Source: Floccularia luteovirens | Lineage: Eukaryota; Basidiomycota; Agaricomycetes; Agaricales; Squamanitaceae | Assembly: GCA_009739215.1 (NCBI GenBank) | Contig: VSJF01000009.1 | Coordinates: 620,001 to 684,000, forward strand | Length of the DNA: 64,000 nucleotides | Reading direction: 5' to 3' | Shown here: in pieces, positions 1 through 64,000 of the stretch | Numbering within the stretch: position 1 is the stretch's first letter | How the letters are laid out: each line of letters opens with the position of its first letter | Made by a program: the position numbers and the translations under genes | The notes under the pieces: generated by a model | What the model was told of the DNA's origin: nothing | Database searches by the model: none | The model's input: the letters and a program-made list of their open reading frames with translations, nothing else

Positions 1-2161
1 AGGGCGTCATACCTTCCACAGCTTTGGTTGAGGTTCGATTCATCAGCCATACAACATGTCGCGCAGCCTCACCCCAGAGGTTTTTTGGTAATCCACTAGC
101 ATGCAAAAGTGCTCGTATACGTTCGACTATGGTGCGGTTACGTCATTCTGCAACACCATTCTGTGGAGGGGCATCATGGACAGTGAGTTTCTGCTCTGTA
201 CCTTTTTGTTTGAGGTACATAGTAAAACTCTTATCTAGATACTCTCCTCCTCGATCAGAGTGGAGTACCTTGATTTGTATGCCAAGTTGGGTTGCGCACC
301 ATGCTTCATATTCTTTGTATGACTGGAAAGCATTGGATTTGACACAAAGGAGATATAGGTGAGTGAGACGGGTGCAATCATCTGTAAAAGTGATGTAATA
401 ATGCTTTTTGCCTTTGGTTTCAATAGGTGCTGGTCCCCACAAGTCCGAGTGGACTTCATCACCAAATTTCTTGGCATGTTCGCCTTCCTGGCACTTTGGG
501 AATGATTTTCTGGTTGCTTTTGCATAGATACAAGATTCACAAAAAAAAGGTTCACTTGACTCCATTTGCTCTAGTTGGACACCTGTTACAAAACCACTTT
601 CAATGAGACAACATGCAATACCAATTGAAATATGACCCATTCGATGGTGAAATTGCTCCAAAGTGAGTGTTTCTTCTGCCGAGTTTGCTGTTTTGAGCTC
701 GTGAGTTACACAATAAAGTCCTTGCCTGGACTTGGGAACAGTACCGATATGCTCCCCTTTGGGCCCTCGAATGGTGCATTTGTTGCCAGAAAAGGTTAGT
801 TGATATCCTTTCTCATCGAGTTTGCCAACTGAAACTAGTGTGTAGCCAACATCTGGGGAGTACAAGACTTCTGTAAGTCTTAGCTGTGCAAAGTTTGCAC
901 CATTTGGTATGTTAACTATCATTTCCCCCATGCCAGTAGCAGTCATACTTTGTTTATTTGCAGCTCGAAATGATTTTGGAGAGATCTCGATGAAGTTTTT
1001 TAGAGCATCTCGATAAGGGGTAAGGTATTTGGAACAACCAGAATTGTAAATCTCGGTTCGAAGCATGTTATCACTGTAAGTATTGACTTCTGCAGCTATT
1101 TCTTCAGGTTCAGTGCCAACTGAGTCCAGGTCAACATTGATAGTCAAGGAATACTTGCACTCATCAATCCCAGATAACTCCTCAGTATTCTGGCCACTTC
1201 CTGCCTCGTTTTCACTGGCTTCAGTAAACCAATTGGTTTCACTTTTGTTTTCATAGTCTATAAAGAAGGCCCCTTCATCCTCTGAGTCTAAGTCAATTGC
1301 AGCATTGGCAGCATCACTTTGTTTTGGTGAGTCATCCTTTTTCTTCTGCAGCTTGGGACACTTATTTTTGTAATGCCCTTTTTTCTCGCAGTGCCAACAG
1401 ACACCAGTAGGTTTCTTTCCTTTTCCTTTTGATCTATCTGAAGATGTAGTAGCTAGTGCCTCATCCTTGTCTTTAGTTTTGCCTTTACCAGCTCCTCCCC
1501 CATGACGTCTGGCACGCTATGCACTCTGACGGTCATACTCTTCCGAAATCAGTGAGATTAGGGAATCTGGAACAATGGTTTTCAAAGTGGCATATAAACG
1601 TGCATTTGCAAGCAGACTCGAGGCATAATTTGAAAGAAAGTGAGGTAATGATCCAATGATTGTGGAACGGTAATCATCTTCTTTTATTTCAACACCTACT
1701 GTGGCTAACTCTTCTCGTTTGTTTCTGAGGGTATCGAGAAATTCATAAACATTTCCATGGTATGGACATTTTGAATCCATGAACCTTTGACGTAAGTCTG
1801 TTTGAGCATATGCTCCTTTTTCCATATAGTCCGTTTTAATTATAGCCCACCATTCAGCAACAGTTACTTTGTTTCGAATGTGCATCAGGGCCGAATCGGG
1901 TAGTTTCTGTGTCAAAAGAGTCTTTGCAGATCACTCGTTTCTGTCCCATTCACTCATGGCAGTGAGTTTAGCTTCAGTAGGTGACTTGCTGAAATCAGCC
2001 TGTATAGGACGTTTGGTGATGTCATCGAAGTGGCCCCAGAAACCTTTTGCCTCAATAGCATCTTGGAAATAGAATGAAAAAATAGCTCAATTTAAGCCAA
2101 ATGAATCAAGCTTGAGAATGGAGTTGGACAAGGTGTTGGAAAGGGAGGTAGCATTGGACAT
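1..2161 (-). mobile_element. Decayed Ty1/copia retrotransposon, gag and 5' pol (partial)
   Basis: One minus-strand frame runs from an ATG at 2161 to the window edge and reads as copia Gag, CCHC zinc knuckle, GAG-pre-integrase and integrase core. Landmarks are the knuckle CWHCEKKGHYKNKC (about 1365-1410), the pre-integrase HHRM..H and CESC residues (about 530-660), and integrase signatures such as VHSDLWGP and HSDRGGEYL. Gag and Pol share one frame, as in many copia elements. Four in-frame stops break it: TGA at 2087-2089 (a Trp position), TGA at 1931-1933, TAG at 1517-1519 and TGA at 143-145 (just before the family NRT motif). Protease, RT and RNase H would lie beyond position 1. The element is therefore a non-autonomous relic. 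The family call is confident; the stops are read directly from the sequence. Confidence 0.93.
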
Positions 2162-2200
2162 TGTAGGTGGGTCGTTCAGCAGGGGACTGCACAGTGGCTA

Positions 2201-2216
2201 GCAGAGCCCAATAACC
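2201..2216 (-). other. Primer-binding site of the copia element (half-tRNA iMet type)
   Basis: On the minus strand this reads GGTTATTGGGCTCTGC, directly after a TACA that would end the LTR and about 40 nt before the Gag ATG. It resembles the copia-type PBS that pairs with the anticodon-stem half of initiator Met tRNA (GGTTATGGGC...), here with one extra T. The position fits a PBS; the tRNA match is from memory of the family. Confidence 0.6.
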
Positions 2217-2460
2217 TGTAGAGTTTCGTATAAGAAACTTAATAGTAAACATGCTAGCTCAGTGTTTGCATGGTCAAACAACTATAATATTATTTACCTT
2301 AATAGTAAACATGCTAGCTACTTTACTATTAGTATAAATTGTAAGGAAAGTAAAGAACGTTCTCACCTCAGTGTTTGCGTGGTCAAACGACTGAGGTATT
2401 TGGAAAATATCAAGATGTTTAAATATTTAAAGAGCAGAGAGGCTATACCTTTTTGAGGTA
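2217..2460 (-). repeat. Probable part of the copia LTR with internal direct repeats
   Basis: The LTR should end at 2217 (..TACA, next to the PBS). Its outer end cannot be fixed because the partner LTR lies outside the window, so the end given here is nominal. Inside are duplicated blocks: AATAGTAAACATGCTAGCT occurs at about 2242-2260 and 2300-2318, and CAGTGTTTGCRTGGTCAAAC at about 2261-2280 and 2369-2388. The second block can fold as a hairpin (CCTCAGTGTTTG with CAAACGACTGAGG). Repeated blocks of this kind often act as LTR promoter elements; that role is inferred. Confidence 0.4.
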
Positions 2461-3173
2461 GTGTAAAAAGAGAAAACAAACAAATCTACTTTTAAGTGAT
2501 CAAAGGAGGACATGGAAAAGGAATGGTATGATTATTGATGCAGGTGTTAATAAAAGGAATGGTATGATAAGATGAAGGTGTGTTATGTCTGATGAATTTG
2601 GGTGTGCATTTGGACTTGCGCGTGCTTGTTATTTCAACAGAATGTGCTTTATGAAGGACAGTTTGGGATTTTCTAGTATCTACATTTGAAATGGATTTGG
2701 TTGTGCAGCCTAAGATTGTGTGTATCAGATGTGTGCAAAACCAAAATATGGACTCATCTTATGAAGGAAATGTATAGTTGCCACAAACTTTACTAGTTAC
2801 AGGCTTCACCAGATAATGAGCTGTTAGACTAAATTCACCAAAATTGGCCTTGGTCATGCAATCTTATATGATTGTGTGAATCACATTGTGCAATGCCAAA
2901 TTACAGAACCATATGAAGGAAACAAAAATTGTAATATATGTTACCACAAACTTTGCTACTAACTATTCATTTATTGGATTGAATACACCATGCGAATGCA
3001 GTATGAACTGTGCTAACTTCAAGGCAAGGTCATGTTTATATTGGAACTACATATTCAACAAAATAGCTCTGTCATAGAACACTAGCTACTGTGTCATATA
3101 CAACTAATTTTTTTTTCCATATTCAGTTGTAACAGATACCTCAGAAGCTGGATGGTTTGGAGCACATCATTAT
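2461..3173. other. Non-coding stretch, AT-rich
   Basis: No gene is supported. A degenerate direct repeat is visible: the motif ATGAAGGAAA..., followed by ...CCACAAACTTT, occurs at about 2760-2795 and 2913-2953. From about 2975 the sequence belongs to the duplicated unit that recurs near 6110. Confidence 0.4.
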
Positions 3174-3359
3174 TCAAATGCAGCACCTTTGCCCTTCATT
3201 ACAGCCAAAGTCATAGAAGACAGAGCACCATCCATCAGGGCAGTTTCCATTGACACATATGGAACCACGACGGTTGCCTTGGTCTTGGCAAGAATGTTGT
3301 GCATTAGTGCTAGCAACGAAGGCAGCAGCAACAAGAATAGCTGTAGTGAAGAATTTCAT
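3174..3359 (-). CDS. Small secreted cysteine-rich protein, paralog 1
   Basis: This encodes a 61-aa protein. Residues 1-20 are a clear signal peptide (MKFFTTAILVAAAFVASTNA, ending in an A-x-A-type cleavage site), followed by a 41-aa mature peptide. The cysteine pattern is C-x10-C-x4-C-x12-C-x5-CC with a CCI end, shared with paralogs at 6317, 8232 and 24186. This copy has a seventh cysteine in GWCSVF where the others have Arg or Lys, so it has an unpaired thiol or a different disulfide set. An intron sits in the 5'UTR just before the ATG, and a TATA box lies at 3613-3620. The start at 3359 is chosen over an in-frame upstream ATG because it matches all paralogs and follows the intron acceptor. 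No known family is recognised; six cysteines in about 40 residues suggest a compact disulfide-stabilised peptide (effector, antimicrobial or signalling), which is only inference. Confidence 0.85.
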   Translation of the reverse strand: MKFFTTAILVAAAFVASTNAQHSCQDQGNRRGSICVNGNCPDGWCSVFYDFGCNEGQRCCI

Positions 3360-3365
3360 TGTTAT

Positions 3366-3433
3366 CTGGTGAGTCAAAATGAAAATAAAATGTCAACCAT
3401 TACAAGTATAATGGATAGAGCTAACGTGCAAAC
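3366..3433 (-). other. 5'UTR intron of small secreted protein 1
   Basis: Donor CAAG|GTTTGC and acceptor CACCAG|ATAACA lie 6 nt before the ATG. The same layout occurs in the three paralogs. The donor is weaker than GTRNGT but is conserved in paralog 2. Confidence 0.6.
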
Positions 3434-3612
3434 CTTGTATGATTTAGTTCGAGAGGATAGTAGCTTTGGTTTGGCAAAAAATGCACTTATTCCTGTAGAG
3501 CATGAAAAGAGACGATGTTTAGCTCAGAGATCAAGAAGTGTAGTTGAGAAGGAAGCTTACAAGTGAGTATTTGAAAGGTGAGTTGATGAAGCCAAGTCAC
3601 AATTCCAGGAGT

Positions 3613-3620
3613 TATTTATA
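3613..3620 (-). promoter_or_regulatory. TATA box of small secreted protein 1
   Basis: TATAAATA on the minus strand, about 254 bp before the ATG. The spacing is nearly the same in the paralogs (about 235-260 bp), as expected from a first non-coding exon plus the 5'UTR intron. Confidence 0.6.
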
Positions 3621-4566
3621 TGTTTTCTGGTGTGAGCACTTCCAAACATGAGGAGATCCCCAGAGTTCAAAAGGAACTGAAACATTCTTACAATCCAATT
3701 GTCACTGTGATTGACAGTCTCCACTGATTGAACTAATTGTTATCATGTTAGACAGCTAAAGGTCTGAGATGTTTGGTTTGTGAGACTTGACAGGATATAA
3801 CAAGATTTTTGTATACTGTTCTAATTGAAGCACTTGTTGCTAGATCAGTCCAGCATCGTATGTATTTTTCTGCCAATATGACTGCTGTATTGCATTGGAT
3901 TCTCTATAATATCCTTTGACTTGAGTTTCATGAGATCCTATAGTGAGCATAGACAACTTGACACTAGCGTCCTCAAGTGGAGTAACTGTACATTGTAGAT
4001 GATGAGTATCATATAAGTTAGCCTACTTTCCATAAAAGTGTTTCTGTATTGCCATTTTGGGTAGACACAAAAAACCATGCTTGACGCCTTTGTCCTGTAC
4101 CCATGTAAGTTACTAGCTTTAAACTAATAAGTGACCATTCTCGATTGACGCATCATCATTTCGAATTCATTTTGTAGTCATGGGTGCTGGATGGGATGCT
4201 TACTTCATGATGGGGCCCCCAAAATGTTCATGTCCACTGTCTACCAAGTACTGGAACCATAACAAAACTTGGGGGTATGGGCCATTGCTCTGCATGGCAT
4301 ATCCGAGTCCATTATTGGAATATTACAATTATCTACTAAACTCATAGCATGGTATTTAGGTCATAGAATTTTAGTTACACACTTAGCAAAACATACAGTT
4401 GTTTTTTTAATCTTGAAAATAAGCATCTTTGAACTGCCTCATTTGGATATTCATATCATAGTTGGATTGCATAATACTTAAGATGTAGATCAGCTAGTTA
4501 AGGGACTAAGCAATGCACATAACACCTCATTAAAATCATATTATTTGTATTCTAAGATAAAGGAAG

Positions 4567-4703
4567 AATGACAATAGGGTCTTTCAAAGTTGACCATTAA
4601 CTTTCCAATTATTTGTTCCATTATCGAAATTTGGCGGGAAAAACGACTTAATGGAACAAATAATGGAAAAATTAATGTCAACTTTGAAAGACCCTAATGA
4701 CAA
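4567..4703. mobile_element. hAT-like MITE with 8-bp target-site duplication
   Basis: Two inverted arms of about 47 bp (4576-4623 and 4649-4695) are nearly perfect reverse complements, starting AGGGTCTTTCAAAGTTGAC, around a 25-bp loop. The flanks 4567-4574 and 4696-4703 are both AATGACAA, an 8-bp direct duplication. An 8-bp target-site duplication with a (T)AGGG terminus is characteristic of hAT transposons. The element is about 120 bp and has no coding capacity. The structure is read directly from the sequence; the superfamily is assigned from TSD length and terminus. Confidence 0.82.
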
Positions 4704-5825
4704 CAAGGGAATACTATGTATGTGAACAGAGCTTTAAAATTGATTTTTTCCCTGCATGAAAACATATCAGCAGTGCCATAATAACTTACCAATTCAACCA
4801 AGTCATAGTCAGGATGAAATGCGAATCGATCCAAGCATAGAAACACATCAGAATTGTCAAAAGCAACTTAAATCTCCTAAAAGACAGTCAAAAATGCGAA
4901 GACATGAGGAAAATATACCATTTCTCACCCAAATCTTGTCCAAATCTTTTGGCATCAAATTCTACACCTTTCAATCAACTAAAAGCGTCTCAGATCCACA
5001 ATGTACACAGCAGGGATCACAGAGGAAATGAAGAAAACATGAAATCCGAAGGTTAAAATGCATTTTCCCACGGTCGCAATACTCACCACACTCACTACGA
5101 TAACGCGAAATCAAATCAAGCACAGCTTTTCTGATCGCATCAAAACACGCATCAAAGTATTTTTAAGCAGTGTACAATTCAAATTTTGCAATGTAAACAC
5201 TGTACAGACTGCATTTCTTGACGCTACCTTTCGCAAATTTGGATATAAATTCTCCTCAACATCCTCTTTCGATCTATACCAAATGCAAGCATTTCTGTCC
5301 ACTCGTTCTCTTTAAAATCGACATTCATTCAACGAAACGTTTCCTAACTAATCACCTACATTACTTGACATACACCAATACTATCATATGTTACAATGTA
5401 CCTACTTCTCTAATATACACATATTCCCTATACAACAAACCTCCTGCCTTTTGCTCTCCCTTCTCCACAATCTGTACTTTTCTACACTAATGTACCAGAT
5501 ACAATATAAAATTAATGGTTTTGAAGACAAGTCAAAACCACTCAACTAACATTCTCAAAAAAAAAACAAAAACAAAAACAAAATTTTCCTCACCTTCTTC
5601 CCAATGAATCATAGAAGGTTTTGTCATGCAGAAAAGATAGCCTTACGTCCCTGATATATAGTAAACAGCACATTGTCTGAGGGCATACACACTTCTTCAG
5701 CAGAACCATTTTTCCCACATCAAGCTTGAGACGAACACAAAATGTGTATGCCAATTATCACGTGCAGAGTTCCCACGTCAAGCTTGAAACGAACAAAAAA
5801 TCCCGGTTATAAGACCGACTCCTTA
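4704..5825. other. Intergenic AT-rich region
   Basis: Only short open frames without recognisable motifs are present (for example 4756-5031 and 5058-5315). A/T tracts occur near 5560. At about 5715-5800 a short direct repeat is seen, CACATCAAGCTTGAGACGAAC and then CACGTCAAGCTTGAAACGAAC. No RNA gene is recognised. Confidence 0.4.
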
Positions 5826-5829
5826 CGGA

Positions 5830-6035
5830 CTCGGAATATGAAGGATTGAAGCTCCACAAATCTGTAGCACGAGTATTCACACATGGAGCCATCGAGAACG
5901 GTGTGGCACTCTTGAAGGCTGTGGATTAATATAATTTTATGCTAGGCAAGGATGTTGGATGTCATTGGCTTGCTTTAACTAGAGGAACAAGCGCACGTTT
6001 CAAATCCCCCCTTTTCATTTCCAATGGTTAACGAA
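5830..6035. repeat. Direct repeat A, copy 1
   Basis: About 200 bp that recur at 7370-7570 in the same orientation. Shared stretches include TTAATATAATTTTATGCTAG and CATTGGCTTGCTTTAACTAG. The two copies flank duplicated unit B copy 2. A box-B-like word (TTCAAATCCCC) lies near the right end. Confidence 0.75.
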
Positions 6036-6316
6036 GGGTATGCAATGATGCATATTTCGGTTGGTTCTACTAATTGTTCATCTATTGAATAGAGCAAATC
6101 AAATAGATTATCTGATTGAATTCACCATGTGAATGCAGTATGAACTGCACCAACTTCAAGCAAGATCATATTTGTATTGGAACTACATATTCAACAAGAC
6201 AGCTCTGCCATCACAAAACACTAGTTACTGAATACGTCATATACAACCAAATTTCACTTCCATTTTCAGTTGTAACAAATATCAGAAACAGTGAATGGTT
6301 TGGACCACACCATTAT

Positions 6317-6502
6317 TTAAATGCAGCACCTTTGCCCGTCTTCGCAGCCATAGTCGTAGAAGACAGAGCGCCATCCGTCAGGGCAGTATCCATAGACACA
6401 TATGGCGCCACGAGCATTGCCTTGGTCTTGGCAAGAAATATCTGCATTGACGCTAGCAACGAAGGCAGCAGCAACAAGAACAGCTGTAGTGAAGAATTTC
6501 AT
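6317..6502 (-). CDS. Small secreted cysteine-rich protein, paralog 2
   Basis: A 61-aa protein: a 20-aa signal peptide (MKFFTTAVLVAAAFVASVNA) and a mature peptide with six cysteines spaced C-x10-C-x4-C-x12-C-x5-CC, ending CCI. It is the closest relative of paralog 1, differing at about a quarter of the mature residues while keeping all six cysteines and the core CQDQGN and PDGW motifs. It arose with the duplicated unit around it. The 5'UTR intron (6509-6573) and a TATA box at 6752-6759 are conserved. The function is unknown. The reading frame is intact, so both copies may be expressed. Confidence 0.86.
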   Translation of the reverse strand: MKFFTTAVLVAAAFVASVNADISCQDQGNARGAICVYGYCPDGWRSVFYDYGCEDGQRCCI

Positions 6503-6508
6503 TGTTAT

Positions 6509-6573
6509 CTGGTGAGCCAAAATGTTTGACACGTCAGCTATTACAAGATAATGAACAGAGCTAACGGGCAAAC
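6509..6573 (-). other. 5'UTR intron of small secreted protein 2
   Basis: Donor CAAG|GTTTGC and acceptor CACCAG|ATAACA, 6 nt before the ATG, at the same positions as in paralog 1. Confidence 0.6.
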
Positions 6574-6751
6574 CTTGTATGATTTAGTTCGAGAGGATAG
6601 TAGCTTTGGTTTAGTAAAAAATGCGCTTATTCCTATGAAGCGTGAAAAGAAACGATGTTTAGCTCAGGGTCAAGAAGTGTAGTTGAGAAGGAAGCTTACA
6701 AGTGAATATTCGAAAGGTGAATTGGTGAGGTCAAGTGGCAATTGCAAGCGT

Positions 6752-6759
6752 TATTTATA
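6752..6759 (-). promoter_or_regulatory. TATA box of small secreted protein 2
   Basis: TATAAATA on the minus strand, about 250 bp before the ATG, inside the homologous upstream sequence of paralog 1. Confidence 0.6.
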
Positions 6760-7369
6760 TGTTTTCTGGTGTGAGCGCTTCCGAACATGAGGAGACCTTC
6801 AGAGTTCAAAAGGGACACGAACATTCTTATGATCCAATTGTCTCCACTAATTGAACCGATTTTTATCAGCCCAGACAGCCGAAAGGCTGAGATATTCGGT
6901 TTACTAAGATTTTTGTGTGCTGTTCTAATCGAAGCACCTGTTACTGAACCAGCCCAGCGTCGTATATTATTCTGCCAATATGGCCGTTGGATTGCGTTGG
7001 ATTCTCTACATGATCCTTTGGCTCGAGGTTCACGAGACCTTATAGCGACCATAGACAACTTGACACTAGCATTATCAAGTGGAGTAACCTGTACAAAGCA
7101 GCAGATGAGTATCATGTAAGTTTGCGTACTTGCCATAACAGGGTTTCTGCATTACCATGTTGGGTTTTTTTTTGCAGCACAGAAAGGCGTGCCTTACGTG
7201 TTAATGAAAGAAACTAACTTCAAACTAATAATCCACCGCTCTCGATTGACGGGTCATCATTTCGAATCCATTTTGTAGCCATGGGTGTTGGACATTCGTC
7301 TTTTGTTTCATGATGGGGCCTCATGTCCACTCTGTACCGAATATCGGAACCACAGTAATAAAATATCGA

Positions 7370-7570
7370 GGGTTGAAGCTTGAAGCTCCACAAAACCTGT
7401 GGCAGCGAGTGTTCATACATGGAGTCATCATCGAACGCTGGGACGCTCGAGGCTGCAGATTAATATAATTTTATGCTAGGCAAGGATGTTGGACGTCATT
7501 GGCTTGCTTTAACTAGAGGAATAAGCGCACGTTCAAATCCCCCGTTTTCATTTCCGATGATTAATAACAC
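7370..7570. repeat. Direct repeat A, copy 2
   Basis: Second copy of the repeat at 5830-6035, same orientation. It contains an A-box-like TAGGCAAGGATGTTGG and, about 50 nt on, GTTCAAATCCC, which resembles tRNA promoter box B. Confidence 0.7.
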
Positions 7571-8231
7571 AGTATACTAGGAAGCCGAGTATGAAATGAT
7601 GTGTCATTGATTTCAGACTGGAAAAGCTCCAACGCTCTTCTAGTTCACTGTCTGGATCTGACAAGCCTGTTAGCAACGTCCTGGGCAACTGTCAGTAGTA
7701 CTTACACACCCGTTTCCTTCGTAGGAATGGCTCCGTAATTCGACGTTACATACCAGACTTATTCGCACCGCCAACTGCTTTATACAAAAGAAGCTCCACA
7801 CAATACAGTGATAAGTGTTTGTGTGTGATAAACATCGTCGGAGTGCTGCTGGTGGTAACGTAAACTCCATCAGCAGTGCGCCAAATAGGGCAACCGCGAA
7901 TCCCAGGACATTTACTTGAGAAAACTGGAGACTTGAAATTATTCAACGTTCATTCAAGTCGTCTCTTGAGGATTCTGAATTTTTTCTGCCGGTTGAGGTT
8001 TGACTGAAGTGTATATCCGTGTTCTGTGACTATTAATCACGTTTCTGAAGCCAGCTACGACTCGGTTCCACACAAACATGTTATATAGCTCAGCAAAACA
8101 ACTACTACAAAAACTTCAAACTACAACTAACACAAATACTTCATATTGTCCAACTCTTTTTTTGAATTTTTTCCTTTGTCTTAATAATAACTTCAAATCA
8201 TACTTCGTTTGGTAAGTCAAGCGCTTGCATC

Positions 8232-8414
8232 TTAGATGCAGCACCTCTGTCCGTCAAGGCAGCCAGTGTCCCAGAAGACACTGCGCCACCCACTAGGGCA
8301 GCTTTCGAAGGTACAGAGAGAGCCGCGTGCATTGGCCTGATCTTGGCAAGACAGAGCGTTAGTGCCAGCGACGAAGGCGGCAGCAACGAGGATGGCGGTT
8401 GCGAAGAATTTCAT
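8232..8414 (-). CDS. Small secreted cysteine-rich protein, paralog 3
   Basis: A 60-aa protein with a signal peptide (MKFFATAILVAAAFVAGTNA) and a 40-aa mature peptide, cysteine pattern C-x10-C-x4-C-x12-C-x5-CC, ending CCI. It is more diverged than paralogs 1 and 2 but keeps CQDQ.NARG, GWRSVF and DGQRCC. Upstream DNA to about 9090 still shows patchy similarity to the upstream part of unit B (GCATTGGATT...TATAAT), so an older duplication is likely. A 5'UTR intron lies at 8421-8502 (CTCAG|GTGAAC to ATAG|ATTACA) and a TATA box at 8674-8681. Function unknown. Confidence 0.86.
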   Translation of the reverse strand: MKFFATAILVAAAFVAGTNALSCQDQANARGSLCTFESCPSGWRSVFWDTGCLDGQRCCI

Positions 8415-8420
8415 TGTAAT

Positions 8421-8502
8421 CTATATTGATTAGAACACGCAAAATAACGAGTCAGTCATCGTGGACTACAGTAGTGAATAAAATTGTTTTGCAGGGGTTC
8501 AC
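8421..8502 (-). other. 5'UTR intron of small secreted protein 3
   Basis: Donor CTCAG|GTGAAC, a CTAAT branch-like word and acceptor ATATAG, 6 nt before the ATG. This is the best-formed of the paralogous 5'UTR introns on this strand. Confidence 0.65.
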
Positions 8503-8673
8503 CTGAGGGTTTTGGGTTTAGAGATTCGATAGCTTTGGTTTAGCAATAATCTGGTTCTATGAAGCGTTCAAGTCATAAAGATTAGTATAAAGAAGAAGAG
8601 CGGTAGTTGAGAGAGAAGCTTACAGGTGAATGCGAGAGGTGGATTGGTACAGTAAGTCGCATTTTCTAGCCCT

Positions 8674-8681
8674 CTTTTATA
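8674..8681 (-). promoter_or_regulatory. TATA box of small secreted protein 3
   Basis: TATAAAAG on the minus strand, about 260 bp before the ATG, matching the spacing in the other paralogs. Confidence 0.55.
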
Positions 8682-9099
8682 TGCTTTCGAGTGTGTACTT
8701 GTCCAGACAGGAAACACAATAATTCTGATTATTCGGGGTTCAATATAGCAAAACAAGTACTTTTCACCTCTCAGTTGCCACCGTGATTGACAAGTCTCCA
8801 CTGCCATGCTCGCGGATTTCTGTCATGAGGTACATTGTCAGATTCCTGTCAATTTGAGGTATTCTGTTTGTGAATATGCATGGAGTATTCTTCCAAATAT
8901 CATACATATTATGCCTTGTACAATTTGAAATGCCCGCCCCGCGTTCAGTTCAACACTTTCACTGCAATTCTCTTCCATGAGGCTTGGTGTGGCATTGGAT
9001 TTCTCTTCTATAATACCCTCTTGGGATTCACGAGCTCTCAGAGAAGATTCGCGTACAGCCAAACCGGCACCAGTGGAGTATCTATATATCAAACAACCT

Positions 9100-10900
9100 A
9101 TCAATCAAGAGAGAAGTACTTGGCTAACCAAATAGCGTACTAACTATAACAGGTCACTTTTCATGCCCATAAAGCCATTGTGGGGTTCATTTGCAAGTTG
9201 TATTTTTTTGAGGTATGTGAAAGCATTCGGCTCCAAACGAGTCACTGCCTCAATCTTATTGATGGGGATTTTCATTTACTTTGTAATGGCGGTGTCCTTG
9301 ACCAAAGAATCTATCCAGTTAGCGAGCAGTAAGGAACAAAGAGCTATTTCTTTATAAGTATAGCATATGTTTTACGGTTTGAAACATTCTTATCCCCACG
9401 TCAATCCTCGGGAATACACGACGTCTAAAACCTAATCATTGGGGCAGCTGACTACCGTGGTAAAACTTTACACTACCAACATATTGATTCGAGGTGAAAG
9501 CTCCACACGTCGAGATAGTATGGGTGCTTCGTGAGTGATAAGCATCGTTGAAGTCGTAGATTGTGGTATAAATCTTGACTGAGCGCGAGAGCTTGCTGCG
9601 TATTATTAGATGATCTAGTAAACAATGCAGAGTCATAGACTCAAACGTGGATGATATAAAATGGTATGAATGAGGGGGATACACGTGGATCAAGGGACAA
9701 ATAGGTTGGGGTGGAAAAGGTGGGTACCATGACGATTAGCCTCATGTATGCAAAAGCTGTTTATAGATCCACTTGAAATTCATACATCCTTAAGTTTACA
9801 AACCATTGAAAACAATAAGTGACTTGGTCTTTCTGTCAAATGACTTCAATTCATGTTGTAATATACGCTAAAGTAGCCTGAAGGGTGAATTTTGATATGG
9901 CATTCGTCACAGACCAAGGATGGTACTGACATGCGCGTTTCATCCGTTTCGAGCCACAAGTAGACGCGGGATATATATTTGAAGGGTTGTGCTGAAAAGG
10001 CTGCGATGTTAGTCCCTTTTGAGCAAGCGCCTAGTCTCCAAAGAGGCGGTATGCTTCAACCTCCCTAGTAATCTAAGACATTAGGCACTCGGTTTTTAAC
10101 TTTTGTATGAAACGACTGGCATCCCTTGGCTTAACAGCACTGTGGAATTAGTGAGTAAGTAGATAATAATTTCAATGGCATGCTGTGGACGACGTTGACA
10201 GAGTCTTCCTCGAAATGGTAAAGGTGTGAAGCTGTAACAATGACTAGTTCAGGTATGACCGGCTTTTGACCGCTTACAAAATTGAAGGCGGAACTAATTT
10301 CCAGGGAGACTAGCGAGACTTGCCACGGAAGAGTGTTCGGGAACAGGTGTCAGTGTAAGACGATAAAATTGTTTGTTGCGCTACATTGTTTAGAAACACG
10401 GGGACAGGTTTGAGTTGAGAAGATACTCGAGTACAGCACTCATGTTGTACGTAGGCCACGACGCAGGTGAGAGTCAGAGTGGCAACGTTGCTGCATTGGC
10501 GGCGGAATATACAGAATGTCAAGCACGTGTTGGAATTGTCAATGGTTGCTGTGCGAACGCGTCGGACATATCCAGGACCATTCTTAGCGCAATAACCGCA
10601 GGTCTGGGCTGCGCTAAGCATGTAATTTACGGGTGTTTCATGGCTGTATATTTCTCCTTTTTTTTCAAGCTGTAATGAAGAATAACTTTGAGTGAGGCAC
10701 ACATCATTCCAATATTCTCACGCACTCTGCATCTTCCCTTTGTTGAATTTGTCACCGTCCTTCTCTTCTGTCTTTTTCATCTTCCATCTTCTCTCCATTC
10801 CTCTTCATATTCTTCCATATCTCCTCATCGTCAACCACGACGACTACTTCCTGCTATTCGCGCCCGGTAGCATCGACTCAGCTGTCGCGCAACCAAAGCA
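9100..10900. other. Long intergenic region without a supported gene
   Basis: Short frames (for example 10415-10675 and 10310-10702) carry no recognisable motif or clear splice partner. Pyrimidine-rich sequence at 10730-10850 is probably the promoter and 5'UTR of the downstream kinase. Confidence 0.4.
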
Positions 10901-10919
10901 ACATTAGACTCCAACAAGA

Positions 10920-13900
10920 ATGATGGCGCCTGCAACAGCAGTCAGCTCTGCTGCAAGTCCAACCAGTCCATCTACAAGTCTTCAAATTCCTGCCACGGAT
11001 ATGTCTTCAGGATCCTCCCGTCATCAGATTAGCAACCATTCTCCGTCAGCAAATGCTTCTCGTCCTGTCTCCGTGGCCGTTCACAGTCAAAATCCTCCTC
11101 CAGTCTCCTCATCTTCGCGGCGTCAGCAGCGAGCTTCTCACTCCGTTGTTCCTTCTTCATCCCACTCCCAACAGCCGAATTCACATACACATGCAAATTC
11201 CAATGATGATAATCCACCATACACTGATGTATTCTCCCACCCAGCCGCAGTAGCTTATGCAACAGCTCATCCACGTAGAACCATTCCCAAGTTTGGCCCG
11301 TATCTACTCCTACAAACATTAGGAGAAGGAGAGTTCGGTAAAGTCAAACTCGGACTCCATAGCCAATATGGCGAAGAGGTCGCTGTTAAACTTATCAGGC
11401 GAGGGAATGTAGACACTTCCATTAGAATGTCAAAAGTAGAACGCGAAATTGAGGTCTTAAGAGTGGGTTTTCTCTCTTGCAAAGACCTGCTACCCCTGAC
11501 CCGATGAAATTCAGTCCCTCAAACACCCCTAACATTGTCCGTCTTTATGACGTTATCGAGACCGACAAATATATCGGTATCATTCTTGAGTACGCTTCTG
11601 GTGGAGAGTTATTTGACCATATCTTGGCACATCGTTATCTTCGTGAGCGCGATGCAGCCAAACTCTTCTCTCAGCTTATCTCTGGAGTTTGGTACATACA
11701 CCAAAAGAAAATTGTTCACCGGGATCTCAAGCTTGAAAATCTTCTTCTTGATCGTCACCGGAACGTTATTATCACAGATTTCGGATTTGCCAATCGCTTT
11801 GAGCACCGGGCCGACGATCTTCATGCAAACCTCCTGTGGTAGTCCTTGTTATGCAGCTCCGGAATTAGTAATCTCAGAAGGACTGTACGTTGGCAGCGCT
11901 GTCGACATCTGGAGCTGTGGTGTCATTCTATATGCTATGCTTGCTGGTTACCTTCCTTTCGACGATGACCCAGCAAATCCAGACGGGGACAACATCAATC
12001 TCCTCTACAAATATATTGTCAATACTCCGCTCTCATTTCCTGAATACATCTCTGCAGAGGCCCGCGACCTCCTTAGTATGATGCTCGTCCCTGACCCCAA
12101 AAGACGTGCCAGTCTTGAAAGCGTCATGCGTCATACTTGGCTTGGGCAGTATGCCGGCATCCCACGCGATGATGGTAGCCCATCTGCGTTTGGTAAGACT
12201 GTGGAAGACCTCGAACGTGCAGCAATGGAACAACATCACCAAAAACGTCTTGCGTACCAAAGACAGTTGCGCGCCGCAGTGCAGTCGGCACAGGGCCAGA
12301 CCTCTCCAAGCTCTCGCACCCAAAGTCATCACGCTCTACTCGGACATTCAGCAGCACCAACAAGTGCTGGTCGTAGCCGTTCAACGCAGCCAGAAGTGAT
12401 GTATGATTCTTCGATTGATCATAGTTTGATGTCACCCGCACCTGCAGAATTGGCAACACCAACCAGTGGCTCACGGAAGCCTCAAGGAAGTCCTGCAGCG
12501 CTGGGTCTGAGTGAAGATGATCCCTTTGCGCCCCCCGGAGGTACTATTCCCAGTACAAGTGTAGTCGTTACTACTACAACTACCACTACCACAAATCGAC
12601 AGCGCACATCGGAGGAAGGTGCACGAGGTGCCCTTGTTCCCGTTGATGCTCGGGCACAAACCCAAACGCAATCACCAAAAGGACACAGAGCCAGTGGCAG
12701 TGGAAGTGGAAGTGGGGGAGGAGGATTTAGACATACCATTCAAGTAGAATACGATGAGCCAAAGAGTGGACGGAGGAGTGAAGAAAAGAGGAGGGATCGC
12801 AGTAGTAGTCAAGGTCAACAACCACAACATCAGCCTCAATCAAACGGTGGCCAACAAAATGGGTTTGGAACTCCACCACCGTCGTCAAACAGAGACCGTC
12901 GTACATCCCAGAGTCCAACTATCAAACCTTTACCCCCATCACCACAAACCGCTCCTCGTACACCTAAGAACTCGTCGTCTCCTCCCAAACATCAACAAGC
13001 TGATGTTAATCTTGCACCAGTTCGTCTAGGTGACTCTACTCCCGTCGCTACACCATTGGTTAGCATCTCATCTCCTCCCGATACCCCTATTGCATTTGCA
13101 CACGAGAATAAGGAAACAACGGATCAAGGTTCTGTGTCTTCTATCAAGAAAGGGCACAAGAAAGGTAGATCTAGTTTAGACAAGTTAGGACTCGGTAAAA
13201 TTTTTAGTGGTGGGGGTAACAGTCCTGTCTCCTCTGGTGCAGGGTCAGACACTGCGATAAACTCAACAAGCAACGGGCGTGTCAATCCTCCTTCGAATTC
13301 CTCGTCAGTCATTCTCAGTCCTGTAGTAGCGGAGAAAGAGCCCAAGAAGGAGGATGGCAAGAAAAGTCGACGTAATACTCTCACTGTTATGGTTGAACCA
13401 ATTAAACAGACTATTCGTAATCGCGGAAAGAGCTCTCGCAACCAGACTCCGAGTGTTGGAACACCCGCCACTGGTGATGCAGCAAGTGTCGAGAGTGGCC
13501 GTTCAGAAAAGGGCAAATTGCAACCACGAAATGCAGTACTTCCTCCTACAGAAACGACATTTGTGAATGCTGGTGATGGTGAGAGCACAGGCCCAGGAAT
13601 CGGTATGCAAGCTTCGACAAGCAAAGCGCGCAAGGTGATGCAATGGTTCAGGACCAAGTCCAAGCAGGATTCTGCGGGTCTCATGACCGACGAGGAAGGA
13701 CGTACAGAGAAAGATGGCGCAGAATATAAAAAGGGTTTTGCTGCATCAAGTGGCACCCTTAATCAGACTCCAGTCACTGCCGTTAGTAGGGACACAGATT
13801 TGCTAAGTCCTAGCATCGCATCTTCTACGAATGCACCTCGCAAGTCCATTATCACCCCTTCCCGTACACCATCAACAGCTACGGACTCCTCCGTTTTCAA

Positions 13901-14747
13901 TTCTGGATTGGTCGCACGTTTCCGCAACTCTGTGACAGTTGGTGGTATGGGTTCATCTAATCACCACCATCAAAATCACCACGCAGGAGCCAGTGGAGCA
14001 TCGTCGAGGCATCCATATGGACAGTTACGCATCCACCATGGTGCTGTCGACCAGACCACAATCACAACACGTGCTCCCCCTGAAGTTATGAAGCATGTTC
14101 GTGAGGTGTTGGAAGTGATGGGTGTAGAAATTCAATTAGAGAGCGAGTACAAGTACAGATGCATCAGGGCGAAGCGGAAGAAGTCGACAATAGTTAATGG
14201 CCCAGTTGGCGCAGGAAATCTGGCTGCCGTGAATATAGTTGGCACCGCTGCGTCAAACGGGGTGAGACTACTTTTATATTAATATATGCTATTGTTTTAC
14301 TCACTACCATCAATATTTCAGGTCGACAAACGCGGATTGCCTATGCCTTCACCATCAGCTTTCGCAAGCACGGGTGGCATGCTCCGCGGTCTCTTGATGC
14401 GCCGTCAATCGTCCCAAGTGTCCACAGGAGGCGGGATGGGTGCTTCGCAGCCCTCGTTAGCTTTTGACGATGAAACATCTGTGGTTGTTAATGAACCGAC
14501 CATCCAAGATGCTGCATATGGAGATCCGTCCCAGGATGCTGGTGACGAAGTTCGCTTTTCAGTAGAGTTGACGCGGCTGGACCGGTTAAATGATACTTAT
14601 AGCTTGGATATCCGTCGGTTGAAGGGAAATTTAAGGAGTTATAAGTTTTTATATGATACTCTCAGGCAGTATGTCAAACCCGCATTTTTCCTTCAGTCCC
14701 GTATACTTATATTTCACCCTTACAGGCGAGCTGATCTCCAGCGATAG
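10920..14747 (+). CDS. Kin4-type CAMKL Ser/Thr protein kinase with C-terminal KA1-like domain; two apparent 1-nt frameshifts
   Basis: A disordered Ser/Pro-rich N-terminus of about 120 aa leads into a kinase domain with glycine loop GEGEFGKV, ATP-binding AVKLI, catalytic HRDLKLENLL, DFGFAN and AAPEL. A long low-complexity middle (Gly/Ser, Gln, Pro and His runs) follows, then a C-terminal KA1-like module (EVMGVEIQLESEYKYRC ... VRFSVELTRL ... YKFLYDTLR). Apparent exons are 10920-11462, 11515-14261, 14322-14668 and 14726-14747. Two single extra bases disturb the kinase domain. In SLKHPNIV the CCCC run at 11526-11529 adds a base and creates TAA. At 11822 an extra C separates DDL from MQTSCGSP. No intron explains either. 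The gene is thus either a recent pseudogene or carries sequencing errors; the intact long 3' frame favours errors. Kin4-type kinases act in the spindle-position checkpoint and polarity; the role here is inferred. Confidence 0.85.
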
Positions 14748-15914
14748 AAAAATGGAAAATGGAAAGCATAAAGCATACCACAAACATGGCTCAAGTTAGC
14801 ATTTGTACCACGACAATCACAACTTTGGAAGAACTTCCAAAAAAAATAAACTCTTTGTCTGTTCTGCTTCTATTTTCCATTTTTCTTCACTTCAGACTAT
14901 CCTCGTCTTTTTTTTCTGTTCGATATCCTTCTTTCTCTATATCCTCCCGTAGCTACATTCAGACCTGCTTACGACATACCCTAATCTCCCTGTCTTTTGT
15001 CACCTCCATCCTCTATTCACTTGTCGTCACTGGTCCTTGGACTCTTTCTAAAATCTTCCTCAGCAATTTTCCGTACCTTTTTTTTTCTGTGTTCTTCTGT
15101 TTTCAATATAAAGTCGCCTGTTGCCCAAATCCGCTTCCCCACCATCTAATTCCCTCACGTTTGCGTTCCCCTCACTGCGTCTACTGTTCATAATTGACCT
15201 TCCAAATGTCGTTCTCACAATCATGTATGGCAATTCAACCGATATTCCCCTCTGTATATAAGAATAACTATTACTTTTTTATTTATTGCCGAAAACGTAG
15301 ATCTTCAGGCAAGGTACCCACTTGAATATTACGAACGCGTACTTGTCAGGGACAATGGCGATATTTCCAGACTTGAATGAAAATCAACGTAAAAGCTCTG
15401 GGCAGTTATGTAACCTCAAGCCTCAGCAACCAGTTTTTATAAATGAAAAAATCGCGAAATGGTTACAGTACATACTTAAATGGGTGCGATAAGTTGCGAC
15501 ACTCGTTTTTTTTCACATGAGTTCCTGTGGCGTAACTCCCTCACTCTAAGGGTATATTATCCCATCTAACAAAACGGAGTCAGATACCGAATAAATCAAG
15601 GTCAGTGTGGGTGCTTATCCACCCTTGGCTTTTTTTTTTCCAGTACACACGGTTGCCAAATGTCGGTTTCTGATAAACTCAGCTTCTCAGAGCTTCTGAT
15701 CTCCTGGAGTCATTTACATATTTTTAGACCAAGAGAAACAGGCAGTGTATAACTAGTACAAAGTTATACAACTAGTACGTTGCTACTAAACTGAAACAAA
15801 TCCTCAAATTTTAAAACTAATCTCACCCATTTTGTATCACTACCTCATTCTTCCTATTCTCTATATCCCTCATTCCTTGTTCTCCCATATACTTCTTTCT
15901 ATTCAGAATCAGTC
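14748..15914. other. Intergenic region between kinase and KA1-only gene
   Basis: Very pyrimidine-rich sequence at 14860-15190, then AT-rich DNA. No coding region is supported. An A/T-rich, TC-rich stretch at 15830-15905 ending TATTCAG just before the ATG may be the promoter or a 5'UTR intron of the next gene. Confidence 0.4.
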
Positions 15915-16489
15915 ATGACAGAGACTTCTGAAACATGTAGCGAGCTACCAGCAGTTCACACCGGCGCTATTGACCAATCAATGGTTACAAGCATGAATCC
16001 AGCGACCGTGATTCAGAATGTTACAAAAGTTTTGGATGATATGGGTATCGAGTTCAAGGCAGAAAGTACCTACAAGTATCGCTGTGTGCGACCAAGGAGC
16101 CAGTCGCTCCCACAGAATGCCATAGAAAACGAGGTGGGATCTACCCCTTATGACCATGAAGGTGCCAGCAATAGCGTGAGTAGCTTACCTTGCTTTGGAT
16201 ATTGTGGGTAATGCCATATGGTGCATTCATTTCCGAACAGGCCATTTATGGAGAAAAGACAGAGGATCCAGGAGACGAAGTCCGATTCACAGTAGAAGTG
16301 TCACGACTCAACCTCTTGAAAGCCGTATACAGCCTTGACATTCGACGACTCAAGGGGAACCTAAGAAGCTACAAATTCTTGTATGATATGATCAGGGAGT
16401 GCGTTCCTTTTTTATTTATTTGATGCCTAGTTTCCACTACATACCACTTATAATCTTACGCATACAGGCGAGTAAATCTCCCGAAATGA
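15915..16489 (+). CDS. Stand-alone KA1-like domain protein (kinase C-terminus paralog)
   Basis: Three exons (15915-16175, 16241-16398, 16468-16489) give 146 aa in an intact frame. The protein aligns from residue 18 to its end with the C-terminal module of the kinase just upstream: GAIDQS matches GAVDQT, DDMGIEFKAESTYKYRC matches EVMGVEIQLESEYKYRC, and SLDIRRLKGNLRSYKFLYD is identical in both. The last two introns have the same phases (0 and 2) and the last exon is 22 nt in both genes. It therefore looks like a duplicated 3' end of a Kin4-type kinase gene that lost the catalytic domain. KA1 domains bind acidic phospholipids and can autoinhibit kinases, so a membrane-binding or competitor role is possible but only inferred. 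Confidence 0.82.
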
Positions 16490-16674
16490 TCGCGCAGAGA
16501 CCCACAGTTCAGTTCATGTATAACCATGTATCATGTATTCATTCTTTTGAAAAGTGTATCTCCTCTCTTATCCGAGCTGGCCAAAATGAATGGGGGTATA
16601 GAATTATAAAAGATAAATCCCGGGCAGTATTAAAATGAATGAAATACAAGGCTTTTCAGAAAAAGGAAAAGTTG

Positions 16675-18435
16675 TCACATCCCGCAAACAGCTTGAAGGC
16701 TGGCACTCAACGTTAGCCCACATGCTTCAACAGCAAGCTCTTTGCCAAGCTGATCGTCGGCCTGGCCACCACATTCATCCGCAGGTGTAACCGGAGCGCT
16801 GCTATCGGGAGTGACGCTAGTTTCCACACCGGTTTCCATAGTCATGGAAAGCGGAGATCCTGTACTGCTCGTCGGACTTGGGTTTCCAACCAACCACGCA
16901 GTAGTTCCTGGGCTATTTGGGGTAATATTACCCGATTCGAGATTGTCTCTGTATGCCAACATATCCTGGAATGAGAGCTGTGAAGTATCAAGGTTAAGTG
17001 ATGGAGGAGCAGCAGCACGTTTAATCGAAGAAGTCATGGGAGGGTCCAGGTTATTGGCAACCGATGAATTAGCTACTTTAGAAGGACTGGCAGATAAGGC
17101 AAGTAGAACTGGATCAATCTGTGGTACGTGATTGTTATGAGAGGTACTTGAAGATGACGACACCAGCAGCTTTTGAAGAGAAGGAGGAAGGCCCGATTGC
17201 CCTTGCTGAGATTCATTGCCAGACAGATGCGAAGCTAAAGGAGGTAGCGTGTCTTCTAGAGGATCCACCCAGGAGTAATCAATTGGGGTATTTCGAGGAT
17301 CATCGGGACCCCACAGCGGTGCAATACTAGGGACTCTTGCTCTCTTGTTTCCAAGTCTTGGGTCGAAAGCCTCAGGATCTGGGTTATTCTTCATTTCCAT
17401 GAATGCAGCGTGAGCAGAAGCATAATCTTGGTATCGATATTGCCAGCCACCGGGAAGCCCTTTATACAGAGAAACCTCTCTTGACATAGGGTAGCTATGG
17501 AGTTCCCGAGAAAGATTGGTGCCAGGAGCACATCCAGCCAGTTTAGGTGGAAAGTTCTTTAGAGCCTGAGCCTTGTATTGTTCCTCAAATCGGTTGCCAG
17601 CTGAGATTAGGTCCGGATAGAGCAGACTTTCCGGAGAGCTACTGCTAAGAGCCCAAGAACTGTTACTCTTGACAAGCTCAGATTGGTCTTGGGCAGAGAC
17701 ACTATCAAGGAAGTCGCGTAATGCAGGAAGAATCGAAGAGTCAGAACTATCAGATGAGCCATCAGAGTCCGGATTAGCCTGAGATGTAGCAGCAGAGGCG
17801 GCGGCTGAGGTAACAGGATCCAGTTGTCCGCATTTCTTCCTAATACAGGTCGGACAAGATTTAATAAAATTAGACACCAGATCCTTGGGAACCCATGTAT
17901 AGTACTTCCGTATCAGTCCACAAGTCTTGTCGCGTCCGCCGTGACCTGTACTTCCATGACAGTAACATAAGATATCGTAGATCTGCTCTTGAACAGCAAC
18001 AAGTAAGCCATCGTGAAGGATTACTTCAGGAGGAGTACCAGAAGACGGTTTTCTGGGCTTTACGAGTTCAGGTTGAGACTTGCTTAAGACGAACATCTTG
18101 CGTGCCCAGAAGCGAAACTGAGCAGTATCCTTTTGAGACTCAGGATCATGAAGAACATCCCAGATCCTATCGAACATCGATTGAGAAATCAGCGCCTTGC
18201 CTTGTCGTCTTGGTGTGAGAGAACCAATATAATTAGCCTCGATCTGCTTGTACTGTCCATAGGTAGGAAACCCAGCTCGAGTTTGACCTTCCCCGAGTGT
18301 CTGGTTTTGAGCGATTTCTTGAGGTTCACAGTTGACTATCGGAGAGGTCATAGGCAGTGAATGTGTCGCATTTCGGATATATGGTTTCGACCTTGCAGGC
18401 TGGGAAGACTGGGAGCCGGGACGTTTGGGAGACAT
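16675..18435 (-). CDS. Protein with integrase-type H2C2 zinc-binding motif, possibly domesticated
   Basis: A single exon of 586 aa. Around residues 155-200 is a zinc-binding signature of retroelement integrases: H-x4-H in CHGSTGHGGRDKT, then a WVPKDLV segment and CPTCIRKK (C-x2-C). There is no integrase catalytic DDE core, no reverse transcriptase and no LTR nearby. The rest is low-complexity and Ser/Pro/Asp-rich, with an N-terminal Ser/Arg-rich tail and an Ala-Ser linker after the finger. The long intact frame, absence of transposon partners and single-copy setting suggest a host gene derived from a Gypsy-type integrase, resembling animal GIN1-like proteins in principle. It probably binds DNA or protein through the finger. 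Exact function unknown. Confidence 0.75.
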   Translation of the reverse strand: MSPKRPGSQSSQPARSKPYIRNATHSLPMTSPIVNCEPQEIAQNQTLGEGQTRAGFPTYGQYKQIEANYIGSLTPRRQGKALISQSMFDRIWDVLHDPESQKDTAQFRFWARKMFVLSKSQPELVKPRKPSSGTPPEVILHDGLLVAVQEQIYDILCYCHGSTGHGGRDKTCGLIRKYYTWVPKDLVSNFIKSCPTCIRKKCGQLDPVTSAAASAATSQANPDSDGSSDSSDSSILPALRDFLDSVSAQDQSELVKSNSSWALSSSSPESLLYPDLISAGNRFEEQYKAQALKNFPPKLAGCAPGTNLSRELHSYPMSREVSLYKGLPGGWQYRYQDYASAHAAFMEMKNNPDPEAFDPRLGNKRARVPSIAPLWGPDDPRNTPIDYSWVDPLEDTLPPLASHLSGNESQQGQSGLPPSLQKLLVSSSSSTSHNNHVPQIDPVLLALSASPSKVANSSVANNLDPPMTSSIKRAAAPPSLNLDTSQLSFQDMLAYRDNLESGNITPNSPGTTAWLVGNPSPTSSTGSPLSMTMETGVETSVTPDSSAPVTPADECGGQADDQLGKELAVEACGLTLSASLQAVCGM

Positions 18436-18955
18436 TAAAATGATAATATTAGATTAGAAATGCTTTAAAGTAAAGTACTGTCAAACTGTTAGTTTATAGC
18501 AATGCAATAGACAGTAGAACACTCACTTTGATAACGAACGATGTCGTGGTTCTTTGAGAACCTTTGGCAGGGAGGTTGACATGTTTATATGTCGTGACTA
18601 AGCTGGACTGTCGTCACATGTGACAAGTGATAATAATAGAAACAATTTCATAACGCAGCGAATTCAACGTTGTCAGCACTAAAGATATCCTGATTAAGCA
18701 CAATTTATACGGTTATATTGCTGATTTGTGGCAGTTCGCATTGCGAAGAATATGTACGGACAAAGCAACTGTGAGAGACACCGCACTACTAGGGATGGCA
18801 ATAATCCCTAGAACAGATAGCTAAGGACCAATACAATGGGTGAAAATATCTGGTACAGATATACAATAAAGAAGACAAGGAGAATAAACGACTACACGCC
18901 AAGATAATAGGCAGTATGATAAACAAGGAGGATAAGAATATATAATCGGTGGGTG
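18436..18955. other. Intergenic region
   Basis: 5' flank of the integrase-motif gene and 3' flank of H2A.Z. No gene recognised. Confidence 0.4.
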
Positions 18956-18958
18956 TCA

Positions 18959-19520
18959 TTAAGCCTCTGGCCTTTTGCCTGTAGCCTTGACACCCGTTGT
19001 GAGACTTTTATGAATGAAGGGCAATACTCCGCCTCCAGCGATGGTTGCTCGCACTAGAGTGTCTAATTCTTCGTCACCACGGATTGCGAGTTGGAGATGG
19101 CGAGGTGTTATTCGTTTGACACGAAGATCTTTGGAGGCATTACCTAAATGAATAAGAAGTAATAATCAATAACCAAATAAAATACAACGTATGTAACCTG
19201 ATAAACCTACCAGCGAGTTCCAACACTTCTGCCGTTAGATATTCTAGAATGGCCGAGGTATAGACAGCAGCCTTGGCACCAATGCGTACATTGTGCTGTG
19301 TGCGCTGTTTCAAATAACGGTGGATACGGCCGACAGGAAACTGAAAGCAGGGTAATCATTGAGTAATGCTTATCGGATGTATTGTTTAATGACTAACTTG
19401 AAGTCCAGCCTTCTGACTTCTAGTTTGGATGGTTCGTGGTTGAGCCGGTCCAGATTGGGCGGAGGAGTTTGGAACCGCGCCAGACTTAGATTTTCCACCA
19501 GATTTTGATTGAGGAGCCAT
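18959..19520 (-). CDS. HTZ1: Histone H2A.Z
   Basis: Three exons (19520-19398, 19340-19211, 19143-18959) encode 145 aa. After a Lys/Ser-rich tail ([14 protein letters not shown]) the histone fold reads [15 protein letters not shown], then [26 protein letters not shown], and ends [16 protein letters not shown] with [16 protein letters not shown]. The residues that separate H2A.Z from canonical H2A ([16 protein letters not shown]) are present. There is no SQEL/SQEY tail, so it is not H2A.X-like. The protein replaces H2A in promoter-proximal nucleosomes, deposited by SWR1. Introns are phase-consistent and the frame is intact. Confidence 0.95.
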
Positions 19521-19524
19521 TTAT

Positions 19525-21400
19525 TGCAAAATCCTTGGTCCCCAGTGAGGAATATGATAATTTCTAGATGACAAGATTTAGCTGAAACAATTCGGGCTCC
19601 TGGGAGTACACAATAGGAGATATACCTTGAATTTCAAGCACAACTCTAGATGAGGCGCGTATGTTGATCTTCTGTTAAGATATGTATGTTCAGCCTCTGC
19701 AGAGATGGTGTAATATTATATCTTGGCAATCTTACCTTCGCGAACGCGAAAGTGGCTGAAGCGTGGTGGTGGTTCCAAAGAAAGACAGTGTTGCTACTTG
19801 TTTATAATTTCTCACATTCCTAAACCTATCAACAAACCGGTCACATGCTCAGCTTAGATTCTAGCTCTCTGAGTCTTGGTTGGTTGCCACTCATCCATCG
19901 ATCCAGCTCAACAAGGGCCAAAACAGAAGCCTCGTAGGCCGATATAACACCTCCAAGTCCAATCGAGGTCTTCATTGAATTCAGATTATTCCCCCAATAA
20001 CTATTTGGCACCCAAGTTTTTTGCAAGATATACCCCATGTTGGATTGAATCTACCAAACCCAATTGATAGGAAGCAGATTTGGGATTGGTATAACACTCC
20101 GTTCTTCGAACCTCGTGTCGTGTCAAAAAAAGGTTTGAAAATGTGAGATGTTGTCTGACAGTAAAGTAGCCGTTGGACGGTGGTTCCTATAACCCGCTTC
20201 AACCAATCTCACCACGATTCTTGTAACTACACCCATCACCATCGTTGCTCATAGCAGCATTACTCCTGACGGGGTTTTCTACAGAGCTGACAGCCGACGA
20301 CTGAAACAACCTGGTTTTAGATCAGCCACTGGTCCTCCTTGCAAGAGAACCGCTATTGGCTATTGGTGATACAGAAGATATCCTGTTGGAGGCATGCCGA
20401 TAAGGACTGTATCTTCTGCAGGTATAGCTAAAAGGAATTAGAGGCCCGAAATCGAGGGCTTGACCAAAAATTTCCGACATGAAAGCATATTATTGCTTAA
20501 GGGCATACGCTTGCCCCTGTGAAACACTAAATGCCCCGCAAGCCATATGGTCTAGAGAGGTGCGGACATGACACAGCTTTGAAACTGTTAATATCTTCTT
20601 GAGAATAACCATGAGCATGGGATATTTAAATATAATATCCGAGGACACCGCATGCAAGTTGGCTTCTTAGCAAAAAACAAAGTGCTTTGTACAGGCTGCT
20701 TCAAGCAGAGTGTTTAAAAGTCAGTTCAACGACCTAGGCCACTTCTCCACCCAGAATCGCTTTTAAAAGAAGTTCAGGAAGTCTTCTTGTTATTGTTTTT
20801 TCAAGTACTTTGTTCCAAATTAGTTCTTTAATTAAAGACGTTCAGTGCCATATGACTGCCAATCAAATTCTCGTGATGGAGTCATGCTGAGCTCATCCAT
20901 GTGCACGATTGGCCATTATGTCAGGGACATGAAGCGGCTGGTGGGTATATCCTACAAGCTCCGCACCACCATAGGCGGAAAGATCGACTTTTGCATCGTT
21001 GAACGCTGAGCTGTTACAAGATCATGCAGATCCCAAACTGATATGGGACATCATATTACAAGAATGTGTGTTCTTGCGCTAATTGTAGTTCAGACTGGAC
21101 CTTCATCTACAGAAGGAAACTTACGGTAAAGCATTAGGAAGTCACAGCAATGGTACGATTCCCGATACCGGTTGCAGGACTATCAAGTGGTGGGACAGAT
21201 AACGATTCTTCTTGTATCTCACAGCCCTCACCATAGATGACATGACACAGATCGGGGAAAAGAAATGACAGTGTTCCGTCGATAGACCAACATATCACAC
21301 ATCATATTGGATATAAAGATTCAGGCGTATATAAAGCTTTGAACTCGACTCCAAGAGATAATCAGCTTTCCCAGTCCTTCAGCTTACTTACTCATCTATC
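19525..21400. other. Long intergenic region
   Basis: The first part is the H2A.Z promoter. The remainder has only short frames (for example 19841-20038) without motifs. No tRNA, repeat or gene is supported. Confidence 0.4.
21328..21335 (+). promoter_or_regulatory. TATA box of the terpene synthase gene
   Basis: TATATAAA, 72 bp before the ATG at 21407; a typical distance for a short 5'UTR. Confidence 0.6.
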
Positions 21401-21406
21401 ATCACG

Positions 21407-22884
21407 ATGTCCAGCTTCACTTTCCCAAACAGCTTCCGACTTCGTAATATCGCAAAATTGACTGCATCTACACTGGGAGAGCTGCCTGCAGTATCCAATT
21501 CCAAGCTCCAACGAGCCACCGAGGCAATGTTCTCGGACGCCCATACTTCATTGTAACTATCGCATTGTCTGTCTCGGCAGTTATGCTTTTGCTAATACTA
21601 GATTAGACTGGATGTCTTTGATGCTAAAGCCAAGCAGAAGCTGCTCGCATTGGAGTTTAACCAGTTGTGCGCATCGGGGTTCGATAACCCAACGTCACTG
21701 CAGTTAGTGACTATTATGACATTTTTTTCCTGGATGATCATGGTACTTAACCGTTTTCAAAACCTGTTGTAAATTATACTGAGTACGCGTTTATAGGCGG
21801 ATGATCTCATTGATACCGGCGATCCACAAGCAGACCCTGAATTGGCTGGGTCTGCAATGGAATCTTGTACCCGTCTTCTACGAGACCCCTTCGATACTCT
21901 CACGAAACCCGATTCACCTCATGGATCAATTCTCTACGAGTGCGCATCTACATATATGTGAACCATATTACTGCCGCTGACTTCTGGATAATTCAGATTC
22001 TTAAATCACATCCATGAAATGGGGACTCCAGGCGCATATAATCGGTAAATAATCTACTAACTTCACTTACGAACACAGTTAACCCATCGATTTCTATAGC
22101 TTCACTAACAATATGAAAGAGATGATAACCTGTTGGATCGAGCAATGCGACAATCGTTCGCTAAAAACGGTCGCTTCAATCGAGCACTTCCTTGTGATGC
22201 GACGCCAGGCTTCGGGATGGTATACTTTTGGAGGTTGGTATTTATTGTATGGTCTGCACGAATTCCCCCTGAGTTTTCATTTATTTCTTAGCCATGGTTG
22301 AAGGTGTCTTCGGATACGATATCCCAGATATCTTATTCAATGATCCAACGGTCAAAGCCATGGCCGAAGCTCTCGATGACATTACATCCTGGACAAATGT
22401 ATGTGGTGTACTTTTGGACTTAATGTCTGTTATTCTAATCTTTTCTCCCTATAGGATATCTGCTCATTCAATGTGAGATGCTCTTCTCCTCCAGGTCGTA
22501 AGCTTTTACTGACAAAGCCTTTAGAAAGAGCAAAAGACTGGAGATTATCAGAACCTCGTGTGTTGTGTCATAGAAGAACGAGGACTCGACCTGCAAGAAG
22601 CCATTGACTTTGTCATTAATATGATCAGTTCCCGATTGGTTGAATACCAAAGAATGCAGGCCGAGCTTCCCACATTTGGACCTGAAGTTGACGATGAACT
22701 TGCAAGATATCATCGAGCAAATGAGCTTTTTGCTCAGGTTTTGACCACTTGGTACTGCCGTAGCCATAGTAAGGGTTGATTTCCGCTTGTTATTTTGCAA
22801 AAACTAACGCTTTCGACAGGATACTTCAAATATTCAGAAAACAATCTTGATAAAGATGAATCCATTATCATATTATACTCATGA
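21407..22884 (+). CDS. Class I terpene synthase (sesquiterpene synthase type)
   Basis: Nine exons (21407-21552, 21607-21742, 21797-21939, 21997-22044, 22100-22233, 22292-22398, 22455-22472, 22525-22768, 22820-22884) give an intact 346-aa protein. The aspartate-rich metal-binding motif is DDLID at the start of exon 3. The second motif (NSE/DTE) is NDICSFNKE, built across exons 6-8. RRQASGWYTFGAMVE is the usual effector helix, and an RY pair near the C-terminus is present. Length and motifs match basidiomycete sesquiterpene synthases, which cyclise farnesyl diphosphate with Mg2+ in the cytosol. The product cannot be predicted from motifs. Exon 7 is only 18 nt and encodes DICSFN. The C-terminus after RY is short (about 17 residues). 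No other terpenoid gene is adjacent; a P450 lies 22 kb away. Confidence 0.93.
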
Positions 22885-23940
22885 GTATTATACTTTCGCT
22901 ATATTAAAGTTATTGGACACGTTACTGTAAGGTTACAATATTATTTATCAAGCATTTAATCAGAATCTCAGAAATCGCCTCTAAGAGATATACAAGGATA
23001 CTAAAAGGGCCGGAGTAGTGAATGCCAAATGTTTCTTATGAATGACGTAATTGCTATGACTTAATGTGAATGGCATAGAGAGGAACTTGTTATTAGGTGT
23101 GTATACTACTGAAAACTATAAATAGACTCCATCGTTGCTTAGACTGTTGTAGAAGATTATCATGGCAGCCGCAGTGATGGTTTATTCACTGACATCTAGC
23201 ATAGCAACGGACAAAGGAAATCGTGATGTGATGTGGGTTTTTCTCTCATATACCCTCAATTGATGAGGTCAACTAGCTCTTTCGTCCAGTCTTATATCAG
23301 CCCAGAATTCTGGGTTTAACGTCACTACTGTTTTGTTATTACCATCGCGAGAAGTTAAATATTATGATAAAATTTTAAGGCTTGAGGTTAGTGGATCCCC
23401 TCCTCGATTCTCCACTGATCAATATTGTCTCATACAACATGTAAGCCTGATTAAAAATCCCCTCAAAGCTTTTGGGTACAAAAACGCAGAGATTATTGCA
23501 GAAGAGATATGATTGGTCCACTGCAGAAGAGCGGCGTCTTACCAGTGTTTTACTGGACGGATCCATCAGCACGAACGCCAAGATGTTGGAATAAATTCCG
23601 TCTGCTTCCTTTACGTAGCCAACGCGTAGCCTCAATTTTTCGGTCTCTTGTGCGCCGTCGGACACCGTATACTAGGACAGGAGCAAACTTTACAGCAAAT
23701 AATACGAAAGCCATATTTCTGGTCAAAGATGAGCCATTTCATATTACTGTGTACACTGCCTAGCAAGTCGCGAACATTTATGGATATGCTCCACCGGCCG
23801 AAAAGTGTAAACCGAACTAGGAATGTGGCATCAATTAAAATTTTATGGTGTGTTTTCTGCGGTTACACACCCACTCCAAGAAAAAAAATCAGCTAATAAA
23901 AATTCTTGGAGAAACACTAACCGTAAACAGGGTACAGTAC
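22885..23940. other. Intergenic region with an orphan TATA box
   Basis: A good TATA (TATAAATA, 23117-23124) is followed 38 bp later by an ATG at 23162 that opens only about 35 codons. This may be a relic or a short transcript. No other gene is supported. Confidence 0.35.
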
Positions 23941-23943
23941 GAG

Positions 23944-23951
23944 TATAAAAA
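23944..23951 (+). promoter_or_regulatory. TATA box of small secreted protein 4
   Basis: TATAAAAA, about 242 bp before the ATG; the spacing agrees with the three paralogs on the other strand. Confidence 0.6.
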
Positions 23952-24109
23952 GGCCGCAAGTATGGTCATATTCCACAGGATCCACCCAGTGATTGATTTG
24001 TGAGTTTCTCTTCAAACTGAATCTCCTCATCATTAATTTATCAACTCAATCATACAGAGTCGGGCAACACTTAAAAAACGTCGAAAGAAACTCTTCCAAC
24101 CTAATACAG

Positions 24110-24180
24110 GTGATATCTTCATCTTTTGATATATACTTAGCCATGGCTGATATGCCTCAACTGTCATTTTCCCCCTCTAG
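24110..24180 (+). other. 5'UTR intron of small secreted protein 4
   Basis: TACAG|GTGATA to CCCCCTCTAG|TTACA, 5 nt before the ATG. Its position is the same as in paralogs 1-3, which supports common descent of the whole gene and not only the coding part. Confidence 0.7.
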
Positions 24181-24185
24181 TTACA

Positions 24186-24368
24186 ATGAAATTTCTCTCC
24201 GCTGTCATCGTCATTGCTGCAACCCTTGTTGCAAGTACCCATGCACTTTCCTGTCAAGAGCAAGCTAATGGTCGTGGTGCCCGTTGCTACTCAAATCCTT
24301 GCCCAGGTGACTGGAAGAGTGTCTCCTGGGACAGCGGGTGTGGGCATGGCCAGTACTGCTGCGTTTAG
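24186..24368 (+). CDS. Small secreted cysteine-rich protein, paralog 4
   Basis: A 60-aa protein: signal peptide MKFLSAVIVIAATLVASTHA and a 40-aa mature peptide with the same cysteine frame, C-x10-C-x4-C-x12-C-x5-CC, here ending CCV. It is the most diverged member (CQEQANGRGARC, DWKSVSWD, GHGQYCC) yet keeps every spacing. It lies about 16 kb from the tandem block, on the opposite strand, so it moved or predates the local duplication. Introns, TATA spacing and protein length agree with the others. Function unknown. Confidence 0.85.
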   Translation: MKFLSAVIVIAATLVASTHALSCQEQANGRGARCYSNPCPGDWKSVSWDSGCGHGQYCCV

Positions 24369-24779
24369 ATGGTATCCTCCGGGTGTACAATTAATTATGG
24401 GGTTCCTATAATTATGCTTATTCGGTTGAAGTATTGTTTGTGAGGGTTATTTAAAGTTGTTATTAGAGGCATTCATAACATTTAGTGTGCCATCAAATAT
24501 CCGAAGATTCAATGTTTTAGGGCATTTGTTCTTATTTGAGGTGGATACTGATAGGTATGTATTTACGATGCGAATTGCAGTAAGATAAGGTGCTCTATGC
24601 GGGAATTGTTATTCGAAGTATTTGATCAATGGAGTTACCAATTGGTGTTGGAGCTGTAATTATGTCACCCGAAACTTGTGACTTCTTTGGTAGACTTCTT
24701 TGGTTTGTTTTACCATCAAAGTTAGTTTACAACCATCGATTAAAGCTATCAACTTATCACCAGTTCCAATTGATTTTAA

Positions 24780-26918
24780 ATGTTCAAGAAGCCTCTCGGG
24801 AACCTCAAGACATCTGCTCCAATTCGTAGCTCTGACAGGCGTAAGCTGAAACAAAAGGTTATTTCTGCATTAGGGATCACTCCAGAGGATGGGGATCGCT
24901 TAGTTCCAGATGGTATATTGGCAGTCAAGTTCAACACTTACCTCGATGAGCCTGGGGTATGGTTGGAATATTTTACGTTCATTATTGTACCCTCATCTTA
25001 CCCTTTATTAGACAGCTTATCTTGATCCTGACGGGGATCCATTGTGGTTCAGTATCGGAAAGGGTGTAGAAGATCTTATACCGTCTGTATACACATTATG
25101 GAAGAAACACGATCTACTCCCTTCCGTATACACTCCCTCTTCTGTTGTTCCCGTGCTGATAGGTGGAGCAGACCTCATGATTCCAGGAGGTCAGTTCTCT
25201 TCACACCAACGATGTTCAACTATCATTGTCAATTAATGCTAGAAGCTGATATTCGTCTTCAAGCCAGTGATTCAGCTCCCACCTTCGCTCCATGAAAACC
25301 AATTAGTATCGGTCTGCCAATTCACAAGAAAAGATGGAAATACCAGTATATCAGCTCCTATTGGTGTTGGTCGAATGGCACTCCCTTCAGACCAACTACA
25401 GTCTGGCCGAAAGGAAAAGGGGAAGGCTGTCCTGATGTTACATACATGGAAAGACAGTTTATTCGACCTAGGTTCTAAAGGTGACCTACCCGATGGTGCA
25501 ATACCCCAATCCGATTCGGAAGACTTGCAGAACCAGCCTGCTGAAGGTGTTGAAACTGCTGAAGATCTCCCTCCGTCATCACCTGAACATAGCGAAGGGG
25601 AAGATAACACTGATAAATCTCAACAGACCTCGAATCGTCCAACTTATAGTCCTCAAGAAGTATCAAAGCTGTTGCACTTATCTCTGTTGCAGGCGATTTT
25701 AGCGACTCTATCATCACTCCCACCCTCCTCATTTCCCATTCCATCAACCTCCTTCTATACAAATTATATTCTTCCAGCGAGACCTGCATTTCCGACTCTT
25801 TTGTTTGCTCCATCTTCGGAACCTCCAGAAGCAAAAGGCCAGTATGAGATTGATCCACAAGAATTAACTATCAAAACTTCGAGCCATAAGTCCTTGACTG
25901 CATTCTTGAAATCCGAAGAGAAAGCCGGGCTGTTAGCTCTTAAGTCACCCCCAAAACACTCGCAACATTCAGATCTTATGGTTACGGCGATCAAACCAAA
26001 TGCACCAGAGGTTGTTAATCATCAAAGTTATGTTACCATCAAACAGGTCGAGGCTACAGCTGCGAAAAAAGCTGCGAGAGAAGAAAAAGCGAGGGAAGAG
26101 GGCAGTAAGACCGTCCTGGAGCTAAAGGAATTGTGGAAGCCCCATTTAGCAAGTGCTGCTCTATTCGAGGAATTCAAAGCCGAGTTCGTCATTTGACATC
26201 TATATTTTTCGCTTTCTAAAACGAGGTCTTATATTCTAGTAAACACGCCCTATATTCCCTTCAAGAGATCAAGACCCTGATCAATTCTTATATCTCTTCT
26301 CACAACCTAGTGAACACTCAGATACAAGCATACGTGAATCTCGATGATGCGTTACTATCTTGTATTTCTGCAAAGAAAACAAAGTCAAAAAATGATTCGA
26401 ATGACGCGGCCCTTCCAGAATTCATGAAGCGTGAGGAACTAGCGAAAAAAATCACAGAGCAAATGCAGGACTGGTATCAGGTGTCTGTTCCCGGAAAAGA
26501 TCCCCTATATAAGTGAGCGATAATAATCGTTGTGTTAGTCTTCCTGTGTTCTAACCTGGCTCTCTAGGAAGGGTACGTTAACTCCCATCCAAGTCGTAAT
26601 GAAGATTCGTCAAGGGCGCAAGGCGTCTACCATGATAACGGGATTTGAACCATTCCTTGTAATTGATGCTGACGAGATGGCTGATGAACTACGAAAGGTA
26701 TGCGCGGGTTCGACCTCTGGTAAGTCTGGCATTTCCTCTATCCTCACTTGTCAGAGGTTTAACACTAGTATGTAGTCTCTCCTGTCGTTGGCAAAGGACG
26801 CAACTTGAAAGAAGTTTTGGTACAAGGCAAGCAGTCGACAGCTGTCGTTGAGTACTTGACCAGCAAAGGCATCCCAGCGAAATGGATTGATGTATCTGAT
26901 TTATGTGGAAAGAAGTGA
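24780..26918 (+). CDS. TMA64: Translation initiation factor eIF2D (ligatin / Tma64)
   Basis: Six exons (24780-24956, 25012-25189, 25268-26183, 26240-26512, 26568-26719, 26776-26918) give 612 aa, the usual length. The N-terminus has the MFKKPL start and the domain that precedes PUA (LWFSIGKG.EDLIPSVYTLW). A PUA-like region with GGADLMIPG follows, then a poorly conserved linker, an SWIB/MDM2-like part (about residues 300-400) and a C-terminal SUI1 domain (KGTLTPIQVVMKIRQGRKASTMITGFE). eIF2D delivers tRNA to the P site independently of GTP and recycles 40S subunits. Splice phases all agree. The next gene, DIM1, starts 124 bp downstream on the same strand. Confidence 0.94.
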
Positions 26919-27042
26919 TGCATGTCTTCTATAATAGTACTTTCCGTAATGAGAGATCTTATCTTGTGATAATTACGTAATACAATTTTTTAATTTTATG
27001 GCCTTTCTGCTCTCTGAACTACATCACGATTCACAAGCAACC

Positions 27043-28270
<1,228 letters not shown>

Positions 28271-28647
28271 TGCTTATCATTGTTTTAGATTACTTTCTGC
28301 GTTTCATGAGGTTGGAATTCATTTTTCGTGATTCTCCTTGATGAGATGCTTTTCGTTATTTCCGGGAACTCGGTTCGGACGTTCCAGGGTCTTTCGGTAA
28401 ATGTGGAATGAACTTTCGGAGAACCTCCCCCATCCAAAAAGATACCGATCTATGGAAACACCTTTCCAAAGTCAAATGCAAATAAAGAGACCTGTAGGAC
28501 CAAAATCCTCTTTCCTCCTTTATCAGTGGGTTCGAAAATTGTATCTTTTCGTTATAATACATATACATACATGTATAAGATATAACAATGTAACGGCATT
28601 TGGTATACATAGTCTGCTAGGGTGATAAGGAGTAATATCTTTACAGA
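28271..28647. other. Intergenic region between convergent genes
   Basis: 3' flanks of DIM1 and of the BBC1/AIM3-type gene. TATACATACATGTATA-like AT-rich sequence lies at 28556-28578. No gene seen. Confidence 0.4.
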
Positions 28648-30483
28648 TCAGTTGAGATGAGTGGGTGCTTGTGCAGTCAATCCTGTTATTCCCATATACA
28701 TTTCATATCCAACAGGACGGTATATCCACATTTCGCCCTCCTCCATACCGCGGAGATCATAGTCCATTTTTGCCGGAGGTTGTCCAACACTCTGCTCAAC
28801 AACCACTAGCGTCCCCAACTCACTCGGCTTGATAGTTCTACCATCACTTACCCCTCCAGCAAGTTTTGGGACAGTGTCAGCCACGATAACAGCCGTATGA
28901 TCAGGCTCGCCTAACGTATAGGTGGCTCCTCGCATCTTTTCAAATGAGCTTATTCTCACTGTCCTCCATTCGACGATGTCTCCTCTTCTTACGCAATTGT
29001 CACCTCCTCTCCATCTTCCCACCATATCTTTGCCTTTGTTGCTAGCCTTGCCTTCAAAAATCAGATGGCCATGGGTACGACTTATACTTTTGACAGGGGC
29101 GGGTATATCTGTATACTGATCAAATTGTTTGAGGGCTTCATTTGCCAAGTCCCAGCATTCGCCGCGAGCACAGTAACGACCTGTGCCTAGAAAAGACTCT
29201 GCATATGCTGCTATAGTCTCACCATATAGTTCGTGAGCAAACACAAGTTCTTCTTTGCTCAGAGCCTTAGGGCGTGGAAGGTGGGTCGAATGGCGTTTAG
29301 TAGATTGCCTATCTTCTGGTCGGTTCATGTTGAACTCAACGCTTCCCCAAAAAACGCTAAGATCAGAGAATAAGACACCAATTTCTGTAGTTTGCGTGGA
29401 GCCATAGCTTCTCCAGGCGCACGCATAACCAATGTCTGATCTGTTGACAAGGGGTGCGGGCAATGGTGTAGTATTAGTTGAGGCATACCAGGCGCTGGTC
29501 CATTGTGTCGAGGGATCAAAATAATGTACAAGATCAAGAGCGGAGGAACCATATTTGGACGCAGGAGGATGTGATAATACAAAGTCAACTGAATTTGAGG
29601 GTGCTAAGAGATTACGCGACTTTTAGTTATTAACATCTTAGTGAGGGTCATGTACTACCTGCTACGGAACGACCCCATGTATTAGGTCTGGTCTATAAGA
29701 TACGAATGAATGAGTGGATTTAATAATATCTGAGCTTATAAAATTACATACCGCAGTGCGGACAGGAGGCATAACACCGAGTGTCTTCTTTGGGCCAATA
29801 TCCATATTCAGATATCTGGAAAAGAATTCATCAAGCCAGGCAAAGAAGACCTCTTTATCTTCTGGCGAGAGGTTTGCCCAGTCAATCTTTGTTTCAGTGT
29901 TATCTATCTGATGGCTAGTGTTAAACTTCTGAGGTTGTAAGTCAGGACGGGTGGTCCTTATGATAGGGGGAGGTCCAGGAGTAGCCGTTGTAGGTTTAGG
30001 AAATGATGGTGCTGGTGTTCTGGACGGAGGGGGTGGGGGTGCCCCCGAGGGGATACTTCTAGGGGGAGGTGGTGGTGGTGCTGCATTGTTTCCACGTGGG
30101 GGTGGCGGAGGGGGTGCAGATGTCGACGAAGAACGTGAAGGAAGCTGAGGCGGAGCTGGAGAGCGACTGGGAGGGGCTGGCGACCTGCTTGGAGGGGTTG
30201 GGTTGTTGCTGGATCCTGTGCGACTCGGGGGAGGAGGTAAAGTTGCGAGTGGTGGACGTGCCCTTGGTTGGACACGTGGCGGAGGAGGGGGTGGAGGAGG
30301 GTTCACATTGTATGGATCCCAATTTGTCTTGGCGATTGGGACACTGGGTACACGCAACTGGTGAGCGTTGATAGAGTTTGACGGTAAGTGATAGATCCTA
30401 CCTTGTATTCCGATCTCGCATGGTCTGTAACTTTTCTACACCTGAATTAGTGACACCTGCCGCCTTGGCTTTAAGATCCGCAA
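28648..30483 (-). CDS. Proline-rich protein with BBC1/AIM3-type cysteine-proteinase-fold domain (5' end incomplete)
   Basis: Supported exons are 30483-30402, 30343-29752, 29692-29659 and 29603-28648; the first coding exon was not found. The N-terminal part has short helical sequence (VADLKAKAAG) and then about 120 residues of polyproline repeats typical of SH3/actin-binding partners. A short conserved segment follows (LSPEDKEVFFAWLDEFFSRY). The C-terminal about 300 residues form a papain/NlpC-like fold with GECWDLAN (Cys position) and a later PDHTAVIV (His position). This combination matches fungal BBC1/AIM3-type proteins, which work with WASP-Las17 and type I myosin at actin patches. Whether the Cys-His pair is catalytic is unknown. 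The family assignment is from memory of fungal annotation. Confidence 0.72.
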
Positions 30484-32656
30484 CTAGAATAAGACTTGTA
30501 AGTCAGGTTAGTTGACAGGCAGTATCTCATAAGACTTGCAGGAAGGCATAATTGATGGAAGTTATTGTACACGATGCAAGCCAAGATAGGTCGATGTTGA
30601 GTTGGCTGTGCAGAACGTTGTAGATACGTAGCTGTAACAGTTTGGTGGCGACTCGATGGAAATGAGACCAGTGTAAAGAGTTGAAGTAGATCTCTTATAA
30701 CTTTGTAATTGAATTCTCTAATGGACTCTGTCACATATTTATGTGACTCTTCTGCTACACCGTATATTTATACGTACAGGGTTTCAACACTCGGCATTCA
30801 GCATAATACATTCAGATCCATCTTGCAAATACCGGTGGTCTACCTACATATGCAATTTTGTTAATTAGGAAGGTCCTTCGACAAAACTACCGTCTTCTTT
30901 TCATTTATCATGATCCATCGCGTTCGTAAGCGCGCTGTTTTCATGGAACCAAAAACTTGTAACATCTTGTCTGTTTGATTGAAACAGCTGCTCGAATCGA
31001 TCTTTGTTGAAAAAGTCCTGGTGGGTACTCCGGTCGTTAGAATGTACCGTTCTTAATAACATACGAATGGGGGGTTTGATCGCTGAAGGCTGTATATACT
31101 TCAGCCCCTTCAAGATCGTAATATACAGCTACAACTGCAAATATCTCCTACACAGCATACAGAGGCTGAAATCGAGCCTAGTGAAGTCCTCGCTTGAAAC
31201 TTTTTCGAATGCTACCATATGCTCACAACTGGTCGCAGATTAGTTCATTGTATATCATTTAATTTCTAACTACGATCGAAATTCTGCTGCGATAATCGTG
31301 AAAGTATATACTGTACCTCCACCAGAAAGAGTCGTGCCAAAATTGACAGTGAACATACAATCCGCGAAAATTCAAGAAATATGTTTGAGGATTTTTATAC
31401 AGAGATCGTTCCTGAATACATATACCGCGGTCAATCCCGACACTAAAAAAATGTTTCAGGGTTCCTGCACGAACCGCGGGCTCTTAGAGAAGACCTGAGT
31501 TCAATGTGGTGTAATATCATACATTATTGTTTACCCAGATTTTCCGTAAGCCCTTCAAAAGTCTGGAAGATCTCTAATTTAGGACCAATTCAAGGCAGTG
31601 TTGCTGCCGGGTTGCCGACTCTGATAAGTTGATGATGAACAGGCCTTGTACACAAGTGGCAATTATCACCGTCATTAATCAACCTCTTTCTAGGCCTGTA
31701 TCTGAAAGCTTTCAAAAGCATCCTGAATTTAAACTTTGGTCATCGGCCTCATTGTATCCTCGTTTTCACACCCACTATCTTTGTCCGGATGAAAGATGAC
31801 ACGAATTTACACATTTTATCGACGTTTTGACATGTAAATGATAATGATATGTATTAGAATCTAAGATCGCCGAAAATGTATTGTCGACGGCGTCTGGTTT
31901 ATTGGTGCCTCGTAAAATTGCGGTTGCTAGGATTTTTCTGCTTACAATTCTGCAGCGTTTTTTTACTTGCCACTTAAGTAGATCCCGTTTTTTCTTGATC
32001 GGAATACGGACCGCTTTGCTGAATGACCGAATTGTAGTTGTGCTGTGTCGTTGTGGATATACTAAGCTCGAGAGTTTACGAATTATGGCTGGTTTTTATG
32101 TCATAATGCTGTCTGGTCTTGAGGATTCAATGTGTATCAAAATGGGTAACGGAAATGATATACTTGAGTGCTATTAACGCTATCGCGGTCGAATGTTGAC
32201 CACTGGGAGAGTTGGCCAGAGAAAATGAAAAAATAATTTTTGTATAAATCTTCGACCCACGTGGCAGTGACGCATCCGGGGGCCAAAAAAAGCTATCGTT
32301 CGAAGAAAAGAAAGCAAATTGAACGCACTTCAAACTAGAATGAGTACTTGGCATTTCCAGGTTCGCACTTCTCCTTGCACACAGTCTCCGCCGTTGTGGG
32401 TCATCTTAATTTCGTGTGTACACTTGCAAATGCCCTGGCCACCTTGCTTCTTGCCGCTCGCGTCCGTCAAGTTTTGACACGCTACTTGGGGTTGCCACCC
32501 TGAATTTTCTATAAGGCGATGAAACAATTCCTTGCAATAAAAGCTGGACATGTCCAACTATATTTTCCCAACCCACTCACAACCCAACATCTTAACAAGT
32601 ATCCCACCCTTTGGAACTTTACCATCCTTCTAATACTACTTTTTTTATTTTCAAAA
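30484..32656. other. Long region with no supported gene
   Basis: Its left end is the promoter of the BBC1/AIM3-type gene. Several short frames (30901-31113, 31298-31498, 31881-32177) have no motif or partner exon. No transposon, RNA gene or repeat is recognised. Confidence 0.4.
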
Positions 32657-33076
32657 TGTGCAAACACGAAATGTATGACATCTTCCAACTCGGTCTCTAT
32701 AACTTCACTGACCTTAACGTTATGCAGTATTGGTGACTTCTATAGGGGATGTGGAGTATGTAACTGTCATATGTCGTCATTGTTCGTAACTACTAATGCA
32801 TTTGTCGTCCTTTCCCCCCCAAAAGCACTTCCATGGCCGATACTTCACTGGAGAAACCTTGGACTGCAACTCAAGTATCTGCAGAACTAGTTCCGCACAC
32901 AAACACAAGACCGCGAACAAATGCGACTGCCCCGAAGTGAGTTTTTCACTTGACGGTTAAAAGACACGACTTGCTCATAAGGTCTTGGCATCTCTCGCTA
33001 GGTTGTTACTGAAGAGCGTCGAATCCAAAACATGTTCCAAGTCCGCTTTCCCGAATGCCAGCGCCTCTCTCGATGA
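32657..33076 (+). CDS. Small cysteine-rich protein, unknown function
   Basis: The ATG at 32657 starts MCKHEMYDIF. The body is read from exon 2 (to 32755, ..GCG), exon 3 (32826-32936) and exon 4 (33002-33076). It contains CGHFHGRYFTGETLDC, then SSICRTSSAHKH, KCDCPE and a tail ERRIQNMFQVRFPEC before the stop. Cys/His pairs (C-x-H, C-x-C, CDC) suggest a zinc-stabilised fold. Such proteins are common as basidiomycete 'hypothetical' genes. The junction between the first exon and exon 2 could not be placed in frame with GT-AG signals, so the N-terminus is uncertain or has a 1-nt change. No signal peptide. Confidence 0.6.
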
Positions 33077-33079
33077 AGG

Positions 33080-35350
33080 AAAACTCCAGATTTCAACTGA
33101 TTTCTCGAAAAACGTGCTACACACATTAGACTGCTCGATCTCCAGCTCAATTCTTCATTTTTCATATCCTCATATCTAGTACTTATTCGCTTCTACAAAT
33201 CGCCTAATTCTTAATCCCTTAATTTCGCTACTTAACTTAACTCGCCTTTGTAATAATCGACAATGGGAACCTCTAAATAATGCTCGCACGGATTTTCTTT
33301 TGGGATCTTCGTTTATAACCTATTACAGACCTATCTTAATATCATATTCATGGTTGACTCGTCTCAGCGGTCTGCTCAATATGAAAAAAAAAATTCCACA
33401 CCACTTCAATGAGAGTCTTGCTACAGCCACGTGGGTCACACGAATCATTTCCTGAACTCGGTGATGGCCAAATATCATACAGAGTCAAAGTTTAGAATCA
33501 ACTAAATTTAGAAATGTAGCATAACCATCTATTTTCTCTTTATTTTTAAAACTGCTTCTGTGATTCCGCTATATAATGCGCCCGATTGCAGTGAGTCACA
33601 GGGTTTGCTTCAAGCACCAGGTTTTGCCAAATCGTTCAAAAAAGCAAGCGAAAGTTTCAAGAAATTAAATTACACCTAACATTGTATACGGTTCTGCAAT
33701 ATAAGCGGATGCACGGCGCCTCCGACTATAGATGACAGTCATCATCACTCATTATCAAGAACTATTTTTCCCTTGATGCTTGTTGTCCACGCATTTTTAC
33801 TTCTTCTCAGGGCATTTTTGCACGTCAACGGTCGGTACGGGTATAGTTTAGTATCCCAAGCTCAAAATTTGATATTACAAAATTACGCCTTGTGATTGGT
33901 GAACTCCTCGGAGACATTGATATGAGGTCTGAAAAGGAATCTATATCCGGTATCAACAGCCATTAACAGCGACCCGGTCAACACAGCACTTCCATCCCGA
34001 CCCCGGAGATGCCACTAGTAGCGTCGGAGACGAATAAAGGAAAGGCACAATTTTTGATGAAACAGCCAGGCTAGCAGTTCGTTGAGTTTGTAGATCATAT
34101 ATACAAGTTATCGCACACACATTTCCACAAGACCTCCTAGTATCATCTGGGCCCGGATAAACGCCAGAACATCGATTATCTACTTCCGTCAGTCGGGAAG
34201 AAATGCCAGAGGTTAGAGGCGTACGCTGAATCAATATATGATTCTATTTTTTCAAATCCGACAGTGTCCAGAACCCTCAATGCCGAGTCGTGCCTTCCGG
34301 TTTCCATCAAAATCGGTTTGAGAAATTGAATTTGTGTGGAATTTTCCCTGAATTTTCCCACTCAAGCATAATATCAGTACTGTTGACTGAGGTGCCAGTG
34401 GGGGTCACACGGTTGTGTTTCGTTCATTTTCATGCAAGCAGTACAACTAACCTAACTTCCGGTAATAGATGGTCTGTCCCAGGGAGCGTAGCCGAGAAGC
34501 CCAAGGATTCTGATGCATTCCACGAGGCGAGGGGAGCATTTTCGATAAAGAACAGTGGGAGGAGACAGGCATGTATTTGAACCCAAATATTTATGATGTG
34601 CATCTGTCAGTCTTACATTTAACATCATCAGAAAGTGATTGTTCTCAACTTGCGGCGAATATTCCCCGGTTTGTGATGTGGTTAGAGACGTCCAATTGAA
34701 TGAAGGACCTAGAAATCCCGAATTTCTCTTGTCGTTAGGATTGATTACCGTGGTGACGCAAAAAAAAAAGTTTTGTCCAGTATTGCCATTACCGTAGTGA
34801 AAATCTCCGAGTCTGTGACCTTGTGGGTAATAACCCAAAAGTATGATGTTTCTCATCATCAATGATCAAGGGAATACTGTTCTGATACAAAACCCGTGCT
34901 TTGAACTTTGGTTGTTAAGGCCTGTACACCGTGAAACACAAGATCGTGGAACATACAAGTTCAAATGTTTGCGAAACCTTTGATAATCATCGTCAGTGCG
35001 CCCAGAACCTTTATAAAATGTACATACAAAACTTTTCGCCTGCAAACATTTTCCCCACGAATCTGTAAAAGGAAGGCTGAAGGGATCTCACATTGATATG
35101 TATTTGTCTATACATATTTTTAGTTTAGTATGACAGAGAAGCTTAAGTACTTCAATATTCAGAGAAGAATATGATATATTTAACTAGGTATATATCATAG
35201 ACTTTGTCCACAATGACAGAAGATTTGGATAAGAAACCTAAGTGAATTGTATTAAGGCAAAGTCTGATGTACATTCTTACAAAACACAATTGTATCAAGC
35301 GGAAATGAAATCAATTTCGTTGATTCGTTGGGTCAGTCAATACTAGGCCA
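33080..35350. other. Long region with no supported gene
   Basis: Only short frames (for example 34452-34862 on the minus strand and 34290-34580 on the plus strand), without recognised motifs. AT-rich DNA at 35100-35290. Confidence 0.4.
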
Positions 35351-35356
35351 CCATCA

Positions 35357-36304
35357 TTAGTTGTTGCGGAATCTATTCCAGAATGTCTTCTTTGTGGATA
35401 ACATGGGGTATGACGTGGTGGCCTTGTCATTACGTTGCTTGCGGTGACCAAAACATACTGTGCAGCCTGCAAGGAGCAAGAGAATAAGAGAGGCAAAGGT
35501 TAACCAAAATCCTTGAAAAAAATAATTCAGCACAAATGAAACAGATCCGAAATGGTGGACAGACCAGCTCCTGTATTGGTTTTAGCACCGATATCGAGTG
35601 AGTTTGTCTGATGTCTTAGCCAAGCGAAGAGGGCGATATCGATTGCAAAAGAGATAAGAGTGAGAAGAGCCGCAAAGAAGGAAGCTAGAGAAGCAAGAAG
35701 CGTTATCGTGAGATGACTTGAAAATGATAGCCCAAATGCAACCGCGGTGACAGCAGTGGCTGTAAAAAATAAAATAAAAGTATCAGTCTCAATCTCATTA
35801 GTAGGCGTTTCCAAAATTTCTTACCAACTGGTTGCACCGCAAGCCCACGTGTCCAAGAAGAAGCAATAACGGCAGTCTTAGTTAGGGTAGCATCAGAAAG
35901 TTCAACGCTGTATCCATGACCTGGGCAACATCAGGAAATAACACATGGCACCCCAAAAATTTAGCCTACCTCTTTGGAGGCATGCGCGATCCCCATTGAT
36001 ATCATAGACACATGGCGCCCTGAAAAAAGCAAATTGAGTCATCGTTTCCGCCTCCCAGTAGGATAAGAATTCACCATACACCAAACTAAGATAGTGTCAG
36101 ATGTTAAATTTTGCAAAAGATGCCCTAGAAACTCACCCGAATCTCTGTTATTGCATCGGCTGTACCTCGAGTGACTCCGTTGCCAAAATGTGTACGGGCA
36201 ACATCCAATGCCGGAAGGAAAGGAAGGGAGATTGAAGCGAGGAAGCTCAGAACGAGTGCGGCAAAGAGCAGAAAGACGCCGGGGATGAAGAAAGCGCGAG
36301 CCAT
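35357..36304 (-). CDS. PalI/Rim9-type four-TM membrane protein (SUR7/PalI family)
   Basis: Six exons (36304-36137, 36085-36075, 36019-35970, 35920-35825, 35759-35565, 35511-35357) give 224 aa. TM1 is residues 5-30 (IPGVFLLFAALVLSF). The extracellular loop carries FGVWAPCVYDINGDRAC and then YSVEL and SSWTRGLAVQPV, the family signature. TM2, TM3 and TM4 follow, and the tail is basic (HRKQR). The second exon is only 11 nt (TTTGGTGTATG) and is required to keep the frame. PalI/Rim9 helps the plasma-membrane pH-sensing complex of the Rim/Pal pathway; relatives (Sur7, Fmp45) mark eisosomes. The family is secure; the precise member is not. Confidence 0.85.
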
Positions 36305-36900
36305 GGCGATAGATATGAAAGAAGTGGAGGCAATGTTAAGAGTAAAAATAATAGGGGCTTTATATATGGCCACCCTGTATTAATGTTTATTTTTATGTAA
36401 AGATTGAAGTTTGCATCGCCTTTTTCATCATAGTTCTCACACTTGACATCTGTGGGTAAGTCAAATTTGTGGCTATAGTATTTCGTTGCTTCCAAATTAT
36501 GATCTCTTTAGAAGTAATATGGACCGAATCCCACATGTTTTTTAAGAACATCAACACAGTTGACTCGGGGAATCATTCCAATGTTTAGCCCCATGTTTAA
36601 GCCATCATTGTGCGAGTGGTTTGTATTGCCATATCAAGGGGTTGGAATCAGATATTTTGTTCGTTATGAGAACTGTCAGCGCTTTTCATCTAACATTGTC
36701 TATGACCATGACATTGGGTTGTACTCTAGGGATTAGATCCCTTGCGTTTGTGGTGACTTTAAAAAATTCTATGCACAATTCAAGCCATTATTTGACTTGG
36801 TAATATTGGGATGTTGTTGCATAACATGAACAATTAGAGCATGTTGTCGAGAAGATATTCGTCGATCACACTGAACATTTTGTAACTCAATATCGTTCCT
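36305..36900. other. Divergent intergenic region
   Basis: Lies between the PalI-type gene and the AP-1 gene, which are divergently oriented. No additional gene seen. Confidence 0.4.
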
Positions 36901-36901
36901 G

Positions 36902-39620
36902 ATGAGCATCCGAGCCCCGCGTAAGGGTGAAAACTATGAACTCAGTGTCGACTTAAATAGTGAATATCGTGAAAAGCGCAAAGATGCTATCAAGCGTACG
37001 ATCGCGTCCATGACAGTTGGGAAAGGTCGGTTCAAATTCTATATCTATCGGTGAATCTAATATATGTTCTGATACTTTGAAGATGTCAGTGGCTTGTTTC
37101 CGGATGTGCTGAAGAACATGCAAACGGAGGATCTTGAACAGAAGAAGCTGGTATATCTCTATCTCATGAACTATGCCAAGACACAGCCAGAACTTGTAAT
37201 CCTTGCTGTCAATACCTTCGTTAAGGACTCAGATGACCCGAATCCGCTCGTGCGCGCACTTGCAATCAGAACAATGGGCTGTCTACGGGCTGAAAAGATC
37301 ATCGATTATCTATGTGATCCTCTCCAGAAATGTTTGCGCGACGAGAATCCATATGTTCGCAAGACTGCTGCGCTTTGTGTCGCCAAGTTATATGATCTTA
37401 GACCGGAACTTGTTATCGACAACGGCTTCTTGGAACAGCTGCATGAGATGATAGCGGATAGTAATCCTATGGTATGACATAGTCGTCTCATTTTGTTTCG
37501 CTACACATGCTTGATTGTTTGCAAGGTTGTGGCTAACACTGTCGCGGCATTGACCGATATCCACCTGGCAGCTACTTCCCAACCTTCAACATCATCTTCC
37601 GACCCAGGAGTCTTTACCATCACTACTTCCATTCTGAATAAACTTTTAATTGCGCTCAACGAATGCTCGGAGTGGGGTCGCGTGGCTGTTCTCAATGCCT
37701 TGGCACGTTATAATGCTCAAGATGAGAAGGAAAGCGAGCATATATGTGAACGTGTAGTTCCACAATTCCAACATGTGAATGGAAGTGTAGTACTGGCCGC
37801 TGTCAAGGTTCGTGACGACCGTGGATTTGACAGGCTCTCTGATGCCGATAAGAATCCAGGTTATCATGATACATATGCGTGGGGTGCGTCGAGAAGACTT
37901 GATCAAACAGCTCGTCCGCAAGATGGCGCCTCCGCTTGTTACACTGTTGTCCTCACCACCTGAGGTTCAGTGGGTAGCCCTGAGAAATATAAACCTTCTA
38001 CTGCAAAAGCGACCAGACATCCTTTCTAACGAGATGCGTGTATTTTTCTGTAAATACAACGACCCTCTGTACGTCAAAGTGGAGAAATTGGATATTATGG
38101 TTCGTTTAGCTTCCGACAATAACATGGATGCCTTACTGAGCGAACTGAAAGAGTGAGTTGTTTCTTCTTGATGATTACATGACCATTCATGATATAAGGT
38201 ATGCGTCTGAGGTTGACGTAGACTTCGTCCGCAAGAGTATCAAAGCAATCGGACAGACAGCAGTCAAACTGGACGCAGCTGCCGAGCGTTGCGTTAATGT
38301 CCTATTAGAGCTTATCGCCTCTCGCGTGAGCTATGTGGTACAAGAAGCTGTAGTTGTCATGAAAGTCGGTTCTATTTGGCGACTACCTCCTTTGGAAGAA
38401 CTACTGAGAAAAACCACTTAGGATATATTCAGGAAGTACCCTTCCACATATGAAGGTGTAATCCCTACTCTCTGTGCGAACCTCGACGAACTAGACGAGC
38501 CAGAGGCCAAAGCTTCACTTATCTGGATTATCGGGGAATATGCTAACAAGATTGAAAACGCGGATGAACTCTTAGGTATCTTTGTAGACTCGTTTATAGA
38601 AGAGTCCTATCCAGTATGTGCACCTCATGCTGCGCGTTCCCTTCGGCTGTGTCATAACATTGATGACAGGTTCAACTACAAACACTAACGGCGGTAGTCA
38701 AGTTGTTCCTAAAAAAACCAGACTCGTCACAGGGTATCGTCCAAAAGGTTCTGAATACTGCTACTAAGGATTGCGATTCACCTGATGTTCGTGATCGGGC
38801 ATACATTTACTGGCGTCTCCTATCCACTGATCCTGGAGCTGCTAAAGTAAGTTGCTCCACATGGTGCTCCTCCCCCATGGGGCACTCGTGTTATACCTGA
38901 AAGGTAGTAACAACGCTTCTTACTCCTATCTTTTCCAGGCTGTTGTCCTCGCGTACCGGCCCCCAATCACACTTTCGCGGACAACAGTGTCACCAGCTCT
39001 ATTAGAAGAGCTGCTTGGGGAAATATCGAGTCTTGCAAGTGTTTATCATAAACCCACAGAGACATTTGTTGGGCGTGGGAGGGTTGGAGCTGATTCCGTT
39101 CAGCGGAAAGGATCAGAGTCAGTGGCCTCGTGTTCTCCTTTTTGCCCTTGATAACGTTTGCCCATTCCTAATTCATCTAGACTCGTTGATGATCGCTTCT
39201 CAACGCAAAAGGCATTGCAAACTGTCGTTGCTGGTCAACAGGCAGAAAACCTCCTGTAGGCTTCTTTTGCTACATTAGAAACTTCCAAAGCTAAGATCTC
39301 TCCGTAGCGACTTTGATGATGAACCGGCAACAGATGGTCAGCCTTCCGGCCTCGCGGCCACACAAGTTCTATCCCAGACGCCAGCTGCAGCCAATTTGCT
39401 TGCAGGGACGTCGGCTAATCCACTAGACGACCTTGTTTCTATTTTTGGAGGTGCGAGTATGGGAGGAAATCAGAGCAATGCCTTTGGAGGTGCAGGGGCA
39501 GGACTGGCATTTGGAGCATCAATGATTTCACCTACAAATGCAGCACCTATGCAAACTGCCCAAGCAAAGAGCCCTGCTCCGTCACAACAACCTCAAGAGG
39601 ATTTACTAGGTTTGTTCTAG
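36902..39620 (+). CDS. APL2: AP-1 complex beta subunit (beta-adaptin)
   Basis: Ten exons (36902-37025, 37083-37471, 37526-37807, 37860-38152, 38199-38364, 38422-38613, 38670-38846, 38939-39129, 39181-39255, 39308-39620) encode 733 aa in an intact frame. The protein starts [20 protein letters not shown]. The trunk HEAT-like repeats include [37 protein letters not shown] and [18 protein letters not shown] Gly/Ala/Gln linker with clathrin-box-like DDLVSIF follows and the C-terminus is LLGLF. There is no ear domain, as in yeast Apl2. It assembles with gamma, mu and sigma subunits at the trans-Golgi network and endosomes. AP-1 versus AP-2 is judged from the short form; the alternative would be a fungal AP-1/2 beta. 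Confidence 0.93.
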
Positions 39621-39624
39621 ACTA

Positions 39625-40417
39625 GTGGTTATTCTCCAAACTGTGGTATATTTTTTTGGTCATTGATTGATGCCGGAAAATCTTAAGGTTTTGGCTTCTC
39701 CGGTTCCGAATGGGACAAGCAATGCATTGTTTTCTTAACTGAGAAGGTGTATGTATCACATGTTTCGACGATGCTTCGAACAAGTCAATTACCACCCTTG
39801 GGGCCTGAATCACTCTTTTTTAATTCTCAATGTTCTTCCAACGCAAATAAGCACATGATTTCCTCTTTCATCAATTCCTTTATTCCTTTCATAGGTCACT
39901 CAGCTACTTTTGACACAACATGTGGAGGTCTGCCGTTTACTAGGCTGCGGCTACGCCGGCTAGGGTATAGTATTACAGTTCGTGAGTATGTCTTATCCCT
40001 TTCAAGTCTACTAAACACTCATAATACAAGAATAGAAATTTCACATTAAGAAATTTTATGAATTGATCATGATGAATGTTAGTATCCGATCTCTAATGCT
40101 GATACATAGAAGCAAAGAATCCTGGTTTTCCACATGTAACAAACACTCGTCGTGAAGGTTTTTTAGTAAAGGCTAAAGCAACGCGTTGAACAAAACTTGA
40201 AAAACTCCCTTTTGGCTGCGTCGAGATGTTCTCTCACATTCTGCCTGTCGTTGATCACATTGTTCATTGGTATTCCTGATTCAAACAAATCTTTATGCTT
40301 AAAGCATCCTCTCGCTGTTACTATGCGTCGTATGGTACTTAAGTGCCAACATCCACCGAAAATGAATCTCGATAACTCATTTCTTAAACACATACAGATT
40401 AACTTAAACATTACAAC
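39625..40417. other. Intergenic region
   Basis: No supported gene; the right part is the promoter of the GH30 gene. Confidence 0.4.
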
Positions 40418-42950
40418 ATGCGTCGGTCTTGCCTGTGGCTAGCCTTATTAGCTACTAGCAGTTACGTCGAACAAGTGGCGTCCCAGCAAATTTGGGATAT
40501 TGTAAGCTTGTTCTTCATCGACGTTGTTCGTCAGTTTTTGCTAATTGTGTATAAATCGCTAGTGGCAAACTACCAAGGATCGATCTACACTTTTTTCTCG
40601 GATTGCTCAGCCAGATGGTCCGATTAATTTTGTTCAGCCCGGAGCAACTGGACAGGCTGATATTTCTGTCGACTCGTCGTCCACATTCCAGTTTGTGTGG
40701 GGCTTTGGAGGGTCTTTAAGTGCTTTATAAATATCAATGTTCAGTGCGTTGTATACTGACGACAGTGATCATAGCCGACTCGTCTGCCCTCACGTTGAAT
40801 AATTTGAAGGTGATTTTGGCTTTCCTCTACTTTCCAAAGAGAGAGAGAATGTTGACTGCCTTATTGTTATTATTATAGTCAAAGAACCCAACCAATTACT
40901 GGAACTTGTTAAATTTTTTATTCTCTCCCACTGATGGTGCAGCCACTGCTGGGTTGAGTTACATCCGAGTGCCCATCGGAGCTTCTGACTTTTCTGCCAA
41001 AGGTTTGTTTCCAACTTTCCACACATTTGTATTTAACCTTGAAAGTCTGACATTTACTATAATTAGATTATAGTTTTGATGATAATTCTGGAGACACTTC
41101 CTTTTCCAAATTCAGTGCTAATAACGCACCCTCTTATTTATATTCTGTACTGAAAGACATCCGGTCAATCAATAGCAGTAGGTTTATTTCATCGTCCCCT
41201 TTGTTCGAATGGACAGCTGATAATACAATCCCTATTTCATTTTTTCTGTTAAGTCACACGCATTCATATCCTTCCATGGTCTCCTGTAAGTCACAGCATT
41301 TCTTCTTTAATTTCCGTTTCTCATATGTATATAGCCCGGTTGGATGAAAGACAGTGGAACCATGAATGGAGGGTCACTTAAATCCTCTCTGATCCAGAAC
41401 TGTAAACTCTACTCATTCTATCCCCGCGCGGTATACCCATGCTAAATATATCACAGATGCTACATACCTTTTGAAGTCCGTTCAGGGATTCCAGAGCAAC
41501 GGGATTGGTGTATATGCTATTTCTATCCAGAACGAGCCCCAGAATAGTAACCCGACATATCCAACTTCAACTTTGACACCGACCACAGAAGGACAGATTG
41601 GAACTGCTCTGAGGTCACTGTTGAACTCTAATGGACTTTCCGGAGTCAAGGTTATTGGTATGAGAATTGTTGTCTTCCTGCTTCCGTGTCTCATCAGTTG
41701 GATATCATAAAGGTTTTGATCACAACTGGAGCAATGCTGGAAGTTATGCAGTCCAATTGATGCAGCAAGCTGGAAACGCTTTCGCTGGGGTTGCTTTCCA
41801 TTGCTACGAGGTGAGATGGTTTGCGCGATGTGGTTGATGATTACTAACACCACGCGACTACCCAGGGCAATGTCCAACAGCAAGCTGATTTCCATTCGCA
41901 ATTCCCAGACAAGGTTTGTAGTATAATCCAGCCCAGAAATCAACAATGTCTGATAGCTATTGTCGCTCAGGAAATATACTTCACAGGTTTGTCATGGTTC
42001 TCTTGATTATGAATTCAACTTGAGATCCTGCATCGCCCTAGAATGTACAGGAACCATCGGAAGTGACTGGTGGGGAGACATTATGGTATTGTTTTCCAGT
42101 ACCAATTCATGACGTTATTATATACTAATTCTTAACCTAGTGGTATATGCAAAATCTGTCAGTCTTTATTATTGATTAGAAACGTACTTGATTCGAATCA
42201 TGACTTTTCTTCAGTTTCATTGGTACGTCAATTCCAGTGTTGCGGTACTAAAAATGTTATCTAACACGTCGAATTCTTTCAGGTTCTATCACTCAAAACG
42301 CACACTCTGCATTGATGTGGAACATAGCTTTGGATGGTTCGGGCAATCCAAAGCTTCCTGGGACAAGCAGCTGTGGTGGACCAGGTTGCCGCCCGATTGT
42401 TACAGTGAATAGTGATGGGTCGTATAGCGTGAACCAAGAATGTTCGTACCTGTCATATGTGAACGTATACAGATGGGCTTATGAAAAATTTCTTTAGTTT
42501 ATGCCATGGCACAAGCATCCAAAGCGATCCTTCCTCGTGATGTTGGTGGACCATGGGGTAAAAGGGTCGCAGTGAGTGTTAGTGGCGGATCGAGCTCAAG
42601 CTTGTTGGTGGGCGCGTATTTGACTGGTCGAGTTTTGGCTACGGACTGGGAACGCATTTCCTTGGTTGTGCTGAACTGTAAGTCTGGAACGGAACCTGAA
42701 TTCTAATGAGTCATTGATGGTGAGGCATTGCATAGCGAATAACTCTCCCATAACGGCAACGATTGAATACCGCGGAATGCAGGTGAGCACCACTGTTAAC
42801 AATCACACTAACCCTGGTCCTGACTTCCTTCAAAGGCCAGGTACACTTTCCCACCTGCTGTGACCACCTTGTGGTGGTATGGTAAGGATGATTTGTCGTT
42901 ATCTTTTTGGGATGCTCAGCTGATAATATCCTGCAGCCCCTAAGCCGTAA
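40418..42950 (+). CDS. Secreted glycoside hydrolase family 30 (beta-1,6-glucanase type)
   Basis: Nineteen exons keep one frame: 40418-40501, 40563-40719, 40775-40809, 40879-41002, 41067-41177, 41254-41285, 41335-41401, 41457-41657, 41713-41810, 41866-41913, 41971-41986, 42042-42085, 42141-42157, 42215-42222, 42283-42441, 42498-42677, 42736-42782, 42836-42881 and 42937-42950. The product is 495 aa. A signal peptide of about 22 residues ends near SQQIWDIWQTT. The core has GFGGSLTDSSA, IRVPIGASDFS, ILPWSPPGWMKDSGTMNGG, the acid/base in ISIQNEPQ and the nucleophile in EIYFTECTGT. The C-terminal beta-sandwich ends WWYAPKP. GH30 enzymes in fungi act on beta-1,6-glucan of cell walls or related linkages. 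The exact substrate is not determined by these motifs. Confidence 0.92.
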
Positions 42951-44328
42951 GTATTGGACGGCAGATTAGAAACCGGGATTGATACGTGGTTCATTTGCCT
43001 TGTGTAATGATAATTTTGTTTTTTTCTCTGGCATAGCTATATTCTTGTAAAGTGGCCATTATTTGCTAATTGTAGATATGTTTGTGGCGAGATAATCGCA
43101 TAATGCGTTCTTCAGAAACGAATTGCCTATCAGAATTTTAATATCTCCAGCTGGGATTACAAAATCTCGACTATAAACATCATCTAGAAAAGGTGGTTGA
43201 GAAAAGTGATTTGTGTAATTTGGTGCTATTCGTGGTGTATTCCACATAGCCATTTCCAGTCTTTGTAAGTCATCTGTTACCGATGTTGATGTAGGGAAAT
43301 AAAGCGCAAAGAAACTAATGACCCTACTTGCGATTCTGGAAATCACCGTTAAGCATACAGAGGTGTTAGAAGGCATCAGCAATTCACTCGCTTACTACGA
43401 CATTACGGCTAAGTGATGTGGAGTGACGTTATTCTGATGATCATGGCTTCCCGAACTGAAGCGAAAGTGAGAAAGAGTGGATGAACGTAGATCCCGTGTA
43501 GAGCTTCTTAACGGCTGCCTTTTTTTTGCTCGTCTCAGTGAACACAAATCCAATAATTTCGGCATTGAGTTCTGTTTCACGTACTGTCGATTATTTGTGA
43601 GCACTGGAGGCCTAAAGTCCGTAAGTTGGGCTTCTTACTGCCCCAAAATATTGACATGAGCCCTGTGGGTGATTGATTGATCCCCACCGTCTTATTGACA
43701 GTAACAGGATGTTATGCGCCTTAGGGGTGGACCTCCGTTTTTATGTGTTTCAGTTCATGGGATTCAATCCCTGGAAACCACCCGTTTTATGGATCAGATC
43801 ATGAGTATTTTGCTTCTATTTCACGATGCTATCTGGTGACCGAAGTGTGAGTCATCCTTCTCTTTCTCTGGCTAGATGTAAAATATGACATTTGTCATTT
43901 ATCCATGAAGAAAAGGAAGAAAACAGGATGTTTACTCACGAATCGCAGCTATGCATACTCCGCCTGAACGACATCTAAGCTGGTACGATTTAAGGTTCTG
44001 CCAATATGTTGGAGTGTACGCAGGTGAAAATCGTCATGTGATGTGACGCTTTCGGCCAAACGAACGGGTGCCTTCTCTGCTAAAGCGCTGACAGCTGGAG
44101 TTCAAACGCTCATATGCGGTAAAGCGAACATCAACACGGTACACTTCGTCTGACTAGTTATCAGCATGAAAAAAAACTTTATTAAGGTTGCTGATGAATT
44201 CCGTTTTCGAACATACTTACCAAAAAGTTTGATTAATGTAACGAACATCGCTTTTGGCATAGGTTGGCATGCTAGGAACCTCTATCTCTCCAAAATTTCT
44301 GCACCTTGTGAGCATCAGCATCAAGGTC

Positions 44329-44354
44329 ATGATGATGATGATGATGATGATGAT
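44329..44354 (+). repeat. Trinucleotide microsatellite (ATG/GAT)n
   Basis: About eight to nine tandem GAT units, not in a recognised gene. Confidence 0.9.
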
Positions 44355-44965
44355 GGACCTATATGGGGCTTGATGCATCTCAAGGTTCGCTCCTATCAAG
44401 TCCACTAGCCAACATGATACAAGTTGTCACGGGTAGCATGATTGAAGACTTTAGAGAGAACGTACATTATTGGATCCGGCGAAGTTCCCGTGTGTACCTT
44501 TGATTTTATACAAATCTGATTGAGAAAGTACTGGTGTGCCTAATCATTCTGCTTAGTGGCACCGAGATTTTCTTAACATGGAGTGTACAGGGTAACAAGA
44601 ATGTGTGGAGAAGGAAAGCGTGAAGATCGGGCCATCAACGGCAGAAAGAGCTTCGAAATTACTGAGCACTTCTTTTGTTCCTCTTGACATTCTGCCAACG
44701 ATTACCATTCTTGGGACTGACTTGATGAAGCGCCCAATGGTCGTCGGAAATTGCGAGCGGAAACGGTGTAGCAGAGACCTTCTGTTGCTAATTTGATCAG
44801 AACTCGATTCCTTTACTTTCTTATGGCCTGCTCCCCCCTGCACGGTCCGTGTCCGATGATCATATCTCACGAACGCTCTGCAACTATGTGGCTTATTACT
44901 GTAATTCCCCATCTGTATCTTCCCCTGCCATCCTCAGATCAATCTGGGATCCCTCACCAAAAGCG

Positions 44966-44973
44966 TATAAATA
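44966..44973 (+). promoter_or_regulatory. TATA box of the P450 gene
   Basis: TATAAATA, about 131 bp before the ATG at 45104. Confidence 0.5.
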
Positions 44974-45103
44974 TGTCATTCTTGCATCCATCCATCACTG
45001 TACATAGTCTCTGTCTTCTCTCTGCCTACAAAGTCTCACGCAGATCTTTTCATCCATTTGCTTCTTTGGTTCACCCCTTCACCCGGGGGCTCCGTTATCC
45101 ACC

Positions 45104-47360
45104 ATGTCTTTCAGCCTCTATTCCCCCGTCGCATTCCTTGTCATCACCGTTGGTGTCGTTGTTGTCAACGACTTTCTCAAGTCATCCCGCACCAGATATC
45201 CCCCTGGTCCTAACGGCCTTCCGATAATTGGGAACTTGCTCCAAATTCCATCAGTGGCTCCAGAAAATCGTTTCCGCGAATGGAAAAACCAATATGGTCA
45301 GCAGGCGCGTTTTTGCACTCTGTCCGCAATATTTCACTCAAGTACACATCTTTTAAAGGGAATATTATCATGGTTACCGTATTTAGGCAACCCATGATAA
45401 TATTAAGCAGCATACAGGCAGCTCGCGACCTTTTTGAGAAGCGTAGTTCAATTTACTCAGATAGACCTCGCTTTGTGTTGTTTTCAGAATTGTACGAATT
45501 TCCCTATGATTTATCACAACCACCTGAACGTGAGCCTCTACAGAATGGGATGGCAACATGCATCGACACATATCCGTTAGTGAGTAGTACCTTTGGCACC
45601 TGGCGCACTTACCTGACTGGTATTTAGTGGACCTCGGTTTCGGAAGCATCGTCGATTCATGAATCAGAGATTCAATCAGCGTGCAATACAGAACTATGCC
45701 CCTCTGCAGGAAAAGGAGACGCTTGTTCTGTTGGATGGGATGCTGAAAAATCCTAGTGCTCTTAATGATCATCTGAAAAGGTAAACTAGCCAAAAATGAC
45801 TCAAATGCTCACAAAACCTTCATCTATTTCAGATATGCAGCCGCCACTATTTTGAAGATAACTTATGGTTATGACATCCATTCGGTTGACGATCTATTTG
45901 TTAAGTTAGGTACGGGAATCCTCATATTGCAAATGCATATTTGGGGAGACTGAACAAAAAAAAAATTTCGTTCAAAGCTGATCGGGCTGGTACTTTAACT
46001 ATTCAGTCAGGATCACCTGCAGCAACTTTAGTTGATTTCTTCCCTGCATTAAGGTAAATATAACAAACTTGCATCGCAGAATATATGATTTACGCATCTA
46101 GCACAGGCATATTCCTACATGGGTACCATACATTTCTATAAAGGCAAAGACACTGGAAGCCAAGAAAGCTGTCGATGACATGTTTAACATACCATTTGAG
46201 CGCGTAAAGGCTGATGTGGTGAACAAGTTTGAATATCCCTTCCATCGATATGGACCTAACCTTGTATGACAGAAATCGGGTAAAGCAAATGGGTCATATA
46301 CTTCTCATTTATTAGAGTCTCATAAATACGGTGATGATGGTTTAATTGACCAAGAGGATGAGGACGACATTAAAGGTTCCGCCGGTACACTGTTTGCAGG
46401 TGCGTGACCCCTTCGCTTCGTCACTACATTCTAACACTCAGAGTCCGTCAGCTGCCGAAGACACTGTAACAATTATTTGTTTCTTCACGAATATGTACTG
46501 ACCTATCTTGTAGACAATCGCAGTGATGGAATTTTTCGTACTTGCAATGGTCCGTAACCCAAGGGTTTATAAAAAGCTGCAAGCAGAAATGGACTCTGTC
46601 TTGGGAGGCCAACGCTTGCCAGCAATGCATGACATGCAATCTCTTCCATATTTGAGATGCGTTTTGAAAGAGGTGCTTCGGTAAGTGTAAGTTGTAACTG
46701 GTTATTTTTGTGAAAGTACTGATCTTGTGCAGTTGGAGCCCACCGGTCCCATTGGGAATGCCCCACCGTGTCATGGAAGATGACTATTATCAAGATTATA
46801 TGATCCCCGCAGGTTCGACTTTGTTGGTAAACATTGAGTGAGCGGGTTATCATTCGATATATATTTTAAGGGTCCCTAACGATGCCAACAGTTCTATTTT
46901 ACGTGACTGCCCCAATCCAGATGAATTCATTCCAGAAAGATACTTGAAAAACCCCGATCTTCCTGATCCATTCACACTCGTATTTGGTTTCGGCCGCCGG
47001 TAAGCTTGGATCTCCCCAGAGCTAAGTATAGGCTTTCCCATATTATTGTCATAGAATTTGCCCTGGTCGCCATTTTGCGGAATCCAGCATGTGGTATATT
47101 GCTGCGAATATGATAGCAACCCTCAATATTAGCAAGGCTGTGGATGACAGAGGACTTAAAATAACACCTCCTCTGGAATATCTTCCCGGATTTGTCCGGT
47201 AAGTTGTTCTAGTGCATGTGATACCATTAACAAGCTCTTACCAAACTATCCCAAAAGTCATGTCAAGCCCTTTGAATTTACAATCAGGCCTAAATCAGGG
47301 AACACCGCTGTCCTGATGTTCCACGCAAAAGAGTTACAGTCCTCACGATATGGGAACTGA
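45104..47360 (+). CDS. Cytochrome P450 monooxygenase
   Basis: Fourteen exons (45104-45296, 45359-45491, 45544-45579, 45628-45780, 45833-45909, 45978-46053, 46107-46218, 46273-46399, 46452-46465, 46514-46680, 46733-46837, 46892-46999, 47055-47198, 47258-47360) give 515 aa with all phases matching. An N-terminal membrane anchor (FLVITVGVVVVNDF) and the proline hinge PPGPNGLPIIGN are followed by WR-like and YGPRFRKHRR motifs, the I-helix AAEDTT, the ExxR in KEVLRWSPP and the heme-binding FGFGRRICPGRHFAE. It is an endoplasmic-reticulum enzyme needing P450 reductase. The style resembles basidiomycete families often annotated as O-methylsterigmatocystin oxidoreductase-like; the substrate is unknown. 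The I-helix motif lies in a 14-nt exon, so automatic gene models may lose it. Confidence 0.92.
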
Positions 47361-47672
47361 TTACTTATAAGTGTGTTTTTTTCTTTCGTTTCTGTTCTTT
47401 TTTCCCCATAATTACTGTGTACACAAGTGGAAGGAGCAATGCATATTTATACAGTCATGCCATGAAACCCCTTCGCTGTTTATGTATTGAATTCTCGACG
47501 ACAACATAGTTTACCTTTTGTATGTAGCGATTGTTCTTTTTTATGCATGGACTTTGTTCTCGAATGTTCTACCATTTTCTCAAAAGCTTTGTTCCAATCA
47601 CTCAATTTATAAAAACCACACTGTATACTCTCAACCCAGACCAGAATCTACCTCATCTGCCCAAAAACCACA

Positions 47673-48151
47673 ATGTCCCAATCAGATGATCCAAACCAAG
47701 ATCATAAAAACGGCGTACCAGAAAGTCACTTACTTCCTGCTCCCACCCAGGAAGGTTCAGAAAGCCCGTCTCACTCATCAAACAAATTGGATCTTGCTGG
47801 GAATTTGTCGGTTAAACTCGACGCACTTGGGCCGATGGTGGTGAACTCCGATGGGGTGAGGATCTTATCAAATCGATATGAAATGTAAAACACTCTCTGA
47901 CAGTAGGGATGGACAGACACTATCAAGGATCGCAAATTGGACGGAAATGACAGATGCAGAACAGGAGCGGACTTTGCGGGTTCTTTCTGCTAGAAACAGG
48001 TAAGTTTTATACATACTTGTTTTTCAAGGCATGGGATGATTCTCAGCTGTTGATTATACATCGCTGTTATTACTATTGTTTCTGTAGAGTGCGACTAGCG
48101 GATGAGAAACGGAAGCAGGAGGACAACTCCGGCGCCTCACAAACTCAATAG
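47673..48151 (+). CDS. Small conserved fungal protein, unknown function
   Basis: Three exons: the first from ATG 47673 to GATGGG about 47855, the second beginning ACACTATCAAGG (about 47918), the third ending at TAG 48151. The N-terminus is Ser/Asp/His-rich and disordered. The conserved core is LGPMVVNSDGTLSRIANW then MTDAEQERTLRVLSARN, a pattern I know from many fungal hypothetical proteins. It is likely cytosolic, with a single short helical motif and no signal or TM. Function unknown. Confidence 0.7.
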
Positions 48152-48286
48152 TTTGATTAACTATGGAACACCTCCGACGGATCAAATAACATACATAACC
48201 CGGACCCCTTCTGTATTACATACATAACGTTATGTTCGAACTGCATTTGTTCCCTTATCATTTGTCCCTTTCCCAAGGTGCCTGAA

Positions 48287-50101
48287 TTACCTGCAGCTTT
48301 TTGATATTGAAATCGCCCGGTGACGTTGACTCATTCCATGAATGAACCTTCTGTCAGAAGACTTTTTTTTAGCAGGTGACCGGATGAGGTGTAAAAAAGG
48401 ACCGAATCTAACCTCCCATGTTACTCCATTGATGCTCAAAAGCTGTAAGGATGGGGTAGCACAGAGAAATATCGGTATAACTGTCTCGTCGTCAAACCGC
48501 ATTCTGCGAGGTTTTACGTTGCGGATATGGAAGGATGCTGATCGCAGCCTTGTCATTCCCATGCTGAAGTCAGAAAACACGGTCTGTTATTGATTATATA
48601 TGTGAAGAGTTCGAGGTGGAATTAAGGACAAAAACCGATACCAGAGCATTCTTTCTGACGGACATCTCTATTTCTTCTAGCTTGGTGCAATTTATCAATA
48701 GGCTCTTCAATAATTGTACGCCAACGAATGCAGAATCGAAGTACAAGCATCGAATTCTTGATGAATGTTTTCTGATTATGTGTTCCATCAGACTGTTGAA
48801 TGCAATACTTGCACTCGAAATAGGTGCGTATTCATAGTCATCGCACGTAATTCGCAAGTGTTCGATAGGCGAAGCGGAAATAATCCGGCGAGTCCACTGG
48901 CAGAAGTGATCTACTTCGGATCGTGAATGCATACTTGAATATATCGCAGTAAACTTTCTCAGAACCGGAAGTTTGACTTTTACGGTTGGTGGTTTCATCT
49001 GCTACTGATTCCCTACTAATTCAGTTTTTTTAATACGCGGTTAAAATTGAGCTCACTTGCCCAGTAGTACCTTAGCTGAACGTTCTCCAGCCTGTCAAAT
49101 TGATTGAGGGTATCAAATATATCATCATCCGTGAGGGAATAAGATAGTCCTAGACTGAAGCTACGAAGATTTTTTTGGGTGTATGGGAGGAATGACCTCA
49201 ACACTCCCAGCGTGACTGAACCACAATTACCCTATAATTTTCGAAAGATGCAGATAAGTTTAGTTGAACAGACCTGAGATACAACTTACAAGGAGGTGAA
49301 AGTGTTTCAGATTATCAGATAGCCTCTCAAGCCATTCAGGCAGAAGCTGCAAAATAGCGCGTGTGGGATCATGGATAGTAAGTGACTGTAACCCAACTAA
49401 TTCAACAAGGAATGGTACACTGTTTTGGTGAGAGCAAGATGAATTCACGGTTAGTGTGTGGAGGGACGGGCAACTTTTGAGTGCTTTCAATATGGCAGTA
49501 ATCAAATCCTGGTGATATGTCGAAGGTGTGAGTACAACAATCGATAAATTGGTGAAGAGCGGGCAAGCTTCCGCAAGTGTTCGAAAAAGAACATTCTTAG
49601 GTGGCGGACGGGTAGAGAGATTTCCTTATTACGCGAGGGAGTTGTTCGAAGGATAATTAGAAGGTTAATCAGACGACTAGTGCATAAACATGGTGCCTAC
49701 CGTTGATCTCGAGCGTCAAGACATTGTGAGCATTCTTGGGTAGAGCAGCTGATGTCAAATTTGAAGATTTCTGGAAAACGTCAGAAAAATTCATGTCAAG
49801 CTCATACACGCCAGTTGTCTAGTATATAGCTATCCTAAACCTCTGTATCCGCAAAAAGTTGACTTACAGGTATTGCGCCACTGTCTTTCAGATCAAGTAC
49901 GGGTCGATATGGAGGAGACAACACTACTCGAGAGTAGAGTAGGCGTGTAGCTGCCTGATTAAATTCCTGGTTGATGAGAGCACATCGGAAAAGCATGTTG
50001 AAGTCATTGTGGAAAAATTCCAAGACGTGAAGCAGAACATCGTAGAAGAGATGGACGGGTGTGGCTGGACCCGCTGGCATATTGTTGACAGAGAGATTCA
50101 A
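48287..50101 (-). CDS. F-box/leucine-rich-repeat-like protein
   Basis: The start MNLSVNNMPAGP leads into an F-box-like motif (PVHLFYDVLLHVLEFF, then LINQEFNQAATRLLYSRVVL). Downstream exons carry irregular leucine repeats (LDMNFSDVFQ, LTTLTVNSS-like, LENVQLRYY, IEHLRITCDD). Introns lie near 49868-49818, 49702-49626, 49288-49231 and 49066-48965. F-box proteins recruit substrates to SCF ubiquitin ligases, and agaricomycetes have hundreds of such genes. The last exon (ATPSLQLLSINGVTWE, about 48580-48287) could not be joined in frame by GT-AG signals, so the 3' end is uncertain or carries a 1-nt change. Confidence 0.68.
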
Positions 50102-50446
50102 ACTAGTAGTAGTTAGTATTTATTATTGACTTTGAAGGTCTGAGTTGACAGCTGATCGTTCAAAACGTTGAACATTTCAGACGTGAAACCCTGTATTGGC
50201 AGTCCGGGAAGTCCGGACTTATCCACAGAAGCTCAAGAAGTAACTTAGTTCACCCACTACTATACACAAGGCATAATGCTGCAGCAAATATACTTTATTG
50301 AATGTAACTGATCAAAGTTGTTCATTTATGACTAGATACGGAAATGTCCTACACACACGGAACCTGGATAGTTTGGCATTAAGATAACCTAGCTTATGAA
50401 GGTTGCACAAGTGATATACACACATATGACGTCCCAGTAATATTCT
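50102..50446. other. Intergenic region
   Basis: F-box gene promoter and INH1 3' flank. No gene seen. Confidence 0.4.
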
Positions 50447-50905
50447 TTATTTGTTCTGCTTTATTTCGTCGTGTTCTTTCTGGAGTGACTCCTACCAAAA
50501 TGTATTGGTTTTCAGCTAACATACTGGAGAGTATCAAACACTAACCAATTCGTCTTTCTTCTTGTTTATCTGATAAAGAGCTTAGTATGTCAAGAAGGTA
50601 AAGGATGATGTTCACATACCTGCTCCCTCAACTTGCGTAATTGTTCCCCTTCGTGTCTGCGCGCATATTGGTCTATAGATACATCTTAGCAAAAGCTCGC
50701 CCTTTTTAATTTACAAGAGAGGACCTTCATGAGCCTTCTCCTTCTTACTGCTCTGCAGTCAGCCGATGAGGGAAATACCGGAACATATTATATAGACGTA
50801 CTTGAACCCCCTTGATTCTGCTACACTGCCCTCAGTACGTCCAGTTGTGTAGCGGGCAGCAAATACTTGAGGCAAGCGACGCGCTACGGTGATGCGAGAA
50901 AGCAT
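50447..50905 (-). CDS. INH1: Mitochondrial F1Fo-ATPase inhibitor (IF1)
   Basis: Five exons (50905-50802, 50747-50725, 50672-50620, 50569-50546, 50491-50447) encode 82 aa. The N-terminus is an amphipathic mitochondrial presequence (MLSRITVARRLPQVFAARY). The inhibitory region reads TEGSVAESRGF, then KKEKAHEDQYARRHE, and a C-terminal coiled coil LRKLREQINKKKDEL. This is the IF1/Inh1 signature. The protein blocks ATP hydrolysis by F1 when the matrix is acidified. Two exons are tiny (23 and 24 nt). It is divergent from ATP14, with start codons 129 bp apart. Confidence 0.9.
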
Positions 50906-51034
50906 AGTGATAAAGATGTGGTGCAATAAAGAGTTGAATTTGAGTAAATTTAAAACTAGTTTTCAGCCGAGACTTCTGCTTTCTGACACTTCGTGACACA
51001 ACACGTCACGTCACACACTTTCTTCACCACAACC
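50906..51034. promoter_or_regulatory. Bidirectional promoter of INH1 and ATP14
   Basis: 129 bp between two divergent start codons. It contains overlapping CACGTC repeats (ACACGTCACGTCAC, about 51000-51013), which read TGACGTGACGTG on the other strand and resemble bZIP (CRE-like) sites. No TATA is obvious, as is common for housekeeping promoters. Confidence 0.7.
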
Positions 51035-51567
51035 ATGTCTAATTTCCTCAGGCAGGCCTCAGTCACCGTACGTGCTCTTCGTTTTCTTCTTTGCCATCTT
51101 TTTAAACAGTTTTAACAGGCTCGCCAGGTGTCTCGTACGCGCACTTTTGCATCCTCCGCAGTGTCACGAAAAGGTATGCTCCATTGTTGCTGGCGAAATT
51201 TATGATTCCGACTATTCCCGTAGACCTTGTCCAGGATTTATACCTTCGCGAAATAAAAGCATACAAGCCAAAACCTGTGGCAAGTTCTTTTCAAACCAAA
51301 TTTCTGTCTGATATAGGACTTATAAAAAAATAGGCTAAAGATGCACATGTTGGCAGTGTTAAGCAATACACACTTCCACCTGCGCCCAAGGCACCTGTCA
51401 TTCCGACCGACTTGGCAAGTGAGTTGTCTGCATATGAGCAGGCTGAGCCAGTAGCCGCCGCGGCAGTCTCTGCAACGTCAGCAGTCGGGGAGGAGGGTGC
51501 CGGAGGTGCTGCTGAATTCCTCGAACTCCTAGAAAAGGATCTACCAAAACCTGAGCACCACCACTAG
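51035..51567 (+). CDS. ATP14: Mitochondrial ATP synthase subunit H
   Basis: Four exons (51035-51067, 51119-51173, 51224-51279, 51334-51567) encode 125 aa. It has a mitochondrial presequence (MSNFLRQASVTARQVSRTRT), then the family core DLVQDLYLREIKAYKPKPV and AKDAHVGSVK, PPAPKAPVIPTDLASEL, an Ala/Glu-rich segment and an EFLELLEKDLPKPEHHH end. Subunit h (Atp14) is part of the peripheral stator stalk. Intron 3 (51280-51333) uses a GC donor (GTG|GCAAGT) with acceptor AATAG; only this choice restores VAKDAHVG. Confidence 0.9.
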
Positions 51568-51889
51568 AGTACTGTGTTGTTGACTGCTTCGGAGCAATCG
51601 ACGATTTATTAGAGACTTTTAAGGTCATTGAGAAATATAAGTGGTCGGGATGAGCCTCGCTTTGCTCAGAATAATCGAATAACCAGCAACCCAAAATATT
51701 TACTTTTTTTATTAACCGACGAGGGGGTTTCTTCCTAGGAGAGAGGTGGTGGTGATATTACATATTATTGCGACACCGCACGAAAGCATAAATTGGGGGG
51801 TGAATGAAATAATGATGTTATGTAAATAAGTATGTATGCAAGAATAACAGGTCGATTGAGTGGATGCGTTAAGAAAAAAAAATTGATGT

Positions 51890-54800
51890 CTACGAAAAGA
51901 AGTACTGAGATGATTTGATAGACTCGACTTTGAAAGTACCCTTCTTAGGAAGAGGAGGCAGTAAATCTGTCAGGTTGACAAACTTTCCTTCTAATTGCCG
52001 TGCCGCAAGATCGTTAACTGCTTTCCGGGTTTTGGATTTTAAGGATTTCGATTTTTTAATAGGAGATGGGGATTCTTCAAATTCCACGTCCTCCTCCAAG
52101 GTCTCCATCTCGGGTGAAGTTTCTTTGTCTTTGTCTTGTAGTTGAGATAAAAGGTCCTCGTACTCGTTCATCTCAAGAGTTGTCTTGGTCTCAGCAACGG
52201 TTGGTTGCTCAGACTCAGAGACTACGAGTAGTTCTTTGATAGCTTCGAGTGATTTGGCTTGTTCTGGGGTAGCAACGATCCTTGAACCTGCTTCATGGAG
52301 ATTTTTGATTATTTGGCCACTGCGGAGGGTTACAAGGGGCACTCTGTAGTCTTTATATCTTTCCATGAACTAAAAGTACTAGTCAGTTCGGAATACTAAT
52401 AAACAATACCAGAATGCAAACCTCGGTCTGTAGTTTGCCCAGGACATCTGAAGAGTGCAACGCGATGAAGGTATCTCGAATGACTTCAGACATGGTATCG
52501 ATATCGCATGCATGAGTCCAATATGAGTCGTGAACCGAAGCAAAAGTCAATCCTTTTTCCTGAATTCAAATCTTGTTAGAAGCGTCGAGACATTATTGTT
52601 GTCAAACATACATTGCATTTCAGGGCAGTCAGCATCATGTGGGTTGCGTCCAAACTGTGTATGAAATTCGGTGGGAAAGCCGATGCTTGTTTCATTGAAT
52701 TAACTGAATGGAACTACATCAGAAAATGTTCAAAGAGAGTATGGCTGGTCGACAAACCTTCTGCTGGAGCGTTAGGATCTGAAATGTAAACAGATTGAAG
52801 AGAGGTCATAATTTGTTTCCGGACCGTCTTTCTGTAAGGTTGAACGATCGGTAACCCCAAAGGTGTTGTCCAAATAACAGACGTCATCTGCTCCTTTTTC
52901 AGCCGCTTTGGCTGGAGGGATAGAACCTTGCCATCCGCACGCTTGGAAACCTGTTGAAGCATAGCCTCAGGTAGCCGAGAAGGTTGAATGGATTTTGCAA
53001 TCAAACGAGCACAGATATTCAGCCAATTCTGAATGCTGTTGGCCCCGCTGAAAAGGTCGCCAATGCATGTCAGGACCTATTGATATTAGACGACGTAAGT
53101 ATGCATATAGAAGGAAAGAATCCCAAACGCACTAGTTTAGCGAGATATGATGCGGCATTCCAGCACTCTTCTTCTGGGATATCTTCTCTATCTTTCAATT
53201 GTCTCTCGATTTGTTCGCGTGCACCCACGAAAGTAACACCATACACGGTGGTCATAACCTACAGTAAGACTATCAGCCGACATTGACCGACATAGGACAC
53301 TTGCAGAGACGTACCGTTTGCTTTACAACCTTACGGGTGATTTTACCTTCAAGGAGTTTCGCATACTCATGTCCCTTTTTGATATCTTCTGCCATCATCT
53401 TTTCCACCATCTGGCCGACATGTGTATACACATCTGACGGTCTATCTCCAGATGCTAGATTTACTTGACGGGCACCTGTGGCATCACCACCAAGCGCAGC
53501 ATAATGTTGCAAACCATTGCAAGTACCGTCTTGATGCACTGGAAGAGCTGATTTGTATGTAGTAGGGTCATCACATTCAAGTGCCGCATGTAGTTCCTGA
53601 CAAGCTGCAAGGCATTGCCAAGGGTCACTAGCTGCTGCCCACCAGCGACGTCCCTACATGGGATTGGATATCAGTAACAGTTCGTAGACAATTGAACAAG
53701 AAACAAACCTCAAGCGGCTTCGTAGCACTATCATACACCTCCTCCAAGCGTTGCATAACCCATTGTTCGCGTTCATCAAAGTTCGCTTTATCAAAACCAT
53801 ACAAATTCGCAAGATGAATTTTCAGCCAGCGCAGACCACGCTCTCCCAACGGCTTTGACTCTCCAAATTGGAGAAGTCCACGACATAGATCGTCTCCGAT
53901 GTGATTAAGATGAGGAGGGATAGGATATGCTCTACCACGAAAATCAAGATTGTGAGGAAGATATAGGGTGTCACCGAGGAACTGTATGAACATCATTAGA
54001 ATATGTAAACGAGACGACAGATACTAGCTTACAGCTCGTGCAACTTCTATCTTGTAGTTGACACTACAACGGTCTGAGTGATTATTCGCCTTGCCCTGGT
54101 AATAAGCTCGTTGTCTTTGCATAAAGATACTTCGTGCTTTCAAATCTGATTCATCTTCTGGAGGGACTGGTTCCTGCCGGTCATAAACAGCAGGAGGCAT
54201 CTTTCCCATGCGTTCACCAGAATTCCAAACTTCGAGGACTACGTCAAAGATCTTTCGGTTGATTTTCCATGGGGTACTTCCGAGGATATCAAGACCTGCA
54301 TAAACAAGTTCAACTTGTCCCTTTTGCGATGCTTCTTTGAGATAATTTTGTTGCTCAATGGAATCCTTGAACCTCATGGCAAAACCTAAATATATTTATT
54401 GAATAAGCAGAACGAAAATAACATGCCACAACTCACTCTTATTGAAGAGATAACCGCCATTATCGTAGTCGAGCCATGGTTTTGGTTTAACAAGCATTGG
54501 AAGATGACGGGGATGTAAAGTCTCTCGAACATTATCTTCAGCAAGCCGCTCGGAAACTACGGGATTTAACCTGATTACACCGAGTTTTTGTCCTCGTAGG
54601 TACTCATATGCATGGAAAAAGGCTGGCTGGTTTTCAGATCTATGTAACTGATATTCAGCGATTCTCCTCAAAATAACGAAAAGTATTTGCTCACACTGTC
54701 TCCATGGTCTTTTTATCCACAACTGTCCTCGTAACTTCCGCCACATCCATCAAACAATCGACCAGAATTCCCCCAATCTTAGAGCGTACAGCTTGAGACC

Positions 54801-56499
54801 AGGAAGAGGTCCACGCTTCTCCATCACTCATGTGTTTTGCTGCCGCAATTCTTCGCTCCAACAAATTGTTGTATCCAAATCCTGAGAACACATTCCCGTC
54901 GTGAAATCGTGGCGTTGTAGGTATATGTATCCGACTAGACTTGCACATCTGTGCTTTGTACTCGATTTCTACAGCTTTTCCAACCGAGATTAAAGCTCTT
55001 GCGGTCTTCATGCCAGATACTATCCCTCCAGAACCTTGCAAGCGCATGATTTCCAAGATAGTAATGAGAGAAAGACGTTCCGCTTCAACGAGAGACAGGT
55101 AGGGGGATAAAGCCTGATGTGTCTTTGCCTTTGACATCGAAGCCTCGGCTTTTGTGATCGATTTTATCTCTTCCTCAAGCCTCGATTTTAACTTCACATG
55201 CCAGTCCCACATCCAGCGCCGTAAATCAGGGGTTTGCAAACTAGGACTTCCCAAACCAAGCTCCGCAAATTTGTCTGCTTGCTTTTTGAGTCTCTCAACC
55301 GCAACATCATACACAGACTCTTCCAAAAGTCGCTGTCTGGCAACGACATCATCGGGCAACACTCGTCGTGCTAGTGCGACGTCTGCTAGGTGACGACGGA
55401 GACTGTGAAGGTTGAAAGGAATCTCCATATCGGGACCTGGTTCCCCATCCTCCACTCCGGGCTCATCTTTGGCTTTTGCGGATTGTTTCTGTAAAGCGTA
55501 TAAGTCACCGGTCATAGATCATTGTACTTGTACATGAGCATTACTTTTTCTTTCATTACGGGCCGTACATCGGGAACACCTTCTAGAACATCTGGTTGCT
55601 CGGTGCCCATGGCTTCTGCTTGACCGAGTTCTGAGAGTACTCCAGGTAGACCAGATTGCACAGCTGCTTGCGAAAGGATTCTGATTACTTGGGTGGCTTC
55701 TTCAGATGAGGTAAAAACCCGGTCGGAAACCACATGAGAAAGTGACATCTGTCGTCCGACCATGTTTTCCAGGAGAATGTTGGGCGACATTGCGTTGACC
55801 AATCTCGTAGGATTTTCAGAATTAGGACCGAATCTAGAATCAACCATAATGAAATATTAATAAATCATATATCTGATGTACTTACCTATTCCATGTGAGT
55901 AGCATAACTGCATAAGTGCTTGCGTTAGGCAAAACCTTCTCGACACCCTGCTCCATAATGTTAAATAGTTCCCATGAAGCCGAAAGCCAGTAACTTCTAT
56001 CGTTAAAGTCCTTTGACGTTGCCATTTCCAAATAAGCCTCTAGGAAAGCGTTATACATGCGCGTCTCCAGCATAGAAGCACTCCCATTCTGTCGTAGCCG
56101 CTCAAATATAGCCTTGGCACGCGGAACATCGTACAAGTTGTGAAGACATGCGTCCATCACGGCTGACATGTCTTGTGCAGCTGTGTCCATGAACCATCTT
56201 TGGTTTTCTTCGGAAGTTCTATCGCTAGGAAGTGGTGTAGGGAGGATTGTGTATGGCATTTTGCGTTTCAGGAAATCGTCGAGATCATTGAAGGAGCCAT
56301 GGTGTGCGTTATAAATTTGCTCTGAGACATGATTCTGGGGAAAGTAAGGAGGGAATTCTGTCCGGGGAACTTGGACAGTAGCGAGAGCAGGTGCATTTGC
56401 TTTTCTGGAAGGAGTGGAATAAAGACGAGCAGGACGAGGAAGTGATTGGCGAGACGACAATAAAGTGGTCTCAAGCCTACGTGCTGCTCTTGGAATCAT
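51890..56499 (-). CDS. RPO41: Mitochondrial DNA-directed RNA polymerase
   Basis: Twelve exons (56499-55886, 55833-55545, 55488-54695, 54639-54437, 54385-54033, 53981-53709, 53653-53315, 53258-53133, 53076-52758, 52703-52612, 52559-52422, 52369-51890) encode 1339 aa in frame, close to yeast Rpo41. The start [10 protein letters not shown] has a mitochondrial presequence. Key motifs of the T7-like fold are DFRGRAYP, motif [19 protein letters not shown], motif B region [13 protein letters not shown] and motif [13 protein letters not shown]. The C-terminus is [17 protein letters not shown], with the family FxS end. A highly acidic low-complexity segment (about residues 1225-1290) is inserted before that C-terminus. 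It transcribes mtDNA with factor Mtf1. Confidence 0.94.
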
Positions 56500-56770
56500 G
56501 TTGGACGTTGTCAAACTTTTTGATTTTCCAGTAATTTCATCGCTAAATTTTTTCCTTCAGCGCGTCCCTTGAAGTTCACGTGATATTGACCGTGCCGCGT
56601 TTCCGTGATGTGGTTTACTCTTGTTTACCAAGAGCTTCTAGATAACACCGATGACTGTCAGGAACAAAGACTCCATAAAACCGACGATTTTGTCATGGAG
56701 TATAACAAAAGCAATCGTCACTGTGGTGCACTTGGGATGTGGTGCCGTGACTGCGTCGTAGATGTCCGTC

Positions 56771-56778
56771 TGACGTCA
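56771..56778. promoter_or_regulatory. Perfect CRE palindrome (bZIP site)
   Basis: TGACGTCA, the ATF/CREB-type bZIP binding site, 90 bp before the CsbD-like ATG. It lies in the region shared with RPO41, which runs the other way. In fungi this is the Atf1-type stress site; binding here is inferred. Confidence 0.7.
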
Positions 56779-56803
56779 GTGTTCCCTTGTTCGAATTTTT
56801 TAG

Positions 56804-56811
56804 TATAAAAT
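56804..56811 (+). promoter_or_regulatory. TATA box of the CsbD-like gene
   Basis: TATAAAAT, 57 bp before the ATG at 56861 and 26 bp after the CRE. Confidence 0.6.
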
Positions 56812-56860
56812 AGCGAGTGTTCGACCCTCATACCCTCATTTTATATCCACTATCACAGAA

Positions 56861-57524
56861 ATGTCTGACTTCAACAATAACAACATCGACACTACTTCCG
56901 GCGGGGCGGGAAACCAACCAATCATGCCCCACCAACACCAACACCACAATTCCTCCGACCCTCTTCCTGGTGCTCGCGGTGGAAATCCCTCCGTCGACTA
57001 TAGCCCAGAAAACATTGACCGTACAGAATTCGGGTCTGGGTCTGAAGGCTTTGCAGGCACTCAGCGGTCAGGAAACTGGGAAAACCCTGCTCGTCAGGAA
57101 TATCGCCAGTCTGACCTTGACAATAATACAACGCAATCCACTGATAAATATGAAACTCCAAGAGGTGGAACTGGTTATGATAACACCAGCACTGAGCGCC
57201 CGATGCATGCTCAACCATCTTCCCATGGCAAGCCACCAAATTCTTTTTATTAATCTAAATGAAATACTTATTTTTGACACAGAGGGTGTATCTATTCCAC
57301 AAGACAACACCTCTGAGGGTACCAAACCAAGCTTTGGTGACAAAATTCTCGGGAAGACTCAGCAGGTAGGGTAAATTGTGCTTTAACATCCAATCATCTC
57401 ATTATGATATCATCAGGTCACCGGTAAGATGACGCGTAAACCTGCAATGGAGGAAAAAGGAGAAGTTCGGGCGACAGGAGGAAAAGCTGCCTTGGAAGAC
57501 AATTCTCGCCTTCCCCCATTCTAA
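56861..57524 (+). CDS. CsbD-like hydrophilic stress protein
   Basis: The first exon (56861 to about 57225) encodes a very hydrophilic Asn/Gly/His/Ser-rich region (SDFNNNNIDTTSGG, PHQHQHHNSS). The last exons carry the conserved FGDKILGKTQQVTGKMTRKP and AMEEKGEVRATGGKAAL, which resemble the GKxTG.P...KGE repeat of CsbD-like proteins. The stop is at 57522-57524. Intron 1 seems to use a GC donor (CATG|GCAAGC to GACACAG), because no GT donor in frame was found; this is less certain than the ATP14 case. CsbD-like proteins are general stress proteins of unclear biochemical role. The CRE plus TATA promoter fits stress induction. Confidence 0.72.
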
Positions 57525-57794
57525 AATTCTGATTATAATGTACCCGATACTCTAACTGTAAGTTTGTATGATATATGCCGGCTAGGAAAGTAGAAATATG
57601 CGTACATGCATGTAATATTTGGACTATTGTCTTAACTTACCATCATGACACGAATTGGCACGGGTACATCCGGTCCGAAAGTCAATCACCAATTATATTT
57701 TCCTTACTGAATGTCGAGAGCAAGTTAGTGCATGAAGTGTTCCGTACCACGTCTGTCTCCGCGTCTCATCCTCAGTAATTATCGACGAGAAGTT

Positions 57795-59333
57795 ATGACA
57801 AACCAATATGATGGATGGACGCGCGAAATGCTCATTGGCAGATTGATGGCTTTGGAAGGCCCAAAAGGACAGACCACGGCTTCTAAATACGCGATCGGGA
57901 AAGACTTCCTTTTCTCTAAACACCCTCGTCGAAAGATTGCTCTGAAATTCTGTTACTCTGGTTGGGAGTATGGCGGACTTGCACATCAAACTAAACCAGG
58001 ACCTCTACCAACTGTTGAAGGGGTACTTTTTGATGCGCTGGCTAAAGCGCGGCTCATCGATCCCTCAGAAGGATTTGAAGGGTGTGGATGGGAAAAATGC
58101 GGGCGGACCGATCGAGGAGTAAGTGCTGCAGGGCAGGTGGTTTCTCTGTGGATAAGAAGTGCTTTATCACCCGATAACGCAATTTTTGTGGAAGCAGGAC
58201 GCGTCTCAGATGCCGCCGTTTCTCAAGTGCCACCCTTGACAGAAACCATCCAGACCCATGATTCTGATAATCGCAGCAGCGGTGATGAATTTGCAAATAT
58301 GGGCTCTACTACACTTTCAGAGGTACCCGCTTCGCTGCCAAGCACGAAGGCCACTTCGAAACGTCATATCGAGCACGACTATCTCACAATATTGAACCGC
58401 CTTCTTCCCCCTACCATCCGCGTACTAGCTTGGTCGCCAGTTTCGTCCACATTCTCAGCACGATTCTCGTGTCTTTATCGGCACTACAAGTATTTCTTCT
58501 CCTCTAACGGGCTTGATCTTGATCGAATGCGCAAAGCAGCTTCTCGTCTTGTTGGAGAACACGATTTTCGGAATCTCTGCAAGCTTGATCCGGCGAAGCA
58601 GATAACCGTATTCAAGAGAAAGGTGATAAAAGTTAATATCGAACCTGTGGAAGGCTTCGAGAACGAGTCCTTGTACGTCTTTGACCTCGTTGGGACCGCC
58701 TTCTTATACCATCAAGTACGACATATCATGGCCATTCTTTTCCTCGTTGGCACCGGTTTGGAACATCCCTCTGCAGTATCCGCTCTGTTAAATGTGGAAG
58801 CTGGGATGGAACAACAACGGGAAGGGGATCCAAGTCACGGGATTGTAAATTGCAAACCCGAGTATCAGATGGCAGATGCATTACCACTGATGCTGTGGGA
58901 ATGTGGATATGACGAGAAAGAACTAACTTGGCAAACATCTGGAAAAGAGGATGATGTTCCGAACCCAACGTATATTAATGGAGGCGAGCTGTATCATCAG
59001 TTGCAATCAATTCATAACCGGTCGCAGATATACACCGCGCTTGATTACCATTTCCTTCGTGCTGCTTCGTGTTATCATCCACCTCCTCCTTCACTGTTTC
59101 CAATTCCCATCGAGCAACATGGAGTCCTTGATTCTTCGCTATCCAAACACACCATGAACATCCCTCTCGGAGGGGGAACCTTCAAGCGGGCAGCAAAATA
59201 CAAGCACCTTCTAAAACGTAATAGATTAGACCCCGTAGAAGTTACGAATGAGCGTTGGAGGCTTGGTAAGGGGTTCAGAAAAGATGAAAAGCGAAAGTTG
59301 GCTGAAGGCGTTAATAACGATGATAACGAGTAA
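57795..59333 (+). CDS. DEG1: tRNA pseudouridine synthase (Deg1/Pus3)
   Basis: A single exon of 512 aa. The start MTNQYDGWTREMLIGRLMALE is chosen because the family begins near YDGW; an in-frame ATG at 57732 would add 21 residues without known homology. The TruA-type core has ALKFCYSGWEYGGLA, the catalytic aspartate in KCGRTDRGVSAAGQV, YRHYKYFF, GEHDFRNLCKLD and FLYHQVRHIMAILFLVG. Deg1/Pus3 modifies U38/U39 in the anticodon arm of tRNAs. A fungal insertion of about 50 polar residues splits the core, and the tail is basic. Intronless, unlike most neighbours. Confidence 0.93.
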   Translation: MTNQYDGWTREMLIGRLMALEGPKGQTTASKYAIGKDFLFSKHPRRKIALKFCYSGWEYGGLAHQTKPGPLPTVEGVLFDALAKARLIDPSEGFEGCGWEKCGRTDRGVSAAGQVVSLWIRSALSPDNAIFVEAGRVSDAAVSQVPPLTETIQTHDSDNRSSGDEFANMGSTTLSEVPASLPSTKATSKRHIEHDYLTILNRLLPPTIRVLAWSPVSSTFSARFSCLYRHYKYFFSSNGLDLDRMRKAASRLVGEHDFRNLCKLDPAKQITVFKRKVIKVNIEPVEGFENESLYVFDLVGTAFLYHQVRHIMAILFLVGTGLEHPSAVSALLNVEAGMEQQREGDPSHGIVNCKPEYQMADALPLMLWECGYDEKELTWQTSGKEDDVPNPTYINGGELYHQLQSIHNRSQIYTALDYHFLRAASCYHPPPPSLFPIPIEQHGVLDSSLSKHTMNIPLGGGTFKRAAKYKHLLKRNRLDPVEVTNERWRLGKGFRKDEKRKLAEGVNNDDNE

Positions 59334-59416
59334 CCTGTACTATATTTAATCATGGCGTACATAGCAACATCAATTTTAATTTATCTAACAATTGTTGTAT
59401 ACTCGTAAATCCAGGA

Positions 59417-60643
59417 TTAATGAGGACATGATAAAATGGAGCCCAATTTTTGAAGGACAAATTCTTGTGTGCTGGCATCGACATCGGTTTTTGTGGGTAC
59501 GTGGAATGGGCTAACAGTGATGAAGCAATCTTTGCCAAACACCGAATCTTCGTTTGGCAGGACTTTGTTCCCGCAAATCTCAACATCGTTACTGTTACCT
59601 GTGTTTTTCAGGATCCTGGTGAGAGCAAAAGAGAAACTGTTTGCCGACGGGCATTTCTTGATCGAAGGGAAGTTGACATTGAGACTGACATCGGAAGGTA
59701 GGATTTCAGACCCGGGTCCAGATAGGAGAGCGTCAACGAATTTGATGACGAGCTCTGTATAAATGTTTGCAGCTATCACGGCAGAGGAGTGTGGGTCCGT
59801 TACAAGCTTGGTGTATGAAACGAAATCACCACTGTCTCCAGAGAAAGCGATGGAGGGGATTCCCTCCAAAGCGGCTTCAGTAGCGGCTCCACTGTTATAT
59901 TTACCACAATCAGAATATGGGTGAAAGACAAGGAATAAATACATACACTGTTCCGGAGATCATCACGACATCTCCGAGATTAGCTGCGGGGCATTGATAA
60001 GTATACCATATTTCTCCAAAATCAAAATAACAAAAGGCTTACTTCCAATGTTGGTACCACTGACGACGAGCATAGGCTTAGACCCAAGAAGTCTTGGAGA
60101 AAGTGTTTGGATACCAAATCGCACAGAGTCAGCGCTAGTTGAATGTCATATAAGTACGACAACATCCGTAGAAATTGACACCATATACTCACGGGAAAGC
60201 ATTGTAGTAATTGATGTTAACTAAATTTGTCTATCATTTGCATATATTCAGAAAAATACAAAGAACATTTGGCACATACGGTCAAATGGCTCGTGACCAG
60301 TGAAAGGAGAACCTTTCGGGCATGTGTCGAATTCGCAAGTCGTGTTGAGCTGGGTAGGTGCAGCTGAGGACGATCCAGTTCCCGATTGATCAGTCGCTGG
60401 AGCCGATAAGACAACCTAAATGAAAATGAATTTAGTGACGTGAGTCACCGAAGATTTTAGAATATGACACACATTGAATCCTGCAGCTTTCAGTGCAGAA
60501 TACTCAGAACGTAATTGCGCCGTAGCCCAACCATCGTCGTTTGTGAGCACGATGTTGCCTCGTGACCTCAAAGGTGCAACAAGACCACTAATGGGCTGAG
60601 ACATGAGTACACTGAGGAGTACCGCAGAGAAAATGGTGCGCAT
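59417..60643 (-). CDS. Secreted SurE-type phosphatase/nucleotidase, copy 1
   Basis: About six exons. The N-terminus is a signal peptide (MRTIFSAVLLSVLMSQPISG). The SurE nucleotide-binding motif is NIVLTNDDGWATAQLR, followed by VVLSAPATDQSGTGSS, FDTCPKGSPF, INYYNAFPADSVRFGI, VVSGTNIG and GIPSIAFSGDSGDFVSY, and the C-terminus ends QKLGSILSCPH. SurE proteins are metal-dependent phosphatases on nucleotides or polyphosphate. Fungal secreted versions are extracellular acid phosphatase-like. A paralog with the same order of motifs lies at 62719-63933 on the same strand. Introns agree in phase, and all motif residues including NDDGW are present. Confidence 0.88.
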
Positions 60644-61385
60644 ATTCGAGGATTCGAGGGTGGCCTGGAGTACCTCTGAAGAATAATTCCTTCTTTATGC
60701 TGTCATTTAAAGAACGCTTGGGAATAATATTGTGTATTGATAACTTGCGCAGTTGAGAAGGCGTGAAAAAATGGCTATTTGACTGCACGTTTGAAATTAC
60801 CACATGGTCTTTCGGATTCATTTTTTTGTATAGTTCATAAATATCCATCCTGTTGGAGTCTTTCTCGTTTTGCATATGAATGCGAAATGAGGAGTGAACT
60901 TTAGTGGGTCCGTGATTGGCCAGCCACTTCGAAAAGTAGGGTTAAAGCTTGGTCTGGGTGGGCAATACTAGCAACAATTATCATAAGCTTCCCAATGTTA
61001 CCTCTCAATAGGTGTAAGTGATCACTGGAGTCGTATATTTTGATTGACTAGGATAATGCCAGATTGGCGTAGCCCGTACTGGTAAAGTACTTCGTGGGGG
61101 CCAAACGTGCTAATATTGGTGGATAGTCGGTTGCTGGATGGATAATCTACGGAGAACGTTACAACACCCGTAATCACTAACCATGAGATGTTTGAGACAT
61201 AAGAGGATTTGATGGTAATGATAATGGGTTGTTCCAAACCGTAATTTTAGACGAATTGATCACGTGCACTTCACCATCATGGTCACGTGCGTCTCGTCAA
61301 CGGTATTAAAATTAAATTTAAAACAAATTTATCGTCGTTTAACAATCCAATAATAGCAAACATCTGTAGCTCTACACACGTACTC
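60644..61385. promoter_or_regulatory. Divergent promoter region with two E-boxes
   Basis: Lies between SurE copy 1 and the cupredoxin gene. It contains two perfect CACGTG palindromes, 61261-61266 and 61284-61289, 23 bp apart and about 100 bp before the cupredoxin start. CACGTG binds bHLH factors such as Pho4-type phosphate regulators in yeasts; a link with the neighbouring phosphatases is only inferred. Confidence 0.55.
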
Positions 61386-62187
61386 ATGTTTCCTTCCTTT
61401 TTTCGTTCCTGTTGCTTTAGCATCCGAGTTCCTTGTTGGCGTTGGCAAGGATGAAACAACGGGGTCAGTTCATACTCTTCTAGTTTTCCCTCTGGATATA
61501 CACAACGCCCATTGGTTCCTAGAAAAAAAGGCTTGGGTTTTGATCCATTAGTGATTCATCCTGTAGTAGGAGATATCACAAATTTCGAATTCAGGAGCGG
61601 TAATCATAGCGTTGTAGGTGAGTTGGCTTCCCATGTTCTCGATTATTTTCTGACATGCTATTCAGAGTCAACTTTTGATAACCCATGCGTTGTGAATGGT
61701 GGCTTTATTCTGGGGTTATGACCGTATGTTTTTTGGCCTCCAACTTGCACATCTTTTAATTTTATATTTGACAGGTCTCTGATGAGCTTCCTGTCAATGC
61801 ACCTGGACTACCAGCGGTACAACTAACTGTGAATTCCACTGATTCTCTCCGGTAGAAGTTTTACACCATTTTATTGCGTCCATTATTATTAACCACCTAA
61901 GATTCAAGTTCTTCGATGAAGCTGGTGGCCTTTGTGCTAAGGGTGCCGTGCTTGCTGTTAATCCGACACAAGAGAAGCCTGCAGCTTTTGTAGAAAATGC
62001 TGCTAAACCTTTGACGTCACCGTTGCCAGTATCCTCGTCAGCTAGTGCAGCACAGTCCCCTGGAGCCACTGCTACCGCCCCGCCTTCTGCATCATCGACT
62101 CAAGCTTCGAATGATGCTTCAAATATTTTGATGCCCTACCTATACTTAACTGGAAGTACCATGGCTTTTACGCTTTTTCTTTGCTGA
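61386..62187 (+). pseudogene. Secreted cupredoxin/extracellular serine-rich protein, apparently frameshifted
   Basis: Four coding segments match the basidiomycete serine-rich cupredoxin family: signal-like CFLPFFVPVALASEFLVGV, then KKGLGFDPLVIHPVVGD, FEFRSGNHSVV, ESTFDNPCVVNGGF, VSDELPVNAPGLPAVQLTVN and FFDEAGGLCAKGAVLAV. A Ser/Thr/Ala-rich tail ends in a hydrophobic segment typical of a GPI signal. His (NHSVV) and Cys (NPC, LC) copper-ligand-like residues are present. Two single-base problems break it. The ATG at 61386 is out of frame with the signal peptide by one base (TTT run). After VNGGF a base is missing, so FNSGVMT reads FILGL followed by TGA. This may be a young pseudogene or sequencing error. 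Confidence 0.7.
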
Positions 62188-62718
62188 GAAAAATATTCGA
62201 GTTCTTCCTTATTATATTAATCTCATAATGTATATTATTTTTTAACACCTATTTCACGTAGCATTTGTGACCAAAGGACACGCCACTTTTGGTGCTATTT
62301 TTTTTGAATTCCGAAACACGATCATTGACCTATGGAGATTTTTACATGCGTTATAAGTTACTGTCTACGGAGACTGGAAGGAGAGTATATGTTTATGACT
62401 ATTACTCCCTAGAGTCGCGTTGCCGGCCCCTCGAGCAAGCATGTTTCCTTTTAACACCTCTCCGAACATATTCTTATTCCATATCGTTCATTTCGGGTGC
62501 AAATTTATGGCGCATGGTATGATGAGAATTTATAAAGTTGTCCTGCCAACCTTGTGTCCGACAGCCCCGTGTATGAATACACTGCTGTATACCTTCGATT
62601 AATACACGTCACAAGTTTTGTATATCTCGGTACTACTACATGGTACATTTGTTGCCCTATTTTCATCTTTGACTATCAGATACAAAGTTATGTCGTATAC
62701 AGGACATGGACAAAGTGC
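62188..62718. other. Intergenic region between convergent genes
   Basis: 3' flanks of the cupredoxin and SurE copy 2. No gene seen. Confidence 0.4.
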
Positions 62719-63933
62719 TTAAGCAGCTGGTAGACAAGACAAGAGCGGATGTAGCCTATGCAAAACAAAGGCTTGGGTTGCAGCATCGACATCCTTCTTG
62801 GTGGTTGCGTTGAAAACAGTAACACTGACGAAACAACCTGCTGTGGAACGAACGGTAGAAGTTTCATCTGGCAAGTGGTTTGTACCACATGTCTCGACGT
62901 CAGTAGCATTTGCGTCGACAATAAGTCTTGTGAGGATAAACTCAAAGCTTGAAGGTGCAGGACAGTTGACTGTAGAAGGGAAGTTAACGTTGATGCTGAC
63001 CCCGTGAGGGAGTATATTCGTGTGTCTCTGCTTGACGAACCCATGGATGAACTTCAAAATGAGGTCGGTGTAAGTGAAAGCAGCAATTGTAACATTTGCG
63101 GTGGGGTCTGTAGTAAGCGTGGTGTAAGAAACCTGCGCAACGCTTGATCCGGAGAAGGCGATGGACGGAATGCCTTCAATGGCTGATTCTGATGCTGCAC
63201 CACTGCATTTTTATCGGTCAATGGCATCCGGGAGAAAGGTCAAGTGTCACTTACACAGTACCAGAGCCAGTTATTCCAGCTCCAAGGTTATCTGAATTTT
63301 AAGATTAGATATAGTATACAACAAGAAGAATTGCTTAACAGACTCACTCCCCACATTAGAGCCGCTCACAACAAAATCGGGCTTCGAACCGAAAAATCGT
63401 GGAGCGAGCGTCTGAATTCCGAATCTCACTGCATCCACCCTTGAAAAAAGTTGTGTCAACAGGTCTTAGTTCGAAATGCACTGCTTGTACTCACGGGAAC
63501 GCGTGGACATAATTAAGTCGTGCTGAAGCGAAAGTGTATAAGCACTCAGAAAGTCATTGATCAGGTTTGGGACAGCGTACGGTTGCTGGCATTGAAGCCG
63601 ACGGCAGGCGCACCAGTCGGACATGTGTCAAACTCGCAGGGGGCACTGAGAATGGTTGGCGCGGCTGTAGAAGATCCTGTTCCGGACCTATTGTCTGCTG
63701 GAGCTGACAGAACTACCTATAATATCAACAGGCGTATAAGCACATTGTAAATTATAGCATTCATCAAAACGAACGTCAAACCCTGCAGCTTGGAGTGCGT
63801 CGAACTCGGCGCGGATTTGAGCGACAGCCCAGCCATCATCGTTGGTCAGGATGATCTTCTGCCTAACTTTATCTTTACCGCATGCTTGCAAAGCAAGACT
63901 GAGCAGACAAGATGCAACGATAAATTTCCACAT
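62719..63933 (-). CDS. Secreted SurE-type phosphatase/nucleotidase, copy 2
   Basis: The start MWKFIVASCLLSLALQACG is a signal peptide. The motif KIILTNDDGWAVAQIRAEFD is followed by VVLSAPADNRSGTGSS, FDTCPTGAPAVGF, NYVHAFPVDAVRFGI, FVVSGSNVG and GIPSIAFSGSSVAQVSY, ending in LHPLLSCLPAA. Exons: about 63933-63776, then five more exons down to 62719, all in frame. It is a tandem paralog of 59417-60643 with the same strand and intron pattern, and the cupredoxin gene lies between them. A TATA box is at 63984-63991. Likely secreted phosphatase; substrate not known. Confidence 0.9.
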
Positions 63934-63983
63934 TTTTTTGGAGTTTGGATCGGGATGAGGCTTCAATCCTTTTGAACGCACTG

Positions 63984-63991
63984 TTTTTATA
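63984..63991 (-). promoter_or_regulatory. TATA box of SurE copy 2
   Basis: TATAAAAA on the minus strand, about 51 bp before the ATG at 63933. Confidence 0.6.
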
Positions 63992-64000
63992 CCTTTGCAT

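Follow-up and report, generated by a model that had tools for sequence, protein, structure and literature searches.

Do the tiny cysteine-rich secreted proteins encoded in a stretch of the Floccularia luteovirens genome belong to a described peptide family, and if not, what are they built like and what might they do? The window, i.e. the whole 64,000-nucleotide stretch that was analysed, had previously been read from its letters alone, and this sequence-only reading proposed four intact genes for 60-61 aa proteins with one six-cysteine frame, suggested that cysteine spacing is constrained while surfaces diversify, and mentioned an effector role as one option.

Four peptide genes and their setting

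A six-frame scan of the window for C-x10-C-x4-C-x12-C-x5-CC returned exactly four matches, corresponding to the genes g1-g4 (Table 1), and no match was obtained in 30 mononucleotide shuffles of the window, which bears out the proposed set of intact genes. These counts, together with the common position of a TATAAA box and a predicted intron in all four, rule out a chance pattern; g1-g4 are real genes. The genes g1-g3 are encoded on the minus strand and g4 on the plus strand, and the coding region is a single open frame in each. All four begin with a hydrophobic segment ending in A, read by eye as a predicted signal peptide; the mature part that follows has 40-41 aa, in agreement with the length of about 40 aa suggested before. 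The most diverged gene is g4, with 55% identity to g3. A tandem duplication with an offset of ~3.1 kb and blocks that are 78-94% identical contains both g1 and g2. Only g1 carries a seventh cysteine, and it may be either decaying or dimer-forming.

Table 1. Peptide genes, upstream signals and related features (window positions, unless a contig is given; position of TATAAA relative to the ATG)
Feature	Position	Strand	Remarks
g1	3174..3359	-	61 aa, seven cysteines (extra C replaces conserved R44)
g2	6317..6502	-	61 aa
g3	8232..8414	-	60 aa; structure model mbab7bc4f01fa
g4	24186..24368	+	60 aa; mature part modelled as mf6a2e5d938b5
TATAAA of g1	3615..3620	-	-261
TATAAA of g2	6754..6759	-	-257
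TATAAA of g3	8676..8681	-	-267
TATAAA of g4	23944..23949	+	-242
Predicted 5' UTR intron of g1	3366..3433	-	68 nt, ends 6 nt before ATG; 121-nt alternative
Predicted 5' UTR intron of g2	6509..6573	-	65 nt
Predicted 5' UTR intron of g3	8421..8502	-	82 nt; 49-nt alternative
Predicted 5' UTR intron of g4	24110..24180	+	71 nt
Tandem duplication (~1.2 kb)	2971..7292	.	holds g1 (2971-4191) and g2 (6108-7292)
Relic L013 (decayed fifth copy)	C22:607007-607147		13 kb left of window; 43% identity, E 0.012 (g3 search)

The TATAAA boxes occupy a narrow interval, from -242 to -267, in 4/4 genes, where 0.026 would be expected by chance in a single-strand slice of 30 nt. Candidate introns of 65-82 nt, predicted from sequence, end in an AG located 5-6 nt upstream of the ATG. 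In this prediction AG was considered within 14 nt of the ATG only; a second possible donor exists in g1 and in g3, and the donors of g1 and g2 (GTTTGC) are weak. Introns in the 5' UTR of g1-g4 are likely.

The source genome comprises 27.0 Mb in 22 contigs. Whole-genome protein searches with g3, g4 and two relatives described below (P0006 and P0009) all returned g1-g4, and the g3 search additionally returned the relic L013; the scores cover the best candidates, so that diverged members could escape. Intact copies found in this way are g1-g4 only, accompanied by the one decayed copy nearby. Two cysteine codons are gone from the relic, and its expected 3' end is the site of an element of 281 bp (L013:1201-1481), the inverted ends of which measure 45 nt and are 98% complementary. 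This element probably interrupted the relic.

Neighbouring genes, as well as the named relatives, agree with a fungal source. A terpene-synthase gene recognized by eye (window 21408-22900, +) ends ~1.3 kb before g4; of two exons tested, 22528-22776 has a match to Terpene_syn_C_2 (E 1e-06) and 21797-21940 has none. Next after g4 is an eIF2D gene, seen as a winged-helix exon (25375-26196, +; E 7.6e-18). A fragment of a Ty1-copia type element (143-1066, -), with Pol_BBD, rve and gag_pre-integrs, lies some 2 kb away from the tandem pair g1/g2. In a 586-aa frame (16675-18435, -), the zinc-binding domain Integrase_H2C2 is the sole Pfam match. An ordinary neighbour gene, seen as exons (51890-56499, -; RPOL_N and RNA_pol), encodes a single-subunit RNA polymerase of the mitochondrial type.

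Relatives in fungi and in a fungus gnat

Used alone as a query, g3 disclosed no relatives in the protein collection. A profile of the four window genes revealed three relatives among six candidates, and the resulting profile of seven revealed nine among 169 candidates, each with E 3.9e-10 or better. They come from Leucoagaricus sp. SymC.cos, Pleurotus eryngii, Basidiobolus meristosporus (two sequences), Ascochyta lentis and the fungus gnat Bradysia odoriphaga, with three more from unnamed samples. Over 39 mature columns, identity to g2 is 92% in the metagenomic P0001, 82% in Leucoagaricus and 74% in the gnat, followed by the more distant Basidiobolus (66%), Pleurotus (64%) and Ascochyta (56%).

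Six cysteines ending in a vicinal CC characterize all four window genes (g1 with one more) and 11 of the 13 aligned members. The identical cysteine spacing noted earlier stands within g1-g4, the seventh cysteine of g1 aside, but does not extend to the relatives, where it varies (10-11, 4-6, 12-14 and 5, the last spacing being 14 in the gnat gene model). Both Basidiobolus models (P0004 and P0005) end in CY instead of CC, and are identical in their cysteine core while their tails differ; the gnat model has nine extra residues between C4 and CC. These three gene models look faulty and were used uncorrected. One source labels P0004 and P0005 as CBM1, which Pfam scans did not bear out.

The gnat relative is encoded on a 2.84 Mb contig. 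Its sequence is closer to g2 than that of Pleurotus, against the species tree, and this suggests gene transfer between fungi and gnat, with the reservation that 39 columns are too few for a firm tree and that contamination is possible.

Outside eukaryotes, nine matching stretches in prokaryotic contigs condensed into two loci (L015 and L016), neither of which was judged to be a relative. Both were ascribed to chance, as the match is on the other strand or frame of a long bacterial frame (by eye recombinase-like and permease-like). A scan of viral contigs gave 30 stretches and no relatives among them, and in the fold search against viral models all 12 rows had E >5.

Conservation and selection

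Alignment of g1-g4 shows 28 invariant columns out of 61, 22 of them non-cysteine, and 14 invariant non-cysteine positions are in the mature peptide. The statement that residues other than cysteines vary widely was thus too strong. Most conspicuous is the loop between C3 and C4, which is nearly fixed: P40, W43, R44, V46, F47, W/Y48 and D49 are each present in 11 to 13 of the 13 family sequences (four genes and nine relatives), with P40, V46 and D49 invariant in all and position 48 always W or Y. The longer motif RG...CP.GWRSVF[WY]D.GC..GQRCC is largely retained from mushrooms to the gnat.

Whole-gene dN/dS (Nei-Gojobori) is 0.17 for g1/g3, 0.30 for g1/g4, 0.19 for g2/g3 and 0.18 for g2/g4, at dS values of 1.1-2.2 that are near saturation; for g3/g4 it was not computable. 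The recent pair g1/g2 has a value of 0.75, based on 6 synonymous and 17 non-synonymous differences. For the mature part alone, values could be computed for four pairs: 0.55 (g1/g2), 0.25, 0.49 and 0.29. The signal-peptide part of g1/g2 by itself has a dN/dS of 1.63, a value of no weight because it is based on just 1 synonymous difference and 5 non-synonymous ones. Positive selection was unseen in four of the six pairs, and the value for g1/g2 is compatible with relaxed constraint. Substitution patterns accordingly indicate a family under constraint, relaxed in its youngest pair, and together with the retained motif they give no support to diversifying surfaces. An effector role found no support in this analysis either.

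The mature window copies are not cationic, with net charges of -1, -3, -1 and 0, whereas relatives range from -3 to +4; beta-defensins are usually, though not always, cationic. Strong conservation outside cysteines, low dN/dS in four pairs and the lack of positive charge would all suit peptides that use their scaffold for another job, as signals or host-facing proteins in development, recognition or symbiosis that act on one conserved receptor. We regard this as unlikely: a motif found in Ascomycota, Basidiobolus and an insect is hard to fit with one fungal receptor, and P0003, P0006 and P0009 have a charge of +4.

Comparison with known families by sequence

None of the 13 members reaches the Pfam cut-off, the best match having E 0.083, in accordance with the earlier impression that the cysteine frame is not that of a described family. 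NCBIfam gave only three stray matches, each of a single member (to two enzymes and one outer membrane protein; best E 0.028), and PDB sequence scans likewise produced stray rows only. Neither curated beta-defensin models nor solved beta-defensins were matched in sequence at E<=10 (within the filters of HMMER). The C-x3-C and C-x-C motifs of cis-defensins are absent, the spacing being 10, 4, 12, 5, 0 in 4/4 genes.

Gene structure was compared as well. According to a review (PMC7203481), beta-defensins and big defensins share a phase I intron that is placed at the 5' boundary of their cysteine-rich part. No intron of this kind exists in any of the four genes, where the predicted intron precedes the ATG. 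As there is neither sequence kinship nor the phase I intron, the family is not filed under beta-defensins, although it looks built like one. Among the literature matches listed (titles and starts of abstracts, with subscription papers mostly outside reach), no fungal family with a beta-defensin fold was found. The best reading is that of an undescribed family without a Pfam name.

Predicted fold

Models of g3 and g4 predict a short N-terminal helix followed by short strands. Beta-defensins have a three-stranded antiparallel sheet. In the g3 model the strands comprise residues 33-35, 45-46 and 57-59, and in the g4 model the middle strand is predicted over one residue only. A Foldseek search with the g3 model retrieved alpha/beta-defensins in 38 of 45 rows and cnidarian peptides in three; with the g4 model, 10 of 20 rows were alpha/beta-defensins and one was cnidarian. 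The E-values of these matches are weak. The remaining rows (4/45 and 9/20) are unrelated. No cis-defensin appeared among the rows of either model, an absence that amounts to no exclusion. Resemblance to the frame and fold of beta-defensins, as far as the models indicate it, goes beyond the sequence-only reading.

The likeness to defensins could be incidental, with the peptides adopting some other small disulfide fold ending in CC and the models being drawn towards the best represented structures. A clip-like fold, in which cysteines follow the same order as in the window peptides, is one example. Clip domains of arthropod proteases have six cysteines ending in CC and are attached to proteases. 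Weak E-values and Z of the structural matches, shallow alignments behind the models, the barely formed middle strand and the contact of one relative with the clip model would be expected under such an explanation. That contact is the single one among 13 members at E<=10 (P0009; 14 residues, E 0.083, with 13.7 bits where the cut-off is 26), and the 60-61 aa frames encode no protease domain. Moreover, models of two paralogues agree, and unrelated rows mostly rank beneath defensins. We consider a different fold somewhat unlikely, though worth keeping in mind.

Possible function and known systems

We tentatively propose that g1-g4 and their relatives make up a so far undescribed family, that its secreted peptides (~40 residues) adopt a beta-defensin-like (trans-defensin) fold, and that they most likely act on competing or invading microbes, probably through a specific target. 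The short helix and small sheet of the models would be locked by six cysteines ending in the vicinal CC, putatively paired as in beta-defensins (C1-C5, C2-C4 and C3-C6). Abundant secretion of the peptides, which would act outside the cell, fits with the predicted signal peptide, the TATA-like boxes and the presence of several gene copies. Given window copies with a net charge of -3 to 0, bulk charge-based lysis of membranes is unlikely for the source fungus. The nearly fixed loop W-R-x-V-F-[WY]-D between C3 and C4 instead points to one conserved ligand, and because the motif is common to fungi and an insect, we favour a component of the microbial envelope to which the peptides would bind.

Defence against small fungus-eating animals, in the manner of sea-anemone peptides of similar fold, would be consistent with the cnidarian rows, one of them at rank 1 for g3, and with the relative in a fungus gnat. 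Function does not follow from a similar fold, and an eater with a copy of its own would fit a microbial target better; we find this explanation improbable.

Defensins comprise two types that originated separately, cis and trans, and the latter is stated in the 2020 review (PMC7203481) to have arisen and evolved exclusively in animals. If the fold is confirmed, the trans type would be extended beyond animals, or the family would clearly exemplify convergence or gene transfer. A further-reaching version, speculative and in our view rather unlikely, is that the trans-defensin fold is no animal invention: the conserved family would be present in three fungal lineages, and the gnat copy would have been acquired from fungi, or the reverse. 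If true, a fungal weapon would have turned into part of the genome of a fungus-eater. The family is spread over distant fungi and one insect, its motif lets others find and name it, and peptides of 40 residues can be made and solved directly.

Among known systems, the fungal CS-alpha-beta (cis) defensins, such as plectasin and the Zymoseptoria peptides, are likewise small, secreted and equipped with six cysteines. Zymoseptoria defensin-type peptides are also reported as multicopy, and C-x3-C and C-x-C are given as a requirement for fungal cis-defensins, in parts of PMC5234102; the window peptides differ in having neither motif. The sea-anemone peptide tau-AnmTx Ueq 12-1 (5lah), whose fold is termed uncommon in its own entry, ranks first for the g3 model and third for the g4 model, and was not matched by sequence in the PDB scans. 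With clip domains, the window peptides share six cysteines ending in CC, and the one match of the family to a clip model is the sub-threshold one of P0009 mentioned above.

Vertebrate beta-defensins (human beta-defensin 1 and 2, avian AvBD3 and AvBD11) account for most structural matches. The window peptides differ from them in showing no detectable sequence kinship, in a C1-C2 loop of 10, in a single coding exon, in being non-cationic and in their fungal origin, while both have six cysteines ending in CC and, in the models, short strands preceded by a short helix at the N-terminus. Compared with the big defensins and panusins of invertebrates, the window peptides have no N-terminal hydrophobic domain and no phase I intron (sequences were compared through the Pfam and PDB scans). 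The C-terminal domain of big defensins and panusins is beta-defensin-like, as predicted for the window peptides, and panusins are described in part of PMC7203481 as resembling single-domain beta-defensins.
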